Below, piece after piece: positions 1-64,000 of a stretch of DNA of 64,000 nt (position 1 is the first letter of the stretch; the number at the start of each line of letters is the position of its first letter). The notes beneath the pieces are model-generated. The model was not told where the DNA came from. It was given only the letters and a program-made list of their open reading frames with translations, and made no database searches. The position numbers were made by a program, and so were the translations under genes. Where the stretch lies: the NCBI RefSeq assembly GCF_947500325.1, contig NZ_CANMRQ010000008.1:124001-188000 (forward strand), given 5' to 3'. This stretch comes from an uncultured Lacinutrix sp. (GTDB lineage Bacteria > Bacteroidota > Bacteroidia > Flavobacteriales > Flavobacteriaceae).

Positions 1-2
1 AC

Positions 3-1361
3 GATAACGATTCTACTAATGAGCTTAACCAAACTGTTGTTCTTAATGGTACCAATCTTGAAACGACTGATGCTGGTGGTACTATTACTACTGATCTTTC
101 TTCTTTAGATCAATCTACTGAAGTCACTACAAATGCTACTAACATTGCTACAAATACTACCAATATTGCTACAAACGCTACAAGTATTGCAGACCATATT
201 GCTGCAGATTTAGATATTGATGCTACTAACGAAATTCAAACTGTTGAATCTTCTGATGGTTCGGTAAACGTTACTAACGATGGTAATGATAATTATGATT
301 TATCTATAACTATTCCAGCTAACAATGATAACGACTCTACTAATGAGCTTAACCAAACTGTTGTTCTTAATGGTACCAATCTTGAAACAACTGATGCTGG
401 TGGCACTATTACTACTGATCTTTCTTCTTTAGATCAATCTACCGAAGTCACTACAAATACTACTAACATTGCTACTAACACTACCAATATCGCAACAAAC
501 ACAACTGATATTGCTACAAACGCTACAAGTATTGCAGACCATATTGCTGCAGATTTAGATATTGATGCTACTAACGAAATTCAAACTGTAGAATCTACTG
601 ATGGTTCGGTAAATGTTACTAACGATGGTAATGATAATTACGATTTATCTATTACCATTCCAGCTAATAACGATAACGACTCTACTAATGAGCTTAACCA
701 AACTGTGGTTCTTAATGGCACCAATCTTGAAACGACTGATGCTGGTGGTACTATTACTACTGATCTTTCTTCTTTAGATCAATCTACCGAAGTCACTACA
801 AATGTGGCTAACATTGCAACTAATACTACCAATATCGCTACAAACACAACTGATATCGCAACAAACGCAACTAATATTACAGACCATATTGCTGCAGATT
901 TAGATATTGATGCCACTAACGAAATTCAAACGGTGGAATCTACTGATGGTTCGGTAAACGTTACTAACGATGGTAATGATAATTACGATTTATCTATTAC
1001 AATTCCAGCCAATAACGATAATGACTCTACTAATGAGCTTAACCAAACTGTGATTCTTAATGGCACCAATCTTGAAACGACTGATGCTGGTGGTACTATT
1101 ACTACAGATTTATCCTCATTAAATCAAAGTGCTCAAGTTGCAACTAACATAGCTTTAATAGCAACCAACACTACTAATATTGCAACTAATGCAGCTGGCA
1201 TTGCAACAAATGCTTCAGATATTGCTAATCATATAGCTAACGATTTAGATACAAATGCTACTAACGAAATTCAAACCGTAGAATCTACAGACAATACAGT
1301 TACTATAACTCAAAACGGAAATGACTATGATTTAAGTGTCACTCCTTTTGATGATACTGCT
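3..1361 (+). repeat. Tandem coding repeats of 324/345 bp
   Basis: Near-identical units begin at 3, 327, 672 and 1017, each opening with codons for NDNDSTNELNQT (the first is clipped by the window edge). The first spacing is 324 bp and the next two are 345 bp. The 21-bp difference is exactly one heptad (ATNTTDI type). A degenerate fifth copy begins at 1860. Confidence 0.9.
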
Positions 1362-4289
1362 TTACAAACGCAAATAACTCAAAACGCAACTGATATTACG
1401 GCTAATACAACTAGTATCTCAACTAACACAACGGACATTGCAACTAATGCAACTAATATCTCTACTAATACAACCAACATTTCTACAAATACTACTAATA
1501 TTACTGCAAATACAACTGCTATAAATAATCATATTGCTAACGATTTAGATATAGATGCAACTAACGAAATTCAAACTGTAGAATCTTCTGATGGCTCTGT
1601 ATCGGTTACTCAAAATGGTAATGATTACGATTTATCTATTACTATTCCCACTAACAATGATAATGATGCAACTAATGAAATTCAAAACATTTCATCTAAT
1701 AATTCTCCTGGTAATATTACAATTTCAAGTGGTTCAACATTAAACTTAAATGTAGATGATGCAGATGCAGATGCGACTAACGAAATCCAAACATTAACGC
1801 AGACTGGTAATAACATTACCTTATCTAATGGTGGCGGAATGATTTCTGTGGCTGACAATGATAGTGATAGTAGTAATGAACTTAACGAAACTATTATTTT
1901 AAATGGAACTAATTTAGAAACTACAGATGCTGGAGGTACTATTATCACAGATTTATCTTCGCTTGATGAAAGTGCAGCTGTAGCTACTAATACAACAAAT
2001 ATTACAACAAACACAGCAGATATAGCAACTAATGCTACGGGCATAACTACTAATGCCGCAGATATTGCAAGTCATATTGCTTCAGATTTAGATACGGATG
2101 CTACAAATGAATTACAAGATATTTCATTAAACGGAACAGAGTTATCCTTATCTAATCCTGCAACTCCAGGTAACCTTGTAGATTTAACTGGACAAATTAC
2201 ACTACCTATGTTTGCTAATGGAGCTAATACTAATGATGAGATATATTGGAACGGCACTCAGTGGGTTTATGGAACAAGAGTCGCTACGGTTAATAATATT
2301 ACTCCAGACCCTAGTGGAAATGTTACTATTCCTATAGGTAATGTTTATACTGGACCAACAACATCAACATCTGACATTGGACCAATTGAAGTTGGAGGTA
2401 CTCCGCAAGAAGGAGATATTTATGTTGTAAATAGTAGTGCTCCAGATCCTGCTCAAGTAGGAGCAACTTACATTTATGATGGAGATACTGCTACTTGGAT
2501 TCCAATCGATCCATTTAATGCAGCACTTTATGATCCAAGATATGTAAATGTAACTGGAGACACAATGGTAGGAAATCTAGACATGAGTAATAATACAGTT
2601 ACTGGCTTAGGAACTCCAACTGGTGCTAGTGATGCTACACCAAAGTCTTATGTTGATAACATGTCATTAGTAGAGAACAATAATGGAACTTTTAGCTTAA
2701 ATAAACCTGATGGAACAGTAGACACAGTAAATAAAGCATCTTTAACTGCTAATCCTGATGGCTCTTACACTTTCGATAATAATGATGGCACACCTGTTAC
2801 TATAGATGTTACTAATTTAGAAACGACTACTACAATAACAGATAATGGAAACTTAACTGTTACCTATATAAATGAAGATAATCTATCTACAACATTTTCA
2901 GTTGCAGATAACGATAATGATAGCACTAATGAAATTCAAACAATTGCATCTGCAGATGCTTCGGTAACAGTAACACCAACTGGAAATAATTATGATTTAT
3001 CTGTTACTATCCCTGCTAACAACGATAATGATAGCACTAATGAAATCCAAACACTTTCGCAAACCGGTACTAATGTAACATTATCTAATGGTGGAGGCAC
3101 TATTTCTGTTGCAGACAATGATAATGATGCTTCTAATGAAATTCAAACAGTAGCATCTACTGATAGTTCTGTAACTGTAACTCAAAATGGAAACGATTAT
3201 GATTTATCTGTAAGTATTCCTGCCAATAATGATAATGATTCTACTAACGAAATTCAAAATATTTCATCAAATAATTCTCCTGGTAATATTACAATTTCAA
3301 GCGGCTCAACATTAAACTTAAATGTAAATGATGCTGATGCTGATGCGACTAACGAAATTCAAACTGTAGAATCTACAGACGGCTCTGTAACTGTAACTCC
3401 AAATGGAAATGATTATGACCTTTCGATTACAATTCCTACTAATAATGATAATGATAGTACTAATGAATACAATACAACTTTTGAAGTTTCTGGTAATAAC
3501 TTAGCTATAACTGATGCAGGAAGTACATTAAATGTACCGCTAACAGATATTGATTCGGAAGTTACTCAAACTGTAACAACTGGTAACACTATTGCTACCC
3601 ACGAAAGTGCAAGTGGTACTTCTACAGACATAATTGAAAGTAATACTACGTTATCTCAAAATGACTCAAGTCCAACTGGAGAAATAACATATAACAATGA
3701 AGCTGGAATTCCAGTTACAGCTCAAGTAATTGGAGCAGAAACAGACAATCAAATAGAAGTTGGTGCTAACGGAGGTGCATATTTAGGTCCTACAGTATAT
3801 ACTGGCTATTTTATTATCTCTAGTGAAGGAGTAACAACCGTAACTGGGATTCCGTTTCAACCATCTCAAGTAACATTTACTGCAAATGCAAATGTAGAAA
3901 GCCTAAATATTGATAGTGATAATGGTACTGGCAATAATGATAGAGGCATAGATAACTCATATGGAACAATGAATGGCTTTGTTAGAAACATTGGAGGTAC
4001 GTTAACTCAACAAGCAATGTTTGTTGGAGGTCATGGAAATTCTATTAATGATATTTCAAGATATGCAAGCAGCACAAACTGTATTGGTATAAGATATGGA
4101 GATCAAAACGGAAGTAGCTTAGGTAAAATTGAAGGCGCATTTAATAGCTTTACTGCAGATGGTTTTACTATTAATGTTAATTATACAGATGGCGTGATTA
4201 CAGTTAATAATGGTAATGCTTTAGTAGATGTACAGCCTGAGGATGTTAACAATGAAGCTTTACTAGTAATGTTTACTGCATATAAATAA
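3..4289 (+). CDS. Giant repetitive fibre-like surface protein, 5' end outside the window
   Basis: The frame is open from the first bases of the window, so the gene begins upstream; the GTG at 705 is internal. The 1428 visible residues are rich in Thr, Asn, Asp and Ile. The N-terminal part is tandem repeats of 108 or 115 residues. Each contains heptads of the type IATNTTN, with Ile at position a and Asn at position d. This matches the IxxNTxx 'N@d' pattern known from trimeric coiled-coil stalks. Around nt 2529-2660 lies a phage-tail-fibre-like segment (TGDTMVGNLDMSNN, then SDATPKSYVDN). The last 170 residues form a non-repetitive domain ending LLVMFTAYK, with no T9SS sorting domain. I infer a trimeric fibre or adhesin with a C-terminal head. 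Export route is unknown. The next gene starts 9 bp downstream, so the two are probably co-transcribed. Phage or tailocin origin is possible, but no other phage gene is visible. Confidence 0.8.
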   Translation, partial: DNDSTNELNQTVVLNGTNLETTDAGGTITTDLSSLDQSTEVTTNATNIATNTTNIATNATSIADHIAADLDIDATNEIQTVESSDGSVNVTNDGNDNYDLSITIPANNDNDSTNELNQTVVLNGTNLETTDAGGTITTDLSSLDQSTEVTTNTTNIATNTTNIATNTTDIATNATSIADHIAADLDIDATNEIQTVESTDGSVNVTNDGNDNYDLSITIPANNDNDSTNELNQTVVLNGTNLETTDAGGTITTDLSSLDQSTEVTTNVANIATNTTNIATNTTDIATNATNITDHIAADLDIDATNEIQTVESTDGSVNVTNDGNDNYDLSITIPANNDNDSTNELNQTVILNGTNLETTDAGGTITTDLSSLNQSAQVATNIALIATNTTNIATNAAGIATNASDIANHIANDLDTNATNEIQTVESTDNTVTITQNGNDYDLSVTPFDDTALQTQITQNATDITANTTSISTNTTDIATNATNISTNTTNISTNTTNITANTTAINNHIANDLDIDATNEIQTVESSDGSVSVTQNGNDYDLSITIPTNNDNDATNEIQNISSNNSPGNITISSGSTLNLNVDDADADATNEIQTLTQTGNNITLSNGGGMISVADNDSDSSNELNETIILNGTNLETTDAGGTIITDLSSLDESAAVATNTTNITTNTADIATNATGITTNAADIASHIASDLDTDATNELQDISLNGTELSLSNPATPGNLVDLTGQITLPMFANGANTNDEIYWNGTQWVYGTRVATVNNITPDPSGNVTIPIGNVYTGPTTSTSDIGPIEVGGTPQEGDIYVVNSSAPDPAQVGATYIYDGDTATWIPIDPFNAALYDPRYVNVTGDTMVGNLDMSNNTVTGLGTPTGASDATPKSYVDNMSLVENNNGTFSLNKPDGTVDTVNKASLTANPDGSYTFDNNDGTPVTIDVTNLETTTTITDNGNLTVTYINEDNLSTTFSVADNDNDSTNEIQTIASADASVTVTPTGNNYDLSVTIPANNDNDSTNEIQTLSQTGTNVTLSNGGGTISVADNDNDASNEIQTVASTDSSVTVTQNGNDYDLSVSIPANNDNDSTNEIQNISSNNSPGNITISSGSTLNLNVNDADADATNEIQTVESTDGSVTVTPNGNDYDLSITIPTNNDNDSTNEYNTTFEVSGNNLAITDAGSTLNVPLTDIDSEVTQTVTTGNTIATHESASGTSTDIIESNTTLSQNDSSPTGEITYNNEAGIPVTAQVIGAETDNQIEVGANGGAYLGPTVYTGYFIISSEGVTTVTGIPFQPSQVTFTANANVESLNIDSDNGTGNNDRGIDNSYGTMNGFVRNIGGTLTQQAMFVGGHGNSINDISRYASSTNCIGIRYGDQNGSSLGKIEGAFNSFTADGFTINVNYTDGVITVNNGNALVDVQPEDVNNEALLVMFTAYK
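1394..1540 (+). repeat. Seven consecutive coiled-coil heptads (21-bp coding repeat)
   Basis: Seven codon heptads follow the pattern I-x-x-N-T-x-x: ITANTTS, ISTNTTD, IATNATN, ISTNTTN twice, ITANTTA and INNHIAN. Each is 21 bp. This is the longest uninterrupted stalk-like run in the fibre gene. Confidence 0.75.
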
Positions 4290-4298
4290 ATCGACGAT

Positions 4299-5435
4299 AT
4301 GAAAGTTATAAAATATATAGTATTGTTATTATTCCAAGTAAGTATTGCTCAACAGGCGTTTCATAATTTTGGAAATGTACAAATACACAATCAAGGTGAA
4401 ATGGGTTTCCATATAGATTTAATTAATGATGGAACATTTAACGAAAATTTAGGGTTAGCTGGTTTTTATAATGAAGACAACTCTTTGTCTGTCTCTGGTT
4501 CTCAAATACCACGATTCTTCGATATGGAAGTTGCTGTAGATAATGATTTGTATCTTGATATAAATACAGAAGTTTCTAATACTTTGAGTTATATAACAGG
4601 AGACGTTATTACACCAAGAAACAATTCTATTATATCATTAGACTATTTAAACAATTCTATTTATGCTTTAGAAAATGATCTAAGACTAACTGATGGTTAT
4701 GCATCATATACAGGTGATGATTCTTTTAGATTCCCTATTGGACAAGATAATAAGTTAAGGCCATTAATAACTCCATTTCAATCCAACAGACCTAAATTTA
4801 AAGCTGCTTATTTTAACGAAGACCCTAATTTCTCATCTACTTTTTCTCAATCATTTGACACTAACATTTCTGAAACAATAATTAATGCAGTTAGCAAAGA
4901 AGAGTTTTGGGATTTTAACGGTACAGAAAAAACATTAGTTACATTAACTTGGAATCAAGAAAGTCAAATACCTTCTTTAGTTAATGATTTAATGAACTTA
5001 AGAGTTGTTGGATGGAGTATAGCAGAAAACAAATGGTTAGACTTAGGTAATACAGCTATAACTGGAGACTTAAATAATGGCACAATAAGTTCTTTTGAAT
5101 TTACACCAAATGATTATGAAATAATAACATTTGGAGCCTTAATAGGAAGTGACGGCCTTGTGGTATATAATGGAATCAGTCCTAATGGTGACGATCTAAA
5201 TGATTTCTTTGTAATTGAAGGTGTTGAATTATTTAAAAATACTTTAAAAATATTTAATAGATGGGGAAGAACCGTTTATGATGCTACAAATTATAAAAAC
5301 ACGTTCAATGGGGTCTCAAACAAAGAAATTGTTGGCAGCTCCGGAAGCAAACTCCCAGTTGGAACCTATTTTTATGTGCTACAATTAACAGAAGAAAATA
5401 AGAATTATTCTGGCTGGATTTATATAAACTATTAA
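4299..5435 (+). CDS. Secreted protein with T9SS type B (gliding-associated) C-terminal domain
   Basis: The 378-residue protein opens with a signal peptide ending near SIAQQ (residues 1-18). The body is beta-rich and not recognised. The last 90 residues form the type B, gliding motility-associated C-terminal domain: NGISPNGDDLNDFFVIEG, then LKIFNRWGRTVYD, then PVGTYFYVLQL and a final GWIYINY. Such proteins are exported by the T9SS and stay on or around the cell surface. It starts 9 bp after the fibre gene, so the two probably act together, for instance as anchor or partner of the fibre; that link is inference. Its stop codon directly abuts that of the convergent GNAT gene. Confidence 0.85.
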   Translation: MKVIKYIVLLLFQVSIAQQAFHNFGNVQIHNQGEMGFHIDLINDGTFNENLGLAGFYNEDNSLSVSGSQIPRFFDMEVAVDNDLYLDINTEVSNTLSYITGDVITPRNNSIISLDYLNNSIYALENDLRLTDGYASYTGDDSFRFPIGQDNKLRPLITPFQSNRPKFKAAYFNEDPNFSSTFSQSFDTNISETIINAVSKEEFWDFNGTEKTLVTLTWNQESQIPSLVNDLMNLRVVGWSIAENKWLDLGNTAITGDLNNGTISSFEFTPNDYEIITFGALIGSDGLVVYNGISPNGDDLNDFFVIEGVELFKNTLKIFNRWGRTVYDATNYKNTFNGVSNKEIVGSSGSKLPVGTYFYVLQLTEENKNYSGWIYINY

Positions 5436-5861
5436 TTATAATGTTTTATAAAAATGATAGCCATAAATTTCATAGCCTTCATTATAATAAAACTTATGTG
5501 ACGGATAATTTTGAACATAAGTATTTAATTCTGAAGTAGTACAACCTTTTTCTTTAGCATAATTATACAACCATTTAAAAAATTGTTTCCCAAGACCTTT
5601 TCCTTGATATTCAGTTTCAATATATACATGATCGACTTCCATAGACATCCCACAATAATGCCTAGTTTGAAACCACAAACCACTTATACCAATTAATTTA
5701 CCATCATCAAAAATGCCAGCGCATTCATAATTTTGTTTTATCATTTCAGCAAAACGTTCTTTTAAAACAGCATCAGAGTTTTTATTATTGCTAAGTTTTT
5801 GAACTAATGGAATAATAGAATTAATATTAGAAGGCTCAATAATTTTAAAGGTAAAAGGCAT
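5436..5861 (-). CDS. GNAT family N-acetyltransferase
   Basis: This 141-residue protein has the GNAT acetyl-CoA binding signature: a beta strand (MEVDHVYIETEY) leading into QGKGLG at residues 86-91, then the following helix FFKWLYNYAKEKG and a C-terminal strand with FYYNEGYEIYGYHF. Length fits a single-domain GNAT. The substrate cannot be read from sequence. It is convergent with the preceding type B gene with no gap, and divergent from a second acetyltransferase of a different subfamily. Confidence 0.85.
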   Translation of the reverse strand: MPFTFKIIEPSNINSIIPLVQKLSNNKNSDAVLKERFAEMIKQNYECAGIFDDGKLIGISGLWFQTRHYCGMSMEVDHVYIETEYQGKGLGKQFFKWLYNYAKEKGCTTSELNTYVQNYPSHKFYYNEGYEIYGYHFYKTL

Positions 5862-5905
5862 TTTTTATTTTTAGTAAAAATAATTAAAATCATTAAGTTT
5901 GAAAG

Positions 5906-6442
5906 ATGAAAGTTATAATTAAAACTGAGAGGTTATATTTAAGAGAATTCACTAATGATGATGCGATTCATTTTTACCAAATGAATTTAGATGAAGATGT
6001 TATAAAATATACAGGAGATGTTCCTTTTAATTCTGAAGTAGAAGCTAAAGATTTTCTTTCAAAATACAAACAATATGAACTATATAAGATGGGACGATGG
6101 GCAGTTTGTGATAAACAAACCAATGATTTTTTAGGGTGGTGCGGACTCAAATATCATCCAAAAGAAGATATTGTAGAAGTTGGTTATCGCTTTTATAAAA
6201 AATACTGGAATAATGGTTATGCTACAGAAAGCACAAAAGCATCTATAAAGTATGGATTTGAAACTTTAAAATTAAAAACCATATACGCTCATGCTCATAT
6301 TAATAATTTGGCATCACTTAAAGTCATTGAAAAATGTAAATTACAATATGTGACCCAAAATATCTATGACGGTATGCCTGCAAACTTATATAAAATAGAA
6401 AACCCATACCTAAGAATAAGAACAAGGGTAGAGATAGCCTAA
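5906..6442 (+). CDS. RimJ/RimL-type GNAT acetyltransferase
   Basis: The 178-residue protein starts with the typical TERLYLREFTNDDA segment of RimJ/RimL-like enzymes. It carries KKYWNNGYATES (98-109, the acyl-CoA pyrophosphate loop) and NLASLKVIEKC (134-144), the usual 'N-x-x-S-x-x-v-l-e-k-x-G' helix with Cys in place of Gly. Enzymes of this group acetylate ribosomal protein N-termini, other proteins, antibiotics or small amines, so the substrate is unknown. It lies divergent from the preceding GNAT gene with a 44-bp gap. Confidence 0.85.
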   Translation: MKVIIKTERLYLREFTNDDAIHFYQMNLDEDVIKYTGDVPFNSEVEAKDFLSKYKQYELYKMGRWAVCDKQTNDFLGWCGLKYHPKEDIVEVGYRFYKKYWNNGYATESTKASIKYGFETLKLKTIYAHAHINNLASLKVIEKCKLQYVTQNIYDGMPANLYKIENPYLRIRTRVEIA

Positions 6443-6602
6443 AATTAATGTTATATATGAGTTTCAAAAAAAATCATTTTAAAAAGTAATCATCTAATTT
6501 TCAGAGCTCTACTTATAAAAGAAAAGAATATAAAATGCTAATCACATAATGTTAGTATTATAGATTTAAACTTGTACAATTGTAATCACTTTACAACTAA
6601 TG

Positions 6603-6620
6603 GAGATGCTTTCGCATCTC
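6603..6620. other. Perfect 7-bp hairpin in an intergenic region
   Basis: GAGATGC and GCATCTC flank a four-base loop (TTTC) in the 214-bp gap between the GNAT and M15 genes. The following bases are A-rich rather than T-rich, so it is not a classical terminator for the plus strand. It could be an RNA leader element of the downstream gene or part of a short dispersed repeat. Confidence 0.35.
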
Positions 6621-6656
6621 AAAAATTGGCACACATTATGTAATATATAAACTAAT

Positions 6657-7385
6657 ATGAATAGAAGGCATTTTATAAAACAATCAAGCTTAGCAGGTAT
6701 TCTAATCTCTTTACTACCTCAAACAATTATTTCCAACACTTTAATTTCTTCAGAAGAATTAATAGGAAAAGGAAATCCAGTACTTTATGGAGAAGGTTAT
6801 AAACTAAGAGAAGAAGCTCATATTGCTTTTAAAAAAATGCAAGCAGAAGCCTTTAAAAGCAATATCAAAATTGGGGCAGTATCTAGCTATAGAAGTTATG
6901 CTCATCAAAAACGTATTTGGGAGCGAAAATTCAAAAAAAATAAAAATAACGGACTTTCAACTCAAGAAAACATTAAAAAAATCATAGAATACTCTACTAT
7001 ACCAGGAACATCAAGACACCATTGGGGAACAGACATTGACATCTACCAGACAAATGTAAAACAGCCTCGAGGAGTATTGATAGCCAATAATTTTCATAAT
7101 AATGGTGCATTTTGCAAACTAAAAGAATGGATGGATACACATGCAAATACTTATGGTTTCTATTTAGTATATACAGATTTACCTAATAGAAAAGGATTTA
7201 AATACGAACCATGGCATTATAGTTACAAACCACTTTCTCAAGATTACCTAAAAGCATATAAAAAACTAAATATTTCAGAAATACTACAAAAAGACAACTT
7301 ACTAGGTAGTAAAAATTTCTCTGAAGACTTTATAAATCAGTATACAAAAGAAAATATTTTAGATATTAATCCCGAACTTTTGTAA
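6657..7385 (+). CDS. D-alanyl-D-alanine carboxypeptidase-like protein (VanY, M15B)
   Basis: The 242-residue protein has a twin-arginine-like export signal (MNRRHFIKQSSLAG, then a hydrophobic stretch), so folded export is likely. The zinc metallopeptidase signatures of M15B are present: SRHHWGTDID at 119-128 (S-x-H-x-x-G-x-x-x-D) and EPWHY at 184-188 with the catalytic Glu and third zinc-ligand His. SSYRSYAHQKRIW (76-88) is also typical of the family. It should trim peptidoglycan stem peptides in the periplasm, removing the terminal D-Ala. The last 40 residues are a Lys/Asn-rich tail. Start chosen at the ATG giving the RR signal. Confidence 0.85.
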   Translation: MNRRHFIKQSSLAGILISLLPQTIISNTLISSEELIGKGNPVLYGEGYKLREEAHIAFKKMQAEAFKSNIKIGAVSSYRSYAHQKRIWERKFKKNKNNGLSTQENIKKIIEYSTIPGTSRHHWGTDIDIYQTNVKQPRGVLIANNFHNNGAFCKLKEWMDTHANTYGFYLVYTDLPNRKGFKYEPWHYSYKPLSQDYLKAYKKLNISEILQKDNLLGSKNFSEDFINQYTKENILDINPELL

Positions 7386-7415
7386 CTTTAAAACATTAAT
7401 TAAAATTAACTAACG

Positions 7416-8183
7416 ATGAGAAGAGGTGGACTTAAAGGGCGATTATTAATAGGTTTAGCAATTGCTGGCTTTTTTGTAATTAAACATTATATGAGTAGAG
7501 AAACAAATCCTTATACTGGTAAAGTACAAGCAATTTCTATGACTCCAGATGAAGAAATTCAAATGGGATTAGCCAGTATTAATCAAATGGCAAATCAACA
7601 TGGTGGTTTATATCCAAATGAACAATACCAAGCTTTGATAGACCAAGTAGGCATGAAATTAGTAAATAATAGTATTGCTAAAGACACTCCATATCAATAT
7701 GATTTTCATCTATTAGCGGACGAAAGAACAATTAATGCCTTTGCTTTACCTGGAGGACAAATATGCATTACTTATGCGCTATTTTCAAAATTAAAAAATG
7801 AAGACCAATTAGCAGGAGTTTTAGGTCATGAAATTGGTCATGTTTTAGGTAAGCATTCTGCTGAGCGTATTGCAAATAGCAAGATGTGGCAAGGTTTAAG
7901 TACTGCTGGATCTGTTGGTGCAGATATGGGTGGATTAGTTAGTCAAATAGGAAATGGAACATTATTAAAAAATGGCCGTGGTGATGAATTAGAAAGTGAT
8001 GAACTAGGTGTGCGATTTATGATGCGTGCTGGTTATGATCCTGAGGAAATGATAGGCGTTATGCAGATTTTAAAAGATGCCGCTGGCCCAAATAGAGTTC
8101 CTGAATTTCAAAGCTCACATCCAGATCCAGAAAATAGAATAGAAAATATTAGAGAAGCCATAGAAAAATACAGACGTCAATAA
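7416..8183 (+). CDS. M48 family zinc metalloprotease (LoiP/YcaL-like)
   Basis: The 255-residue protein has an N-terminal membrane segment (residues 8-23) with basic residues before it. The catalytic motif is HEIGH at 138-142, preceded by the conserved AFALPGGQI (109-117). The third zinc ligand lies in ELESD (191-195, ExxxD). The C-terminus has SSHPDPENRIENI, a hallmark of this family. Such enzymes are envelope quality-control proteases. It lies 30 bp after the M15 gene in the same direction and is followed by a strong hairpin terminator. Confidence 0.9.
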   Translation: MRRGGLKGRLLIGLAIAGFFVIKHYMSRETNPYTGKVQAISMTPDEEIQMGLASINQMANQHGGLYPNEQYQALIDQVGMKLVNNSIAKDTPYQYDFHLLADERTINAFALPGGQICITYALFSKLKNEDQLAGVLGHEIGHVLGKHSAERIANSKMWQGLSTAGSVGADMGGLVSQIGNGTLLKNGRGDELESDELGVRFMMRAGYDPEEMIGVMQILKDAAGPNRVPEFQSSHPDPENRIENIREAIEKYRRQ

Positions 8184-8204
8184 ATCTCTTTTAAAATGTA
8201 ACAT

Positions 8205-8237
8205 AAAAAAGCCTTGTTATAATAACAAGGCTTTTTT
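8205..8237. terminator. Bidirectional intrinsic terminator
   Basis: A-run, GCCTTGTTAT stem, short loop, ATAACAAGGC, then T6. It sits between the convergent M48 and ankyrin genes and can serve both. Confidence 0.9.
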
Positions 8238-8260
8238 GTTTAAAATCAATAGATTCTATT

Positions 8261-8650
8261 TTACTTTTTTTTCAATTTTTTTTTGATAATGTTGTACGCT
8301 TCATTCGCATTAGATGCCTTTGCATAAGACAATGCCGTTTTCCCTTTACTAGACTTAGCTTTTATATCTGCTCCTTTATCTATTAAAAGTTTTAGAATTT
8401 CTACACGATTATACTTTGCTGCATACATAATTGGAGTCATCCCTTTAGATCTTCTTTCCAAATTTTCCCCTAATTTAATTAGTTTTTTTACTGTTTCTAT
8501 ATCTCCTTTAGCTATAGCTGTACAAAAAGAATTTACCTCATAAACAGATTCAATTCCGTAATTATTGTAATCAGAAATACTCGTGTCTGCATTTACGTTT
8601 GCTACTGAGAAACTTAATGCAATTGCTGAAATAATGATTGTTTTTTTCAT
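8261..8650 (-). CDS. Small secreted ankyrin-repeat protein
   Basis: The 129-residue protein has a signal peptide (MKKTIIISAIALSFSVANVNA, written here only as its first 21 residues would show; cleavage near NVNAD). It has two clear ankyrin repeats: KGMTPIMYAAKYNRVEIL with KLLIDKGADIKA, then SSKGKTALSYAKAS with a truncated helix, preceded by a partial repeat. The tail is Lys-rich (KKKLKKK). Small periplasmic ankyrin proteins are common in flavobacteria; this one probably mediates a protein contact, partner unknown. It is transcribed against the M48 gene. Confidence 0.75.
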   Translation of the reverse strand: MKKTIIISAIALSFSVANVNADTSISDYNNYGIESVYEVNSFCTAIAKGDIETVKKLIKLGENLERRSKGMTPIMYAAKYNRVEILKLLIDKGADIKAKSSKGKTALSYAKASNANEAYNIIKKKLKKK

Positions 8651-8997
8651 GATGAATGTTTTAATTGATTATATGATTTGTTTTTTTGATTATAATAAAG
8701 AGACGACTTGTTTAATTAATTGTTACACATAAAAACAGATTATAACATTTTTTTAACTATTTGGAAACAAATATGTTAACGTTTTGCTAATTATAGAAAA
8801 ACTCATAACACCATCTCGAATAACAGATAACAATTGTTTAATATTTTATATTTTTCAGACTACTATTTTTACTTTATCTTTTTGTTATTTAGCCTTTTAC
8901 ACTAATAAAACAACTAAAACGATTTCGTTATTTTATATGGTATTATACTATCGTTTAGAAACTTTAGTTTTTATATTTGCTCACTAAACATAGAACA
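8651..8997. other. Intergenic region upstream of gpmI
   Basis: This 347-bp AT-rich stretch separates the ankyrin gene from gpmI, which diverge. A short open frame at 8784-8987 has no family resemblance and overlaps the gpmI promoter, so I do not call it. Apart from the -7 element at 8972 I see no repeat, RNA gene or operator. Confidence 0.5.
8972..8979 (+). promoter_or_regulatory. Candidate Bacteroidota -7 element for gpmI
   Basis: TATATTTG matches the Bacteroidota -7 consensus TAnnTTTG exactly and lies 18 bp before the gpmI ATG at 8998. No clear TTG -33 element is visible at the right distance; TTTAG at 8953 is the nearest. Confidence 0.5.
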
Positions 8998-10518
8998 ATG
9001 AACAAAAAAGTTATTCTAATGATACTTGATGGTTGGGGAAAAAGTCCAGACCCTAAAGTTTCCGCTATAGATAATGCCAACACTTCTTTTATTGATAGTT
9101 TATACCAAAAATATGCTCATGCTCAATTAAGAACTGATGGTTTACATGTAGGTCTTCCAGAAGGTCAAATGGGAAATAGTGAGGTTGGACATATGAACTT
9201 AGGAGCAGGACGTATTGTATATCAAGATTTAGCTAAGATTAATCTGGCTTTAGAAAATAAATCTCTGGCTCAAGAAATCGTATTAGAAAATGCTTTTCAA
9301 TATGCAAAGAAGAAGAATAAAACTGTTCATTTTTTAGGATTACTAAGTGATGGTGGCGTGCATTCGCATATTAACCACTTAAAAGGTCTAATTGAAGCTG
9401 CCGAAAATTATGGGTTAGAAAAAACCCTTATACATGCATTTACAGACGGACGTGATGTTGATCCATATTCTGGAAAAGGTTTTATTGAAAATATGGAGCA
9501 TTTCATTAAAGATAAGCATGCCAAAATAGCATCTATTACTGGTCGTTATTATGCCATGGACCGCGACAATCGTTGGGAACGTATCCAATTAGCTTATAAC
9601 GCTCTTGTAAATGGCACTGGTGATTTATCTAATAATCTTTCTAAAAGTATTCAAAAAAATTACGATGCAAATATTACCGATGAATTTATAAAACCAATTA
9701 TTAAAGTAGATGCTAAAGACAACCCTATAGGAACCATTCAAGAAGAAGATGTTGTTATCTTTTTTAATTTTAGAACAGATCGCGGACGTCAATTAACGAA
9801 TGCTCTAACTCAGCAAGATTTTCCAGAATATGAAATGAAAAAGTTAGATAATGTACATTATGTAACAATGACTAATTATGATGAAAACTTTAAAGATCTA
9901 CATGTTATTTTTAATAAAGATAATATCACAGAAACTTTAGGCGAAGTATTAGAGAGAAATAATAAAACACAAATAAGAATTGCCGAAACCGAAAAATATC
10001 CACATGTTACTTTTTTCTTTTCAGGAGGAAGAGAAGAACCCTTTAAAGGCGAATCTCGAATCTTAAAAAACTCACCTAAAGTAGCAACCTATGATTTAAA
10101 ACCAGAAATGAGTGCTTACGAACTTACAGAGGCCTTATTACCCGAACTACAAAAAGGAGATGTTGATTTTGTATGCTTAAACTTTGCTAACGGAGATATG
10201 GTTGGACATACTGGCTCTATGTCTGCCGCAATAAAAGCCTGTGAAGCTGTTGATAAATGTGTAGAAAAAGTAATTACAAATGCTTTAGAAAAAGATTATA
10301 CCACACTATTAATTGCAGATCACGGTAATTGTGAAACTATGATTAATCCTGATGGTTCGCCTCATACTGCTCACACAACCAATCCTGTTCCTATTATTTT
10401 AATAGATAAAGAATTACAAACTATAAAAAACGGTGTTTTAGGAGATATCGCTCCTACTATTTTAAACCTAATTGGAATTGAGAAACCAGAAGTGATGACT
10501 CAAGAGTCTTTAGTTTAA
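8998..10518 (+). CDS. gpmI: 2,3-bisphosphoglycerate-independent phosphoglycerate mutase
   Basis: The 506-residue enzyme interconverts 3- and 2-phosphoglycerate in glycolysis and gluconeogenesis, using two Mn2+ ions and a phosphoserine. The metal-binding start MILDGWG and the catalytic Ser in MGNSEVGHMNLGAGR (Ser61) are present, as are GVHSH, the DGRDV segment, FFNFRTDRGRQ, and the C-terminal metal ligands in ADHGNCE. Length is normal. I use the ATG at 8998, because an upstream TTG at 8977 lies inside the predicted promoter and adds seven residues not typical of the family. The next gene follows after 39 bp. Confidence 0.97.
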   Translation: MNKKVILMILDGWGKSPDPKVSAIDNANTSFIDSLYQKYAHAQLRTDGLHVGLPEGQMGNSEVGHMNLGAGRIVYQDLAKINLALENKSLAQEIVLENAFQYAKKKNKTVHFLGLLSDGGVHSHINHLKGLIEAAENYGLEKTLIHAFTDGRDVDPYSGKGFIENMEHFIKDKHAKIASITGRYYAMDRDNRWERIQLAYNALVNGTGDLSNNLSKSIQKNYDANITDEFIKPIIKVDAKDNPIGTIQEEDVVIFFNFRTDRGRQLTNALTQQDFPEYEMKKLDNVHYVTMTNYDENFKDLHVIFNKDNITETLGEVLERNNKTQIRIAETEKYPHVTFFFSGGREEPFKGESRILKNSPKVATYDLKPEMSAYELTEALLPELQKGDVDFVCLNFANGDMVGHTGSMSAAIKACEAVDKCVEKVITNALEKDYTTLLIADHGNCETMINPDGSPHTAHTTNPVPIILIDKELQTIKNGVLGDIAPTILNLIGIEKPEVMTQESLV

Positions 10519-10531
10519 ATTTTTATTATTG

Positions 10532-10539
10532 TATTTTTG
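10532..10539 (+). promoter_or_regulatory. Candidate -7 element
   Basis: TATTTTTG, an exact TAnnTTTG match, lies 18 bp before the ATG of the HAD gene at 10558. It suggests a promoter separate from gpmI. Confidence 0.45.
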
Positions 10540-10557
10540 CTCTCTATTATTATTTAA

Positions 10558-10959
10558 ATGAATATTTCTAAAGGCTTAATTATTGCTGTAGATTTCGATG
10601 GCACCATTGTGGAAGATGCATATCCAGGTATAGGAGAAGAAAGATTATTTGCTTTTGAAACCCTTAAACGCCTTCAAGCAGATGGACATCGTTTAATACT
10701 ATGGACTTATCGTCATGGCAAAAAATTAAATGAAGCTGTTCAATTTTGTAAAACTAATGGCATTGAATTTTATGCTATTAATAGAAGTTTTCCTGAAGAA
10801 GATTCCATTGAAGATGTAAGCCGTAAAATTCATGCCGATTTATTTATAGATGATAGAAACATTGGCGGTATTCTTGGTTGGGGAGAAATATATCAGATGC
10901 TTACAAATGAAACACCCAAATTAAAGCAGAAGAAGAAAAAAGGATTTTTTCGATTTTAA
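10558..10959 (+). CDS. Small HAD-superfamily hydrolase (BT0820-like)
   Basis: The 133-residue protein has the HAD motif I as VDFDGTIV (Asp12 nucleophile, Asp14 acid/base), a motif II-like segment LILWTYRHGK and a motif III/IV-like DLFIDDRNIGG. The cap is minimal, matching the compact BT0820 type of Bacteroidota phosphatase. A phosphatase activity is likely, with unknown substrate. The C-terminus is a Lys-rich tail ending GFFRF. It lies six bases before map in the same direction, so they are probably co-transcribed. Confidence 0.85.
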   Translation: MNISKGLIIAVDFDGTIVEDAYPGIGEERLFAFETLKRLQADGHRLILWTYRHGKKLNEAVQFCKTNGIEFYAINRSFPEEDSIEDVSRKIHADLFIDDRNIGGILGWGEIYQMLTNETPKLKQKKKKGFFRF

Positions 10960-10965
10960 GACATT

Positions 10966-11784
10966 ATGATTATAGTAAAAACAAAAGAAGAAATAGAATT
11001 AATGCGAGAAGCTGCATTGGTCGTTTCTAAAACTTTGGGAGAAGTTGCTAAAGCTGTAAAACCTGGAGTAACAACACTTGAATTAGATAAAATTGCTGAA
11101 CAATGTATTCGCGATCAAGGCGCTATCCCTGGTTTTTTAGGGTTATATGATTTCCCTAATACGTTATGCATGAGTCCAAATTCTCAAGTGGTTCATGGTA
11201 TTCCTAATAACACACCTTTAGTAGAAGGCGACATTATTTCTATTGATTGTGGTGCTATAAAACATGGATTTTATGGCGATCATGCTTATACTTTTCCCGT
11301 AGGAGAAATAGATAAAGACACAGAAAAATTATTACAAGTCACAAAGGAGTCTTTGTATGTAGGTATTAAAGAACTAAGAATAGGAAATCGTGTAGGAGAT
11401 GTTGGTTATGCTATTCAAAAATATTGTGAAGATCATGGTTATGGTGTGGTTCGTGAATTAGTTGGACATGGCTTAGGTCGTGTTATGCATGAAGACCCAG
11501 AGATGCCAAACTATGGAAAACGCGGTCGTGGTAAAAAATTTATTGAAGGTATGGTAGTAGCTATTGAGCCTATGATAAATCTAGGAACACAACGTATAAA
11601 ACAACATAGAGATGGCTGGACCATTACAACTCAAGACGGTAAACCAAGCGCTCATTTTGAACATGACGTAGCTATCTTAGATGGCAAGCCAGAGATATTA
11701 TCTACGTTTGCCTACATTTATGACGCTTTAGGTATTACTTCTACAGAAGAAGATGAGTTTAGACAGAAAGCATTAGTGCTTTAA
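10966..11784 (+). CDS. map: Type I methionine aminopeptidase
   Basis: The 272-residue enzyme removes the initiator Met from nascent proteins. All five metal ligands of the pita-bread fold can be seen: Asp94 and Asp105 (SIDCGA, GDHAYTF), His168 (VGHGLG), Glu201 (IEPMINLG) and Glu232 (FEHDVAI). The substrate-contacting His77 (VVHGIPN) is also present. No N-terminal zinc-finger extension is seen, so it is the short MetAP1a type. It is tightly spaced between the HAD gene and the methyltransferase gene, which begins three bases after its stop. Confidence 0.97.
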   Translation: MIIVKTKEEIELMREAALVVSKTLGEVAKAVKPGVTTLELDKIAEQCIRDQGAIPGFLGLYDFPNTLCMSPNSQVVHGIPNNTPLVEGDIISIDCGAIKHGFYGDHAYTFPVGEIDKDTEKLLQVTKESLYVGIKELRIGNRVGDVGYAIQKYCEDHGYGVVRELVGHGLGRVMHEDPEMPNYGKRGRGKKFIEGMVVAIEPMINLGTQRIKQHRDGWTITTQDGKPSAHFEHDVAILDGKPEILSTFAYIYDALGITSTEEDEFRQKALVL

Positions 11785-11787
11785 AAA

Positions 11788-12552
11788 ATGAAGCATCTCT
11801 TTAAACTCATACTTAATATTATTCCAAGACCTTTATTAATAAGGTTTAGCTATATTATTCGTCCGTTTTTAGCTTTTTTATTAAAAGGAAAAAAATTCAC
11901 AGACCCAATAGATGGTAAAAGTTTTAAGACATTTCTACCATATGGTTATGGCACACAACGCAATAATGTATTATCTCCTTCTACTTTATCTTTAGAACGC
12001 CATAGGTTACTATGGCTCTATTTACAAAATGAAACCGATTTCTTTTTGGCTAAAAAAAAAGTGCTACATTTTGCTCCTGAGCAGGCGTTTTACAAACGTT
12101 TTAAAACATTAAATAATCTAGATTATACGACTACAGATTTGCTTTCTCCATTGGCAGATGTTAAAGCAGATATTTGTAATCTTCCATTTAAAGACAATAG
12201 CTATGATTTTATTTTATGTAATCATGTTTTAGAACATATTCCAGATGACACAAAAGCAATGGCAGAATTATATCGCGTACTAAAACCTGGCGGAACTGGA
12301 ATACTACAAATTCCTCAAGATTTAAATCGAGAAATTACTTTTGAAGACAATTCAATTACTGATAAAAAAGAACGCGCAAAAATATTTGGACAATACGATC
12401 ATGTTCGTGTATATGGTCGAGATTATTTTGACAAGTTAAGATCTATTGGGTTTAAAGTAGAGGAAGTAGATTACACTACTACACTTTCTAAAGAACTTAT
12501 TGAAAAATATTGCTTAGCTAAGGGAGAAATTATTCCTGTAGTTTATAAATAA
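11788..12552 (+). CDS. Class I SAM-dependent methyltransferase
   Basis: The 254-residue protein has a Rossmann methyltransferase core. The glycine-rich motif I is unusual (VLHFAPEQAFYKRF), followed by DYTTTDLLSP, ADICNLPFKDNSYDFILCNHVLEHIPDD (motif II/III, given as the segment from about residue 130) and RVLKPGGTGIL. This is the methyltransferase type 11 family. The substrate is unknown; it may be a lipid or small metabolite, since related proteins occur near cell-envelope genes. It follows map by three bases and is likely the last gene of the map operon. Confidence 0.85.
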   Translation: MKHLFKLILNIIPRPLLIRFSYIIRPFLAFLLKGKKFTDPIDGKSFKTFLPYGYGTQRNNVLSPSTLSLERHRLLWLYLQNETDFFLAKKKVLHFAPEQAFYKRFKTLNNLDYTTTDLLSPLADVKADICNLPFKDNSYDFILCNHVLEHIPDDTKAMAELYRVLKPGGTGILQIPQDLNREITFEDNSITDKKERAKIFGQYDHVRVYGRDYFDKLRSIGFKVEEVDYTTTLSKELIEKYCLAKGEIIPVVYK

Positions 12553-12556
12553 AAAG

Positions 12557-12578
12557 CCCGTAAGCATACACTCACGGG
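12557..12578. terminator. Weak hairpin between convergent genes
   Basis: CCCGT and ACGGG enclose a 12-base loop right after the methyltransferase stop, within an A/T-rich flank. There is no long T-run on the plus strand; reading on the minus strand the stem is followed by TTTTT, so it may serve the lipoprotein gene better. Confidence 0.4.
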
Positions 12579-12623
12579 ATTAATTAAAAACTACCAATTA
12601 ATCATTAGTAATGATATTTAGCT

Positions 12624-13151
12624 TTATAATATTTCTTCAACTGCTCCTTTATAATATCCATTAACCATATTACCATCTTCATCTATTAAATTAATAGTAA
12701 TAGTATATACTTCATTTTCAAGAGTTACAGAAATACTTCCTGACTCTATATCTATGTCTCCAGATTGATTATCGCCAAGGGATGCGTTATACTCAAGAAA
12801 ATGGTATCCCCGATTAAGTATAAATGCATTTGAATCTTGATCATTATATAGATAATTCCCAGTTTCTAAACTAGATGTATTTCCAGAGAATAACCTAAGT
12901 GATAAAAAACTTCCATTGCCACTAAAATTTTGATTATTATCAATGTTGAGACCAGTTTCTGTTAGGTAAAACTCAAATTCTGTAACTCCATTAAAAGTTC
13001 CATCATTAAATAGTTTAGCCTGACCTACTTCAAAACGGTTTAAAGCTACTGTTACTTCATTTTTTTTGATTTGAGTTTGGATTGTATCATCATCGTTACT
13101 ACAGCTTACAAATAATAATGCAACAAATATTAAGACTTTTAATTTTTTCAT
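12624..13151 (-). CDS. Surface lipoprotein of unknown function
   Basis: The 175-residue protein has a lipoprotein signal with lipobox LFVSC and then SNDDD. Acidic residues straight after the lipobox resemble the Bacteroidota surface-lipoprotein export signal, so it may be displayed outside the cell. The rest is predicted beta-rich with many Asn and Gly; no domain was recognised. It follows a small exported protein gene on the same strand with a 21-bp gap, so the two are probably co-transcribed. Confidence 0.7.
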   Translation of the reverse strand: MKKLKVLIFVALLFVSCSNDDDTIQTQIKKNEVTVALNRFEVGQAKLFNDGTFNGVTEFEFYLTETGLNIDNNQNFSGNGSFLSLRLFSGNTSSLETGNYLYNDQDSNAFILNRGYHFLEYNASLGDNQSGDIDIESGSISVTLENEVYTITINLIDEDGNMVNGYYKGAVEEIL

Positions 13152-13172
13152 TTTTAAAATTTTATTAATTAT

Positions 13173-13493
13173 TTAGTCTATTAATTTTGATAGCTTAATG
13201 GTTTTTCCACACATATCATTTTTTATTTTAAAAATTACATCGCCTTTTTTTCCTTTGTTTGCCCATCGTACTTCTTTACCTACTTTACAAGATATACTTG
13301 TTCTTGATCCTTTATTTAAGGACACAAAACCTGTTCCGGTATAGATACTTATTTTTTCTTTTGTATCATTTATTAATGTTAAGTTACTACCAACTATAAT
13401 TTCAGTTTTGAGTTGTTTTTTTTCTAAATTATTCTCTACTATAGAAAAAGAAAGTAGGCTAAATAAGCTTAAAGTGATTAGAGTTAATTTCAT
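13173..13493 (-). CDS. Small exported protein of unknown function
   Basis: The 106-residue protein starts with a signal peptide (MKLTLITLSLFSLLSFS). The mature part is basic and beta-rich, with two Cys residues that could form a disulfide (ISCKVG and DMCGKT). No family was recognised. It sits upstream of the lipoprotein gene and downstream of a hairpin terminator that insulates it from the propeller/LRR gene. Confidence 0.6.
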   Translation of the reverse strand: MKLTLITLSLFSLLSFSIVENNLEKKQLKTEIIVGSNLTLINDTKEKISIYTGTGFVSLNKGSRTSISCKVGKEVRWANKGKKGDVIFKIKNDMCGKTIKLSKLID

Positions 13494-13597
13494 AATTAAA
13501 TTTTGTATTACTATTATTTTTATTTAAAAATACTTTGAAAATAAGATTTAAAACATGAACAATTTCTGAAAGGTTGTTTCGAATTGCTAAAACAAAA

Positions 13598-13628
13598 AAA
13601 CCTCGTAAGTATAATACTTACGAGGTTT
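13598..13628. terminator. Intrinsic terminator, bidirectional form
   Basis: An 11-bp perfect stem (CCTCGTAAGTA / TACTTACGAGG) with a 3-base loop, flanked by A and T runs. It lies 28 bp after the stop of the minus-strand gene at 13656. Confidence 0.9.
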
Positions 13629-13655
13629 AAAAAAATAATTAAAACTATATAAAGA

Positions 13656-15680
13656 TTACTGTTTAATAAAACGTTTAGTATCTATACTTCCTACTTCATT
13701 TTCTATTTTAATTAAATACATACCTTCTTTTAAATTAGAAACATCGATAGTTTTCGATGTTGATTCCAACACTTTTGTTCCTAAAACTGAATAAATTGTT
13801 ATCTGTTTTAAAACTGAAGACGTTTCTATATTTAAACTATTAGTTGTTGGGTTTGGATATATTTTAACCTCATCTATATTATATGTTACTGTACTCAAAG
13901 TATTACATTGTTGTTGAGTAGTAACATAAAAAGTTTGCCCGTCTTTATTAAGCCAGTTCTGAGTAGAATAGGTATCATTATCAACAAACACACAAGTTAA
14001 GTTTGAATTGTTTGTTAAGTTAAAAATACTAGTTTCTATTTGAGTGTTATTTCCATTTCTTAAATCTAATGTAGTTAAATCATTATCACTTAAATCTATA
14101 TCTACCAAATTAGTATAACTTGATAAATCTAAGTTTTGAAAATTATTTCCGCTTAAATATATATTTTCAATACACGCCGTTGAAAATTGTATGTTTGTTA
14201 ATGAAGGAGTATTTTCAATACGTACGGTAGACAACTCGTTCTTTAAACTTAAATCAAGATTTGTAAAACTATTATTACTAGCCTCCAAGTTTGTTACTAA
14301 AGGAAAATTATTAAGGTCTGTTAAATCTATTAAACCTAGATTACTTAAATTTAATGCTCCTGTATAATTACTCGCTTCATTTTCTTCTATAATACTATCT
14401 CCATTTACATTAAGTAAAGACTGACTTAACAATTGGCTTTTCACTGCCGGAGAAGAATAAGTTATCTCTGGAGAGTTACCTACAAATGTATAAAGCTTAA
14501 CCTTACCAGCATTACTACCATTAGTATCGTCGTTAAACTCACTTACAGCTAAAATACTTCCAGAGGCATCCATCGCCATACCTAACCCACATAAGTTATC
14601 TGGAGAATCACCAATAGTTGGTAAACCTACTTGCTCATAACCCGTAGGTGTTTTTATTAAACTATAAAAGCTACCATAATTTAAGCCACATCCTACATCT
14701 CGACCATGAGCACTAATTACTACATATGTACCATCATTATTAGTTGTTGTATTATACCCCAATCTATCGTCTTCATTTTCTCCTTTAATAGTATGTAATA
14801 ATGTAAAACCTGTACCTGTATCTTGATAAAGATATGCTGCTCCTGAGTTATTTAATCCATTAGCACTTTCAATTTCTGTTCCTACAACTAAAGTATTACC
14901 ATCACCACTTAAAGTTACAGAACGACCAAAACTTCCATTAGAAATAGAACCATTAATAGTTTGCAGTATTGCAGAAGCTCCTGTCGACTTATTAAAACTA
15001 AATGTGCGTACTAACCCAGTATTTGAAGCATAACTTGGTGCGCCTACAGCAAATAAATCACCTGCTCCATTACTAGCAACAGTATAACCAAAAGCTGTAT
15101 TATTACCTAAATTACGTAAACCTCTTAATGTCCAAGTACTTCCAGATCGTGTGTAAAACTTTGCAATTGGACCTAATCCTTGAACAGAAGTAGGTGCGCC
15201 AGCAATAACTACATCTCCATTATCACTAATATCAACACTTATTCCTAATCTTCCATTTGAAGATCCTAAATCTGTATATCTTAAAACCCAATCATTATTA
15301 ACAAATTCATATATATATAGTTTACCTCTATTACTTGTCACTTGTTTAAATGCAGATGCCCCAACCACTAAGTGATTACCATCATTGCTAATGGCAATTG
15401 CTAAACCAAAAATTGTTGCATTATTTCCACTTGCACCAGACCCTAATAGGATGCTTCCTTTTGGAACCCAAGAACCATTTACCTTTTCTAAAACACGAAC
15501 TCTACCTCTATTATTAGAATAATTTGGACTCCCAATTGCCATTATAGTCGCTGTATCATTCATGGCTATAACACGGTCTTTATCATCTGCGTTTAATCCT
15601 AAAATTTGATCGTAAGGTGTTTGTCCTGAACTAATAAAAGTTATAATAAAAAACAGTTGTATAAATATTAATTTCTTCAT
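13656..15680 (-). CDS. T9SS type A secreted protein with FG-GAP-like propeller and leucine-rich repeats
   Basis: The 674-residue protein has a signal peptide ending near ISSGQ. Residues about 25-400 contain repeats such as VAISNDGNHLVVGAS, VDISDNGDVVIAGAP and VTLSGDGNTLVVGT, typical of FG-GAP/beta-propeller proteins. From about 420 to 560 there are short leucine-rich repeats (LNLSNLGLIDLTDL, IYLSGNNFQNLDL, IDLSDNDLTTLDL). The last 75 residues are a type A sorting domain (IYPNPTTNSLNIE, then GMYLIKIENEVG and KRFIKQ). It starts seven bases after the preceding gene's stop, and is probably the last gene of a three-gene operon from 20341. Confidence 0.85.
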   Translation of the reverse strand: MKKLIFIQLFFIITFISSGQTPYDQILGLNADDKDRVIAMNDTATIMAIGSPNYSNNRGRVRVLEKVNGSWVPKGSILLGSGASGNNATIFGLAIAISNDGNHLVVGASAFKQVTSNRGKLYIYEFVNNDWVLRYTDLGSSNGRLGISVDISDNGDVVIAGAPTSVQGLGPIAKFYTRSGSTWTLRGLRNLGNNTAFGYTVASNGAGDLFAVGAPSYASNTGLVRTFSFNKSTGASAILQTINGSISNGSFGRSVTLSGDGNTLVVGTEIESANGLNNSGAAYLYQDTGTGFTLLHTIKGENEDDRLGYNTTTNNDGTYVVISAHGRDVGCGLNYGSFYSLIKTPTGYEQVGLPTIGDSPDNLCGLGMAMDASGSILAVSEFNDDTNGSNAGKVKLYTFVGNSPEITYSSPAVKSQLLSQSLLNVNGDSIIEENEASNYTGALNLSNLGLIDLTDLNNFPLVTNLEASNNSFTNLDLSLKNELSTVRIENTPSLTNIQFSTACIENIYLSGNNFQNLDLSSYTNLVDIDLSDNDLTTLDLRNGNNTQIETSIFNLTNNSNLTCVFVDNDTYSTQNWLNKDGQTFYVTTQQQCNTLSTVTYNIDEVKIYPNPTTNSLNIETSSVLKQITIYSVLGTKVLESTSKTIDVSNLKEGMYLIKIENEVGSIDTKRFIKQ

Positions 15681-15687
15681 TTATAAT

Positions 15688-16461
15688 TTATTCTTTAATA
15701 AAACGCTTTATTATTCGATTTCCTTTTTGTGTCTCTATTTTTAGAATATAAATCCCTGAATTAAATTTGGAAACATCTATCCTATTTGATGTTTTTGTTA
15801 TAATTTTTTGCCCTGAAACACTATAAACCTCAACCCTATTTAAATTATTTTCTAGCCCTTTAATAGTGATAACATCTTTTGCTGGATTTGGAAATATTGA
15901 ATAGCCCATTAATTCGTTTTCAACAGTACCTAATGTTGCGAAATTATATGTTGTTGTCCCCATTTGACCTACATAATTATCTGTCGCTGTATCTACAAGA
16001 TTTCCTGATAATGTTCCTATAAAGAATGAATTAAAAATACTTGGGGCTGCCATAGCTAACGATGATGCATTATCTAATAAAGTTATAGATCCAGAAGTTG
16101 GCGAACCATCAACATCAAATGTTGTTAAAACAATTGGTGTACCTGCCGTATGTAGAGGTAAGACTATATCTTGTACTAAATTGAATGCTATAGCATCTTC
16201 AGACGTGTTTGGTGCTGGTAAAGATGTAAATACTGGTACAGAATAGCCTCCTGTTACATTAGAAATAGTAACTCCATCTGGCACTAATACTGTAAAGTTT
16301 TGATCATTAATGTATGGATGTGGTGCAGTAGAATTAAAATCTGGAACTGCTGCTACAGAATAGTTATAGCCACTATTTTGAATAAGTGTCAATTGGTATG
16401 TTTGAGCCTGCATTGCTAAACAAAACATTAGTGCTAATAATAATGATACTTTAGTTTTCAT
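15688..16461 (-). CDS. Small secreted beta-sandwich protein, T9SS type A (copy 1)
   Basis: The 257-residue protein starts at the ATG giving a clean signal peptide (MKTKVSLLLALMFCLAMQAQ). Residues 21-175 form a compact Ser/Thr/Val-rich domain with no catalytic motif (NFTVLVPDGVTISNV, TPIVLTTFDVDGSPTSGSI). Strand pattern and length resemble a cohesin-like fold, but that is my guess and not a recognised match. Residues from about 185 are a type A sorting domain (YSIFPNPAKDVITIKG to IIKRFIKE). A near duplicate is at 27112-27888. It follows the giant beta-helix gene by 28 bp. Extra codons up to 16608 overlap that gene and are rejected. Confidence 0.85.
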   Translation of the reverse strand: MKTKVSLLLALMFCLAMQAQTYQLTLIQNSGYNYSVAAVPDFNSTAPHPYINDQNFTVLVPDGVTISNVTGGYSVPVFTSLPAPNTSEDAIAFNLVQDIVLPLHTAGTPIVLTTFDVDGSPTSGSITLLDNASSLAMAAPSIFNSFFIGTLSGNLVDTATDNYVGQMGTTTYNFATLGTVENELMGYSIFPNPAKDVITIKGLENNLNRVEVYSVSGQKIITKTSNRIDVSKFNSGIYILKIETQKGNRIIKRFIKE

Positions 16462-16489
16462 TGTTTTATGATTTTTTAATACGTTTTTT

Positions 16490-17290
16490 TTAATTATTTG
16501 CACCTTCCGGTAATTGCTGTGTAAATAAATATGTTGATGTTGGTGGTCCTCCAAACACTGAGTTAGATGGGTTATTAAAAATATTATTTCTAACATGTAA
16601 CACATCACTTGTACCTCCTGAATACACAGTTAAACCATCCATATCTACATCGGTTCCGTAATAGCCTTGCGATTGATAACTAGCTACTGGTGGTCCTCCA
16701 AACACAGAATTATTAGGATCATTAAACACTTGGCCTCTTATCCCTGGCACATCTGATAATGCTCCTGAATAATTTAAACGGCCATCTCCATTTGTATCTC
16801 CAGCCCACATTGCTACTATTCCTGTTGGCATTCCAAAAGTGCTTTGCGCATCTGTTCCATAAGTGATTTGGTTATTTGCATCTGTAAAATCAATAGTAGT
16901 TAGAGTTTGATTAAGCGCAACAGTACCTAATGTCATAATCCCTAAATGATTTCTATGTTTAATGGCTACAAAATAATTACCCGCAATAACATTAAATACT
17001 AAAGAAGAGACTCCATCTATTCCAACAATATTGCCATCCCTTTGTAATAAAGCCGATTGAGACGCTATAACAGCTGTATTTGTAGTTGCATCTCTTAATT
17101 CAACCCATACCCAATCAACAATAGCATCATTACCTGTTACGGTGAACACATTTGCATTGCATATTAAAGCATCTGTATAAGGACTTGTTGTAGGAATTAA
17201 ATTAGCTACACGTAAACCATCTCTCATTAAAGTCTCTTCTCCTGTATTAGGATTTAAAGCTGCTCCTTGTAAAAATATTTTTGGATTAAC
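16490..17290 (-). repeat. Shared C-terminal module, copy A
   Basis: Encodes about 265 residues from NPKIFLQGAALN to QLPEGANN, with VDWVWVELRD, SALLQRDGN, IKHRNHLGIM, GDTNGDGRLNYSG and DVDMDGLTVYSG. It is diverged in DNA from copies B-D but clearly homologous in protein. Confidence 0.9.
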
Positions 17291-20200
17291 AACTAAATTT
17301 AAGTTTACATCATATTCAAACGCCCCCATATCAACTGTAGCATCTACTATACGAGTGTTTCCGTTTAAATCTTCAACTACAGTAACTGATAAAGAGGCAT
17401 TACTTCCTGCGTTTATAGCTGGAGAACTTGCTTGTAATGTATAATCATTATTTATAGTATCCCTAAATAATGGATCACTACTTGCTCCTCCTATCATGCC
17501 AAGTTCAACAATACTATTGTTTACCACAGAAAAAGATGTTGTAATTGCAATAGGGAAACCTGTACCAGATCCATTTCCATAAATAATACTATTTTCAATG
17601 GTACTATTTGAAGCTTGAACCATTGTAATAACATTATCATTAACACCTATATTATTAGATAATGTTGAGTTGATCATTTCAAATTCTAAGGCCGTATTAT
17701 TTCCTCCTGTGCTAGCACCTAAATATAAACAAGATGAATTGTTAGCAGAAGTATTATTGTAAAACAAACTATTTACAATAGATCCTTTTGCATAAAGATT
17801 GAACTGTTGAGCTCCAGAAAATAGCATTGCTGTTAAATCTTGAGAATAATTATCTCTAATAATACACGATTCAAAATCTACATCATGAGTTAAGTTTGAT
17901 ACTCCACAAGGCGTAAAAGGCGAATATACAGCAACACTAACACCTGAGTTGTTTTCAAGTATACAGTTTTTGAATTGAGCTGTTAAACTACTACCCGAAA
18001 CATATGGGTTAACATAAATTGCTCCTCCTCTTAAATCATAAGATTGATCTATTGCTGGAGTTGAACAACTATTATTTGCAGTACCATTTGCATTCCCACT
18101 AGTTATTGTAAAACCATCTACTAAAACATTTTGAGCATTTCCTCTAATTGAGACTACATGATATGAATTATCTTGTCGTGTTGCCTCTGTATCAAGAATA
18201 TTAGCATTATCATCTCCATTTAAATCTCCTGATAATATGGTCGTATTTATTTTAGGTTCTCTTTGAGACACATTAGTTTCTGTTCCATTAAAACCTCCAT
18301 ACACACTAACTTCACTAGGTATTACATACGTTGCTTTTCTAGTATCAACATCTAAAGTACTTGGTTTATATGTTCCTTTGGCAACCCAAACAGGAGTTTC
18401 ATTCGTAGCAATAGCTAAAGCATCTTCAAGATTATTAAAAGCATCAGTCCACGAAGAACCATTATTCAACCCCGTTGCTGTATCATCAACAAACAATACA
18501 GGATTAACAGTTGTAAAAGTACCATTAGATGAATAGGTTCCTGAAGAAGACACACATGAAGCTCTCACAACAATATTATAGGTGGTATTAGGATCTAATC
18601 CTGTTATTGTATATGGATTACTTACATTTGACACTAAAACGACATTTAATGTACCTATAGGATTGTATTGAATATCCCAAACAGTTTCTGATCCTCCTGG
18701 AGTCCATGATACATCAACAGTTGTGAATGTTTCGTTATTACTATTTATATTGGTTGGTATACCTGAACATTCTAAATTCCCATATTCGTATGCTCCCATA
18801 TCTACTATAGTATTCACAAAACGATCTCCTCCACTGATATCATTTAAGATTGTATTTGAGATATAACTATTATCACCAGCATCAATTGCTGGAGAACCTG
18901 TATTTAATTGAAACAAATCGGCGCTACTATTTATAAACAAAGGATCTACATCTATTGCTCCTTGTTGCCCTCCTTCTACAATACTATTAGATACTACAGA
19001 ACCAGAAGTTGTAATTGTAAATGGTGTTGTACTTCCATTATCATAAATAATAGAATTTCTTATTCTACTGTTTGATGCTTGAGCCATTTCAACAACATTT
19101 CCAGCAACGCCTGTATTATTAGCAAAAGTTGAATTAATGACACTAACATTCATCCCAGAAGTATTTCCGTTATTCGTTGTACTTGCAACTAATGACAAAC
19201 AAGATGAACCATTTACAGATGTATTATCATAAAACAAGCTATTCGTTATTGTTCCATAAGCATTATAGCCTTGACCTGTAGATCCATGATATTGAAACGC
19301 TGAAGAATTTAAAGAATAATTATTTTTAATTATACAGCTTGTAAAGTTACCTGTAAAGTCTCTATTGTGAGTTGCTGCGTTTATGGGACCAAAACCTGCA
19401 AAAACACTGTTGTTTGTTGCTGAGTTTTTTTCTAAAATACAATTTTGAATCGTTGCTGTTGTATTTTCTCCTGTTACAACTGGGTTTAAATAAATGGCAG
19501 CTCCTTTTGAATCTGAAAATTGCGTAAGAACAGATCCCCAAGTTACTGTGCTTCCGTTAGCATTTCCTCCTGAAATTGTAAATCCATCAATTAACACATC
19601 GCTAATATTTCTTCTCATACTCACAACATGATAAGCATTGTCTTGTCGAGTAGCTTCCGTATCGGTAATAACACTATTATCATCTCCATTTAAATCTCCA
19701 CTTAATATTGTAAGATATGCTTCAACATCTCTTTCAGAAATAGTAGTTTCAGTTGCATTAAATCCTCCATAAACTTTTGTTCCTGTTAATACATTAAAAG
19801 TTGCTTTTCTCGAATTTACGTTTGTTGTAGTTGGAACATAAGTTCCTTGGGCAACCCAAACTTGATCATTTCCTGTAGCAATTGCTAAGGCATCTTCCAG
19901 TTTTAAAAAAGCATCATTCCAGGTTGTTCCATTATCTGCTCCTAGAGCAGCATGATTAACATAAATAATACTTCCACTTAATGTTGTGAAATTTGTTGCT
20001 AACGTCCAAGCTGATGGAGTACCGTTACAATTCCCTTGTAGATACACATCATAAGATGTATTAGGATTTAATCCTGTTATCGTTTGTGTATTTCCTGAAA
20101 TGTTAATTATATCTGTTCCAAAGGAAAAAGGAAATCCAAATTGCACATATCGCAATGTTGTATTTGTTGAAGAAGATGTCCAAGATACCTCTGCTGCATT

Positions 20201-20341
20201 TGGAGCAATGTTATATATAGAAACATTATCTGGTAAACATGTTAACCTATATTCTCTATCTAAATTTGGATTTGAATTTGAAGTCTTTGCGTAAGTAGTC
20301 AAGCTTACAAATAGTAATAATAAAAGTAGTTTTGATTTCAT
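16490..20341 (-). CDS. Giant secreted protein: Fn3 and beta-helix units, dockerin-like C-terminal module
   Basis: The 1283-residue protein begins at the ATG giving MKSKLLLLLLFVSL. It consists of two similar units. Each has a fibronectin type III domain (about 34-130 and 535-625) followed by a right-handed beta-helix region of choice-of-anchor type (starting YVNHAALGADNGTTW and FVDDTATGLNNGSSW). Each helix region shares ILSGDLNGDD and EATRQDN. The last 265 residues are the shared C-terminal module with two EF-hand-like motifs and the end QLPEGANN. No type A or B sorting domain is present. It may bind or process polysaccharide, or act as an adhesin; no catalytic residues can be assigned. An exact TAnnTTTG match lies at 20360-20367 on the minus strand. 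Confidence 0.8.
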   Translation of the reverse strand: MKSKLLLLLLFVSLTTYAKTSNSNPNLDREYRLTCLPDNVSIYNIAPNAAEVSWTSSSTNTTLRYVQFGFPFSFGTDIINISGNTQTITGLNPNTSYDVYLQGNCNGTPSAWTLATNFTTLSGSIIYVNHAALGADNGTTWNDAFLKLEDALAIATGNDQVWVAQGTYVPTTTNVNSRKATFNVLTGTKVYGGFNATETTISERDVEAYLTILSGDLNGDDNSVITDTEATRQDNAYHVVSMRRNISDVLIDGFTISGGNANGSTVTWGSVLTQFSDSKGAAIYLNPVVTGENTTATIQNCILEKNSATNNSVFAGFGPINAATHNRDFTGNFTSCIIKNNYSLNSSAFQYHGSTGQGYNAYGTITNSLFYDNTSVNGSSCLSLVASTTNNGNTSGMNVSVINSTFANNTGVAGNVVEMAQASNSRIRNSIIYDNGSTTPFTITTSGSVVSNSIVEGGQQGAIDVDPLFINSSADLFQLNTGSPAIDAGDNSYISNTILNDISGGDRFVNTIVDMGAYEYGNLECSGIPTNINSNNETFTTVDVSWTPGGSETVWDIQYNPIGTLNVVLVSNVSNPYTITGLDPNTTYNIVVRASCVSSSGTYSSNGTFTTVNPVLFVDDTATGLNNGSSWTDAFNNLEDALAIATNETPVWVAKGTYKPSTLDVDTRKATYVIPSEVSVYGGFNGTETNVSQREPKINTTILSGDLNGDDNANILDTEATRQDNSYHVVSIRGNAQNVLVDGFTITSGNANGTANNSCSTPAIDQSYDLRGGAIYVNPYVSGSSLTAQFKNCILENNSGVSVAVYSPFTPCGVSNLTHDVDFESCIIRDNYSQDLTAMLFSGAQQFNLYAKGSIVNSLFYNNTSANNSSCLYLGASTGGNNTALEFEMINSTLSNNIGVNDNVITMVQASNSTIENSIIYGNGSGTGFPIAITTSFSVVNNSIVELGMIGGASSDPLFRDTINNDYTLQASSPAINAGSNASLSVTVVEDLNGNTRIVDATVDMGAFEYDVNLNLVVNPKIFLQGAALNPNTGEETLMRDGLRVANLIPTTSPYTDALICNANVFTVTGNDAIVDWVWVELRDATTNTAVIASQSALLQRDGNIVGIDGVSSLVFNVIAGNYFVAIKHRNHLGIMTLGTVALNQTLTTIDFTDANNQITYGTDAQSTFGMPTGIVAMWAGDTNGDGRLNYSGALSDVPGIRGQVFNDPNNSVFGGPPVASYQSQGYYGTDVDMDGLTVYSGGTSDVLHVRNNIFNNPSNSVFGGPPTSTYLFTQQLPEGANN

Positions 20342-20359
20342 AGTATATAGTTTATGAAA

Positions 20360-20367
20360 CAAAATTA
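20360..20367 (-). promoter_or_regulatory. Candidate -7 element for the beta-helix gene
   Basis: On the minus strand this reads TAATTTTG, an exact TAnnTTTG match, 18 bp before the start codon at 20341. A CAA at 20395 (TTG on the minus strand) is 27 bp further, slightly too far for a standard -33 element. Confidence 0.45.
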
Positions 20368-20432
20368 CTAGCTAGAACTATTAAAAATTTAAGTCAATTT
20401 CTGAAAGTCTCTTTTGGGTTTCTAAAAGCATA

Positions 20433-21185
20433 CTAACCTATATTTTGTACAATGGTTAAAAACTCTTCTTTTTTATCTTTAGAAATAGACACTGTTTCAC
20501 TATTATCCATAACAATATAACCGCCATCTTTTTTTGAATACTCTTGAATATATTTTAAGTTAATTAAATAAGATCTATGAGGCTTATAAAAAGTTGTTTT
20601 ACTTTCTAATAACTTAACAAAGTGTTTTAATGGCTTACTTATTAAGATTTCTCTATTATCCTGTAATGAAATGTTAGTATACATCCCATCAGCTTTTAAC
20701 ATAATTATATCATCTAAATTCACGAACTTAATACCATCAGCTATAGGTAACGCTATTTTATTAAAATTAGCATTACTTAAACTTTTTTTAAGCTCTTCTA
20801 ATTTTATGTTTATTTGAGATTTTCCTATATTATTTATAACCTTTTCTACTGCTTCTTGCAATTTATCTACTCGTAAAGGCTTTAGTAAATAATCTATTGC
20901 AGATAACTCAAAAGCTTGAATTGCATATTCACTGTAAGCTGTTGTAAAGATAATTTCAAAAGTATGATCTTTTTTGTCTATAAAATCAAAAATCTCTAAA
21001 CCAGAATGTTGCGGCATTTCAATATCTAAAAAAACAATTTCTGGCGCACTTTTTTTTATAATATTCACTCCTGAAAGCAAATCTTCAGCTGTAAAAATGG
21101 AATTTATATTTGAGCAGTTCTCTTCTATTAATGTCTGTAGCAATTTTCTTGCCTTTGGTTCGTCGTCTATTATTAATACATTCAT
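20433..21185 (-). CDS. LytTR-family response regulator
   Basis: The 250-residue protein has a receiver domain with the acidic pocket Asp7/Asp8 and phospho-acceptor Asp54 (VFLDIEMP), Thr/Ser and Lys positions in FTTAYSEYAI and LLKPLR, followed by a C-terminal LytTR DNA-binding domain (KADGMYTNI, FYKPHRSYLINLKYI). It starts two bases after the sensor kinase gene stop, so they form a two-component pair. It lies just upstream of the secreted block at 13656-20341, which is a plausible but unproven target. Confidence 0.93.
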   Translation of the reverse strand: MNVLIIDDEPKARKLLQTLIEENCSNINSIFTAEDLLSGVNIIKKSAPEIVFLDIEMPQHSGLEIFDFIDKKDHTFEIIFTTAYSEYAIQAFELSAIDYLLKPLRVDKLQEAVEKVINNIGKSQINIKLEELKKSLSNANFNKIALPIADGIKFVNLDDIIMLKADGMYTNISLQDNREILISKPLKHFVKLLESKTTFYKPHRSYLINLKYIQEYSKKDGGYIVMDNSETVSISKDKKEEFLTIVQNIG

Positions 21186-21187
21186 AA

Positions 21188-24088
21188 CTAATCAATTGTA
21201 TATGGAATACTAATCTCCACTTTGGTTCCTATAGCGCTTTCATTTTCAAATAAATCAGTAATTATTACTCCTACTTCTTTTTCTTTTCCATAGTTTAACA
21301 AATCTAATCTATCTTCTGTTGCCTTTGTTGCAAAAGGCTTATGGTTTTTGTAACTTCTAGCTTTCATTCTCTTAGCTTTATCTCTTCCAACGCCATTATC
21401 TAGAATAATACATTTTATTAATTTAGCTTCTTTATTTATAATGAAATTTATTTCTAAATTTCGATTATCTTTTCTATGCAGTAATCCATGCTTTAAAGCA
21501 TTTTCTACATATGGTTGCACGAGCATTGTAGGTATTAAAACATTATTAGCATTTAAAGTTCCCGAAACTGTTGTTGAATAATATAATTTATCTTCAAAAC
21601 GCAATTTTTCTAATTCTAAATACATTTCTAAACAATCTATTTCTTCTTGTAAAGTAATATTTCCTTTTGTACTATGATTAAGGTAAGTACGAATTAAATC
21701 TGCGAATTTCCCTAAATAATCACTAGCCAATTTTTTCTGATTTAAAACAATATATTCCTGAATAGAATTAAGTGCATTAAATATAAAATGAGGATTCATT
21801 TGAGAACGTAAATTTTCTAATTTTAAAGCTACCAATTGTCCCTCTACTTCAACTTGTTTAAGTTCTTTTAAACGTAATTTCTCTTTACGTTTTGCCTTTA
21901 CCCTAAAGAATACTACAACTCCAATTATAGTTAACAAAGCAATTAAGGAACTAAACCACCAACGTTTCCAATATGGTAACTTAACATTGATACGAAACTG
22001 TATTGGATTAGTATAGAAATCTTCAAAAACGTTTTTTGCTCTTACTTTAAAAACATGCTTTCCACTAGGTAAACTGTTAAAGTTTACGTTATGTTTTCCT
22101 AAATCTAATGAAACCCATCCTGCATCTGACCCTTCTAAATTATATTCAAATTGGTATTCTTTTAAAGATTTAAATCCATTAATCATGAAACTTACATCTA
22201 ATACATTTTTAGAATAATCTATTTCATATTCATCCTTAACTTTCTGAAGTTGATTTTCAATTTTAATTTTTGAAAAATATAACTCGGGAATAAAAATTGA
22301 TTTCTTCTTTTTATCTATAGGAAATCTAAAAATCCCTGTCATTGTTTGGTACCAAACATACTTATCTGTAACCTGAAGTTTTAAAATACGTGGCTGAATA
22401 ATACCATCTCTATATCCAAAATTTATAAATTCCTCCGTTTTATAATTATAACTTTGAATTCCTTTTCTAGTCGCAATCCATAAGTTGTCTTCATTAGCGT
22501 CTAATGCCGTTATGTTTTTATCTAAGAGACCATTAGAATCATATAGTGCTCTAATTATTTTTCCTTTTTCAACAAGGTATAATCCCCAATTAGGTCTACT
22601 CAACCATACTTTATCTGTATTATTGTGGTTTGCAACCCCGTTTATTAAAAACCCTTTATTGTTATTCTTAACTATTTCTAAATCATTATTTATATCACTA
22701 CTCCATTTACATCCTTCTTTAGCCCATATATAAAAATGTCCAGATTTAGTAGTAACGACTTCTCTCGATCTACCAGAGAAACTTTTAAGGGTTTTAAAAT
22801 CATTATCAACAATTCTTGTTCTACCTGGCGTAGTAACAATGTAAGCGTTATCATTTAATCTTTCTACATTTTTTGGCGCTTCATCAAAAACCTGTTTAAA
22901 TATTTTTAGATTAACTGGATCGAATAGTTCTAATTCTGAATTATTAAATAACAAGCCTCTATCTTTAAAGGCATCATAGTATAATTTTTGATTTAAAAAA
23001 CGATCTATTTTTCTAGAAATATGCTTGCCTCCTTTTAAATCTACAACATTTAATTCATCATGATTTGAAACATAGTTAATTAAATCATCATTAATAACAG
23101 TAAAAGAAGATATTACACCATGATTAAACGATTCATTTTTAATACGCTCCACACTTGGATCTGGCAGAATATATAAACCATTATTAACGGTAGAAAAAAT
23201 ATAGTTCCCATTACGATCAATAATTACATCTGTAACGTTTTTACCTTTTAAAAAATGATTTTCTAATACTAATTTACCTTTAACCGTATTATATTGATAA
23301 GCTCCATCTGCTGTAAAAAACCAGAATGAGTTTTTATTTTTTTTTAAATGATTTATTGCAATACGATTATTAATCGCATTAAAAACTGAAGTTGATTTAA
23401 TTCCTAACGAATCTACTTTATAAAATGAATTTTTATTGTCTACTAAAAACCTAATATATAAATCTCTACCATCATTAAACAAATTAGAATATCTTGCTCT
23501 AGGCGTTTCCTTTTCCTGTCTATACAATGGAGTTAATAAGTCTTTTTTTACTTCATATAATACATCTTCATTAAAAATATATTTCCTTCCTTTAAATTCA
23601 TGTAAATTTGAATGATGGTGTACTAAATTTGGAATATCAACTTTATATATAGTCTTTTTATTAATTTTATAAAAACCTGTAAATGTGTTAACATGAATAG
23701 TATCGTTTATTATATCAAATTCGGTCACTCTATTACCTACTCTATCTCTTAAATCTGTATAAAAATGAACTTTACCATCTTCAATGTAGTAATAATCTGA
23801 ATTCATTGTAGTATACCATAACCTTCCTTTGTTATCAAACTGAATTCCAAAAGCTGATGCCCCTTTTTGCTCAGGATGAGTATAACTCACAAAAACTTCT
23901 CCATCATAACTATATACACCAGAATTTGTAGCTAACCATAATAAACCATTTTCATCTTCTAACAATCTATAGACTTCCTTATCTGGTAAGCCTTCATTTT
24001 CAGAAAAATGTATATATACAGACTGCTGAGCTTTCATTAAAAATGAAGCAAAACATAATAAATAAAAAAAGAAAAATTTATTATTCAA
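21188..24088 (-). CDS. Sensor histidine kinase with periplasmic propeller (LytS/His_kinase type)
   Basis: The 966-residue protein has a signal sequence (MNNKFFFFYLLCFASFLMKAQ shown by its first 21 codons, cleavage near AQQ) and a large periplasmic part with repeated Reg_prop elements (ENGLLWLATNSGVYSYDG type). A Y_Y_Y-like domain follows (LKEYQFEYNLEG, LPSGKHVFKVRAKN), then a transmembrane helix near residues 710-730. The kinase core has the phospho-accepting His767 in NPHFIFNALNS and an ATPase domain with ENALKHGL and DNGVGR. The sensed ligand is unknown; propeller sensors of this type in Bacteroidota often bind glycans. It is co-transcribed with the LytTR regulator. Confidence 0.92.
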   Translation of the reverse strand: MNNKFFFFYLLCFASFLMKAQQSVYIHFSENEGLPDKEVYRLLEDENGLLWLATNSGVYSYDGEVFVSYTHPEQKGASAFGIQFDNKGRLWYTTMNSDYYYIEDGKVHFYTDLRDRVGNRVTEFDIINDTIHVNTFTGFYKINKKTIYKVDIPNLVHHHSNLHEFKGRKYIFNEDVLYEVKKDLLTPLYRQEKETPRARYSNLFNDGRDLYIRFLVDNKNSFYKVDSLGIKSTSVFNAINNRIAINHLKKNKNSFWFFTADGAYQYNTVKGKLVLENHFLKGKNVTDVIIDRNGNYIFSTVNNGLYILPDPSVERIKNESFNHGVISSFTVINDDLINYVSNHDELNVVDLKGGKHISRKIDRFLNQKLYYDAFKDRGLLFNNSELELFDPVNLKIFKQVFDEAPKNVERLNDNAYIVTTPGRTRIVDNDFKTLKSFSGRSREVVTTKSGHFYIWAKEGCKWSSDINNDLEIVKNNNKGFLINGVANHNNTDKVWLSRPNWGLYLVEKGKIIRALYDSNGLLDKNITALDANEDNLWIATRKGIQSYNYKTEEFINFGYRDGIIQPRILKLQVTDKYVWYQTMTGIFRFPIDKKKKSIFIPELYFSKIKIENQLQKVKDEYEIDYSKNVLDVSFMINGFKSLKEYQFEYNLEGSDAGWVSLDLGKHNVNFNSLPSGKHVFKVRAKNVFEDFYTNPIQFRINVKLPYWKRWWFSSLIALLTIIGVVVFFRVKAKRKEKLRLKELKQVEVEGQLVALKLENLRSQMNPHFIFNALNSIQEYIVLNQKKLASDYLGKFADLIRTYLNHSTKGNITLQEEIDCLEMYLELEKLRFEDKLYYSTTVSGTLNANNVLIPTMLVQPYVENALKHGLLHRKDNRNLEINFIINKEAKLIKCIILDNGVGRDKAKRMKARSYKNHKPFATKATEDRLDLLNYGKEKEVGVIITDLFENESAIGTKVEISIPYTID

Positions 24089-24185
24089 TAGTATGAAGGT
24101 ATTAAAATTCTAAAATACAATTTTGCATACTACTATTACATATAAAACTGCTAAAACGCCCATTACAATTGCTAAAAACGCGTAT

Positions 24186-25169
24186 TTAGTTTATAGGAAA
24201 ATTATTTAAAACTAAAGTTTGTAATTCTTTAAGTTCGTTCTCAAAGATGAGATAAGCACTTAACTCATTATGCTTAATTAAAAATTGTTTTACATTTTCA
24301 ATTCCCATAGCTTGAAATGCTGTAGCATAACCATCTGCTAGCGTACAATTATCTGCAATAACAGAAACACTTAAAATATTAGTTCTTGTAGGATACCCAG
24401 TTTTAGTATTTATTATATGAGCATAACGATTACCGTTATCATCAAGTTTAAACTTCCTATATGTTCCTGATGTAGCCATTGCTTTGTTTTTTAAAACAAA
24501 AACTTGGTCATAGCTTTGAGACCCATCAAAATTGGGGTTTTCGATACCTATAGTCCAGCCACTTTGTTTTTCAATATTCTTACCTTTAGATCGTAATTCT
24601 CCTCCAATATTAACCATATAGTTTTTTATGTTTTTATCTTCTAAAAACTCGCCTATTACATCTACTGCGTATCCTTTAGCAATGGCATTAAAATCTATAT
24701 ATGGTTTAGGCTCTTTTTTTTCTAATGTATTATTATTTAACAATATTCTATCGAAACCTACAAATCGCATTAAGCTATCTACTTTAATACTATCTAGTTT
24801 TGTCTTATTCTTTTCTGAACCAAAATTCCATGCATTAACTAACTTCCCAATTGTAGGATCAAAAACACCATCTGTTTCTTTATATATTTTCTTTGATGTA
24901 TTAAATACTTTTACAAAATGAGAATCAACGACATTTAGTTCATGCTTATTTACTTTTGAAATATCTGAATTAGCTTGATAGTTTGACATAGACTTATTAA
25001 TTATATAGAAGATACTATCAAATGACTTTTGATAATTTCGACTATTTTTAGAAGTATATGTAACCTCGTAAAATGTACCAAATATAGGACCCGAAACCGA
25101 AGTATTTCTGGGTTCAGATTTACAAGAGAACAAAAAAACTATACTAAGTAATAAATAGTAATATCGCAT
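24186..25169 (-). CDS. apbE: ApbE flavin transferase lipoprotein
   Basis: The 327-residue lipoprotein (lipobox LFSC, Cys16) attaches FMN from FAD to a Thr of target proteins, including NqrB and NqrC. Family signatures are present: the N-terminal GTFYEVTY, YQANSDISKVN, DFNAIAKGYAVDVI, NYMVNIGGELRSKG, and TLADGYATAFQAMG near the Mg2+ site. The targets NqrB and NqrC are encoded at 44726-45937 and 43977-44723, so this gene is functionally tied to the nqr operon although about 16 kb away. It directly abuts the preceding small gene (25170-25547) with no gap. Confidence 0.93.
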   Translation of the reverse strand: MRYYYLLLSIVFLFSCKSEPRNTSVSGPIFGTFYEVTYTSKNSRNYQKSFDSIFYIINKSMSNYQANSDISKVNKHELNVVDSHFVKVFNTSKKIYKETDGVFDPTIGKLVNAWNFGSEKNKTKLDSIKVDSLMRFVGFDRILLNNNTLEKKEPKPYIDFNAIAKGYAVDVIGEFLEDKNIKNYMVNIGGELRSKGKNIEKQSGWTIGIENPNFDGSQSYDQVFVLKNKAMATSGTYRKFKLDDNGNRYAHIINTKTGYPTRTNILSVSVIADNCTLADGYATAFQAMGIENVKQFLIKHNELSAYLIFENELKELQTLVLNNFPIN

Positions 25170-25547
25170 TTAGTTTAAATTCGTTTCTAACACTTGTATA
25201 CCATTATATTCAATAAGATATTCTTCATTTAAATATATAGGTAAATCTTCTCCTTTTGGGTTGCCTAAACCAACACCAGCATATAATACTTTAGCATTAT
25301 TTGATCTAGCGTGCTCTTTAAAAGATTCCATCCATACTACATCATAATTATTTGCATTATCTGGTAGTATTACAGCTTTTACAATAACAAAAAAGTATTG
25401 TTTATTAGCATCCATGCATACAAATTGAGGATGTTTTTTTAGTTTGCTATTAATAGCTATAAATTCAAAACCGCGTTTCTCCAAATCTTTACCAACATGA
25501 TTCATTGCTAAGTTGTGCAGTTCTTGTAATGTTAAAGCTTTATTCAT
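25170..25547 (-). CDS. Small conserved protein upstream of apbE
   Basis: The 125-residue protein starts at MNKALTLQELHNLAMN; an upstream start adds five residues and is less likely. Its stop is immediately adjacent to the apbE start, so they are co-transcribed. It has no signal peptide, membrane segment or catalytic motif that I can see. From memory, similar small proteins next to flavobacterial apbE and nqrF are often labelled 'NQR subunit F' by automated annotation, but it has no FeS, FAD or NADH motif and is not NqrF. A role in NQR assembly would fit the context but is inference. Confidence 0.7.
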   Translation of the reverse strand: MNKALTLQELHNLAMNHVGKDLEKRGFEFIAINSKLKKHPQFVCMDANKQYFFVIVKAVILPDNANNYDVVWMESFKEHARSNNAKVLYAGVGLGNPKGEDLPIYLNEEYLIEYNGIQVLETNLN

Positions 25548-25615
25548 AGCACAAAAATACAATAAAGCTTTGGTAATGAAAAGAGCTCTGGTGTTTCAGT
25601 TTAAATAGACAAAAG

Positions 25616-26479
25616 TTAATCTTTAAACCTAACGAATTTTGAATTTGAAAAAGTATAGTTAGATACTGGTATTACTGCATTCATTTTTAAATTATACCAA
25701 GGGGAAATTAAATTATCTTCAAGGTTTTTTACTAAATGTACGCTTTGAGCTGGTGTATTACCTTGAAAGAGTAAAAACAACTTTTCACCGTTTTCATTAA
25801 TAACTTCATCTGCAAGCATTACAATATGACCTGGACTACCCCCTTTTATTAACATATCTCCAATCTTTAACTCTTTAACATCATGAATTAACTCAAGCTC
25901 ATTATATAATGATAAAGTTCCTGAATACATGTAAATTAAATTTAAGTACTTATAAAAGTTCGTCTTTGTATAATCTGCTTTTTTAGTTTTATTAAAAGTT
26001 ACTTTATTACCATTTATTATAGGTCTATAACCTTCAGCATATTTTTTCCATGAACAATAGTCTCCAGAAGTAAAATTAAAACCTATTTCTTCTTTCCTGT
26101 TATGATTCCATAGGTATTCGCTTCTTATTCTTATTAAAGCATCTGCACATTGCTGTAAACCATTTTTAGGAACTGGAATATCTAGAATCCCAATATGTCC
26201 CTTTTGCCAAAAGTATTCAGAATTATCATAGTTTATAATCTTACTTCCAAAAGGTTTTAATTTATAGTTACGTAAATACTCTTCAAAAGAATCTTTAGAA
26301 TATTCAACCCTTTTATATCCTTCAGGGATACTAACTCTAGATTTAATTGTAAGGCTATCTACATTTATTAAAGATGTTTTTTCTACATATGCATTAACAA
26401 CATGTTTAACAGGTTTAAACTGATATGATAACGTAATTATAAGAGCCACAAATAAAATTATAAGTAATATCTTTTTCAT
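25616..26479 (-). CDS. DUF4846 family exported protein
   Basis: The 287-residue protein has an N-terminal hydrophobic signal or anchor (residues 4-18). The body matches the DUF4846 pattern as I remember it: IPEGYKR, YLRNYKLKPFGS, QQCADALIRIRSEYLW, FTSGDYCSWKKYAEGYRP and the conserved GGSPGHIVMLAD. The Cys in GDYC and the His in PGHIV might suggest a thiol hydrolase-like fold, but no activity is established to my knowledge. It faces the divergent gene at 26591 across 111 bp. Confidence 0.75.
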   Translation of the reverse strand: MKKILLIILFVALIITLSYQFKPVKHVVNAYVEKTSLINVDSLTIKSRVSIPEGYKRVEYSKDSFEEYLRNYKLKPFGSKIINYDNSEYFWQKGHIGILDIPVPKNGLQQCADALIRIRSEYLWNHNRKEEIGFNFTSGDYCSWKKYAEGYRPIINGNKVTFNKTKKADYTKTNFYKYLNLIYMYSGTLSLYNELELIHDVKELKIGDMLIKGGSPGHIVMLADEVINENGEKLFLLFQGNTPAQSVHLVKNLEDNLISPWYNLKMNAVIPVSNYTFSNSKFVRFKD

Positions 26480-26590
26480 ATATAGTGCTTTACAAAATGA
26501 GAAGTTTAACTAATAAAACATCCTTTTAAAGAAATTATTATTTAGTTAAAAACTATTATTTGTAATTTAATCAAGTAAATGTAATGCTAT

Positions 26591-27040
26591 ATGAAAATCC
26601 CTCAACGATTAGAATCGGCTTTAACTAAATTATACAAAGCGTTTCATAATGATGAATTAGACCCAGAATTTTGTACTAAGTGTGCCGTAGGTAATATATG
26701 TGATAATAATGATTCATGGCAATATCTTACTGATTTTCACGGTTCGGTAGTATTAAACTATGTTGGTTTAGTAAATCAAAACTTCAATAGAAAATTTCAT
26801 GGTTACTCACCATTAGAACTTCTTCAAATTGAAGCTTATTTCTTAGCTGGTTGTGGTTATGAGTTACCTATTGATGGAAAAAACAAAAAACCCAATAATC
26901 CAAAAGACAAAGCAATACTTTTTAATGGTCTTTGTGCTGTTGTTAGTTATTTATGTGAATTAGATCAAATAGATAATATTATGGACTACAAACGATTATT
27001 TGAATACGAAAATAAAGTACCACTATTAGTTTTTGAGTAA
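26591..27040 (+). CDS. Conserved small Cys-containing protein of unknown function
   Basis: The 149-residue soluble protein has CTKCAVGNIC near residues 28-37, a CxxC followed by a third Cys, plus GCGYELP near residue 95. That could bind a metal, but it is not a known zinc finger. No signal peptide or membrane segment is present. Like the gene at 25170, it resembles flavobacterial proteins that sit near nqr/apbE loci. It is convergent with the small beta-sandwich gene and shares a bidirectional terminator with it. Confidence 0.75.
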   Translation: MKIPQRLESALTKLYKAFHNDELDPEFCTKCAVGNICDNNDSWQYLTDFHGSVVLNYVGLVNQNFNRKFHGYSPLELLQIEAYFLAGCGYELPIDGKNKKPNNPKDKAILFNGLCAVVSYLCELDQIDNIMDYKRLFEYENKVPLLVFE

Positions 27041-27055
27041 CATACTTTATAAAAT

Positions 27056-27089
27056 AAAAAAGCCAATTGAAATTTCAATTGGCTTTTTT
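27056..27089. terminator. Bidirectional intrinsic terminator
   Basis: A6, GCCAATTGAAA / TTTCAATTGGC, T6. A perfect palindromic stem between the convergent genes ending at 27040 and 27112. Confidence 0.92.
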
Positions 27090-27111
27090 ATTTTATAAAG
27101 AGTAATTTAAA

Positions 27112-27888
27112 TTACTCTTTAATAAGCTTTATTGTTGTACTTGCTTCTTCTGTACTTAACTTTACAAAGTAAACTCCAGATTGTAATGTACTTATATTAA
27201 CAGTCTCTAAGTTATTTACTGCCGTCATTACTTTTTGTCCTGAAATACTATAAATCTCAACACTTTTCAAGTTGTTTTCTAAACCTTTAATTGTTACAAC
27301 GTCTTTTGCTGGATTTGGAAATATTGAATACCCTGTTAATTCGTTTTCAACAGTACCTAATGTTGCAAAATTATATGTTGTTGTTCCTGTTTGACCTGCA
27401 TAGTTATCTGTTGCTGTATCTACAAGATTCCCTGATAATGTACCTATAAAGAATGAATTAAAAATACTTGGTGCTGCCATCGCTAACGATGATGAATTAT
27501 CCAATAAAGTTATAGATCCAGAAGTTGGTGAACCATCAACATCAAATGTTGTTAAAACAATTGGTGTACCTGCTGTATGAGCTGGCAACACAACATCTTG
27601 TACTAGATTAAATGGTATAGCATCATCTGCAGTATAAGGCGCTGGTAAAGTTGTAAATACTGGTACAGAATAACCTCCTGTTACATTAGAAAGAGTAACA
27701 CCGTCTGGTATTATTATCGTAAAATTTTGATCATTAATATATGGATGTGGTGCAGTAGAATTAAAATCTGGAACTGCAGCTACAGAATAGTTATAGCCAC
27801 TATTCTGGACAAGTGTTAATTGGTATGTTTGAGCCTGTAATGCTAGTCCAAACGTTAAAGCAAGTAATAATAGTAATTTTGTTTTCAT
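27112..27888 (-). CDS. Small secreted beta-sandwich protein, T9SS type A (copy 2)
   Basis: The 258-residue protein starts with signal peptide MKTKLLLLLALTFGLALQAQ. The ectodomain (21-180) is nearly identical to that of the protein at 15688-16461. The type A sorting domain (YSIFPNPAKDVVTIKG onward) is alike up to SGQK and then diverges completely (SGVYFVKLS, IKLIKE). No catalytic motif is seen. It lies downstream of a giant module-bearing metalloprotease gene (132-bp gap) with its own -7 element. A surface scaffold or receptor for the module is one idea, supported only by the repeated pairing. Confidence 0.85.
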   Translation of the reverse strand: MKTKLLLLLALTFGLALQAQTYQLTLVQNSGYNYSVAAVPDFNSTAPHPYINDQNFTIIIPDGVTLSNVTGGYSVPVFTTLPAPYTADDAIPFNLVQDVVLPAHTAGTPIVLTTFDVDGSPTSGSITLLDNSSSLAMAAPSIFNSFFIGTLSGNLVDTATDNYAGQTGTTTYNFATLGTVENELTGYSIFPNPAKDVVTIKGLENNLKSVEIYSISGQKVMTAVNNLETVNISTLQSGVYFVKLSTEEASTTIKLIKE

Positions 27889-27909
27889 TGTTTTATGTTT
27901 TAGGGTATA

Positions 27910-27917
27910 CAAATATA
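27910..27917 (-). promoter_or_regulatory. Candidate -7 element for small beta-sandwich copy 2
   Basis: Minus-strand TATATTTG, an exact TAnnTTTG match, 22 bp before the start codon at 27888. It implies this gene can be expressed without its upstream neighbour. Confidence 0.5.
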
Positions 27918-27961
27918 TCATTTTATTCTAATTTAATAATTTTTTATCTTCTTTTTATTAA

Positions 27962-28004
27962 TTACCTAAACAAATAACTTAAATAACATCATTTGTTTAG
28001 GTAA
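27962..28004. terminator. 14-bp inverted repeat after the reprolysin gene
   Basis: TTACCTAAACAAAT and ATTTGTTTAGGTAA are perfectly complementary around a 15-base loop, just past the stop of the gene at 28020. There is no T-run, so it may be a terminator, an mRNA-stabilising stem or a protein-binding site. Confidence 0.5.
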
Positions 28005-28019
28005 TAGTAAGTTTACCAG

Positions 28020-28817
28020 TTAATTAGCACCTTCAGGTAGTTGCTGTACAAATAGATACGTTGATGTTGGTGGCCCTCCAAATACTGAATTTGATGGGTT
28101 GTTAAAAATATTGTTTCTTATATGTGAAACATCACTTGTTCCTCCTGAGTAAACGGTTAAACCATCCATATCTACATCGGTTCCATAATAGCCTTGTGAT
28201 TGATAACTAGCCACTGGTGGCCCTCCAAATACAGAGTTATTAGGATCGTTAAACACTTGGCTTCTTATCCCTGGTACATCTGATAACGCTCCTGAATAAT
28301 TTAACTGTCCATCTCCATTGGTATCTCCTGCCCACATTGCTGAAATCCCTGGTTGCATTCCAAACGTGGTTTGCGCATCGGTTCCAAATGTTGTTGTTGT
28401 TCCATTAGTAAAATCTACTGTTCTTGTCGTTGCATCTAACAAGATTGTACTAGCACTCATTATACCTAAATGATTCCTATGCTTTATAACAACATAATAG
28501 TTATTAGATGGTATATTAAAAGTTAAAGCTGATGTTCCATCTGCTCCAACAACATCACCATCGCGTTGTAATAATGCTGATTGTGAAGCAACAACTGTTG
28601 TATTAGTTGTAGCATCACGTAATTCTACAAAAACCCAATCTACAATTGCATCTACTCCAGTTGTATTAAACACTGAGGCATCACATGTTAATCCATCACT
28701 ATAAGGGCTAGATGTTAAAGATAGTGGAAATGCTGTACGTAAATCATCTCTCATTAAGCTCTCTTCTCCTGTATTTGGATTTAAAGCAGCGCCTTGTAAT
28801 ACTACTTTTGGAGACAC
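28020..28817 (-). repeat. Shared C-terminal module, copy B
   Basis: Encodes the module from VSPKVVLQGAALN to QLPEGAN. At the DNA level it is almost identical by eye to copies C (32349-33146) and D (36710-37507). Confidence 0.95.
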
Positions 28818-31800
28818 TCTTACTCTAAAGGCATCTTCTGGCCCAAAATAGTATGTACCGTCTAAGCCAGTAAATGTTCCTGTTAAGGTTACATCTGTGC
28901 CAAACGTAGCATTTGTTAAAGTCACAATATCATTACTACCTTCTCTATGAGCATATAAATTAGCCCTAGAAGCTCCCAAGGCTTCTATACCTTGAATTTC
29001 TGCATCAGTAAAATAGAAAGTTATATCTACACTACCAGAAGCAATTGTATTAGCTGGGGTAATTGTAAATGTTTTATCTGTTACAAATGCAGGAGAAACA
29101 CTTCCATTATAAGCTTGAGCATTTACTCCTGATCTAGAAACTGATACGTCTGTACAACCATAGTCGTCTGCATTATTGTTTACAACATCCAACATTAATT
29201 CTCCAGAGTCGTCTGCTGTATATACAGTTCCTGCTGCTGATAAATTTAATGAATCATTTGTTGTTCCAGTATTTACTGCTGTTCTTATATCTACACCAAT
29301 ATCTGCAGTTATAGATACTTCATCAACACCTAAAACCCATTCCCCTGTGGTATCATGATGTCTAAATGATATATATACAGGTTGATTTGCAAAAGAATTA
29401 GGAATTACTACGTCATAATAAGCTCCAGCTGCTGCAGGAATTACAGCATCAACTAAGCGTGTACCTGCTAAAATATTAGCAACAGAACCAGCCGTTGTAG
29501 AAATATAAACTTCATAGTTTTCACTAAAAAAGTTTCCATCATTACCAGAACCGGCAAAATATCTCAAGTTTATATTTGATGCTCCATCTGGGATATTAAT
29601 TACTGGAGATGTTACAAAATTATCTGGACTATAATTTTGACCATTCCATGAATAAGATCTTAAAAAATAATCTGTATAAATACCAAATGGTGTAGTCCAA
29701 TCTGATTCTTGTGCTAACGCCCAATCATCTGCAGCTACTCCATTATTATCTCTAATAGTCCAATCACTAGCATCTCCATCAGAAAAATCATCATCAAAAA
29801 GCGTTTGAGAACTAGAACTTGTTGGAGCACCAGAATCATCATTATTTATTGTAAATACGAATGAATTATTACCTAAAACAGCATCACCTGTAGTAGTAAT
29901 TCCAAAATCAATCGTTATTGTCTCATCAACTTCAACAAAAGAATCGTTATAAATTCTAAGAACTAAATCTTGAGAAGCTGTTGCTCCTTGCGCAAAAGTA
30001 ACACTAGGAGTCATTATATCAAAATCAACACCATTTGTTGCATCACCACCAGCTACAGTAAAAGTAGCTGTTGCACTCTGAGAAGGACCTTGACCAATTG
30101 TTAAAGGGACAGTAATATCTGTAAAGTTACAATCTGAACCTTCAATAATACTACCTATAGTTGTTGCATAAGATATTGTAGGTGCAACAGATCCTGCAAT
30201 TACAAAATCTGTAGTGTTTATATTAAAAAAAACATGATTTGCTCCCTTCACCATTACTCTACAATTTGTAGCTTCTCCATTTGGCACTATTATATTAGCT
30301 GATCCATTATTAGGAACAGCAGTAGCTAAGACAGTTGGGTAAGACAAACCTCCATCTTTAGATAAAAAGATATCCACATTTGCTGTATTTACACCATTAG
30401 CTGTAGTTCCAGCTACATTCCATGTAATCGTTTGTGAACTACCTTGAGCCCATGTTGTAGCTGTATTTTGAGACGTCACTATAAATGGCCCAGCCGCTGT
30501 TGTTGTTGTAAGCAACTTTAAATCATCAGCTGTTTGCCCACCTGCCGCATTATTATCTTTTACTGTTAAAGCAAAATTTATATTTCTTGACACACTAGAT
30601 AACACTTCCCATGTAGTAGAACCGTTAGAAGTCCTTAAATCTTCTAATCTTGGAATATATCGTGTTGGATTAGTTGTCCCTTCAAATGATTTTGTTAAAG
30701 GGCCATTATTATAAGTTGCCTGAGGCGCTTCTTGAGCTCTCTGTTCATTATCTATTTGTTCCCATGTAAATGTATGAGAAGCTGTACCATCTGCATCGGT
30801 AGATATTCCTGTTAATGCATAAGGCGTAGAAATTGGTATTGTTAAATCTATTCCTGCATCTGCCGTTGGTGCTGCATTACCGATATTAGTTTCTACTGCA
30901 CATGTGCTACTTGCTCCATTTTGAAGATTATCTGAAATATCAGCAATATTTACAAAGTGAAAATAAGCATCACTATTATTTTGAACATTTGTTGAACAAA
31001 TTCCTGCATATCCCATAATTGTACTTCCTGATGCTGGCTCTACTTCTGAACCAATACCATCATTATAAGTACCTCCCGATCTTGAACAAGAATTCATAGT
31101 ATGATACCCTCCAAATTGATGCCCCATTTCATGAGCAACATAATCTACATCAAAAGGGTCTCCTGTTGGATCTGCTCTACCTGTATAACCACGACCTTTA
31201 TGAGTTCCTTGAGATCCATTTTGAGAATTAGTTGTCGCTGATCCTGTACAAACACAGAATAAACATCCTGCATTTCCTCCTCCTGTTGTATTAAAATTAT
31301 GTCCTATATCATAGTTAGCGATTCCAATAGCACCATCTATAGTTACTGCTGTTTGACTATTCCATTCATTAGTCCAATCATCTGTAGCAGCATTTAAAAA
31401 TATTATATCATCATTATTAGCAACAAAAATCATAGTTACTGCTAAATCTCTTTCATATATACCATTAACTCTAGTCATGGTAATAGCCATCTGAGCTTGA
31501 ACATTAGCTTTCTGAGCTGCTGTACTACCAGAACCTGCAAATATAGCTCCGTACTCACCTGTACATGATTGCGCTAATCTAAACGTTCTTAATGTATCAT
31601 CATTTGTAGGTCTTTGCGAACTTTGACCACTTAGAGATGGTAAATCTACGTCGTCATCTGTAAGACATTCAAAACCTTGCATATCTTTACCTAAACTTCC
31701 TTTAGAGTAAACAATATAACTAAGTCTATCCTCTGTAAAAGGATCTATATACCAAGAATTTTTTGTTCCAGACAAAGTCATTGTATGCAAACCAAACTGT

Positions 31801-32210
31801 GTAACTGTAAAACGTATTGTTGCACTTGGATCTTCAACACCTTGTCCTGCATAGGCCTTAATCATTGGCATTTTTCTTGCCAATTCATCTTCCATTACTG
31901 GTGTTTCTACAATTGAGAATGTTTCGAATTCTCCTGATGCGTTAGGAAATACTACTTTAACAGGAGACTTTCTTGCTACTATTTCTCCTCGCATTGGAGC
32001 GTTTTTTAATGTACTTTTTAGTTTTTCTATATCTAATGCGTATAGTTGAAATTCTGTAGGTTGAGAACTTCGATGCACTTTAGATTCTTTTTGTAGGTTT
32101 GATTCATTTGTTTTAGTCCACATATTTTTTGAATCTACAGTTCTACTCTGAGCAAAACTAGAAGACATACTAAATAGTAAACCAAAAATTAAAAAAGTAA
32201 TTTTCTTCAT
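28020..32210 (-). CDS. Reprolysin-like secreted metalloprotease with dockerin-like C-terminal module (paralogue 1)
   Basis: The 1396-residue protein has a signal peptide ending SSSFAQ and a propeptide region to about 200. The metzincin domain has HEMGHQFGGYH (zinc His360, Glu361, His364, His370) and the Met-turn in STIMGYAG. Then come a region with GPFIVTSQN and an immunoglobulin-like fold, a Calx-beta-like segment (YNDSFVEVDETITIDF), a jelly-roll (choice-of-anchor J-like) segment from DDDFSDGDASDW, and a further domain with DYGCTDVSVSR. The C-terminus is the shared 265-residue module, EF-like motifs at Asp1296 and Asp1345. It likely degrades extracellular protein. It is paralogous over its length to the next gene. 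Confidence 0.88.
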   Translation of the reverse strand: MKKITFLIFGLLFSMSSSFAQSRTVDSKNMWTKTNESNLQKESKVHRSSQPTEFQLYALDIEKLKSTLKNAPMRGEIVARKSPVKVVFPNASGEFETFSIVETPVMEDELARKMPMIKAYAGQGVEDPSATIRFTVTQFGLHTMTLSGTKNSWYIDPFTEDRLSYIVYSKGSLGKDMQGFECLTDDDVDLPSLSGQSSQRPTNDDTLRTFRLAQSCTGEYGAIFAGSGSTAAQKANVQAQMAITMTRVNGIYERDLAVTMIFVANNDDIIFLNAATDDWTNEWNSQTAVTIDGAIGIANYDIGHNFNTTGGGNAGCLFCVCTGSATTNSQNGSQGTHKGRGYTGRADPTGDPFDVDYVAHEMGHQFGGYHTMNSCSRSGGTYNDGIGSEVEPASGSTIMGYAGICSTNVQNNSDAYFHFVNIADISDNLQNGASSTCAVETNIGNAAPTADAGIDLTIPISTPYALTGISTDADGTASHTFTWEQIDNEQRAQEAPQATYNNGPLTKSFEGTTNPTRYIPRLEDLRTSNGSTTWEVLSSVSRNINFALTVKDNNAAGGQTADDLKLLTTTTAAGPFIVTSQNTATTWAQGSSQTITWNVAGTTANGVNTANVDIFLSKDGGLSYPTVLATAVPNNGSANIIVPNGEATNCRVMVKGANHVFFNINTTDFVIAGSVAPTISYATTIGSIIEGSDCNFTDITVPLTIGQGPSQSATATFTVAGGDATNGVDFDIMTPSVTFAQGATASQDLVLRIYNDSFVEVDETITIDFGITTTGDAVLGNNSFVFTINNDDSGAPTSSSSQTLFDDDFSDGDASDWTIRDNNGVAADDWALAQESDWTTPFGIYTDYFLRSYSWNGQNYSPDNFVTSPVINIPDGASNINLRYFAGSGNDGNFFSENYEVYISTTAGSVANILAGTRLVDAVIPAAAGAYYDVVIPNSFANQPVYISFRHHDTTGEWVLGVDEVSITADIGVDIRTAVNTGTTNDSLNLSAAGTVYTADDSGELMLDVVNNNADDYGCTDVSVSRSGVNAQAYNGSVSPAFVTDKTFTITPANTIASGSVDITFYFTDAEIQGIEALGASRANLYAHREGSNDIVTLTNATFGTDVTLTGTFTGLDGTYYFGPEDAFRVRVSPKVVLQGAALNPNTGEESLMRDDLRTAFPLSLTSSPYSDGLTCDASVFNTTGVDAIVDWVFVELRDATTNTTVVASQSALLQRDGDVVGADGTSALTFNIPSNNYYVVIKHRNHLGIMSASTILLDATTRTVDFTNGTTTTFGTDAQTTFGMQPGISAMWAGDTNGDGQLNYSGALSDVPGIRSQVFNDPNNSVFGGPPVASYQSQGYYGTDVDMDGLTVYSGGTSDVSHIRNNIFNNPSNSVFGGPPTSTYLFVQQLPEGAN

Positions 32211-32241
32211 GATTATTTGGGGAAATAAATTTATAATATGC

Positions 32242-32271
32242 TAAATATAGTATTTAATCGGTATTTAACAA
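32242..32271 (-). promoter_or_regulatory. Candidate promoter of reprolysin paralogue 1
   Basis: On the minus strand, TTG (32269-32271) is followed after 19 bp by TATATTTA (32242-32249), one mismatch from TAnnTTTG, 32 bp before the start codon at 32210. Confidence 0.4.
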
Positions 32272-32299
32272 CACTTTATCGTGTTTTTTTGTTCAATTT

Positions 32300-32334
32300 A
32301 AACACCTAAACAAGAATATTATGCTTAGGTGTTT
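32300..32334. terminator. Hairpin after the second reprolysin gene
   Basis: AAACACCTAA and TTAGGTGTTT are complementary around a 15-base loop, 15 bp past the stop of the minus-strand gene at 32349. The T-run is weak. Its core, ACCTAAACAA, also occurs in the hairpin after the first paralogue. Confidence 0.5.
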
Positions 32335-32348
32335 TTATCTTTTATATA

Positions 32349-33146
32349 TTAATTAGCACCTTCTGGCAATTGTTGTACAAATAGATATGTTGATGTTGGT
32401 GGCCCTCCAAATACTGAATTTGATGGGTTGTTAAAAATATTGTTTCTTATATGTGAAACATCACTTGTTCCGCCCGAATAAACGGTTAAACCATCCATAT
32501 CTACATCTGTCCCAAAATAACCTTGCGATTGATAACTAGCCACTGGTGGCCCTCCAAATACAGAATTATTAGGATCGTTAAACACTTGGCTTCTTATCCC
32601 TGGTACATCTGATAACGCTCCTGAATAATTTAACTGTCCATCTCCATTAGTATCTCCTGCCCACATTGCTAAGATTCCTGGTTGCATTCCAAACGTGGTC
32701 TGCGCATCGGTTCCAAATGTTGTTGTTGTTCCATTAGTAAAGTCTACTGTTCTTGTTGTTGCATCTAACAAGATCGTACTAGCACTCATTATACCTAAAT
32801 GATTCCTATGCTTTATAACAACATAATAGTTATTAGATGGTATATTGAATGTTAAAGCTGATGTTCCATCTGCTCCAACAACATCACCATCGCGTTGTAA
32901 TAATGCTGATTGTGAAGCAACAACTGTTGTATTGGTTGTAGCATCTCGTAATTCTACAAAAACCCAATCTACAATTGCATCTGCTCCAGTTGTATTAAAC
33001 ACTGAGGCATCACATGTTAATCCATCACTATAAGGACTAGATGTTAAAGCTAGTGGAAATGCTGTACGTAAATCATCTCTCATTAAGCTCTCTTCTCCTG
33101 TATTTGGATTTAAGGCTGCGCCTTGCAATACTACTTTTGGAGACAC
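32349..33146 (-). repeat. Shared C-terminal module, copy C
   Basis: Near-identical in DNA to copies B and D. Differences are scattered single bases (for example GYFGTDVDMDG against GYYGTDVDMDG). Confidence 0.95.
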
Positions 33147-36100
33147 TCTTACTCTAAAGGCATCTTCTGGCCCAAAATAGTATGTGCCATTTAGGCCTGT
33201 AAACGTTCCTGTTAAAACAGTATCACTTCCAAAAGAAGATACAGAAATTGGAACTATTTCTCCAGAACCTTCTCTAAGTGCATGCAAAGAACTTGTTGAA
33301 GTAAATTCTCCTACTTCAAAATAGAAAGAAACATCTACATTTCCAGTAGTTGTTGTATTAGTTGACGAAATAGTAAATGTTTTATCCATTACAAAGTTAG
33401 GAGCTACACTACCGTTGTACGATTGTGTACTTGTTCCTGCTCTAGAGACAGAAACATCAAGACAACCATAATCAAAAGTATCGTTATTAGTAATATCTAA
33501 CATTATATTCCCTGAATCATCTCTAGTATAAACCGTACCAGATCCTGATAAATTAAGTTGATCGTTTGTAGAACCACTGTTAACCACAGTTTGAATAAAA
33601 GTAGGTATTGTTGCTGTAACATTTACATTATCTAATAATAGTAATCCTGATGTTCCTGCTGGGCCATTTCCTGTACTTTTATGTCTAAACACAACGTAAC
33701 CAGATTGCCCAGCAATACTTGTAACATCTAAAGAAACAACAACTCCACCTCCATTAGGTGTTGTTCCACTTCCCAATGACACTCCACTTGTAATATTTGC
33801 AACACTAGAAACATTTGTTGTCCAATATGCCTCATATGGTTCTGCATCTTGATAGCCACCAACTCCAAAAGAAAAATTAACATTTGTTGCTGTTACTGGG
33901 ATAGTTATTGCATTTGTATTATGATAAAAATTATCTGGTTTTATATTATTACCAGATGTATTAGGTAACAATCCTCCTGTAGATTCTGAAGCCGCAAAAA
34001 AACCAGTTATTCCTGTATAAGTTAAGCCTGAATAACAGCATAACCATTCACGAGTATCTCCATCATTACCAAATGCAGTCCATGCCGTATTATCTGTAGC
34101 TTCAAAATCTGAATTTAATATAACAACATCTTGCGTTGCTACAGATGCGAAATCGTCATTTGTTATGGTTAAGGTCATAGAATTTGTACTCGCAACAGCA
34201 TCTCCTGTTGTTGTCAAGTTAAAATCTACAGTTACAGTCTCGTCACTTTCTACAAAGCTATCGTGGTATACTCTAATTATTAAATCTTGAGATGCAGTGG
34301 CTCCAGCTGCAAACGATACTATAGGCGTCATAATATCAAAATCAACACCATTTGTTGCAGTACCACTAGCAACAGAAAAATTCGCTGTAGCATTAGCTGA
34401 AGGCGGCAATCCTATTGTTAAAGGCACAGTAACATCTGTATAAGTACAATCTGACCCTTCAACAATAGTCATCGCTGTTGTTGAATACGAAACAGAAGGA
34501 AAAACAGCTCCAGCAACTTCAATTACTGCAGTATTAATATTAAAGAACACATGATTAGTTCCTTTTACCATTACTCTACAATTTGGAGATTCTCCAACTG
34601 GCACAATAATATTTGCTGACCCATTATTTGGCACAGCTGAAGCTAAAACAGTAGGATAAGTTAACCCACCATCTGTAGAAAATAAAATATCCACATTAGC
34701 CGTATTTATACCATTTGCTGTTGTACCAGCTACATTCCATGTAATTGTTTGCGTATCTCCTTGTAACCATGTTGTAGCTGCATTTTGAGATGTTACTAAA
34801 AATGGCCCCGCTGCTGTTGTTGTTGTTAATTTCTTTAAGGCATCTGCTGTTTGTCCTCCCGCAGCATTATTATCTTTTACTGTTAAAGCAAAATTAATAT
34901 CCCTAGAAACACTAGATAACACTTCCCATGTTGTAGATCCATTAGACGTTCTTAAGTCTTCTAATCTTGGAATGTAACGTGTTGGGTTAGTCGTCCCATC
35001 AAAAGACCTTGTTAAAGGGCCATCATTATAAGTTGATTGTGGTGCTTCTTGCGTTCTTTGTTCATTATCTATTTGTTCCCATGTAAAGGTATGTGAAGCT
35101 GTACCATCTGCATCTGTAGAAATTCCTGTTAATGCATATGGTGTAGAAATTGGTATTATTAAATCTGGTCCTGCATCTGCTGTTGGAGCAGCATTACCTA
35201 TAGCTGTCTCTACTGCACAACCATTACTAGCTCCGTTTTGAAGGTTTTCAGAAATATCTGCAATATTTACAAAATGAAAATATGCATCACTATTATTTTG
35301 AACATTTGTTGAACAAATTCCTGCATATCCCATAATTGTACTTCCGGATGCTGGTTCTACTTCAGATCCAATTCCATCAACATATGCTCCACCTGATCTT
35401 GAACAAGAATTCATTGTATGGTAACCACCAAATTGATGTCCCATTTCATGTGCTACATAATCCACATCAAAAGGATCTCCTGTAGGATCGGCTCTTCCTG
35501 TGTATCCACGGCCTTTATGCGTTCCAGATTGAGAAGCACTAGTACAAACACAAAATAAGCATCCTGCATTACCTCCTCCTGTTGTATTAAAATTATGGCC
35601 AATATCATAATTATTCACACCTATTACATTATCTAATGTTACAGCTGTCTGGGTATTCCATTCGTTACCCCAAGGATCCGATCCTCCATCAAGATATATA
35701 ACAGCATCGTTATTAGCTACAAATATCATTGTTGTCGCCAAATCTCTTTCATAAATACCATTTACTCTTGTCATGGTAATAGTCATCTGAGCTTGAACTC
35801 TTGCTTTTTGTTCTGCAATAGTTCCTGTTCCTAATCCAAATATAGCTCCATATTCTCCTGTACAAGATTGCGCTAATCTAAATGTTCTAAGTTTATCATC
35901 GTTAGTTGCTCTGTTTGTCGGCGCTCCATTAAGTGATGGTAAATCTATTTCTTCATCTGTTAAACATTCGAAACCTTGTTTATCGATACCTAATGCGCCT
36001 TTAGAATAAACGATATAGTTAACTCTATCCTCTGTATATGGATCTATATACCACGCTCGTTTTGTACCTGACAATGTCATTGTATGAAGTCCTAACTGAG

Positions 36101-36527
36101 TTACTGTAAAGCGTATTGTTGCACTTGGGTCTTCAACACCTTGTCCTGCATATGCTTTTATCATTGGCATTTTTCTTGCCAATTCATCTTCCATTGCTGG
36201 TGTTTCAATAATTGAGAATGTTTCAAACTCTCCAACAGCATTAGGAAATGTAATTTTAACTGGTGATTTACTAGCAACCACATCTCCTCTCATAGGAGCA
36301 TTTACAAGTCTACTTTTTAAAGCTTGCAGGTTTAATGAGTATAGTTGAAATTCTGTAGGTTGAGAACTTCGATGCACTTTGGCATCTCTTTGTAATTCAT
36401 TGTTGTTTGTTTTAGTCCATATTCTTTTAGAATCCCTCGTTATTTGAGAAAAACTTTGAGAAACTGAAAATAACAAACTCAATAGTAAAATTTTGTTAAA
36501 AAGACCTCTTAGGGTAATTTTTTTCAT
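32349..36527 (-). CDS. Reprolysin-like secreted metalloprotease with dockerin-like C-terminal module (paralogue 2)
   Basis: The 1392-residue protein has the same layout as the protein at 28020-32210: signal peptide, propeptide, metzincin domain with HEMGHQFGGYH beginning at His360 and the STIMGYAG Met-turn, a Calx-beta-like segment (YHDSFVESDETVTVDF), a different jelly-roll-like segment (ILNSDFEATDNTAW, with CCYSG), the DYGCLDVSVSR domain and the shared module. The prodomain through catalytic region is strongly similar to paralogue 1, while the central jelly-roll segment is much less so. It looks like tandem duplication followed by domain replacement or rapid divergence. Confidence 0.88.
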   Translation of the reverse strand: MKKITLRGLFNKILLLSLLFSVSQSFSQITRDSKRIWTKTNNNELQRDAKVHRSSQPTEFQLYSLNLQALKSRLVNAPMRGDVVASKSPVKITFPNAVGEFETFSIIETPAMEDELARKMPMIKAYAGQGVEDPSATIRFTVTQLGLHTMTLSGTKRAWYIDPYTEDRVNYIVYSKGALGIDKQGFECLTDEEIDLPSLNGAPTNRATNDDKLRTFRLAQSCTGEYGAIFGLGTGTIAEQKARVQAQMTITMTRVNGIYERDLATTMIFVANNDAVIYLDGGSDPWGNEWNTQTAVTLDNVIGVNNYDIGHNFNTTGGGNAGCLFCVCTSASQSGTHKGRGYTGRADPTGDPFDVDYVAHEMGHQFGGYHTMNSCSRSGGAYVDGIGSEVEPASGSTIMGYAGICSTNVQNNSDAYFHFVNIADISENLQNGASNGCAVETAIGNAAPTADAGPDLIIPISTPYALTGISTDADGTASHTFTWEQIDNEQRTQEAPQSTYNDGPLTRSFDGTTNPTRYIPRLEDLRTSNGSTTWEVLSSVSRDINFALTVKDNNAAGGQTADALKKLTTTTAAGPFLVTSQNAATTWLQGDTQTITWNVAGTTANGINTANVDILFSTDGGLTYPTVLASAVPNNGSANIIVPVGESPNCRVMVKGTNHVFFNINTAVIEVAGAVFPSVSYSTTAMTIVEGSDCTYTDVTVPLTIGLPPSANATANFSVASGTATNGVDFDIMTPIVSFAAGATASQDLIIRVYHDSFVESDETVTVDFNLTTTGDAVASTNSMTLTITNDDFASVATQDVVILNSDFEATDNTAWTAFGNDGDTREWLCCYSGLTYTGITGFFAASESTGGLLPNTSGNNIKPDNFYHNTNAITIPVTATNVNFSFGVGGYQDAEPYEAYWTTNVSSVANITSGVSLGSGTTPNGGGVVVSLDVTSIAGQSGYVVFRHKSTGNGPAGTSGLLLLDNVNVTATIPTFIQTVVNSGSTNDQLNLSGSGTVYTRDDSGNIMLDITNNDTFDYGCLDVSVSRAGTSTQSYNGSVAPNFVMDKTFTISSTNTTTTGNVDVSFYFEVGEFTSTSSLHALREGSGEIVPISVSSFGSDTVLTGTFTGLNGTYYFGPEDAFRVRVSPKVVLQGAALNPNTGEESLMRDDLRTAFPLALTSSPYSDGLTCDASVFNTTGADAIVDWVFVELRDATTNTTVVASQSALLQRDGDVVGADGTSALTFNIPSNNYYVVIKHRNHLGIMSASTILLDATTRTVDFTNGTTTTFGTDAQTTFGMQPGILAMWAGDTNGDGQLNYSGALSDVPGIRSQVFNDPNNSVFGGPPVASYQSQGYFGTDVDMDGLTVYSGGTSDVSHIRNNIFNNPSNSVFGGPPTSTYLFVQQLPEGAN

Positions 36528-36647
36528 AATAAGTAGGTATTTATGTTTTAGGGTAACAAAATAACAATTAAATACACTTAATCTTAAAAAAAATACATTT
36601 AATCGACAAAATACATGGGTTTTAATAAAAATCGAAAGAGAATTAAC

Positions 36648-36680
36648 AAAAAAACCAATACTTAAAGTATTGGTTTTTTT
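36648..36680. terminator. Intrinsic terminator after the M36 protease gene
   Basis: A7, CCAATACT, TAA loop, AGTATTGG, T7. A perfect stem 30 bp past the stop of the minus-strand gene at 36710. Confidence 0.92.
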
Positions 36681-36709
36681 GTTATTGTTTCATCAGTTTT
36701 TATTTATTC

Positions 36710-37507
36710 TTAATTAGCGCCTTCTGGTAGTTGCTGTACAAATAAATATGTTGATGTTGGTGGCCCTCCAAATACTGAATTTGATGGGTTGTTAAAAATA
36801 TTGTTTCTTATATGTGAAACATCACTTGTTCCACCCGAATAAACGGTCAAACCATCCATATCTACATCGGTTCCGTAATAACCTTGTGATTGATAACTAG
36901 CCACTGGTGGCCCTCCAAATACAGAGTTATTAGGATCGTTAAACACTTGGCTTCTTATTCCTGGTACATCTGATAACGCTCCTGAATAATTTAATTGTCC
37001 ATCTCCATTAGTATCTCCTGCCCACATTGCTGAGATTCCTGGCTGCATTCCAAACGTGGTCTGCGCATCGGTTCCAAATGTTGTTGTTGTTCCATTAGTA
37101 AAGTCTACTGTTCTTGTCGTTGCATCTAACAAGATTGTACTAGCACTCATTATACCTAAATGATTTCGATGCTTTATAACAACATAATAGTTATTAGATG
37201 GTATATTGAATGTTAAAGCTGATGTTCCATCTGCTCCAACAACATCGCCATCGCGTTGTAATAATGCTGATTGTGAAGCAACAACTGTTGTATTGGTTGT
37301 AGCATCTCGTAATTCTACAAAAACCCAATCTACAATTGCATCTGATCCGGTTACATTAAATACTGAGGCATCACATGTTAATCCATCACTATAAGGACTA
37401 GATGTTAAAGCTAGTGGAAATGCTGTACGCAAATCATCTCTCATTAAGCTCTCTTCTCCTGTATTTGGATTTAAGGCTGCACCTTGCAATACTACTTTTG
37501 GAGACAC
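36710..37507 (-). repeat. Shared C-terminal module, copy D
   Basis: Near-identical in DNA to copies B and C although the catalytic part of this protein is from a different peptidase family. Confidence 0.95.
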
Positions 37508-40500
37508 TCTTACTCTAAAGGCATCTTCTGGCCCAAAATAGTATGTACCGTCTAAGCCAGTAAATGTTCCTGTTAATCCTATATCTGTTCCGTAAACACC
37601 ATCTGTTAATGCTATTATTTCATTACTTCCTGTTCTATAGGCAAATAAATTAGATCTAGATACACCTGCTAAACTTTCTAGTCCCGCAATTTCAGCAGCT
37701 GTAAAATAGAATGTTACATCTGTTGCTGTATTTGTAGTAGTGTTTGTTGGTTTTATTGTAAACACTTTATCTGATACAAATGCTGGAGAAACACTTCCAT
37801 TATAAGACTGAGTACTAACTCCTTCTCTTGATATAGAAGTATCTACACAACCATAATCAAAACCATTAACATTGTTATAATTTGTAATTAGGTTTCCTGT
37901 TGTGTCATCATAAGCATAAACTAATCCTGCACTTGGTAAACTAACATTATTAGTTGTAGTAGTGTTTAAAGCAGTTTGAATTGCTATTGGTCCTGGTTCA
38001 GATACATTAAAGTTATCTAATATAATTCCTTGTCCCCATCCACCAGCATCTCCATAAAGAAATGAGAAAATTGTTGTCTCATCTGCTACAGGTGTATAAG
38101 TAAAATTAATAGTCGTAAATGGTACAGCACTAGCAGCAGCTTGTCCTGTAGCTGTAGCTGTTTTTGCAAGATCAGCTCCAATTGGCCATGTTGCACCTCC
38201 ATCTGATGATAATTCTATTCTAGCCGTATCAGTTGCGTATTGATTATCAAAAGCATAATCGAATGAAATAGTATACTCTACGCCTCCTATTAAAGCCACA
38301 CCATTTGATGCAATACGTTCTGCATCCATTGTACAGTTACAATCATCATCATTAATAAAAGCATAGTTTGTTGTATTAGATTGATCAGAATTAAAGAATC
38401 CTGCATCTGGAAACCCTGCGTTATTTGTAATTGCAAAGTTTGATGTTCCATTCCCTGTTACTGTCCATTGCCCTAATCCTGATTCAAAATCATCTGAAAA
38501 GACAGTTATTGAAGGGCCAGAAACTAAAGGATCAAAGTCATCATCTGTAATAGTTAATGTATATGAACTAGCTCCAGCTATAGCATCTCCTCCATTTGCA
38601 TTAAGAGTAAAACCAATAGTCATAGTTTCATCTCCTTCTATAAAATCATCGTTATAAACCCTTATAGTTACATCTTGAGAACCAGTTACTCCAGCAGCAA
38701 AGGTTGCATCTGTTGTCATTAGCTGAAAATCTACACCATCTGTTCCTGTAGTACCTGTAACAGAGAATGTTGCTGTAGCAGTTGCAGAAGCTCCAACACC
38801 AATTATTAATGGCACTGTAACATCTGTATAAGTACAATCTGAACCTTCAACCTGAGTTCCTGTTGTAGTAGAAAAAGCAACAGTAGGAACACTAGGAGCA
38901 GGTGCTGTAGTTGAAGTTGTATTATTATTATTATTAGTACCTTGAGCTGCTCCTTCTCCAACACCAGCTCCAGCAAAAACCTGCCAAATAGTATCTGTGT
39001 TTGCTCCGCCATATATAGCTGCATCTGCAGCTAAAATAGCGTCACGTCCATCTACAAACCCTGGACTACAAGGTTGTAACTTCATCCCTTCAATTACTAG
39101 TCTCATACAAATATTATTACCTCCTGTTCCATAATAAACATCAGAGTCCCAACCATAAACATCTATTAATGCCCAATTCAATTTCCATAAAATAGAAGAC
39201 CAAATAGAACCTACACCATGCGGTATTGCTTCTCCTCCTAGATCTGCATAACTTTGTGTATTTGTTACGCTATAAGGTTGTGGTCTAATACCTGCTCCAT
39301 TTGGACCTTGACCGACCAACCAAGTTCCTACTCCTCTTTGATCTGAAGCTAGATCTCCTGGTTCTATAGTCATTACTAATCCAATAAAGTCACTCCAACC
39401 TTCTCCCATTTGCTCATCGTTATTAAGACATCCCGAATTTCCAGCACCACCAGTTAAACGTGTTGAAATACCATGACCATATTCATGAGCAACTACAACA
39501 TTATCTAAATCACCATCTCTTGTTCCACAAACATACATTTGCATTCTACCTCTACCTCCATCTGCAGGTGTCGCAAAATTAGCATTACATGTACCTGAAC
39601 CATCTTGAGCTTCAGCTCTAACACTATCTCCAGCTACACCTCCATTACCATAATTATTTACTTGAAAATTACCAGAAGCTTCATCAAAACCATATAAATA
39701 CCAAACATCATGAATAACGTTGGTCCAATAGAACAAATTTGTAACTGCTGCGTCAATACTACCTGAATTATTATTTACATTAGTATCAATAGTAAAATCA
39801 AAATTTAAAGTAGCTCCTCCATTTGCGCGCTCTGCATTTGTACCATCTCCTGTTCCTGTTACTGTACTTGAGCTATCATCATATGCATCACAATTATTAC
39901 CAATAGTATAATTAGATTCTGCTCCAGCAGCTCCATCTGTATCATGCCATCCATATGGGGAAGCGGTTGCGTCTGCTGGGTCTGTAACAATACTTCTATT
40001 TCCGTGTCCTGGTGATTCTACAGGTAAAGCATATACATTATAACTTCCTCCTCCAACAAATGCAGCTGAAGTTTTACTTAAATTAAAAGTAGTCTTATTA
40101 CTTTTATGCTCTTTATTATTTATTGTTTTATTATGATTATGATTTGAGTGGTCTCCATTAACATTACATGATACCGTAAAGTTGTGTTTAGTAAGAATTT
40201 CTCCTGTAGATGCATCAACAATGAAATTATACCAATCTGATGAGTTTTTGTCTTCTATTGACAATTCCCAAACCAATTTAGTACCAATACTTTCTTCATA
40301 GTAATATATTTCTTTGACAGGGATATCTGTATTGGAAATACCTCCTTTATTATAAAGAGTTACTCTGTTTTGATATTCAGTCTGTTCTATATCATTTCTA
40401 CTCGTTATTTCTTTTAAACCTACAACTTCACCATAACCCATAATTTGCGAAACACTTTTAATAGCTTGTTCTGCAGATATATTTCTAGAACTCGATTGAA

Positions 40501-40924
40501 CAGTGTTATTTATATCTTTAATGAATTTATTATGTGTAACTAATGTTTTTCCATGTCTATCGATATGCAAACTAGATTCTGTACCCATTACTTCAACACC
40601 ATTAATAGCTTGACGAATGTATGAGTGATGAATTCCACTTATGGAGCTTACATGCTCTGATGTAATAACATATTTAGATTTGTCACTACTCTTCAATAAA
40701 TCTTCAAGAAAGCCTGGTGCATTAATTCTTGTAATAGCTTCCTTATTAGCCTCAACTTTCTTTTTAACAGTTTTTGCTGCTTTTTTTGAGACTACTGTAC
40801 TAGCTGATGGTTTAAGCTCTATTTTTTTATTTTGAGCAGAAATTTGATTGATATATACCAATATAAAAGCAAAAGCAAATATTGTCTTTAACTTGCTTTC
40901 GTACAAAAAGTATTTTTTTTTCAT
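36710..40924 (-). CDS. Fungalysin-like M36 metalloprotease with dockerin-like C-terminal module
   Basis: The 1404-residue protein has a signal peptide ending QISAQ, a fungalysin/thermolysin propeptide region (HHSYIRQAINGVEVMG; YYYEESIGTKLVWEL, PepSY-like) and an M36 catalytic domain. This contains HEYGH (His480-His484) and the downstream Glu in NNDEQMGEGWSDF. Then come a Calx-beta domain (YNDDFIEGDETMTIGF), a carbohydrate-binding-like jelly roll (FSDDFESGLGQW), the DYGCVDTSISR domain and the shared module. It should act as an extracellular endopeptidase that removes its own propeptide. It has no ordinary T9SS sorting domain. Confidence 0.9.
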   Translation of the reverse strand: MKKKYFLYESKLKTIFAFAFILVYINQISAQNKKIELKPSASTVVSKKAAKTVKKKVEANKEAITRINAPGFLEDLLKSSDKSKYVITSEHVSSISGIHHSYIRQAINGVEVMGTESSLHIDRHGKTLVTHNKFIKDINNTVQSSSRNISAEQAIKSVSQIMGYGEVVGLKEITSRNDIEQTEYQNRVTLYNKGGISNTDIPVKEIYYYEESIGTKLVWELSIEDKNSSDWYNFIVDASTGEILTKHNFTVSCNVNGDHSNHNHNKTINNKEHKSNKTTFNLSKTSAAFVGGGSYNVYALPVESPGHGNRSIVTDPADATASPYGWHDTDGAAGAESNYTIGNNCDAYDDSSSTVTGTGDGTNAERANGGATLNFDFTIDTNVNNNSGSIDAAVTNLFYWTNVIHDVWYLYGFDEASGNFQVNNYGNGGVAGDSVRAEAQDGSGTCNANFATPADGGRGRMQMYVCGTRDGDLDNVVVAHEYGHGISTRLTGGAGNSGCLNNDEQMGEGWSDFIGLVMTIEPGDLASDQRGVGTWLVGQGPNGAGIRPQPYSVTNTQSYADLGGEAIPHGVGSIWSSILWKLNWALIDVYGWDSDVYYGTGGNNICMRLVIEGMKLQPCSPGFVDGRDAILAADAAIYGGANTDTIWQVFAGAGVGEGAAQGTNNNNNTTSTTAPAPSVPTVAFSTTTGTQVEGSDCTYTDVTVPLIIGVGASATATATFSVTGTTGTDGVDFQLMTTDATFAAGVTGSQDVTIRVYNDDFIEGDETMTIGFTLNANGGDAIAGASSYTLTITDDDFDPLVSGPSITVFSDDFESGLGQWTVTGNGTSNFAITNNAGFPDAGFFNSDQSNTTNYAFINDDDCNCTMDAERIASNGVALIGGVEYTISFDYAFDNQYATDTARIELSSDGGATWPIGADLAKTATATGQAAASAVPFTTINFTYTPVADETTIFSFLYGDAGGWGQGIILDNFNVSEPGPIAIQTALNTTTTNNVSLPSAGLVYAYDDTTGNLITNYNNVNGFDYGCVDTSISREGVSTQSYNGSVSPAFVSDKVFTIKPTNTTTNTATDVTFYFTAAEIAGLESLAGVSRSNLFAYRTGSNEIIALTDGVYGTDIGLTGTFTGLDGTYYFGPEDAFRVRVSPKVVLQGAALNPNTGEESLMRDDLRTAFPLALTSSPYSDGLTCDASVFNVTGSDAIVDWVFVELRDATTNTTVVASQSALLQRDGDVVGADGTSALTFNIPSNNYYVVIKHRNHLGIMSASTILLDATTRTVDFTNGTTTTFGTDAQTTFGMQPGISAMWAGDTNGDGQLNYSGALSDVPGIRSQVFNDPNNSVFGGPPVASYQSQGYYGTDVDMDGLTVYSGGTSDVSHIRNNIFNNPSNSVFGGPPTSTYLFVQQLPEGAN

Positions 40925-40997
40925 AACTATAAAGTGATTTGGGTTAGGATTTATAGGTTTAATTGTTAAAATTTTGATTTTTATTTAAAAAACGATA

Positions 40998-41005
40998 CAA
41001 AAATA
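40998..41005 (-). promoter_or_regulatory. Candidate -7 element for the M36 protease gene
   Basis: Minus-strand TATTTTTG, an exact TAnnTTTG match, 73 bp before the start codon at 40924. No TTG is found at -33 spacing. Confidence 0.45.
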
Positions 41006-41196
41006 ACCTTTTATCGGATTTAAATGTGTTTTTAACGATGTTTTCGACGAAAAACATACGGAAAACGCATAAAAACCTATATATCAAGATGTTAAGTGTT
41101 TTAATTATTTAGAGTTTTATGTCTTTGAATGCATAAATTTAAAAATAGACGAACACCTATATCTCTTAAAAAAACAAGCAATTGACATATTAACAA

Positions 41197-41235
41197 ACAA
41201 AAAAGCCAACACATAGTGTTGGCTTTTTTGTTTAA
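41197..41235. terminator. Terminator of the nqr operon
   Basis: A perfect 18-bp inverted repeat with a three-base loop: A-run, GCCAACAC / GTGTTGGC, T6. It lies 39 bp past the nqrF stop. Confidence 0.93.
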
Positions 41236-41273
41236 AACTAATAAATTTTACTTTATTAATAAGAGATTATTTT

Positions 41274-42581
41274 CTATCCTCCAAAATCATCGAATCTTAT
41301 ATGTTCATCTGGAATACCAAAATCTTCACCCATTTTCTGAACAGCTTGATTCATTAATGGTGGTCCACAAAAATATAATTCTATATCTTCTGGCGACTCA
41401 TGATGGTTTAAATAATTATCAATTACACAATTATGTACAAAACCTACAAAACCATCTCCAGGTGCATCGATATTTTCTTTTACTTTCCAGTTATCTTCTT
41501 CTAAAGGCTCAGAAAGTGCTAAATAGAACTTGAAGTTAGGGAAGTTTTTCTCTAAATCGTAAAAGTGATCTAGATAAAATAATTCACGCTTAGAACGACC
41601 TCCATACCAGTAAGTAACTTTTCTACCAGTTTTTAAGGTCTTGAATAAGTGGTATAAGTGAGAACGCATTGGCGCCATACCTGCACCACCACCAACATAA
41701 AGCATTTCTGACTCAGATTCATTAATAAAGAATTCACCATAAGGTCCAGAAATAGTTACTTTATCTCCAGGTTTTTGATTAAATATATAAGACGATGCTA
41801 CTCCTGGGTTTACATCCATCCAACCGCCTTTAGCACGATCAAAAGGAGGTGTTGCAATACGCACATTTAACATAATCTCACGTCCTTCAGCTGGGTAAGA
41901 AGCCATAGAATAAGCTCTTTCAACTGTCTCTGTGTTTTTCATTACTAAAGGCCATAATTTAAACTTATCCCATTCTGCTTGGAATTTGTCTGGTGTTTCA
42001 TGTTCTTCTGGATGTGCTGTTATGTCCATATCTTCGAACTTAACTGTACATTCAGGAATTTCAATTTGAATATAACCACCTGCTTTATACCCCATATCTT
42101 CAGGAATTTCTACTACAAACTCCTTAATAAATGATGCTACATTGTAGTTACGTACTACTGTTGCTTCCCATTTTTTAATACCAAAAACTTCTTCAGGAAT
42201 GGTAATTTCCATATCCTGCTTTACTTTTACTTGACAAGATAAACGCGCTCCATGTGCTAATTCTTTTCTAGAGAAATGAGGTGTTTCAGTTGGAAGTGCT
42301 TCGCCTCCTCCAGATAATACATGACATTCACATTGAATACATGTTCCACCACCACCACATGCAGATGGTAAGAAAATTTTATTTCCTCCTAACGTCGATA
42401 ATAATGTGTCTCCAGAAGCCACTTCTATTTCTCGCTCACCATTAATTAAGATCTTTACTGGACCCGATGGTGATAATTTTTGTTTAACGAATAATAATAA
42501 ACTTACCAATACTAACGTAATTAATAAAAACGCTACTACAGTTGCTATTACTGTTCCTGTTGTTCCTGCTGCTAAAATCAT
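41274..42581 (-). CDS. nqrF: Na+-translocating NADH:quinone reductase subunit F
   Basis: The 435-residue subunit accepts electrons from NADH. It has an N-terminal membrane helix (residues 10-32), a plant-type [2Fe-2S] domain with Cys75, Cys81, Cys84 and Cys116 (SACGGGGTCIQC, RLSCQ), an FAD site (RAYSMASYPAE) and an NADH-binding segment (YVGGGAGMAPMRSH). The C-terminus ends FDDFGG, as in other NqrF proteins. It is the last gene of the operon, one base after nqrE. Confidence 0.97.
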   Translation of the reverse strand: MILAAGTTGTVIATVVAFLLITLVLVSLLLFVKQKLSPSGPVKILINGEREIEVASGDTLLSTLGGNKIFLPSACGGGGTCIQCECHVLSGGGEALPTETPHFSRKELAHGARLSCQVKVKQDMEITIPEEVFGIKKWEATVVRNYNVASFIKEFVVEIPEDMGYKAGGYIQIEIPECTVKFEDMDITAHPEEHETPDKFQAEWDKFKLWPLVMKNTETVERAYSMASYPAEGREIMLNVRIATPPFDRAKGGWMDVNPGVASSYIFNQKPGDKVTISGPYGEFFINESESEMLYVGGGAGMAPMRSHLYHLFKTLKTGRKVTYWYGGRSKRELFYLDHFYDLEKNFPNFKFYLALSEPLEEDNWKVKENIDAPGDGFVGFVHNCVIDNYLNHHESPEDIELYFCGPPLMNQAVQKMGEDFGIPDEHIRFDDFGG

Positions 42582-42582
42582 A

Positions 42583-43296
42583 CTACTCTACTATTTTAGT
42601 GTTATTAGCTAATTCTTTTTTCTCTTCAGTTTCAGTTTTTATAACCTCAACTGTTTTTTCTTCTTTTGCTTCTTCATCTCCACCTGTTAACATTCCTCCA
42701 AAACTTAAGAAACCTATACCCATTAGACCTGTGATAATGAATGTAATCCCTAATCCTCTTAAAGGCGCTGGTACATTAGAATATCTAATTTTCTCACGAA
42801 TAGCTGCAATTGCTAAAATTGCTAAAAACCATCCTATTCCAGAAGATATACCATAGTTAAGTGCTAAACCTAAAGTTTCAATCTCACGAGACTGCATAAA
42901 TAATGATCCTCCTAAAATAGCACAGTTAACTGCTATTAACGGTAAGAAAATACCAAGTGAGTTATATAAAGACGGTGAAAATTTCTCCACTACTATCTCT
43001 ACTAATTGTACCATTGTTGCTATGGTAGCAATAAACATAATAAATGAAAGGAAGCTTAAATCGTAATCTGCATATTCTGCTCCTAACCATTTTAAAGCAC
43101 CTGGTTGTAATAAATATTGATCTAATAACCAGTTTAATGGTACAGTAATCGCTAATACAAATATTACTGCAGCACCAAGACCTACTGCTGTTGCTACTTT
43201 TTTAGATACTGCTAAGTATGAACACATACCTAAGAATACCGAAAACACCATATTATCAATAAAAATTGACTTGAAAAATAATTCTATGTGTTCCAT
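42583..43296 (-). CDS. nqrE: Na+-translocating NADH:quinone reductase subunit E
   Basis: The 237-residue integral membrane subunit has six hydrophobic segments and the typical start MEHIELFFKSIFIDNMVFS with the conserved Cys in LGMCSYLAVSKK and a second in NCAILGG, which hold the intramembrane Fe centre with NqrD. It is longer than the usual subunit of about 200 residues. The extra 35 residues are a charged cytoplasmic or periplasmic tail rich in Glu and Lys (GGDEEAKEEKTVEVIKTE). It is 34 bp from nqrD. Confidence 0.96.
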   Translation of the reverse strand: MEHIELFFKSIFIDNMVFSVFLGMCSYLAVSKKVATAVGLGAAVIFVLAITVPLNWLLDQYLLQPGALKWLGAEYADYDLSFLSFIMFIATIATMVQLVEIVVEKFSPSLYNSLGIFLPLIAVNCAILGGSLFMQSREIETLGLALNYGISSGIGWFLAILAIAAIREKIRYSNVPAPLRGLGITFIITGLMGIGFLSFGGMLTGGDEEAKEEKTVEVIKTETEEKKELANNTKIVE

Positions 43297-43330
43297 TATT
43301 GTTTTATTTTTTAATTCTTAATAAAGAATA

Positions 43331-43975
43331 TTAGTCTTCAATTAAATCTTTGTTTCTACTACGTTGTACCCAGATTATTAACCCTACAACTATTAAAGCC
43401 ATTGGTGGCATTAACATAAATCCATTATTTTCGTAACCTATAGAGTACACTCCTGTTTTTTCAATTGGATCTCCAAGTACAGGAACACCAAATAAAGTAC
43501 CTGAACCTAAAAGTTCTCTAAAGAATCCTACAATTAAAAGGATTACTGCATAACCTAAAGCATTACCAATACCATCTAAAAATGACTTCCATGGTCCATT
43601 ACCTAAAGCAAAAGCTTCAAAACGCCCCATAATAATACAATTAGTAATAATCAACCCGACAAATACAGCTAATGTTTTACTTAATTCATAAGCAAAAGCC
43701 TTTAAGACTTGATCAACTATAATTACTAAAGCGGCAACAACAATAAGTTGTACGATGATTCTAATTTTTGAAGGAATAATGTTTCTCATTAAAGAGATTA
43801 CAACATTACCAACTCCTAATACAAACAGTACTGCAATACCCATTACTAAAGAAGCTTTAAGTTCTGCTGTAATTGCTAAAGCTGAACAAATACCTAATAC
43901 CTGAATGGTAATTGGGTTATTATCTGCTAACGGGTCTGTAATTAACTTTGCGTCTTTTTTTGAAAGTAGTCCCAT
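43331..43975 (-). CDS. nqrD: Na+-translocating NADH:quinone reductase subunit D
   Basis: The 214-residue membrane subunit is homologous to NqrE in inverted topology. It has the conserved LGICSALAITAELKASLVMG and TNCIIMGRFEAFA segments, whose Cys residues contribute to the Fe site between NqrD and NqrE. Length is normal. It lies one base after nqrC. Confidence 0.96.
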   Translation of the reverse strand: MGLLSKKDAKLITDPLADNNPITIQVLGICSALAITAELKASLVMGIAVLFVLGVGNVVISLMRNIIPSKIRIIVQLIVVAALVIIVDQVLKAFAYELSKTLAVFVGLIITNCIIMGRFEAFALGNGPWKSFLDGIGNALGYAVILLIVGFFRELLGSGTLFGVPVLGDPIEKTGVYSIGYENNGFMLMPPMALIVVGLIIWVQRSRNKDLIED

Positions 43976-43976
43976 A

Positions 43977-44723
43977 TTAATTTAAAGTTTTAAAGTAAGG
44001 TATATATAATTTTAAATCAGCTTTAATCATAGCCGAGATACCATCACCAGTAATAGTTGCTCCTGCTAGAGCATCTACTTCGTGATCATCTTTTATTAAG
44101 TTTTTAGGATCGTTGTTTCCTTTTGCAACAGCAATACCTTTAAAATTACCAGCACCATCAAGTAAACGCTCACCAGTAAAATCGTCCATAAAGAAACGTT
44201 GGTTAATATTTGCTCCAAGTCCAGGTGTCTCACCTGCGTGATCAAAAAATGCACCTTGTACAACCATATCCTTATCTAAAGCAATATAAGCCCATACAGC
44301 ATCCCAAAGTCCTTTCCCTCTTATTGGTGCTATGTAATATTTTTCACCATCTTTTTCTCCAACAAATAAAGGCAAACGTCTTATTCCTCCATTTTTTGCT
44401 TTTGCTTGTTCTTTTTTAACATCAATTAAATAAGCTTCGGTATCTTCAGAAGAACCACCATTAGCATCAACTATTAATTGTTTTTTTATGTATTTTGAAA
44501 ACTCCCCTGCTACTTTATCTGTAGAAACAAATTCTCTACTAGTACCTTCATTTTCATTTACACCCATAGCATACAGGATATTCTGCTGCTTTTCCATACG
44601 TTGATTTTCTGTAATTGTAGGTTTTAAAGAAGACGCTGTAAACGCTAATAAAGAACCTACTACTAATACCATTGCAATAGCAAACAGTATTGTATATGAA
44701 TTTTTATCTGTATTAATTGCCAT
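43977..44723 (-). CDS. nqrC: Na+-translocating NADH:quinone reductase subunit C
   Basis: The 248-residue subunit has one N-terminal membrane helix (residues 11-30) and a periplasmic FMN-binding domain. The flavinylation motif is DALAGATIT, which fits the Dxx(S/A)GAT target of ApbE, so the Thr in GAT should carry covalent FMN. Conserved GLWDAVWAYIALD and GETPGLGANI are present. It sits between nqrB and nqrD with gaps of 1-2 bp. Confidence 0.96.
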   Translation of the reverse strand: MAINTDKNSYTILFAIAMVLVVGSLLAFTASSLKPTITENQRMEKQQNILYAMGVNENEGTSREFVSTDKVAGEFSKYIKKQLIVDANGGSSEDTEAYLIDVKKEQAKAKNGGIRRLPLFVGEKDGEKYYIAPIRGKGLWDAVWAYIALDKDMVVQGAFFDHAGETPGLGANINQRFFMDDFTGERLLDGAGNFKGIAVAKGNNDPKNLIKDDHEVDALAGATITGDGISAMIKADLKLYIPYFKTLN

Positions 44724-44725
44724 AA

Positions 44726-45937
44726 TTATGCTGTTTTAACTTTTAAACGCTTCATTCTACGCTTAACATTACCTTGTACCACATAGTGATCAATAGTTGG
44801 CGCAAATACGTTCATTAATAAAATCGCTAACATTACTCCTTCTGGATATGCTGGATTAAATACGCGAATCATTATTGAAATGAAACCAATTAAGAAACCA
44901 TATATCCATTTTCCTTTATTAGTTTGTGATGCTGTTACAGGATCTGTTGCCATATATACTGTACCAAAAGCAAATCCTCCAAGTAATAAATGCATCCAGA
45001 AATCTGTATTCATTAATGCATAGAATTTACTAGAAGATGAAATCCATTCTTGAGCAACTACTCCATTAAATATTAATCCCATTATAATAGCACCTAATAC
45101 AGATGATACCATAATTCTCCAACTTCCAATTTTAGCAAAAATCAAAAACAAACCTCCTAATAATATTAATAGTGTCGACGTTTCTCCAACTGAACCTGGT
45201 ATAAATCCAAAAAACATATCCATCCAATCGTAACCAACAGTATTGTTTTGTGCTAAACTACCTAAAATTGTTTCTCCAGAAATAGCATCTGGTGTTCCTG
45301 CTTTTTCAACCGCTTGATGTACCCAAACTTTATCTCCAGACATCCAAGTAGGATATGCAAAAAATAAGAACGCACGAATAGTTAATGCTGGATTAAGAAT
45401 GTTCATTCCTGTTCCTCCAAACACTTCTTTTCCTATTACAACTCCAAAAATAACTGCTATTGCTAACATCCATAATGGTGTATCTATAGGTACTATTAAT
45501 GGCACTAACATCCCTGTTACTAAATAGCCTTCTTCTACCTCGTGTCCTTTTATTACAGCGAAGATAAATTCGATTAATAATCCTACTCCATAAGACACTA
45601 ATACTAATGGTATAACTGTCCACGCTCCAATAACAAAATTATCCCACGTTAAAAAGTTCCCAAATAAAGATACTTCGCGAGTTACTCCTGCAGCTGCATC
45701 TATTGCTGAATAATGTTGATATCCTGCATTGAATATTCCAAAGATTAAACAAGGAACCAATGCCATTATAACAGTGTTCATTGTACGCTTTAAATCGTCA
45801 GCTGCTTTTATATGAGTACCATTATGTGTAGTCTCATTAGGTAAGTATAAAAAGGTATGGATTGCATTAAATGCTGGAGCCATTTTAGTTCCTTTATACT
45901 TTTCTTTTAAATTATGTAAATTACTTTTTAAACCCAT
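44726..45937 (-). CDS. nqrB: Na+-translocating NADH:quinone reductase subunit B
   Basis: The 403-residue subunit is the main membrane subunit and carries covalent FMN, riboflavin and probably the Na+ path. About ten membrane segments are visible, with the conserved GKEVFGGTGMNILNPAL and AFGTVYMATDPVTASQT. The flavinylation site reads DAISGETILGSLA, with Thr223, so the usual SGAT is SGET here (Ala to Glu). The Thr is kept. It is 38 bp from nqrA. Confidence 0.95.
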   Translation of the reverse strand: MGLKSNLHNLKEKYKGTKMAPAFNAIHTFLYLPNETTHNGTHIKAADDLKRTMNTVIMALVPCLIFGIFNAGYQHYSAIDAAAGVTREVSLFGNFLTWDNFVIGAWTVIPLVLVSYGVGLLIEFIFAVIKGHEVEEGYLVTGMLVPLIVPIDTPLWMLAIAVIFGVVIGKEVFGGTGMNILNPALTIRAFLFFAYPTWMSGDKVWVHQAVEKAGTPDAISGETILGSLAQNNTVGYDWMDMFFGFIPGSVGETSTLLILLGGLFLIFAKIGSWRIMVSSVLGAIIMGLIFNGVVAQEWISSSSKFYALMNTDFWMHLLLGGFAFGTVYMATDPVTASQTNKGKWIYGFLIGFISIMIRVFNPAYPEGVMLAILLMNVFAPTIDHYVVQGNVKRRMKRLKVKTA

Positions 45938-45975
45938 CTTGTAGTATTTTTCATTTCTCTTCGTTCAATGAATAA

Positions 45976-47331
45976 TTATCCAATTTCTTTAAGCATTAAG
46001 TCTAAACCTTTTCTAATAATATCTTGATGTGGTTGCTTAGACACACATACAAATTCTGTTAAGGCAAAGTCTTCAGGTGCTACTTCATACATTCCTAAAG
46101 CTTCCATTTCATCTAAATCTTGATACATGCAAGCCTTTAAAATTTGTAAAGGAAAAATATCTAAAGGAAATACTTCTTCATAAGTTCCTGTAGTAACAAA
46201 GGCACGATGCTCTCCATTAGTATTTGTATTTAAAGCGAACTGTTTTTTTGGAGTTAACCAAGAAAAAGTTAAAGCTCTAGATGTAGATACTTTATTAAAT
46301 ATTGGCTTATTCCAACCAAAAAACTCGTAATCATCACCTTCAGGAATAACAGAAATCACATTACTGTAATAGTCTAAGTTACCATCTGGCTTTACTTGTT
46401 TTCCGCTTAAAACGTTTCCAGAAATTATACGATCGTTACCATCTTTATCAACGCCATTATCGTAAACCATAGTCGCTATTTCACTACCAATAATGGTTTT
46501 AAAATACCTAGGTTTTTTAACTGAAGAGCCTACTAATGCTACAATACGTTGCGCATTAAACTTACCAGTTAATAATAACTCACCAATAATAACAAGATCT
46601 TGAGCATTTACTGTCCAAACAACTTCTCCTTTATTGACAGGGTCAATTTTATTAATTTGAGTCCCGACATTTCCTGAAGGATGTGGCCCAGATACTTTAT
46701 GTAAAGTAATGTTAGATAAACCAGAAAGTGGTGAGTTACCTTTTTTACCTACACTAACGTGTACTTGACCTTCAGTTAATTTAGCTAAAGCCGAAACTGC
46801 TGCCTGTAATTCTGCTTCTTTTCCTTGTAAAACATAATCTAAATCTGCAGCTAAAGGCGCACTAGCATAAGCCGAAATAAAAATAGCTTTAGGTGCATTA
46901 TTAGGATTTGCAATAACATCATAAGGACGTTGTTTTACAAATGCCCAACATCCAGAAGCTAATAACTTAGCTTTAATATCTTCTGCTTTTGCCGAATCCA
47001 CATTTAAAGAACCAAAATCTTGATGAGATTGCTCTTTATCTGCTTGTAGTTTTACTGAAAGGATTTTACGTTTTTCACCACGTGCAATTTCGATAACTTC
47101 TCCAGAAACTGGAGAGGCGAACTTTAATTCTTCATTGGATTTATCAAAAAATAAAGCTTGTCCAGCTTTAACTTTATCTCCAACTTTTACCGATAATTTA
47201 GGAGTTACACTGTGAAAATCTTCTGGTCTTACTGTATAAAAGTTACTTACAATAGCATTCTCTGTTGCCATTTCTGCAGCTCCTTTAAGTTTTATATCAA
47301 GACCTTTTTTAATCTTAATGTCGTTTGACAT
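45976..47331 (-). CDS. nqrA: Na+-translocating NADH:quinone reductase subunit A
   Basis: The 451-residue peripheral subunit starts at MSNDIKIKKGLDIKLKG, as in other NqrA proteins. An upstream in-frame extension to 47508 adds residues with no family resemblance and overlaps the promoter, so I reject it. Conserved features are VKVGDKVKAGQALFFDK, the GPHPSGNVGTQI segment and EFVCVSKQPHQDIIRKGLDLM at the C-terminus (about 430-445). It is the first gene of nqrABCDEF. Confidence 0.96.
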   Translation of the reverse strand: MSNDIKIKKGLDIKLKGAAEMATENAIVSNFYTVRPEDFHSVTPKLSVKVGDKVKAGQALFFDKSNEELKFASPVSGEVIEIARGEKRKILSVKLQADKEQSHQDFGSLNVDSAKAEDIKAKLLASGCWAFVKQRPYDVIANPNNAPKAIFISAYASAPLAADLDYVLQGKEAELQAAVSALAKLTEGQVHVSVGKKGNSPLSGLSNITLHKVSGPHPSGNVGTQINKIDPVNKGEVVWTVNAQDLVIIGELLLTGKFNAQRIVALVGSSVKKPRYFKTIIGSEIATMVYDNGVDKDGNDRIISGNVLSGKQVKPDGNLDYYSNVISVIPEGDDYEFFGWNKPIFNKVSTSRALTFSWLTPKKQFALNTNTNGEHRAFVTTGTYEEVFPLDIFPLQILKACMYQDLDEMEALGMYEVAPEDFALTEFVCVSKQPHQDIIRKGLDLMLKEIG

Positions 47332-47392
47332 GTGTATAAATCTATTTGTTAATAGTTTAGTGAACTGATTTAATGAGGGTAAAAAATCGGTG

Positions 47393-47425
47393 CAAAAATA
47401 CGAATTAATAATAAAGTTTTCACAA
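47393..47425 (-). promoter_or_regulatory. Promoter of the nqr operon
   Basis: On the minus strand, TTG (47423-47425) is followed after 22 bp by TATTTTTG (47393-47400), an exact match to TTG-N17-23-TAnnTTTG. The start codon of nqrA is 61 bp downstream. Confidence 0.65.
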
Positions 47426-47512
47426 TAATTTAAGAGATTTTTAGTTTGAATATTTAATGCGAAAAAATAGGCATGGATTTTGTTTATCTTTACGCGACAA
47501 AAAACCACATAA

Positions 47513-48763
47513 ATGCGAATTAGCGTTAAACATTTTTTACTCTTTTTTTTAGTTTCATCATCATTGTTTTCTCAAGTTGAAGAAATAAACCCTTCAGAAG
47601 AAATTAAAACTATTACTTTTAAAGGAGATACACCTGAAAGTCAATTACCTGTTTTAAAACTTGGCGAATACCTTATTTTAGAATTCGATGTGTTGAATGG
47701 CTATGAAGACGATTACTATTATGAAATAAAACACTATAATTTTGATTGGACACCTTCTGTTTTAATGCAATCTGAGTATTTAAAAGGTTTTAACGAACAG
47801 CGTATTAGAAAATGGGACAATTCATTTAATACTTATCAAATATATTCTCATTACACTTTAACTATCCCTAACGAACAGACTAGAGCATTAACTAAATCTG
47901 GTAATTATCTTATTACTATATATAATGAAGATGATGAAATTGAGTTTACACGAAAATTCATGATTTATGAAGATCTCGTAGATGTAGGCGTATCTATTAA
48001 ACGCTCTAGAGATGTTTCAGAAATTAACAGTAGACAATCTGTAGATTTTGTTATAAACTCTAATAAAATACAATTTACCAACCCTAAACAAACCATTAAA
48101 ACTGTTATTGTTCAAAACAACAATTTAAACACAGCCATTACAAATTTAAAACCGCAATATATTTTAGGCAATGAACTACAGTACCGCTATACTAAAGCAT
48201 CTAGTTTTTTTGCTGGCAATGAATATAATTATTTTGAAAACAAAGATTTAAGAGGCGCAAATACAGGCGTCCAATTTATAAGACTGAAAGACCTTTATAA
48301 TAGTTATTTGTATTTTGATGTTCCTAGAAACAATCAACCATATACTTATAATCCAGATATTAATGGTAATTTTTTAATTACTGCATTAGACACAGAGACA
48401 CCTGAAACACATGCAGATTATGCTAAAGTTCATTTTAGTTTGCAAACAAATGAGTTATTAGATGGAGAGAGTATCCATGTTTATGGTAATTTTAATAATT
48501 ATATTGTAGATGAAAGTACCCAAATGACTTATAATGAAGAAGCTCAAATTTATGAATTACCATTAATCTTGAAACAAGGTTTTTATAGCTATAAATATAT
48601 TGTAAAAGATAAAAATGGAGTTATTGACGAAAATGCAATTTCTGGTAATTTTCATCAAACTGAGAATAATTATAAAGTATTAGTATACTATAGAGGCTTA
48701 GGAACACGCTACGATAGAATAATTGGTATTGGTGAAGGAAATTCTGTAAACATTACAAATTAA
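47513..48763 (+). CDS. Type IX secretion system plug protein (DUF5103)
   Basis: The 416-residue protein has a signal peptide ending SLFSQ. The whole body matches DUF5103 as I know it: KTITFKGDTPESQLPVLKLGEYL, YYYEIKHYNFDWTPS, SNYEKLxGFNEQRI-like LKGFNEQRIRKW, and a C-terminal segment SIHVYGNFNNYIVDEST with YKYIVKDKNGV. In Flavobacterium johnsoniae the DUF5103 protein plugs the periplasmic side of the SprA (Sov) translocon, keeping the channel shut when no cargo is bound. That fits the many T9SS cargos in this window. It diverges from nqrA; a -7-like TATCTTTA lies at 47485. Confidence 0.85.
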   Translation: MRISVKHFLLFFLVSSSLFSQVEEINPSEEIKTITFKGDTPESQLPVLKLGEYLILEFDVLNGYEDDYYYEIKHYNFDWTPSVLMQSEYLKGFNEQRIRKWDNSFNTYQIYSHYTLTIPNEQTRALTKSGNYLITIYNEDDEIEFTRKFMIYEDLVDVGVSIKRSRDVSEINSRQSVDFVINSNKIQFTNPKQTIKTVIVQNNNLNTAITNLKPQYILGNELQYRYTKASSFFAGNEYNYFENKDLRGANTGVQFIRLKDLYNSYLYFDVPRNNQPYTYNPDINGNFLITALDTETPETHADYAKVHFSLQTNELLDGESIHVYGNFNNYIVDESTQMTYNEEAQIYELPLILKQGFYSYKYIVKDKNGVIDENAISGNFHQTENNYKVLVYYRGLGTRYDRIIGIGEGNSVNITN

Positions 48764-48805
48764 CGACGACTAAAACATTAATTTTAGCTATAATACACTG
48801 CAAAC

Positions 48806-48838
48806 TTGCTAAATACAAAAGAATATTTAGTATTTTTG
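48806..48838 (+). promoter_or_regulatory. Promoter of apaG
   Basis: TTG (48806-48808), 22-bp spacer and TATTTTTG (48831-48838), an exact Bacteroidota consensus, 23 bp before the apaG start codon. Confidence 0.65.
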
Positions 48839-48861
48839 CATTAGATATTTTTATTTAACCC

Positions 48862-49248
48862 ATGGTTCAACAAGTAACAAGAGGCATAAAAATTTCGGTA
48901 GAAACTAATTTTGAAGGCACATTTTATAAAAACTATAAAATACATTATGCTTTTGGATATCAAGTTACTATTGAAAACCAGAGTAAAGACTCTGTGCAGC
49001 TCAATGCAAGACATTGGACAATTCTTGATGCGTTAAATAATGTAGAGACAGTAACTGGAGAAGGCGTTATTGGAAAAAAACCTGTATTAAAACCAGGCGA
49101 ATCACATACCTATACTTCAGGCTGTTTACTTACATCTCCATTTGGAGCTATGCAAGGACATTATAGCATGGTAAACTTTACTACTACCAAAAAATTTAAT
49201 GTTGCAATTCCCACTTTTAAATTAAGTGCTCCTTTTGCAATTAACTAA
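48862..49248 (+). CDS. apaG: ApaG protein
   Basis: The 128-residue single-domain Fn3-like beta-sandwich matches ApaG: TRGIKISVETNF, FGYQVTIENQS, LNARHWTILDA, GEGVIGKKPVLKPGES and CLLTSPFGAMQGHY. ApaG has been linked to metal homeostasis and diadenosine tetraphosphate metabolism, but its molecular role is not settled. Its stop overlaps the 3' end of the convergent gene at 49241 by 8 bp. Confidence 0.95.
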   Translation: MVQQVTRGIKISVETNFEGTFYKNYKIHYAFGYQVTIENQSKDSVQLNARHWTILDALNNVETVTGEGVIGKKPVLKPGESHTYTSGCLLTSPFGAMQGHYSMVNFTTTKKFNVAIPTFKLSAPFAIN

Positions 49249-50242
49249 TTAATAGTTTTCTATTAAAACGAAACACCTTATCATTTTGCTTTACATGAAA
49301 GAAATGGCAGTTTGAATAATGAGCTATCACATAAGGTTTGCTATAGTCAAAACTTGAATCCTCAACTATAAAAATAGCATCACAATCTATATTACCATAA
49401 GGAGATATACGCCTATATCTATATTCGTTTATAGCATCAGTCTCAAAAACCTCATACCAAGCGCCTGCAGCTATTCCAGATAACCATTGTGCTTTTTCAT
49501 GCAACCCCTCAACTTCTCTTGGTTTCAATGTACCTATATAATTTGGTTTATAACCTTTTAATCTATCTAAAAAACATTTTAAATTTTCACTCTTTTGCGA
49601 GCCTTTGAATTCTGAAATCTCACCTTTTTCTGAAACTTCAAAAGGATATTCTCCAGTATTAGACAACAATACATTTCCTACTGTACTTGGCGTAAACCAT
49701 TTCGAACTTATTAAATCTTTTTTTATTTTAGAATTCGTTACCGAGGCAATTAAACTATCTGTCACAAAACGCGCACAATTACAAGCCTCTTTTTTAAAGG
49801 CTGCGTAATATATAAATTCACGCTCTTGCATCATGGTTATATGCGTTCTTGCTTTTTTATAATCTATTTGATTACAAACTGAAGCCACCAACCTACCATC
49901 TCCATGTGTTAATTTTGGTTGAGTAGCTAAAAACTCTAAAATAATATCTAGATTAACTATTTCATTATCTTTTATTTCTGCTTTTATAGGAAAATACAAT
50001 TCATTATCTGTATGACTTCCACGAACTCTTCCATTTGGCTCTGGAGTAATATAACGTCCAAAATCATGATATTCTAAAACACCTGTTTTTTTATCAATTA
50101 AAACTAAAGCAGCATGTCCAGCACGAACATTAGTCTTGTTACCAACACCTAAATACTTTAAATAAGGAGAATACCATTCTTCTGCATGAGAAACAATAGT
50201 GTCTGGATAGGCCAAGGTTAAAATAAAACCAGTATTATTCAT
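49241..50242 (-). CDS. DUF6695-like conserved protein
   Basis: The 333-residue cytosolic protein has no signal peptide. The beginning reads GFILTLAYPDTIV and RAGHAALVLIDKKTG, followed by YHDFGRYITPEPNGRVRG. A later segment, CNCARFVTDSL, together with the His in GHAALV could make a Cys-His pair as in DUF4105/NlpC-like folds, but I cannot prove a catalytic site. I recall this as DUF6695, typical of flavobacteria. Its start overlaps the end of the NRDE gene by 8 bp, indicating translational coupling. Confidence 0.7.
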   Translation of the reverse strand: MNNTGFILTLAYPDTIVSHAEEWYSPYLKYLGVGNKTNVRAGHAALVLIDKKTGVLEYHDFGRYITPEPNGRVRGSHTDNELYFPIKAEIKDNEIVNLDIILEFLATQPKLTHGDGRLVASVCNQIDYKKARTHITMMQEREFIYYAAFKKEACNCARFVTDSLIASVTNSKIKKDLISSKWFTPSTVGNVLLSNTGEYPFEVSEKGEISEFKGSQKSENLKCFLDRLKGYKPNYIGTLKPREVEGLHEKAQWLSGIAAGAWYEVFETDAINEYRYRRISPYGNIDCDAIFIVEDSSFDYSKPYVIAHYSNCHFFHVKQNDKVFRFNRKLLIS

Positions 50243-50957
50243 TTAATGTTTCTACAATATTTAATGATTTCACTGAAGTTTCAGAAGTATTTAAATTATG
50301 AAAACTCATTTCAATACTTTCATTAACCTTATCTACTTGAGTAATACTAGTAGTTTTTACATAATCTCGATCCATAACAACTCCAAAATCTAAATTTCCT
50401 TTTCCAGCTGTTTTATGAAATTCTAAAAGTGATTTTGAAGACAATACATTATTTAACTTAAAATCCTTAAACCAATCACGTCTAGCTTGTTTTTTCTCTT
50501 CAGTATATAACGTAGACGACGACCAAATATGGTTTGTTAATGGCAGCGCTTTAAAACTCACTTTCTCTCCCGTCCAAATTAATTCGTTAAATTTTAAATC
50601 ATCATTCCAATCTGCAATTACAATAGTAAAAGGTTCTATATCATTAAAATCATAATCTTGAATATCATGACTATTTTTCATTGTTAGTATATCTCTAACA
50701 ACAACGCCTCTACTCTTTCTATACTTTGTTTTTCTTTTATGCAATTTAAATCCGCCATTAAGCAAACAAACAATTCTATTTTTATCGCTTACTCCAATCC
50801 AACTACCACCAGATTGCTCATCTTTAGGCATTAAAACTCCAGTATTATCAATATTATAAAAATCTGGAGAATTAGCAATTCTATTAGGTGCTTCATCTCT
50901 ATTTGATGTTAACACAAAATCATTATTACCTTTATAAAAAATGGTTACTGTACACAT
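50235..50957 (-). CDS. NRDE (TANGO2-like) family protein
   Basis: The 240-residue protein starts at MCTVTIFYKG, so that Cys2 would be the N-terminal nucleophile of an Ntn-hydrolase-like fold. The family motif SNRDEAP is present, followed by QSGGSWIGVSDKNRI and the LLNGG segment. Starting upstream (51083) would bury the Cys, so I reject that start. The family includes human TANGO2, linked to lipid or haem handling, but the bacterial role is unknown. The 3' end overlaps the next gene by 8 bp. Confidence 0.88.
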   Translation of the reverse strand: MCTVTIFYKGNNDFVLTSNRDEAPNRIANSPDFYNIDNTGVLMPKDEQSGGSWIGVSDKNRIVCLLNGGFKLHKRKTKYRKSRGVVVRDILTMKNSHDIQDYDFNDIEPFTIVIADWNDDLKFNELIWTGEKVSFKALPLTNHIWSSSTLYTEEKKQARRDWFKDFKLNNVLSSKSLLEFHKTAGKGNLDFGVVMDRDYVKTTSITQVDKVNESIEMSFHNLNTSETSVKSLNIVETLNE

Positions 50958-51101
50958 AAGTTTTGTAGTCCCAAAATGGATTGGCAACTTACAAAAAATT
51001 AGTAAATTATAAGAATTGTTTAGCAATTGCTTCATTAAAAAATCTATAAAAAATTCGTAACTTCGCACTTCAATTTTTGACAACTAAAAACTTAAAATAA
51101 A

Positions 51102-52730
51102 ATGGGAAAAGGATTTTTCAATGTACCAATTGCTGTTAACGAACCTGTTAGAGCATATGCTCCAGGATGCGAGCATCGTGAAGCCATCTCTAAAGCTTAC
51201 AAAGAAATGTACAATAGTACTTTAGACGTACCTATGTATATTAATGGTAAAGATGTTACAACAGGAAACACAAAACCGATGTCTCCTCCGCATGATCACA
51301 AACATATTGTTGGACAATACCATTTAGCTGAAAAATCTCATGTAGATGAAGCTATTTCAACTGCGCTTGAAGCAAGAAAAACATGGTCTCAAATGCCTTG
51401 GGAACATAGAGCTGGAATATTCTTAAAGGCTGCAGAATTAATTGCAGGCCCATATAGAGCTAGAATAAACGCAGCAACAATGATGGCGCAATCAAAAACG
51501 ATACATCAAGCTGAAATTGACGCATCTTGTGAGCTAATAGATTTCTTAAGATTTAATGTACAGTTCATGACAGATATGTATCATGAACAACCAGAAAGTA
51601 CTAGTGGCGCATGGAATAAAATTGAATACAGACCTTTAGAAGGTTTTGTTTACGCTGTTTCACCATTTAACTTTACCGCTATCGCAGGAAACTTACCTGC
51701 ATGTATGGCTATGATGGGCAATGTAGTTGTATGGAAACCTAGTGATTCTCAAATATATTCTGCAAAAGTAATTATGGATGTTTTTGAAGAAGCTGGTGTT
51801 CCTGCAGGTGTTATTAATGTTGTATTTGGTGACCCAGTTATGATTACTAATACTGTTTTAGCAAGTCCTGATTTTTCTGGTTTACATTTTACTGGTTCTA
51901 CTTTTATATTTAAAGAACTATGGAAACAAATAGGAAATAACATACATAATTATAAAACCTATCCTAAAATTGTAGGTGAAACCGGAGGAAAAGATTTTAT
52001 TGTTGCCCATAAAACAGCAAAACCTAAACAAGTAGCTACAGCTATTGCCCGTGGTGCTTTTGAATTTCAAGGACAAAAATGTAGTGCAGCTTCTCGTGCT
52101 TATATATCTAAAAGTATATGGAACGAAGTTAAAGATCAATTAATTAAAGATGTTAAGTCATTTAAAATGGGATCTCCAGAAGACATGGACAACTTTATAA
52201 CTGCTGTAATTCATGAAGGTTCATTTGATAAATTAGCAAAATATATAGATCAAGCCAAAGCAGATGAAAATGCTGATATTATTGTTGGTGGTGGATACGA
52301 CAAAAGCAAAGGTTATTTTATTGAACCTACTGTTATTGTTACAGATGATCCAAAGTACACAACAATGTGTGACGAATTATTTGGCCCTGTAATTACAATT
52401 TATGTTTTTGATGACAATAAATATTCTGAAACATTAAAGTTAGTAGATCAAACTAGTGATTATGCATTAACTGGTGCTATTCTAGCAACAGATAGATATG
52501 CAATTACTGAGGCAACAAAAGCTCTGGAAAACTGTGCAGGAAACTTTTATATAAACGATAAACCAACTGGTGCAGTTGTAGGACAACAACCTTTTGGTGG
52601 TGCTCGTGGAAGTGGAACAAATGACAAAGCTGGTAGTATTTTAAATTTACAACGCTGGGTTTCTCCAAGAATGATAAAAGAAACATTTGTAACTCCAACA
52701 GATTATAGGTATCCTTTTTTAGGCGAATAA
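51102..52730 (+). CDS. pruA: L-glutamate gamma-semialdehyde dehydrogenase
   Basis: The 542-residue enzyme oxidises glutamate semialdehyde (from proline via P5C) to glutamate with NAD+. The catalytic Cys327 (GQKCSAASRAY) and Glu293 (VGETGGKDF) are visible, as are AVSPFNFTAIAGNLP and the C-terminal QPFGGARGSGTNDKAGS. It is the single-domain P5C dehydrogenase type, not fused to proline dehydrogenase. The monocistronic gene ends with a strong terminator. Confidence 0.97.
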   Translation: MGKGFFNVPIAVNEPVRAYAPGCEHREAISKAYKEMYNSTLDVPMYINGKDVTTGNTKPMSPPHDHKHIVGQYHLAEKSHVDEAISTALEARKTWSQMPWEHRAGIFLKAAELIAGPYRARINAATMMAQSKTIHQAEIDASCELIDFLRFNVQFMTDMYHEQPESTSGAWNKIEYRPLEGFVYAVSPFNFTAIAGNLPACMAMMGNVVVWKPSDSQIYSAKVIMDVFEEAGVPAGVINVVFGDPVMITNTVLASPDFSGLHFTGSTFIFKELWKQIGNNIHNYKTYPKIVGETGGKDFIVAHKTAKPKQVATAIARGAFEFQGQKCSAASRAYISKSIWNEVKDQLIKDVKSFKMGSPEDMDNFITAVIHEGSFDKLAKYIDQAKADENADIIVGGGYDKSKGYFIEPTVIVTDDPKYTTMCDELFGPVITIYVFDDNKYSETLKLVDQTSDYALTGAILATDRYAITEATKALENCAGNFYINDKPTGAVVGQQPFGGARGSGTNDKAGSILNLQRWVSPRMIKETFVTPTDYRYPFLGE

Positions 52731-52758
52731 TATTCGTTTTCAATACCATACAACAAAT

Positions 52759-52794
52759 AAAAAAGCCTCAAGTGTTACTTGAGGCTTTTTTTTT
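52759..52794. terminator. Intrinsic terminator of pruA
   Basis: A-run, GCCTCAAGT, GTT loop, ACTTGAGGC, T9. It also shows that the longer upstream start of the next open frame (52779) is false. Confidence 0.93.
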
Positions 52795-52919
52795 GCTATA
52801 TTGTTATTTTTTGTATTAAAAAACTATGCATGCATAATTTTTTAGCTGATTTATTTACGAATATCTTAATAAAACTACAAGAAAATAGAAATTTACCTAA
52901 CCTATTACCTAACTATGTC

Positions 52920-55841
52920 ATGAAAAAACTTTACTTTTTTTTATTTGCGCTGTGCACAATCTCTGTCAACGCACAAAACAAATTAAGCAAATTAAGCACT
53001 AATGAAACTTCAATAGTATTTACTTCCTTTCCTGTAATTAATTTAGACGACTATCAAGAAAATACTAATTCTGTTTATTCATATTATCAAGCGTATAAAA
53101 TGGTTTCCGAGAATGATTTACAAAATCGATTATCTACTTTGGAAACATTAGAATTGAAAGCTAAAAATGCTAAACAAAACAATATTGTAGCATTAAGTAT
53201 TTTAAACACAGATTTTGAAGTTATAAATCCTGAAGCTTTTAATAATAATAAAATAGCATTAGATGTAGAAGGCTTTTTAGTTGAAGCTGAAAATGCTGAT
53301 AATATTTATAACAAAAATACATTATCAATCGCTGCTCCACTACAATTCAGTCACAAAGGACTAAACGTTGTTTTTAATCTTTCTGAAAATGCTATTTTCA
53401 ATACTACAAATAAAAATATATCTTCGATAGCTATAGATTTTGGAAATAACGAAGGTTTTAAGACTATTACAAAAAACACCAATCTAAATATAAGTTATCA
53501 AGATAAAGGCTCTAAAACGATTACTACAATACTTAGTTTTTCAGATGGATCAACAACTACAAGTCAATCTACAATAGATATTAAATATTCTAATGAAGAT
53601 CTTCAAACATTATTTAACAGAGCACCTATACCTTTTACTTCTTCAAATACTACAGCCCCAAATTTAACACCATATGGAGAAGCTAACGAAATTGGAACCG
53701 GTGAATACGAAATCTTTTTAAGTCCTGACGGTGTTTTCGACAAGCCTATTATTTTAATTGATGGTTTTGATCCTGGTGATGGAAGAGATATTACTGGACT
53801 TTATGATTTACTAGCCTTTGATGATAACGGCACAAGTTCTAATCTTGCCGATTTAGTTAGAGCTGAAGGATTTGACGTTGTCATTCTAAATTTTCCAGTT
53901 TACACAAGAGCTTCGGACATGGTTGAAGTAGATGGTGGTGCAGATTTTATTGAACGAAATGCAATGTTACTTGTGGAGCTCATAAATATAATCAATGGCC
54001 CTGAGCTTGACGGTGGTAAGGTTGGTGATGAAGAGTTAGTTATTATTGGCCCAAGTATGGGAGGATTAATTTCACGTTACGCTTTAAATTTTATGGAAAA
54101 TCAAAGTATGGATCATGAAACACGTTTATGGCTATCTTTCGATTCTCCTCATTATGGTGCTAATGTGCCTATTGGATTTCAATACTTATTTAACAAAATA
54201 GCTTATGGATTACAATTAGGTGGTTTAGGTGGCGACCAGAGTGTTGTATCTCTTAGACCTTTAGTTGATGATTTTTTAAGATCTCCAGCTGCTAAGCAAA
54301 TGTTAGTAGATCATTTTGATGCGCATATTACCTCTGGAACCGATTTTGACACTAGTTTAATGCTACCTCAAAAACATCCTTGGAACCCTATTTTTTATGC
54401 TGGATTAAATGCTTTAACAACTTCAGGCTTTCCAGAAAACACAAGAAAAATTTCTATAGTAAACGGTAGCGGAATAGGTAATCCTTATCAAGATAAAAAT
54501 GGAATGAACATAGAACCAAATTTTCTTGCTTTAGATGTTAGCAATTTAGCTATCGGATCTGGGTTAACTGCCTCAACAGCAGATTTCACCTCACGCTTTA
54601 CTCCTTTAGCTGGACAGCAAAACGCACCTTCAACATCTTCTATATTTATAGACACTCCCTTTCTTTGTTTCTGTGGTGATTTTAATGCAAGTGCAACGGT
54701 ACAAGCAGAAACTTTTTCTAATGGTGTAGATGCTGCTTCTGGAGGTTTATTTGATATAGGAGCTTTAACAGGTACATTAGGTACAGATCCTTTAGTCACT
54801 GGGTTTTTAGCAGGCTTACAAACTGACTTCTTTAATTTCATTCCTACTGTTAGCGCTATGGCATTAGAGAATGATGGAGATATTGATTGGTTTCACATTC
54901 CTAATAATGTAACAACATCATCATTTACAGTAAATAACATTACACCATTTGATGCTTGGTATATGCCAGATAATAATGAAGGCCATGTTACATTAACTGA
55001 TGCTAATGTCAATTTCGCATTAGATGAAATTATTATTCGCTCTAACCTTGCAGCTAAAGCCTATTTACAAGGCCCACTTCTAGGTAGTACTGATAACATG
55101 ATGCGTGACGATTTAAGAGTAGACAATTATATACCAACAACAAGTCCTTATAGCGATAATTTAATTACAAATACAACCGTTTTTAATACTACTGGAAATG
55201 ATGCTATTGTAGACTGGGTTTTTGTTGAACTTCGAGATGCCGTTACCAATACCAATGTAATAGCAAGTCAGTCTGCTTTACTACAACGTGATGGAGATAT
55301 TGTAGATATTGATGGTACATCAACATTACCTTTTAATAATATCCCTGGAAACAATTATTATGTAGCCGTTAAACACAGAAGCCATTTAGGGATTATGACT
55401 AATACACCTATATCTTTATCTAGACTACCTACTACTGTAGATTTTACAGATGCTAATAATCAAATTACTTTTGGTACAGATGCACAAACAACTTTTGGAG
55501 TTCCAACTAATACAGTCGCCATGTGGAGTGGAGACTCTAATGGTGATGGCCGTATAAATTATTCAGGTGCGCTGTCTGATGTGCCTTTAATAAGAAGTCA
55601 AGTTTTTAACGATCCGAACAATTCTGTATTTGGAGGCCCACCAGCAGCTAGCTTCCCTTCTTTAGGTTACTTTAACACAGATATAAACCTTGATGGATCG
55701 TCTGTATATTCTGGAACCGCAAGTGATGTTTTACATATTAGAAATGGAATTTTTAATAATCCTTCAAATTCAGTTTTTGGAGGACCACCAACTTCTACAT
55801 TTCTATTTGTACAACAATTGCCCGAAGGCGCAAACAATTAA
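52920..55841 (+). CDS. Giant secreted alpha/beta-hydrolase (lipase/esterase-like) with dockerin-like C-terminal module
   Basis: The 973-residue protein starts at MKKLYFFLFALCTISVNAQ, a clean signal peptide. Residues about 275-600 form an alpha/beta-hydrolase domain: PIILIDGFDPGDGRD, then IIGPSMGGLISRYAL with nucleophile Ser379 in GPSMG (GxSxG), then LSFDSPHYGANVPIG. This resembles PGAP1-like/lipase enzymes; the acid and His are not assigned with confidence. The last 265 residues are the shared module (VDWVFVELRD, GDSNGDGRINYSG, QLPEGANN). It is unlinked to the other four module genes (12 kb away, opposite strand). Confidence 0.82.
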   Translation: MKKLYFFLFALCTISVNAQNKLSKLSTNETSIVFTSFPVINLDDYQENTNSVYSYYQAYKMVSENDLQNRLSTLETLELKAKNAKQNNIVALSILNTDFEVINPEAFNNNKIALDVEGFLVEAENADNIYNKNTLSIAAPLQFSHKGLNVVFNLSENAIFNTTNKNISSIAIDFGNNEGFKTITKNTNLNISYQDKGSKTITTILSFSDGSTTTSQSTIDIKYSNEDLQTLFNRAPIPFTSSNTTAPNLTPYGEANEIGTGEYEIFLSPDGVFDKPIILIDGFDPGDGRDITGLYDLLAFDDNGTSSNLADLVRAEGFDVVILNFPVYTRASDMVEVDGGADFIERNAMLLVELINIINGPELDGGKVGDEELVIIGPSMGGLISRYALNFMENQSMDHETRLWLSFDSPHYGANVPIGFQYLFNKIAYGLQLGGLGGDQSVVSLRPLVDDFLRSPAAKQMLVDHFDAHITSGTDFDTSLMLPQKHPWNPIFYAGLNALTTSGFPENTRKISIVNGSGIGNPYQDKNGMNIEPNFLALDVSNLAIGSGLTASTADFTSRFTPLAGQQNAPSTSSIFIDTPFLCFCGDFNASATVQAETFSNGVDAASGGLFDIGALTGTLGTDPLVTGFLAGLQTDFFNFIPTVSAMALENDGDIDWFHIPNNVTTSSFTVNNITPFDAWYMPDNNEGHVTLTDANVNFALDEIIIRSNLAAKAYLQGPLLGSTDNMMRDDLRVDNYIPTTSPYSDNLITNTTVFNTTGNDAIVDWVFVELRDAVTNTNVIASQSALLQRDGDIVDIDGTSTLPFNNIPGNNYYVAVKHRSHLGIMTNTPISLSRLPTTVDFTDANNQITFGTDAQTTFGVPTNTVAMWSGDSNGDGRINYSGALSDVPLIRSQVFNDPNNSVFGGPPAASFPSLGYFNTDINLDGSSVYSGTASDVLHIRNGIFNNPSNSVFGGPPTSTFLFVQQLPEGANN
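55044..55841 (+). repeat. Shared C-terminal module, copy E
   Basis: The most diverged copy in DNA, but the two EF-like motifs (DSNGDGRINYSG and DINLDGSSVYSG) are again 49 residues apart, each followed by NSVFGGPP, and the end is QLPEGANN. Confidence 0.9.
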
Positions 55842-55842
55842 A

Positions 55843-55875
55843 TAAAAAAAAGCAGCCAATGGCTGCTTTTTTTTT
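55843..55875. terminator. Bidirectional intrinsic terminator
   Basis: A8, GCAGCC, AAT loop, GGCTGC, T9. Between the hydrolase gene and the convergent rsmG. Confidence 0.92.
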
Positions 55876-56503
55876 ATTTCTTATACTTTAAAGGTAAATG
55901 TACTATCTTTTTTGTTTCATAAAAACTTTCGGTATAAAAATCACTCAAATTATAAAGTGATGCCGTCTTATAATCTTGAAGTTCTTCACTTAAATCACCT
56001 CCTTTTAAATATAAAATTCCATTTTTAAGCTCATGATTTTGTGTTTTAGCAATCTTACCTTTTACCCAATGTACAAAAGTTGGCATAGCAGCTACTGCTC
56101 TACTTACTATAAAATCATAAGTCTCATTTATTTCTTCAACACGAGTATGCGTAGTTTTTACATTTTGTAATCCTAGCCCATTTACAACTTCATTTACAAC
56201 TTTTAACTTTTTTGCTATACTATCTACTAAATGGAAATTACATTCTGGAAACAAAATTGCTAAAGGAACACCTGGAAATCCGCCACCAGTTCCTACATCC
56301 ATAATTTCAGAACCCTCTTTAAACTGTATTACTTTTGCAATAGCCAATGAATGTAACACATGTCTTAGGTATAATTCATCGATATCTTTACGAGAAACCA
56401 CATTTATTTTAAGGTTCCAATCTTGATACAAAGCAGATAGTTTAGAAAATTTATCTATTTGATCTTCAGTAAGGTTTGGAAAATATTTTAAAAGTAGCTC
56501 CAT
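55874..56503 (-). CDS. rsmG: 16S rRNA (guanine527-N7)-methyltransferase
   Basis: The 209-residue enzyme methylates N7 of G527 in 16S rRNA (the GidB family). Motifs: NLKINVVSRKDIDELYLRHVLHS, MDVGTGGGFPGVPLAI (SAM-binding motif I), HLVDSIAKKLKVVNEV, and DFIVSRAVAAM. Length is normal. The gene is monocistronic, with a -7 element at 56518-56525 on the minus strand (TATTTTTG). Confidence 0.97.
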   Translation of the reverse strand: MELLLKYFPNLTEDQIDKFSKLSALYQDWNLKINVVSRKDIDELYLRHVLHSLAIAKVIQFKEGSEIMDVGTGGGFPGVPLAILFPECNFHLVDSIAKKLKVVNEVVNGLGLQNVKTTHTRVEEINETYDFIVSRAVAAMPTFVHWVKGKIAKTQNHELKNGILYLKGGDLSEELQDYKTASLYNLSDFYTESFYETKKIVHLPLKYKK

Positions 56504-56517
56504 AATTTAATTTTTTG

Positions 56518-56525
56518 CAAAAATA
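56518..56525 (-). promoter_or_regulatory. Candidate -7 element for rsmG
   Basis: Minus-strand TATTTTTG, an exact match, 15 bp before the start codon at 56503. A TTG lies 24 bp further upstream (CAA at 56550). Confidence 0.5.
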
Positions 56526-56583
56526 GAAATTTTACAAGCATAATTTTATCAATTTCTTTATTAGTTCGAATGTTTTAATTAAT

Positions 56584-56591
56584 TATCTTTG
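56584..56591 (+). promoter_or_regulatory. Candidate -7 element for the desaturase gene
   Basis: TATCTTTG, an exact TAnnTTTG match, 51 bp before the ATG at 56643. It supports the later ATG over the GTG at 56616. Confidence 0.5.
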
Positions 56592-56642
56592 GCGGAAATA
56601 TGATTAGCACATTTTGTGCGTTATCATATAAAAATTAAAAAG

Positions 56643-57743
56643 ATGACAAAGCAAACCCTATCTTTCTCAAGAACAGATTCTGCAAAGTTTTTTAGAACAC
56701 TAAACAAACGAGTTAATTCTTATTTTAAGGATAACAACATTAAACGAACAGGTAATTGGAAATTATGGCTAAAAACCGTAATAATGTTTACTCTATTTTT
56801 AGCACCATACTTCTTAATATTAACATTAGACATTCCTGGTTGGGCTCAATTACTATTAACGATAGTAATGGGAATTGGTATGGCCGGTGTAGGAATGAAT
56901 GTAATGCATGATGGTAATCACGGTTCATTCTCTAACAAAGAATGGATTAATCGTTTAATGGGTAGTAGTATATATATTTTAGCAGGAAACGTATACAATT
57001 GGAAAGTACAACACAATGTATTACACCATACATACACAAATATTCATGGTCACGATGAAGATTTAGAAGCTGGACGTATTCTACGTTTCTCTAAACATAC
57101 AGAATGGCGTAAACACCATAAATTTCAACATTACTATTCTATATTATTATATGGTTTGTTAACAATTAATTGGGCAATTACTACAGATTGGCAACAAATG
57201 AAACGCTACATGAAACGTAAATTATCTTATGGCGAGTTTCCAAATCCAGTTGCTAACTGGAGTAAATTAGTGATTTCTAAAGTTATCTATATTGCAATGT
57301 GGATTGTTTTACCTATGCTAATATTAGATGCCGCTTGGTGGAAAATTTTATTAGGTTTCTTTATAATGCATTATACAGCTGGATTAATTTTAAGTGTTGT
57401 TTTTCAATTAGCGCATGTTATTGAAGATGCTGAAATGCCTTTACCAGAACAAAACGGTACAATGAAAAATACTTGGGCTATTCACCAGCTAAAAACAACA
57501 GTTAATTTCGGGCCAAAAAGTAAAATTGCTAATTGGTTTACTGGTGGCTTAAATCACCAAGTAGAGCATCATATTTTTCCACATATTAGCCATATACATT
57601 ATGGAAAAATTGCTGAGATTGTTAAAGCTACTGCAGAAGAATTTAACTTACCATACAACGAATATAAAACTACACGTAAAGCCATTGCTGCCCATTTTAG
57701 ATACTTACGAGAAATGGGAATGAAACCAACTTTACAAGCTTAA
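56643..57743 (+). CDS. Membrane fatty acid desaturase (acyl-CoA/lipid type)
   Basis: The 366-residue enzyme starts at MTKQTLSFSRTDSAKF. Three His boxes of the di-iron site are visible: HDGNH (89-93), HNVLHH (124-129) and HQVEHH (305-310). The GNH-G-FSN and QVEHHIFPHISH sequences are typical of front-end/linoleoyl-type desaturases of Bacteroidota. Four hydrophobic membrane stretches surround them. It introduces a double bond into membrane lipid acyl chains; regioselectivity cannot be read. The aminotransferase gene follows after 16 bp. Confidence 0.92.
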   Translation: MTKQTLSFSRTDSAKFFRTLNKRVNSYFKDNNIKRTGNWKLWLKTVIMFTLFLAPYFLILTLDIPGWAQLLLTIVMGIGMAGVGMNVMHDGNHGSFSNKEWINRLMGSSIYILAGNVYNWKVQHNVLHHTYTNIHGHDEDLEAGRILRFSKHTEWRKHHKFQHYYSILLYGLLTINWAITTDWQQMKRYMKRKLSYGEFPNPVANWSKLVISKVIYIAMWIVLPMLILDAAWWKILLGFFIMHYTAGLILSVVFQLAHVIEDAEMPLPEQNGTMKNTWAIHQLKTTVNFGPKSKIANWFTGGLNHQVEHHIFPHISHIHYGKIAEIVKATAEEFNLPYNEYKTTRKAIAAHFRYLREMGMKPTLQA

Positions 57744-57759
57744 TAAACCGCATTATTTA

Positions 57760-58950
57760 ATGAGCCAACAACTTTCTGACCGTATAATAAACATGTCAAC
57801 ATCTGCCACTTTAGCCATGGCAGCAAAAGCAAGAGAATTAAGAGGTCAAGGCAAAGACATTATTGGTCTTAGTCTTGGTGAACCAGATTTTAATACGCCA
57901 AACTTTATAAAAGATGCTGCTATACAAGCAGTAAATGATGATTATAATTCTTACACACCAGTAGATGGTTATGTAGAATTAAAAGAAGCTGTGATCACGA
58001 AGTTTAAACGTGATAATAATTTACAATATACGCTTCCACAAATTGTAGTATCTACTGGAGCAAAACAGTCATTGTATAATGTTGCGCAAGTAATGCTTAA
58101 TAAAGGAGACGAAGTTATTTTACCTTGTCCTTACTGGGTAAGCTATAGTGATATTGTAAAAGTAGCAGAAGGTGTACCTGTAGAAGTAAAAACATCTATT
58201 GATACAGATTTTAAAATGACTGCACCTCAATTAGAGGCTGCAATCACACCAAATACAAAAATGCTATGGTTTAGTTCTCCTTGTAATCCAAGTGGTTCTT
58301 TATATAGTAAAACAGAATTAGAAGCTTTAGCTGAAGTTTTAAAGAAACATCCTAATATATATGTTGTATCTGATGAAATATATGAACATATAAATTACAC
58401 AGGAAAACCACATGCTAGTATGGCAAGTGTTGATGGTATGTTTGATCGTACTATAACTATAAATGGTGTTTCAAAAGCATTTGCAATGACTGGCTGGAGA
58501 GTTGGATTTATTGGTGCACCAGATTGGATTGCACGTGCCTGTAACAAAATGCAAGGTCAAGTAACCAGTGGTACTAATTGTATTGCGCAACGCGCAGTAA
58601 TTACAGCTTTAAATGCTGACCCAAGTGTTGTTAGTTACATGATTGACGAATTCAAAACGCGTCGTGATATGGTTTTAAATCTTCTTGGTGATATTGACGG
58701 TTTTAAAACCAATACACCTGAAGGTGCCTTTTATGTTTTTCCAGATGTTTCTGCTTTCTTTGGAAAGACTTTACGAGGAAAAACAATAAACAATGCCACA
58801 GATTTTTCTTTATATTTATTAGAAGAAGCTTTAGTAGCTACAGTAACAGGTGATGCTTTTGGAAATCCAGATTGTATTCGCATTTCTTATGCTGCGTCTC
58901 AAGAACAAATTATAGAAGCTATAAAACGTATAAAAGAAGCTTTAGTTTAA
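57760..58950 (+). CDS. Class I/II PLP-dependent aminotransferase (aspartate aminotransferase-like)
   Basis: The 396-residue enzyme has the fold-type I signatures: SLGEPDFNTPNFI, PCPYWVSYSDIVK, SSPCNPSG (Asn-Pro binding motif), VVSDEIYEHI, and the PLP Lys239 in GVSKAFAMTGWRVGF. An Arg for carboxylate binding is near the C-terminus (IRISYA). This subgroup (AspB/AspC type Ib) mostly transaminates aspartate or similar acids. It is 16 bp from the desaturase gene and is followed by a strong terminator. Confidence 0.93.
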   Translation: MSQQLSDRIINMSTSATLAMAAKARELRGQGKDIIGLSLGEPDFNTPNFIKDAAIQAVNDDYNSYTPVDGYVELKEAVITKFKRDNNLQYTLPQIVVSTGAKQSLYNVAQVMLNKGDEVILPCPYWVSYSDIVKVAEGVPVEVKTSIDTDFKMTAPQLEAAITPNTKMLWFSSPCNPSGSLYSKTELEALAEVLKKHPNIYVVSDEIYEHINYTGKPHASMASVDGMFDRTITINGVSKAFAMTGWRVGFIGAPDWIARACNKMQGQVTSGTNCIAQRAVITALNADPSVVSYMIDEFKTRRDMVLNLLGDIDGFKTNTPEGAFYVFPDVSAFFGKTLRGKTINNATDFSLYLLEEALVATVTGDAFGNPDCIRISYAASQEQIIEAIKRIKEALV

Positions 58951-58971
58951 AAACTAAAACTTCTTAAAATT

Positions 58972-59005
58972 AAAAAAGCCACTAATTAATTTAGTGGCTT
59001 TTTTT
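58972..59005. terminator. Intrinsic terminator after the aminotransferase
   Basis: A6, GCCACTAA, five-base loop, TTAGTGGC, T7, 22 bp past the stop. Confidence 0.92.
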
Positions 59006-59214
59006 ACCGTAAATAATTATTGTCATAGAGAGAGCCCATTAAATTAACCAAAAACATCATAATTCTCTCTTATTTTTCTACTATTATTTACTGCGGTATT
59101 TCTTATATCTCTATAGAAAACTTTATATAACTTGTCTTAAAATTTATATTTCGAGCAAGTACTTTATCCTACGTATAATGACTATTATTTATATTAGAAA
59201 ATACTAAAATAGCA

Positions 59215-59469
59215 TCACAAAAAATAAATAAAAATTGAAAGCAAAATAACAACGGTAACACCTAAAACTGTTAATCGTTTTATGCTTCTAATTTTGTTTT
59301 CTTGAATTATATTTCTACGAATCTCACTAAGCTTTTTAGGTGTAGTTTCTGGCAGATTATACTCTGTTTTTTCTGTATTAGCAGTTATAAAACCCAGCTT
59401 TTTATCTTTACGTTTTGACAACATACTCTTATTATTCCTAATAACAGTTATCATAGCTTGTGTTCCCAT
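59215..59469 (-). CDS. Small basic protein with C-terminal membrane helix
   Basis: The 84-residue protein is rich in Lys and Arg and ends with one hydrophobic helix (VLGVTVVILLSIFIYFL). It could begin at the fifth-codon-later MITVIRNNKS. The middle (TEYNLPETTPKKLSEIRRNI) is conserved-looking, resembling tiny flavobacterial membrane proteins of unknown function. It lies alone between two AT-rich gaps of more than 250 bp. Confidence 0.5.
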   Translation of the reverse strand: MGTQAMITVIRNNKSMLSKRKDKKLGFITANTEKTEYNLPETTPKKLSEIRRNIIQENKIRSIKRLTVLGVTVVILLSIFIYFL

Positions 59470-59731
59470 AATCCATAAGGTATTAATCTAAAGATCTTAA
59501 ATAGGTCTTTACTAGTTAAACAATAATTTAAATGAAATAGATACACCTTTAAGAACTTGCAAATTCTTACTATCTATTATGTTTTAAGAGAAGTATAAAA
59601 ACCCCTGCTTTAAAAGAAAAGTTACTTTATATATATGTATTCCTTTTAATTAAAATGTTACATTTTAATTAAAAAATATAAAGTCTATTTATATTAAAGT
59701 TTCGTATATATTTTTAAATTTATAAAAGGCT

Positions 59732-59739
59732 TAAATTTG
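59732..59739 (+). promoter_or_regulatory. Candidate -7 element of the LytTR regulator
   Basis: TAAATTTG, an exact TAnnTTTG match, 20 bp before the ATG at 59760. Confidence 0.5.
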
Positions 59740-59759
59740 TAACTCACCTAAATTAGCTT

Positions 59760-60473
59760 ATGAATATTTATGTTGTAGAAGATGAAATCATTCAGCTTGA
59801 TGATATTTTAATAACTATTAAAGAGCTAGCACATAGTTGCGTTGGTCATTCTGGAGACCCTTTTGAAGTTATTGAACAAGTAGATGCATTAAAACCTGAT
59901 GTTGTTTTAATGGATATACATTTAAATGGTAAAAAGCAAGGCATATCATTAGCCAAAAAAATTAAAAAACTTAGTAATACCCAAATAATATATACCTCAT
60001 CAGATATTACCACAGAAGTTATTTCTGAAGCAGCAGATTCAGATCCCATAACTTATTTAACAAAGCCCGTAAACAAAACGGATTTAATGGCCGCTTTAAT
60101 TCTTACAAAAAAGAAAATAGAAAAAACAAATACAATAAAAGAGACACTTCCAACGGAGATTTTTATTAAAAATAGAAGCAAGCTTATAAAAATACCTATT
60201 GAAAGTATTTTATTTGCTTATACAGACACAAAAAACTATTGCACAATTGTTACAGACGATGATAAAAAATTTACCGTTAGAAATTCTATAATTGGTCTAC
60301 AACAATTATTAGCTCACGAACGCTTTATACAAACACATCGCGCATACATTATTAATTGGAGAAAGGTAGATGTTTTTTACGAAGGCACGCAATCTATAGA
60401 AATTAAAGGCAACACAATACCTCTAGGGCGCAGTTTTAAAGAACATGTATATAAAAGACTAAAGGTTATATAG
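59760..60473 (+). CDS. LytTR-family response regulator
   Basis: The 237-residue protein has a receiver domain with Glu7/Asp8, phospho-acceptor Asp52 (VVLMDIHLNG) and KPVNK, and a LytTR DNA-binding domain with FAYTDTKNYCTI and RFIQTHRAYIINWRKVD. No histidine kinase gene is adjacent, so it is an orphan in this window. It may act on the lipoprotein and type A genes downstream, but that is only context. Confidence 0.92.
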   Translation: MNIYVVEDEIIQLDDILITIKELAHSCVGHSGDPFEVIEQVDALKPDVVLMDIHLNGKKQGISLAKKIKKLSNTQIIYTSSDITTEVISEAADSDPITYLTKPVNKTDLMAALILTKKKIEKTNTIKETLPTEIFIKNRSKLIKIPIESILFAYTDTKNYCTIVTDDDKKFTVRNSIIGLQQLLAHERFIQTHRAYIINWRKVDVFYEGTQSIEIKGNTIPLGRSFKEHVYKRLKVI

Positions 60474-60564
60474 TTGTTTTTAAATTAGTCCTCTAAAACC
60501 TGTTAATAGTCACTAAGAATCTGTTACTGGTATACAAACCAAAATTTTCATTGATTTTAGAATT

Positions 60565-60572
60565 TACATTTG
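60565..60572 (+). promoter_or_regulatory. Candidate -7 element of the lipoprotein gene
   Basis: TACATTTG, an exact TAnnTTTG match, 37 bp before the start codon at 60610. No well-spaced TTG is seen. Confidence 0.4.
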
Positions 60573-60609
60573 GATAAACAATTAATCCAAACTTTTAAAT
60601 TTTTTAATT

Positions 60610-61017
60610 ATGAAAACATCTAAAAAAATCACCCCTATTCTTTTAAAGTCCTTTTTAATTCTAAGCTTACTTTTAAGTTTAACATCATGTTCTAAAAATG
60701 ATGATAATGTACTTGAAGCTGTTACAAATAATCTTCCTAGTTCAGTACTTAGAACCTATACTGGCCCATTATCTTACACAGCAGACGGAGAAGAAGAAAT
60801 CATAAACAACCCAGCAACGGCAACAATTTCAGGTTCTAATGGTGTTTACTCTATTTCTTTTAGTAATGATATTCCTTCTTTAACTGGTCTTTCTTTTGAA
60901 CGCGTTGGACCTATTAATTTTCATTATGAAGAAGGAGATAATGAAATAGTAATCAATACGGTTTTGGTAATTGATTTTACTGTTAACGGAAACCTAATTG
61001 AGTTTTCTGGTATTTAA
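60610..61017 (+). CDS. Small lipoprotein of unknown function
   Basis: The 135-residue protein has a lipobox (SLTSC) followed by SKNDD, so surface export is possible. The mature part is beta-rich, with a repeated theme of TYTGPLSYTADGEEE and FTVNGNLIEFSGI, as in small lipocalin-like or adhesin-associated lipoproteins. I recognise no family. It lies between the orphan LytTR gene and a T9SS cargo gene, with 148 bp to the latter. Confidence 0.65.
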   Translation: MKTSKKITPILLKSFLILSLLLSLTSCSKNDDNVLEAVTNNLPSSVLRTYTGPLSYTADGEEEIINNPATATISGSNGVYSISFSNDIPSLTGLSFERVGPINFHYEEGDNEIVINTVLVIDFTVNGNLIEFSGI

Positions 61018-61165
61018 ACTTTTAGAAGTAATACTAACCAAACCTTTGTCTAAAACACTTTATTTCATACTACACATTTAAGAGAATTTTGGATTAATAC
61101 ACTCATAAGTAGTATTTAATCTAGAGTTATTCAAAGGTTTAAATTATTCAACAAAACTTATTATT

Positions 61166-62173
61166 ATGATAATAAAAAAAATACTTTTTATACTTTTTTG
61201 TGCTTTTACTACATTATCTATAGCACAATCTTATAACTTTAGTAAACTAACAGGGACATATACTAACCTAGCTAATTCTACTTCATTAAACAATAACGTG
61301 CCATGGGACGATCCCGAATTAACAATTCCTATTGGTTTCAATTTTCAATATTTTAATTCTACACTATCCGAGTTAACTCTTTTTAGTGATGGAGATGGTG
61401 CAGATTTATCTACTCAAACAACACCTACAGGCACATTACCAATTTTAATAGCTTATGGCGTAGACATTATTGATAGAGGTTATGATTTTAATAATCCAAA
61501 TGCAAACACTGGCTCTTTATCTAATATTTCATATAAATTAGAAGGAACCGTAGGTAGTCGTATTTTAAAGATCGAATGGAAAAACGTAGGTTTCTATGAA
61601 GATATTAATGACGATGGAATTTCAATAGACTATACAAATTTTCAATTATGGTTATTTGAAGGCATAAACACTATTGAAATTCATTTTGGCCCAAACTCAA
61701 TAACACAACCTAATTTAAATTTTGAAGGTGAAACTGGAGCTAGAATAGGCTTAGTAGAAAATTATAATTTTAACACAGAGACATTAATAGGAACTGCAAA
61801 AATGTTAAACGGGGATCCTAATGCTCCTTTTTTGGTGAATTCAAATGATGACACATTAGAATCTATATATTTAAATGGAGTTATACCTAACGGCACGATA
61901 TATAGATTTGAAAACCAAAATTTAAGTATTAATAATTTTGAATTAGATAAAACTACTTCATTATTTCCAAATCCATCAAAAGAGTATTTTAAATTAACAA
62001 CAAATTCTAATACTATAAATTCTATCTCTATAATAAACACTAGTGGCCTTATTATAAAAACAATTCATAATCCTAAAAGTAAAATTGATGTTTCTTATTT
62101 AAGTTCCGGAATATACTTTATAAAAATTAACACGAAACTTGGTAGTGTTTCAAAAAAACTAATAAAACTATAA
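61166..62173 (+). CDS. T9SS type A sorted secreted protein
   Basis: The 335-residue protein has a signal peptide ending LSIAQ. The body reads like the beta-sandwich domains of Bacteroidota surface proteins (IPIGFNFQYFNSTLSELTLF, ILKIEWKNVGFY, NTIEIHFGPNSI). The last 75 residues are the type A sorting domain (SLFPNPSKEYFKL, then SGIYFIKINTKLG and KKLIKL). It should be exported by the T9SS and attached to the cell surface. No enzymatic motif is visible. Confidence 0.85.
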   Translation: MIIKKILFILFCAFTTLSIAQSYNFSKLTGTYTNLANSTSLNNNVPWDDPELTIPIGFNFQYFNSTLSELTLFSDGDGADLSTQTTPTGTLPILIAYGVDIIDRGYDFNNPNANTGSLSNISYKLEGTVGSRILKIEWKNVGFYEDINDDGISIDYTNFQLWLFEGINTIEIHFGPNSITQPNLNFEGETGARIGLVENYNFNTETLIGTAKMLNGDPNAPFLVNSNDDTLESIYLNGVIPNGTIYRFENQNLSINNFELDKTTSLFPNPSKEYFKLTTNSNTINSISIINTSGLIIKTIHNPKSKIDVSYLSSGIYFIKINTKLGSVSKKLIKL

Positions 62174-62175
62174 TT

Positions 62176-62204
62176 AAAAAGCCTCTAAATATTTAGAGGC
62201 TTTT
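62176..62204. terminator. Intrinsic terminator after the type A gene
   Basis: AAAAA, the perfect palindrome GCCTCTAAAT/ATTTAGAGGC, then TTTTA, right after the stop at 62173. Confidence 0.85.
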
Positions 62205-62239
62205 ATTATATATAATTTATTCTTGAAAAAATATTCTTT

Positions 62240-62482
62240 TTAGAATAGAGCAATCATAATTGCAAATAAAAATACTGATACTTTTAAAGTTGTTTCTATT
62301 GAACAATAATTACTAAGGCGATTACTTTTTAAACGTCTTCTAATATTAAAAACCGAAGGTTTTTTTCTATTTTTAAAGCTACACTTAACTACTTCTTTAT
62401 AGTTAGAGTTTAATAATCCTGAATACGAATTGTGATCAATGGAAAATGGTTCTGGGTCTGGAGTTGTAATAGTTGATTTCAT
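62240..62482 (-). CDS. Small protein with C-terminal membrane helix
   Basis: The 80-residue protein is started at MKSTITTPDPEP; longer in-frame starts add Cys-rich, AT-rich sequence with no coding look. The middle is basic (KNRKKPSVFNIRRRLKSNR) and the C-terminus is a single hydrophobic segment (VSVFLFAIMIALF). Unknown function; it could also be spurious. Confidence 0.4.
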   Translation of the reverse strand: MKSTITTPDPEPFSIDHNSYSGLLNSNYKEVVKCSFKNRKKPSVFNIRRRLKSNRLSNYCSIETTLKVSVFLFAIMIALF

Positions 62483-62633
62483 AATGATTGATTGTTTTTG
62501 GTTTACATATATATGACGACAAGCAAAACATTTTGTTACAACAATTTTAAACATAAACTACTGTGAAACAGTTTAAAAACCGTCAAACCACCTATAAAAC
62601 CTAAGCAATATGAAGATTTAAAAAAAAGAAAAA

Positions 62634-64000
62634 TTATCTGTTTCTCCAGAAAAAAGGCGTTAGTAAAATCAATACTGTGAATAATTCTAGCCTACCTATA
62701 AGCATTAAAAATGACGACCACCATTTCCCTATATTGGGTAATGCGCTATAATTATTAACTGGCCCAAAATCTCCTAAAGCGGGTCCTACATTCCCTAAAC
62801 TTGAGGCAGCTAATCCAATAGCAGAAGTAAAATCTATTTTCATCATAGAAAAACCTAATGCACCAACAATAAATGCTAATAAATAAAGAATAAAGAAACC
62901 TAAAATATTAAATACAATATCTCCAGAAACAGACCTTTTATTATACCTCACAGGTAAAATGGCATTAGGATGTAATGCTCTTTTAAATTCTAAAAAACCA
63001 TTTTTAATAGTAATTAAGTGGCGAACTACCTTAATTCCTCCAGAAGTACTTCCTGCAGATCCTCCTAAAAACATAAGCCCAAAAAAGAAAACCGTTAAAA
63101 AAGGAGTCCACAATGTATAATCTGCAGTTACAAAACCTGTTGTTGTAACAATTGCTAAGACTTGAAATAAAGAATGTCTAAAAGCGCTTTCACCATAACC
63201 TAAGACCATTGGGTGCTCTATGGAAGATTTGCTTGTATCTACATTAAAATATATAAGAATCGCAGCTATAGCTGTAAATATTACAATAAACTTAAAATAA
63301 AGTTTAAACTCTTCATCTTTAAAAACTTTTTGTATTCTGCCTTTAAAAACAAAATAACTCAATACAAAATTTGTTCCAGCAAGAAACATAAAAGCAATAA
63401 TAATATATTGTATTATAGGCGTATCATTCCAGTGAGCCACACTTGCGTTTTTTGTTGAAAAACCTCCTGTAGACAAAGTACTCATTGAGTGGTTAATAGC
63501 ATCGAAAAAAGACATTCCTGCAACTTTAAGTAAAATAGTCTCTGCAGCTGTATATCCAAAATATATAAGCCATAATCGTTTAGCAGTATCTGTTATTCTA
63601 GGATGCAGCTTATCTGCACTAGGACCAGGAGCTTCAGCAGCAAATAATTGCATTCCTCCAATTCCTAAAAGAGGTAAAATGGCAACTGCTAAAACAATAA
63701 TTCCCATACCACCAATCCAATGTGTTAGGCTTCTCCAGAATAGAACGCCTTCTGGAACAACCTCTATATTATTCAAAATAGATGCTCCAGTAGTTGTAAA
63801 ACCAGACATAGTCTCAAAAAATGCATCAGTAAAGTCTGGTATAGATTCAGTAAGTATATAAGGTAAGGAACCAGAAAGCGTCATAACAATCCAACCAAAA
63901 GCCACTACAATATAACCTTCTCGTTTGTTCATTTCCTTTTTATGATCTCTGGTTAAAAACATACCAAAACCACCAATCAATAAAGTAACTAAACCCGATA
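62634..64000 (-). CDS. trkH: TrkH-family potassium uptake protein, 5' end outside the window
   Basis: The frame stays open to the window edge (upstream residues read SGLVTLL), so the real start is outside. At least 455 residues are visible with many membrane segments. The P-loop regions with selectivity Gly are seen: SGFTTTGASIL, STLSTGGFSTKNAS, ATTTGFVTADY and AASSLGNVGPALGDFG. It is the membrane pore subunit of a Trk/Ktr-type K+ transporter, normally gated by a TrkA/KtrA subunit, whose gene may lie outside the window. The C-terminus ends ILLTPFFWRNR. Confidence 0.93.
   Translation of the reverse strand, partial: SGLVTLLIGGFGMFLTRDHKKEMNKREGYIVVAFGWIVMTLSGSLPYILTESIPDFTDAFFETMSGFTTTGASILNNIEVVPEGVLFWRSLTHWIGGMGIIVLAVAILPLLGIGGMQLFAAEAPGPSADKLHPRITDTAKRLWLIYFGYTAAETILLKVAGMSFFDAINHSMSTLSTGGFSTKNASVAHWNDTPIIQYIIIAFMFLAGTNFVLSYFVFKGRIQKVFKDEEFKLYFKFIVIFTAIAAILIYFNVDTSKSSIEHPMVLGYGESAFRHSLFQVLAIVTTTGFVTADYTLWTPFLTVFFFGLMFLGGSAGSTSGGIKVVRHLITIKNGFLEFKRALHPNAILPVRYNKRSVSGDIVFNILGFFILYLLAFIVGALGFSMMKIDFTSAIGLAASSLGNVGPALGDFGPVNNYSALPNIGKWWSSFLMLIGRLELFTVLILLTPFFWRNR

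Follow-up and report, generated by a model that had tools for sequence, protein, structure and literature searches.

The tip of a dockerin-like tail shared by giant exoproteins of a marine Lacinutrix has co-evolved with a small neighboring protein bearing the secretion tag that they lack, which suggests export or surface holding by proxy

Cargo proteins of the type IX secretion system (T9SS) are identified by searching each protein for a C-terminal signal, for which type A and type B models exist (PMC10202324). Type B signals need more than 200 residues as well as a cognate neighbor protein (PMC10202324; PMC12618676), and a type B cargo and its specific PorP/SprF shuttle, an outer-membrane protein encoded by a neighboring gene, act as a pair (PMC12618676). 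Cellulosomes are built on cohesin-dockerin pairs, of which the combination of an X-module/dockerin with a type II cohesin comes closest to the system presented here. The two themes meet in “Ca. Stygibacter” (Cloacimonadota), where a scaffoldin bears both cohesins and a T9SS C-terminal domain and occurs alongside dockerin-bearing enzymes (PMC8542988). That scaffoldin is one large multi-cohesin protein found by standard annotation, and the part of the account available to us describes no X domain, two-gene unit, tail swap, co-variation, or flavobacterial system (PMC8542988).

The locus analyzed here lies in a 64,000-nucleotide stretch of DNA from an uncultured Lacinutrix sp. (contig NZ_CANMRQ010000008.1; hereafter the window), in which five proteins end in a module of about 265 residues. 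As in cellulosomes, an X domain and two calcium-loop repeats stand at the C-termini of many different enzymes, the tails are matched to a secreted receptor domain, and relatives exist in which both halves share one chain. In contrast to cellulosomes, the receptor is a single small domain on T9SS type A proteins, and the cargos comprise proteases together with one repeat protein and one hydrolase-like protein. By sequence the flavobacterial receptor cannot be recognized as a cohesin, and the calcium loops look longer by eye. The module resembles the C-terminal domains (CTDs) of types A, B, and C (PMC10202324) in its position and in being exchangeable with a type A signal, but it is dockerin-derived, has no type A or B model match, and leaves the type A signal to its partner. 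Cargo and specific neighbor gene form a pair as in the type B/PorP/SprF system (PMC12618676), except that here the T9SS secretes the partner as a cargo, whereas the shuttle is an outer-membrane protein. In searches of the open-licence literature we recognized no earlier description of the module/partner pair.

The sequence-only reading that started this work had proposed a shared, uncatalogued module, and both points held up. All five window ORFs carry its motifs in the claimed order, with the YSG..SD motifs spaced 49 residues apart and QLPEGAN or QLPEGANN at the C-terminal end. No named family was placed on the module in the five proteins by Pfam or by NCBIfam (each at E up to 1), and a Pfam search of one copy at E up to 10 returned FG-GAP_3 at 2.9 alone. 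What did not survive is the idea of a single domain: the module consists of a beta-sandwich domain (X) followed by a pair of calcium-loop repeats (Doc), and the two evolve differently. The genome holds 24 copies, all of them C-terminal, and in 23 of these the stop codon lies 0 to 1 codons beyond the end of the match; in the remaining copy (L009) a stop falls at residue 266 within a 267-residue match. An exclusively C-terminal position was thus found throughout this genome, with one clearly internal case among 118 further loci: L178 continues for 321 residues beyond the match, X-Doc being fused there to a domain of the partner type with a type A-like tail.

Table 1. Module proteins and their partners in the window (positions counted from its first nucleotide)
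Feature	Position	Strand	Basis or remark
Module protein A, choice-of-anchor Q repeats plus module	16490..20362	-	motifs, NCBIfam
X domain of A	16808..17284	-	
Doc half of A, pair of Ca-loop-like repeats	16490..16807	-	stop included
Partner protein downstream of A	15688..16461	-	ORF listed from 16608; likely start ATG at 16461
Parts of A's partner: signal peptide; cohesin-like domain; type A CTD	cohesin-like domain 15910-16404; type A CTD 15694-15897	-	
Module protein B, reprolysin-like metalloprotease	28020..32210	-	motifs, Pfam
X domain of B	28335..28811	-	structure model also made
Doc half of B	28020..28334	-	stop included
Partner protein downstream of B	27112..27888	-	ORF listed from 27921; likely start ATG at 27888
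Parts of B's partner: signal peptide; cohesin-like domain; type A CTD	cohesin-like domain 27337-27831; type A CTD 27115-27324	-	
Module protein C, reprolysin-like metalloprotease	32349..36527	-	X 32664-33140; Doc 32349-32663
Module protein D, M36 fungalysin-like protease	36710..40924	-	X 37025-37501; Doc 36710-37024
Module protein E, alpha/beta-hydrolase-like	52779..55841	+	sub-threshold Pfam; X 55053-55523; Doc 55524-55841

Many module genes are followed immediately by a gene for a small secreted protein, which the sequence-only reading had missed. All eight partner domains of this genome, and 9 of 10 in relatives, are encoded directly downstream of a module gene; within the window, module protein E has no such partner gene directly downstream. 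TIGR04183 is present in all eight of the genome's own partners, with a type A CTD (PF18962/TIGR04183) matching the partner C-terminus at 2e-16 and 4.1e-14. Among 78 named module loci, the neighbor was a protein of another kind at 15, another module gene at 10, and no ORF at 11. Where the neighbor was a partner or type A protein (59 loci), the median gap was 22 bp. A structure model of the partner domain (pLDDT 75), compared with the PDB by Foldseek, placed cohesins at all of ranks 1 to 10 (best E 3.9e-3), with CBM3 and chitin-binding domains below them; these cohesin matches are weak, none reaching E 0.001 (query TM 0.22-0.33, rmsd 6.7-12 Å). The partner domain may be a true cohesin. Neither Pfam nor profile-profile comparison (E 0.11, which does not improve on the 0.075 of a reversed control) linked the flavobacterial partner to the Pfam cohesins by sequence, none of 13 genomes from the bacterium's own family contained PF00963, and an iterated partner profile had no match in 40 loci from across the phylum. 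Nor does sequence join the partner N-terminal domains of different lineages into one family: with signal peptides cut off, profiles linked the A4 and EMT groups (E 6e-8) and, over the last 41 columns only, IGN and BAC (1.3e-10), and no other pair of groups. In relatives both halves can occur in one chain (L179, by profile grouping and reading), and in other families G136 and G072 combine Pfam cohesins with the module in the same chains.

As judged from sequence, Doc is a divergent dockerin, because Bacteroidota relatives that share X often end in recognizable type I dockerins. A phylum-wide set took one locus from each of 40 genomes, out of 50 further ones with the module. Of these 40 relatives, which share the X domain, 17 matched Pfam Dockerin_1 at E up to 1, the best at 9.7e-5; on the window copy it gave no match at E up to 10. 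A tail profile made from 22 of these 40 relatives, picked as canonical-looking and with the window copies outside it, matched the solved dockerins 2vn5_B (2e-5), 5nrk_B (2.6e-5), and 1ohz_B (8.2e-5); its best PDB match was 8x39_A (8.6e-7), named as a serine protease, and EF-hand proteins appeared at 0.007 and above. Both tandem D-x-[ND]-x-D-G loops are present in all 21 aligned copies of this genome (the near-identical L002 and L003, and L009 with its stop, were left out of the 24), where D176, D180, and D225 are invariant and N178 and D191 are conserved in at least 90%. Judged by eye, the loops are about four residues longer than in canonical dockerins. A structure model of the module returned X-dockerin chains at ranks 3 to 6, its Doc half being poorly predicted (pLDDT < 50). 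Two further sets of PDB matches, from sequence searches, were taken as chance: the decaheme cytochrome MtrF (3pmq_A), a single marginal match (0.0027, residues 132-205) that disappeared with the family profile, and viral fusion glycoproteins, the best matches of that profile (0.018).

Doc and the partner domain co-varied strongly across adjacent gene pairs, with r of 0.911 (44 pairs), 0.898 (36), and 0.817 (23 non-redundant). In the same sets, r was 0.43, 0.33, and 0.10 between Doc and the partner's own T9SS tail, and 0.30, 0.34, and 0.23 between X and the partner domain, the latter being limited by the narrower spread of X (sd 0.07, versus 0.15 for Doc). The 44 pairs came from 46, with L161 (open-ended) and G007 (truncated) left out; two later G017 pairs were not added. 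This co-variation, together with Dockerin_1 in relatives and the profile match to solved dockerins, favors the dockerin-like adaptor among the alternatives that the earlier reading had offered.

The match between Doc and partner extends beyond adjacent genes. We compared 50 modules from seven genomes, picked because they contain linked as well as unlinked copies; L009 and L054, a partial copy, were left out. A module counted as unlinked if every partner found was 20 kb or more away or on another contig. Unlinked modules of this genome and of L. jangbogonensis differed by 0.41 in X and 0.61 in Doc; within the genome, the differences were 0.40 and 0.20. Even at a distance from every partner gene found, Doc keeps to the type of its genome. 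Two loci first counted as orphans (L131 and L138) lie within a few kilobases of a partner, and the neighbor count was repeated without both. When 10 of 12 candidate genomes were examined for type matching (G455 and G462 left out for fragmentary matches), modules with no partner next to them had a Doc type matching that of a resident partner in all five genomes lacking an earlier pair.

Sec signal peptides are present on the giant cargos, whose open frames reach about 3,200 residues. As had been noted from the sequence, they carry no ordinary type A or type B sorting domain: Pfam and NCBIfam placed neither PF18962/TIGR04183 nor PF13585/TIGR04131 on the module, and none of 93 TIGR04183 matches falls on a module, which rules out these known T9SS signals. 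NCBIfam at E up to 1 gave no type C (ChiA-type, cl41395; NF033708) match on the module, although this model may be absent from the release used. In the genomes checked, occurrence in T9SS genomes only was borne out: all 51 genomes with the module in the phylum sample have SprA (51 of 51), versus 304 of 395 genomes overall; 59 of the 62 known module genomes were checked for SprA (G007, G039, and G042 not included). Module and type A tail also replace one another: one N-terminal domain occurs 22 times, 11 times with the module, 9 times with a type A-like tail, and never with both.

We consider it likely that module and partner form a two-gene adaptor of the cohesin/dockerin kind, in which Doc binds the partner domain and the giant cargos gain T9SS export, anchoring, or both in trans. 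Doc would dock onto the N-terminal cohesin-like domain of a partner ending in a type A signal, and the cargos, because they have no recognized T9SS signal of their own, would pass the T9SS, be anchored at the surface, or both, by way of that partner. In each genome many cargos would share one or a few partner genes, with Doc halves kept matched to the resident partner. We infer physical binding between Doc and partner and a calcium dependence of docking, which may take place before or after the outer membrane is crossed.

It is unlikely that the module is instead a new class of sorting signal read directly by the T9SS, with the small neighbor as an accessory rather than the signal carrier. Such a signal would fit the C-terminal position, the restriction to SprA-positive genomes, and the interchangeability with type A tails, and type B signals also exceed 200 residues and have a cognate neighbor (PMC10202324; PMC12618676). 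The neighbor here, however, is itself a type A cargo and not an outer-membrane shuttle, and a module whose C-terminal half is dockerin-derived and which no type A or B model matches is not what a directly read signal would lead one to expect.

Two further readings dispense with mutual binding. That the partner domain binds a carbohydrate or other ligand, the module being a structural or ligand-binding tail and the two sharing a ligand such as a surface polysaccharide, strikes us as improbable: co-variation restricted to Doc and the partner domain, the dockerin ancestry of Doc, and the G136 and G072 chains weigh against the carbohydrate-related folds found below the cohesins and the missing sequence link to cohesins. 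We give even less credence to co-variation as mere linkage, in which recombination exchanges the 3' end of one gene together with the 5' start of the next and no protein interface exists. Doc and partner domain are indeed DNA neighbors in adjacent pairs, but unlinked modules follow the genome's Doc type, above all between this genome and G001, and Doc types without an adjacent partner recur as resident partner types in new genomes.

If the adaptor reading is true, large exoproteins without a C-terminal signal count among the T9SS surface proteins by virtue of a partner. Two questions then become testable: whether the T9SS can carry a bound passenger, and how far cohesin-dockerin logic extends beyond cellulose degradation. 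A bolder version, which we put forward tentatively and rate as somewhat doubtful, is that cargos dock in the periplasm, through a calcium-dependent dockerin-like tail, onto the small cohesin-like protein and pass the SprA pore with it. One T9SS signal would then serve much of the exoproteome and, with the cohesin-dockerin chains of other families, cellulosome-like assembly would be a general Bacteroidota surface strategy, for proteases rather than cellulases.

Within the window, D and C have a terminator-like palindrome between them, and the gap from B to the likely start of its partner is 131 bases; for these reasons we do not claim an operon. Compared in 150-base windows, the last 750 bases of the genes at 28020, 32349, and 36710 are 94 to 98% identical in DNA, and B and C, both reprolysins, look like paralogues. 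Because of these near-identical 3' ends and the paralogue-like reprolysins, the five proteins, once described as otherwise unrelated, are not all independent.

The C-terminal module of about 265 residues that a sequence-only reading had described on five open reading frames (ORFs) of the window was recovered in all five, together with its motifs. Of the N-terminal parts named there, the two reprolysins and the M36 protease stood, the beta-helix part of protein A matched choice-of-anchor Q repeats, and the alpha/beta hydrolase appeared only as sub-threshold Pfam hits. A Sec signal peptide was apparent by eye in all five proteins, and the M36 protein scored 658.7 against the NCBIfam model for T9SS-dependent M36 proteases, under its cut-off of 885.

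Module proteins of the window
Protein	Architecture	Position	Strand	Source
A	choice-of-anchor Q repeats (NF041518) + module	16490-20362	-	NCBIfam
B	reprolysin-like protease + module	28020-32210	-	Pfam
C	reprolysin-like protease + module	32349-36527	-	Pfam
D	M36 protease + module	36710-40924	-	Pfam
E	alpha/beta-hydrolase-like + module	52779-55841	+	sub-threshold Pfam hits only

The genome holds 24 copies of the module, 23 of which end no more than one codon from the end of the match; in the 24th (locus L009) the stop falls at residue 266 of a 267-residue match. The 3' ends of genes B, C and D share 94 to 98% DNA identity over the last 750 bases, and identity drops to chance beyond ∼1,050 bases from the 3' end in an ungapped comparison. 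Such differing bodies with near-identical ends are what recent gene conversion or 3'-end duplication would give. Also lying among the module genes are a T9SS plug protein (PF17116, 3.7e-41; 47513-48763, + strand), a LytTR response regulator with a propeller-type histidine kinase beside gene A (20433-24088, - strand; sub-threshold PorZ propeller hit) and, between D and C, an AT-rich palindrome with a 19-pair stem that is terminator-like on both strands (36644-36684).

The module consists of two domains, divided by a W-x-G-D motif. Upstream lies X, a beta-sandwich with the motifs VDWVxVELRD...HRNHLGIM, most of which the structure model predicted confidently; downstream lies Doc, two repeats of the form D-x-N-x-D-G...YSG..SD, for which the model was poor (pLDDT <50). 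Module matches, many covering X only, were found in 51 of 395 Bacteroidota genomes sampled, and we inspected one locus in each of 40 of the 50 that are not our Lacinutrix. In these phylum loci X is kept and Doc is often a plain dockerin, e.g., GDSNRDGQITALDFNTWN. Pfam Dockerin_1 matched 17 of the 40 (best E = 9.7e-5, with values up to 1 admitted). When 22 of the 40 tails were combined into a profile, it retrieved solved dockerins (2vn5_B, 2e-5; 5nrk_B, 2.6e-5; 1ohz_B, 8.2e-5), with 8x39_A, named a serine protease, as the top PDB chain (8.6e-7) and EF-hand proteins from 0.007. The best matches to the module model were Ole e 1-like chains (E = 4.9e-3), ahead of the X-dockerin chains 4u3s_B, 4wi0_B, 2b59_B and 5m0y_B (E = 0.014 to 0.058). 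For the Lacinutrix Doc itself Pfam makes no dockerin call, and its loops appear about four residues longer. Given the Dockerin_1 matches in X-bearing relatives, the retrieval of solved dockerins and the X-dockerin chains among the fold matches, we concluded that Doc is dockerin-derived, in line with the dockerin-like option of the earlier reading.

A scan of the Lacinutrix genome gave 93 matches to type A T9SS signals, and many module genes are adjoined by type A proteins of ∼260 to 310 residues. In each such partner a signal peptide precedes a domain of ∼165 residues that Pfam does not match, and a type A signal follows. The genome has eight partner domains, all directly downstream of a module gene. 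Among 60 genomes (Lacinutrix and 59 relatives), 12 carry the module and 8 the partner by our first profile, all 8 being module bearing; an iterated profile added genome G017, whose two modules are each followed by a partner, at distances of 20 and 29 bases. No partner lies next to the module in G003, and the module neighbors in G039 and G042 are partner-like by eye without matching any profile. Of the 10 first-profile matches outside our genome, 9 sit immediately downstream of a module. The exception, L072 (contig C45 of G001, the relative Lacinutrix jangbogonensis; 28085-28480, - strand), is a 1140-residue open frame with a partner-type N-terminal domain, on a contig with no module match. At 78 named loci, the first downstream ORF was an iterated-profile partner in 29 and a protein with a type A-like tail but no profile match in 13; a further module gene stood there at 10 loci, an ORF of another kind at 15 and no ORF at 11. 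At the 40 phylum loci, 17 of these ORFs had a type A-like tail, 2 were module genes and 18 were of another kind, 3 loci had no such ORF, and 0/40 matched the iterated profile. Pfam PF18962 was found in 41/67 and 20/37 of these downstream ORFs, respectively, and over 59 loci the median gap from module to partner or type A neighbor was 22 bases. The downstream neighbors at phylum loci L201 to L220 are ∼420 to 470 residues long, many ending in QLLR or similar, and mostly lack a type A-like tail by the partner-tail profile.

In a PDB search with the AlphaFold model of the partner (pLDDT 75), ranks 1 to 10 were all cohesins, but the matches were weak (best E = 3.9e-3; query TM, 0.22 to 0.33; rmsd, 6.7 to 12 Å), with YcnI, CBM3 and chitin-binding domains below them. 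Compared profile to profile with 20 Pfam cohesins from module genomes, the partner gave no match (E = 0.11, against 0.075 for the reversed control). Cohesin PF00963 was absent from 13 genomes of the same family. It matched in 38 of the 59 module genomes searched with it, at E values of 0.01 or less and in 29 above the cut-off; 2 of 14 controls also matched. Because the fold match is weak and no sequence link to cohesins was found, we term the partner cohesin-like and deliberately do not name it a cohesin. In two genomes outside the class of Lacinutrix (G136:C14 and G072:C12), a Pfam cohesin and the module lie within one open frame. In Emticicia aquatica a single protein (L179, 1577-4489) appears to combine a partner-type domain and repeats with an X-Doc at its C terminus, and looks like a scaffold or adaptor. 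The end of L202 is dockerin-like by eye, without a Pfam call at E values up to 1. Non-cellulosomal cohesins and dockerins were reportedly the subject of Peer et al. 2009.

Doc and the partner domain have evolved in step. We computed distances for X, Doc, the partner domain and the partner's T9SS tail over 44 adjacent pairs, and over sets reduced to 36 (Lacinutrix and G001 paralogues collapsed) and 23 (Docs <25% different removed). Doc-partner correlations were 0.911, 0.898 and 0.817, respectively, compared to a highest value of 0.36 in 4999 permutations. X, from the same protein as Doc, correlated with the partner at only 0.30, 0.34 and 0.23, a value limited by the smaller variation of X (sd, 0.07 versus 0.15 for Doc). 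Doc correlated with the partner's tail at 0.43, 0.33 and 0.10. For X and that tail the values were 0.56, 0.55 and 0.40, as expected from shared species history. Conditioning on X left partial Doc-partner correlations of 0.90, 0.88 and 0.81; rank correlations were lower (0.60, 0.63 and 0.52) because the types form clusters.

Doc and the partner domain adjoin on the DNA, and their co-variation could reflect joint exchange of neighbors. Modules unlinked to a partner speak against this. Between ten such modules in our genome (>20 kb from the partner genes found, or on other contigs) and five in G001 (none on a contig that holds one of its partners), Doc differed by 0.61, versus 0.20 within our genome, whereas X differed by 0.41 and 0.40. 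Likewise, the X distance between the orthologous hydrolases E and L046 is 0.23 and their Doc distance 0.64. For 26 unlinked modules from six genomes, the nearest neighbor by X came from the module's own genome in 12 cases and the nearest by Doc in 21, counts that omit two modules found linked (12/28 and 21/28 with both included). We further took 12 genomes with modules that have no adjacent partner: all 12 had a partner, previously known in 5, and a resident partner was of the Doc-predicted type in 10/10 genomes typed. Five of these (G451, G452, G454, G458 and G461) were new to the pair sample, the G458 distance being weak; for G461, as for one of the two G451 modules, a partner lay inside the neighborhood examined. 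The match came via further partners in G453, G457, G459 and G460, and in G456 solely via a partner already sampled, its two others matching no Doc examined. For another Doc type, with GKGEQF or a similar sequence at its end, a partner type of its own was present in 5/5 genomes, 3 of them (G463, G465 and G466) outside profile building; in three comparison genomes this partner was absent, absent and matched at 4e-4. These sequence comparisons argue that the co-variation is not mere linkage.

The module and the type A signal exchange in one C-terminal slot. The 60 genomes contain 22 copies of a small N-terminal domain first taken from a module protein, followed by the module in 11, by a type A-like tail (scored with a custom profile of 23 partner tails) in 9, by neither in 2 and by both in 0. 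The restriction of the module to T9SS genomes, a check suggested at the outset, was examined via SprA (TIGR04189), which was present in 59/59 module genomes tested. In the phylum sample SprA occurred in 304/395 genomes, including 51/51 with the module, and 0/91 SprA-negative genomes had it; the chance of this overlap is ∼2e-6 if genomes are independent, a figure weakened by kinship.

Available portions of the literature describe T9SS signals of types A, B and C (PMC10202324), shuttles for type B signals (PMC12618676) and a Cloacimonadota MAG with a T9SS-anchored cohesin scaffoldin (PMC8542988); in the excerpts seen, Melioribacter roseus cellulases are without dockerin or scaffoldin domains (PMC3534657) and a rumen Bacteroidetes genome has neither cohesins nor dockerins (PMC5831590). 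Among excerpts of open-licence papers we recognized no description of the module/partner pair. Doc would bind the partner domain, in a manner that may be calcium dependent, and the cargo would reach export or display by way of the partner; we regard such docking, with the partner giving the cargo T9SS export or display, as rather probable. Docking could precede outer-membrane passage (trans-export), or cargo already released could be captured. The lack of any recognized T9SS signal on the cargos favors trans-export, the bolder reading, to which we give less than even odds.

One Winogradskyella sp. 408-3Z assembly encodes X-Doc, a partner-type domain and a type A-like tail, judged by eye, in a single chain (L178, 5001-6488, + strand). 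We read this one case as an apparent natural fusion, in which the module, C-terminal in our genome as first claimed, comes first in the chain and is internal.
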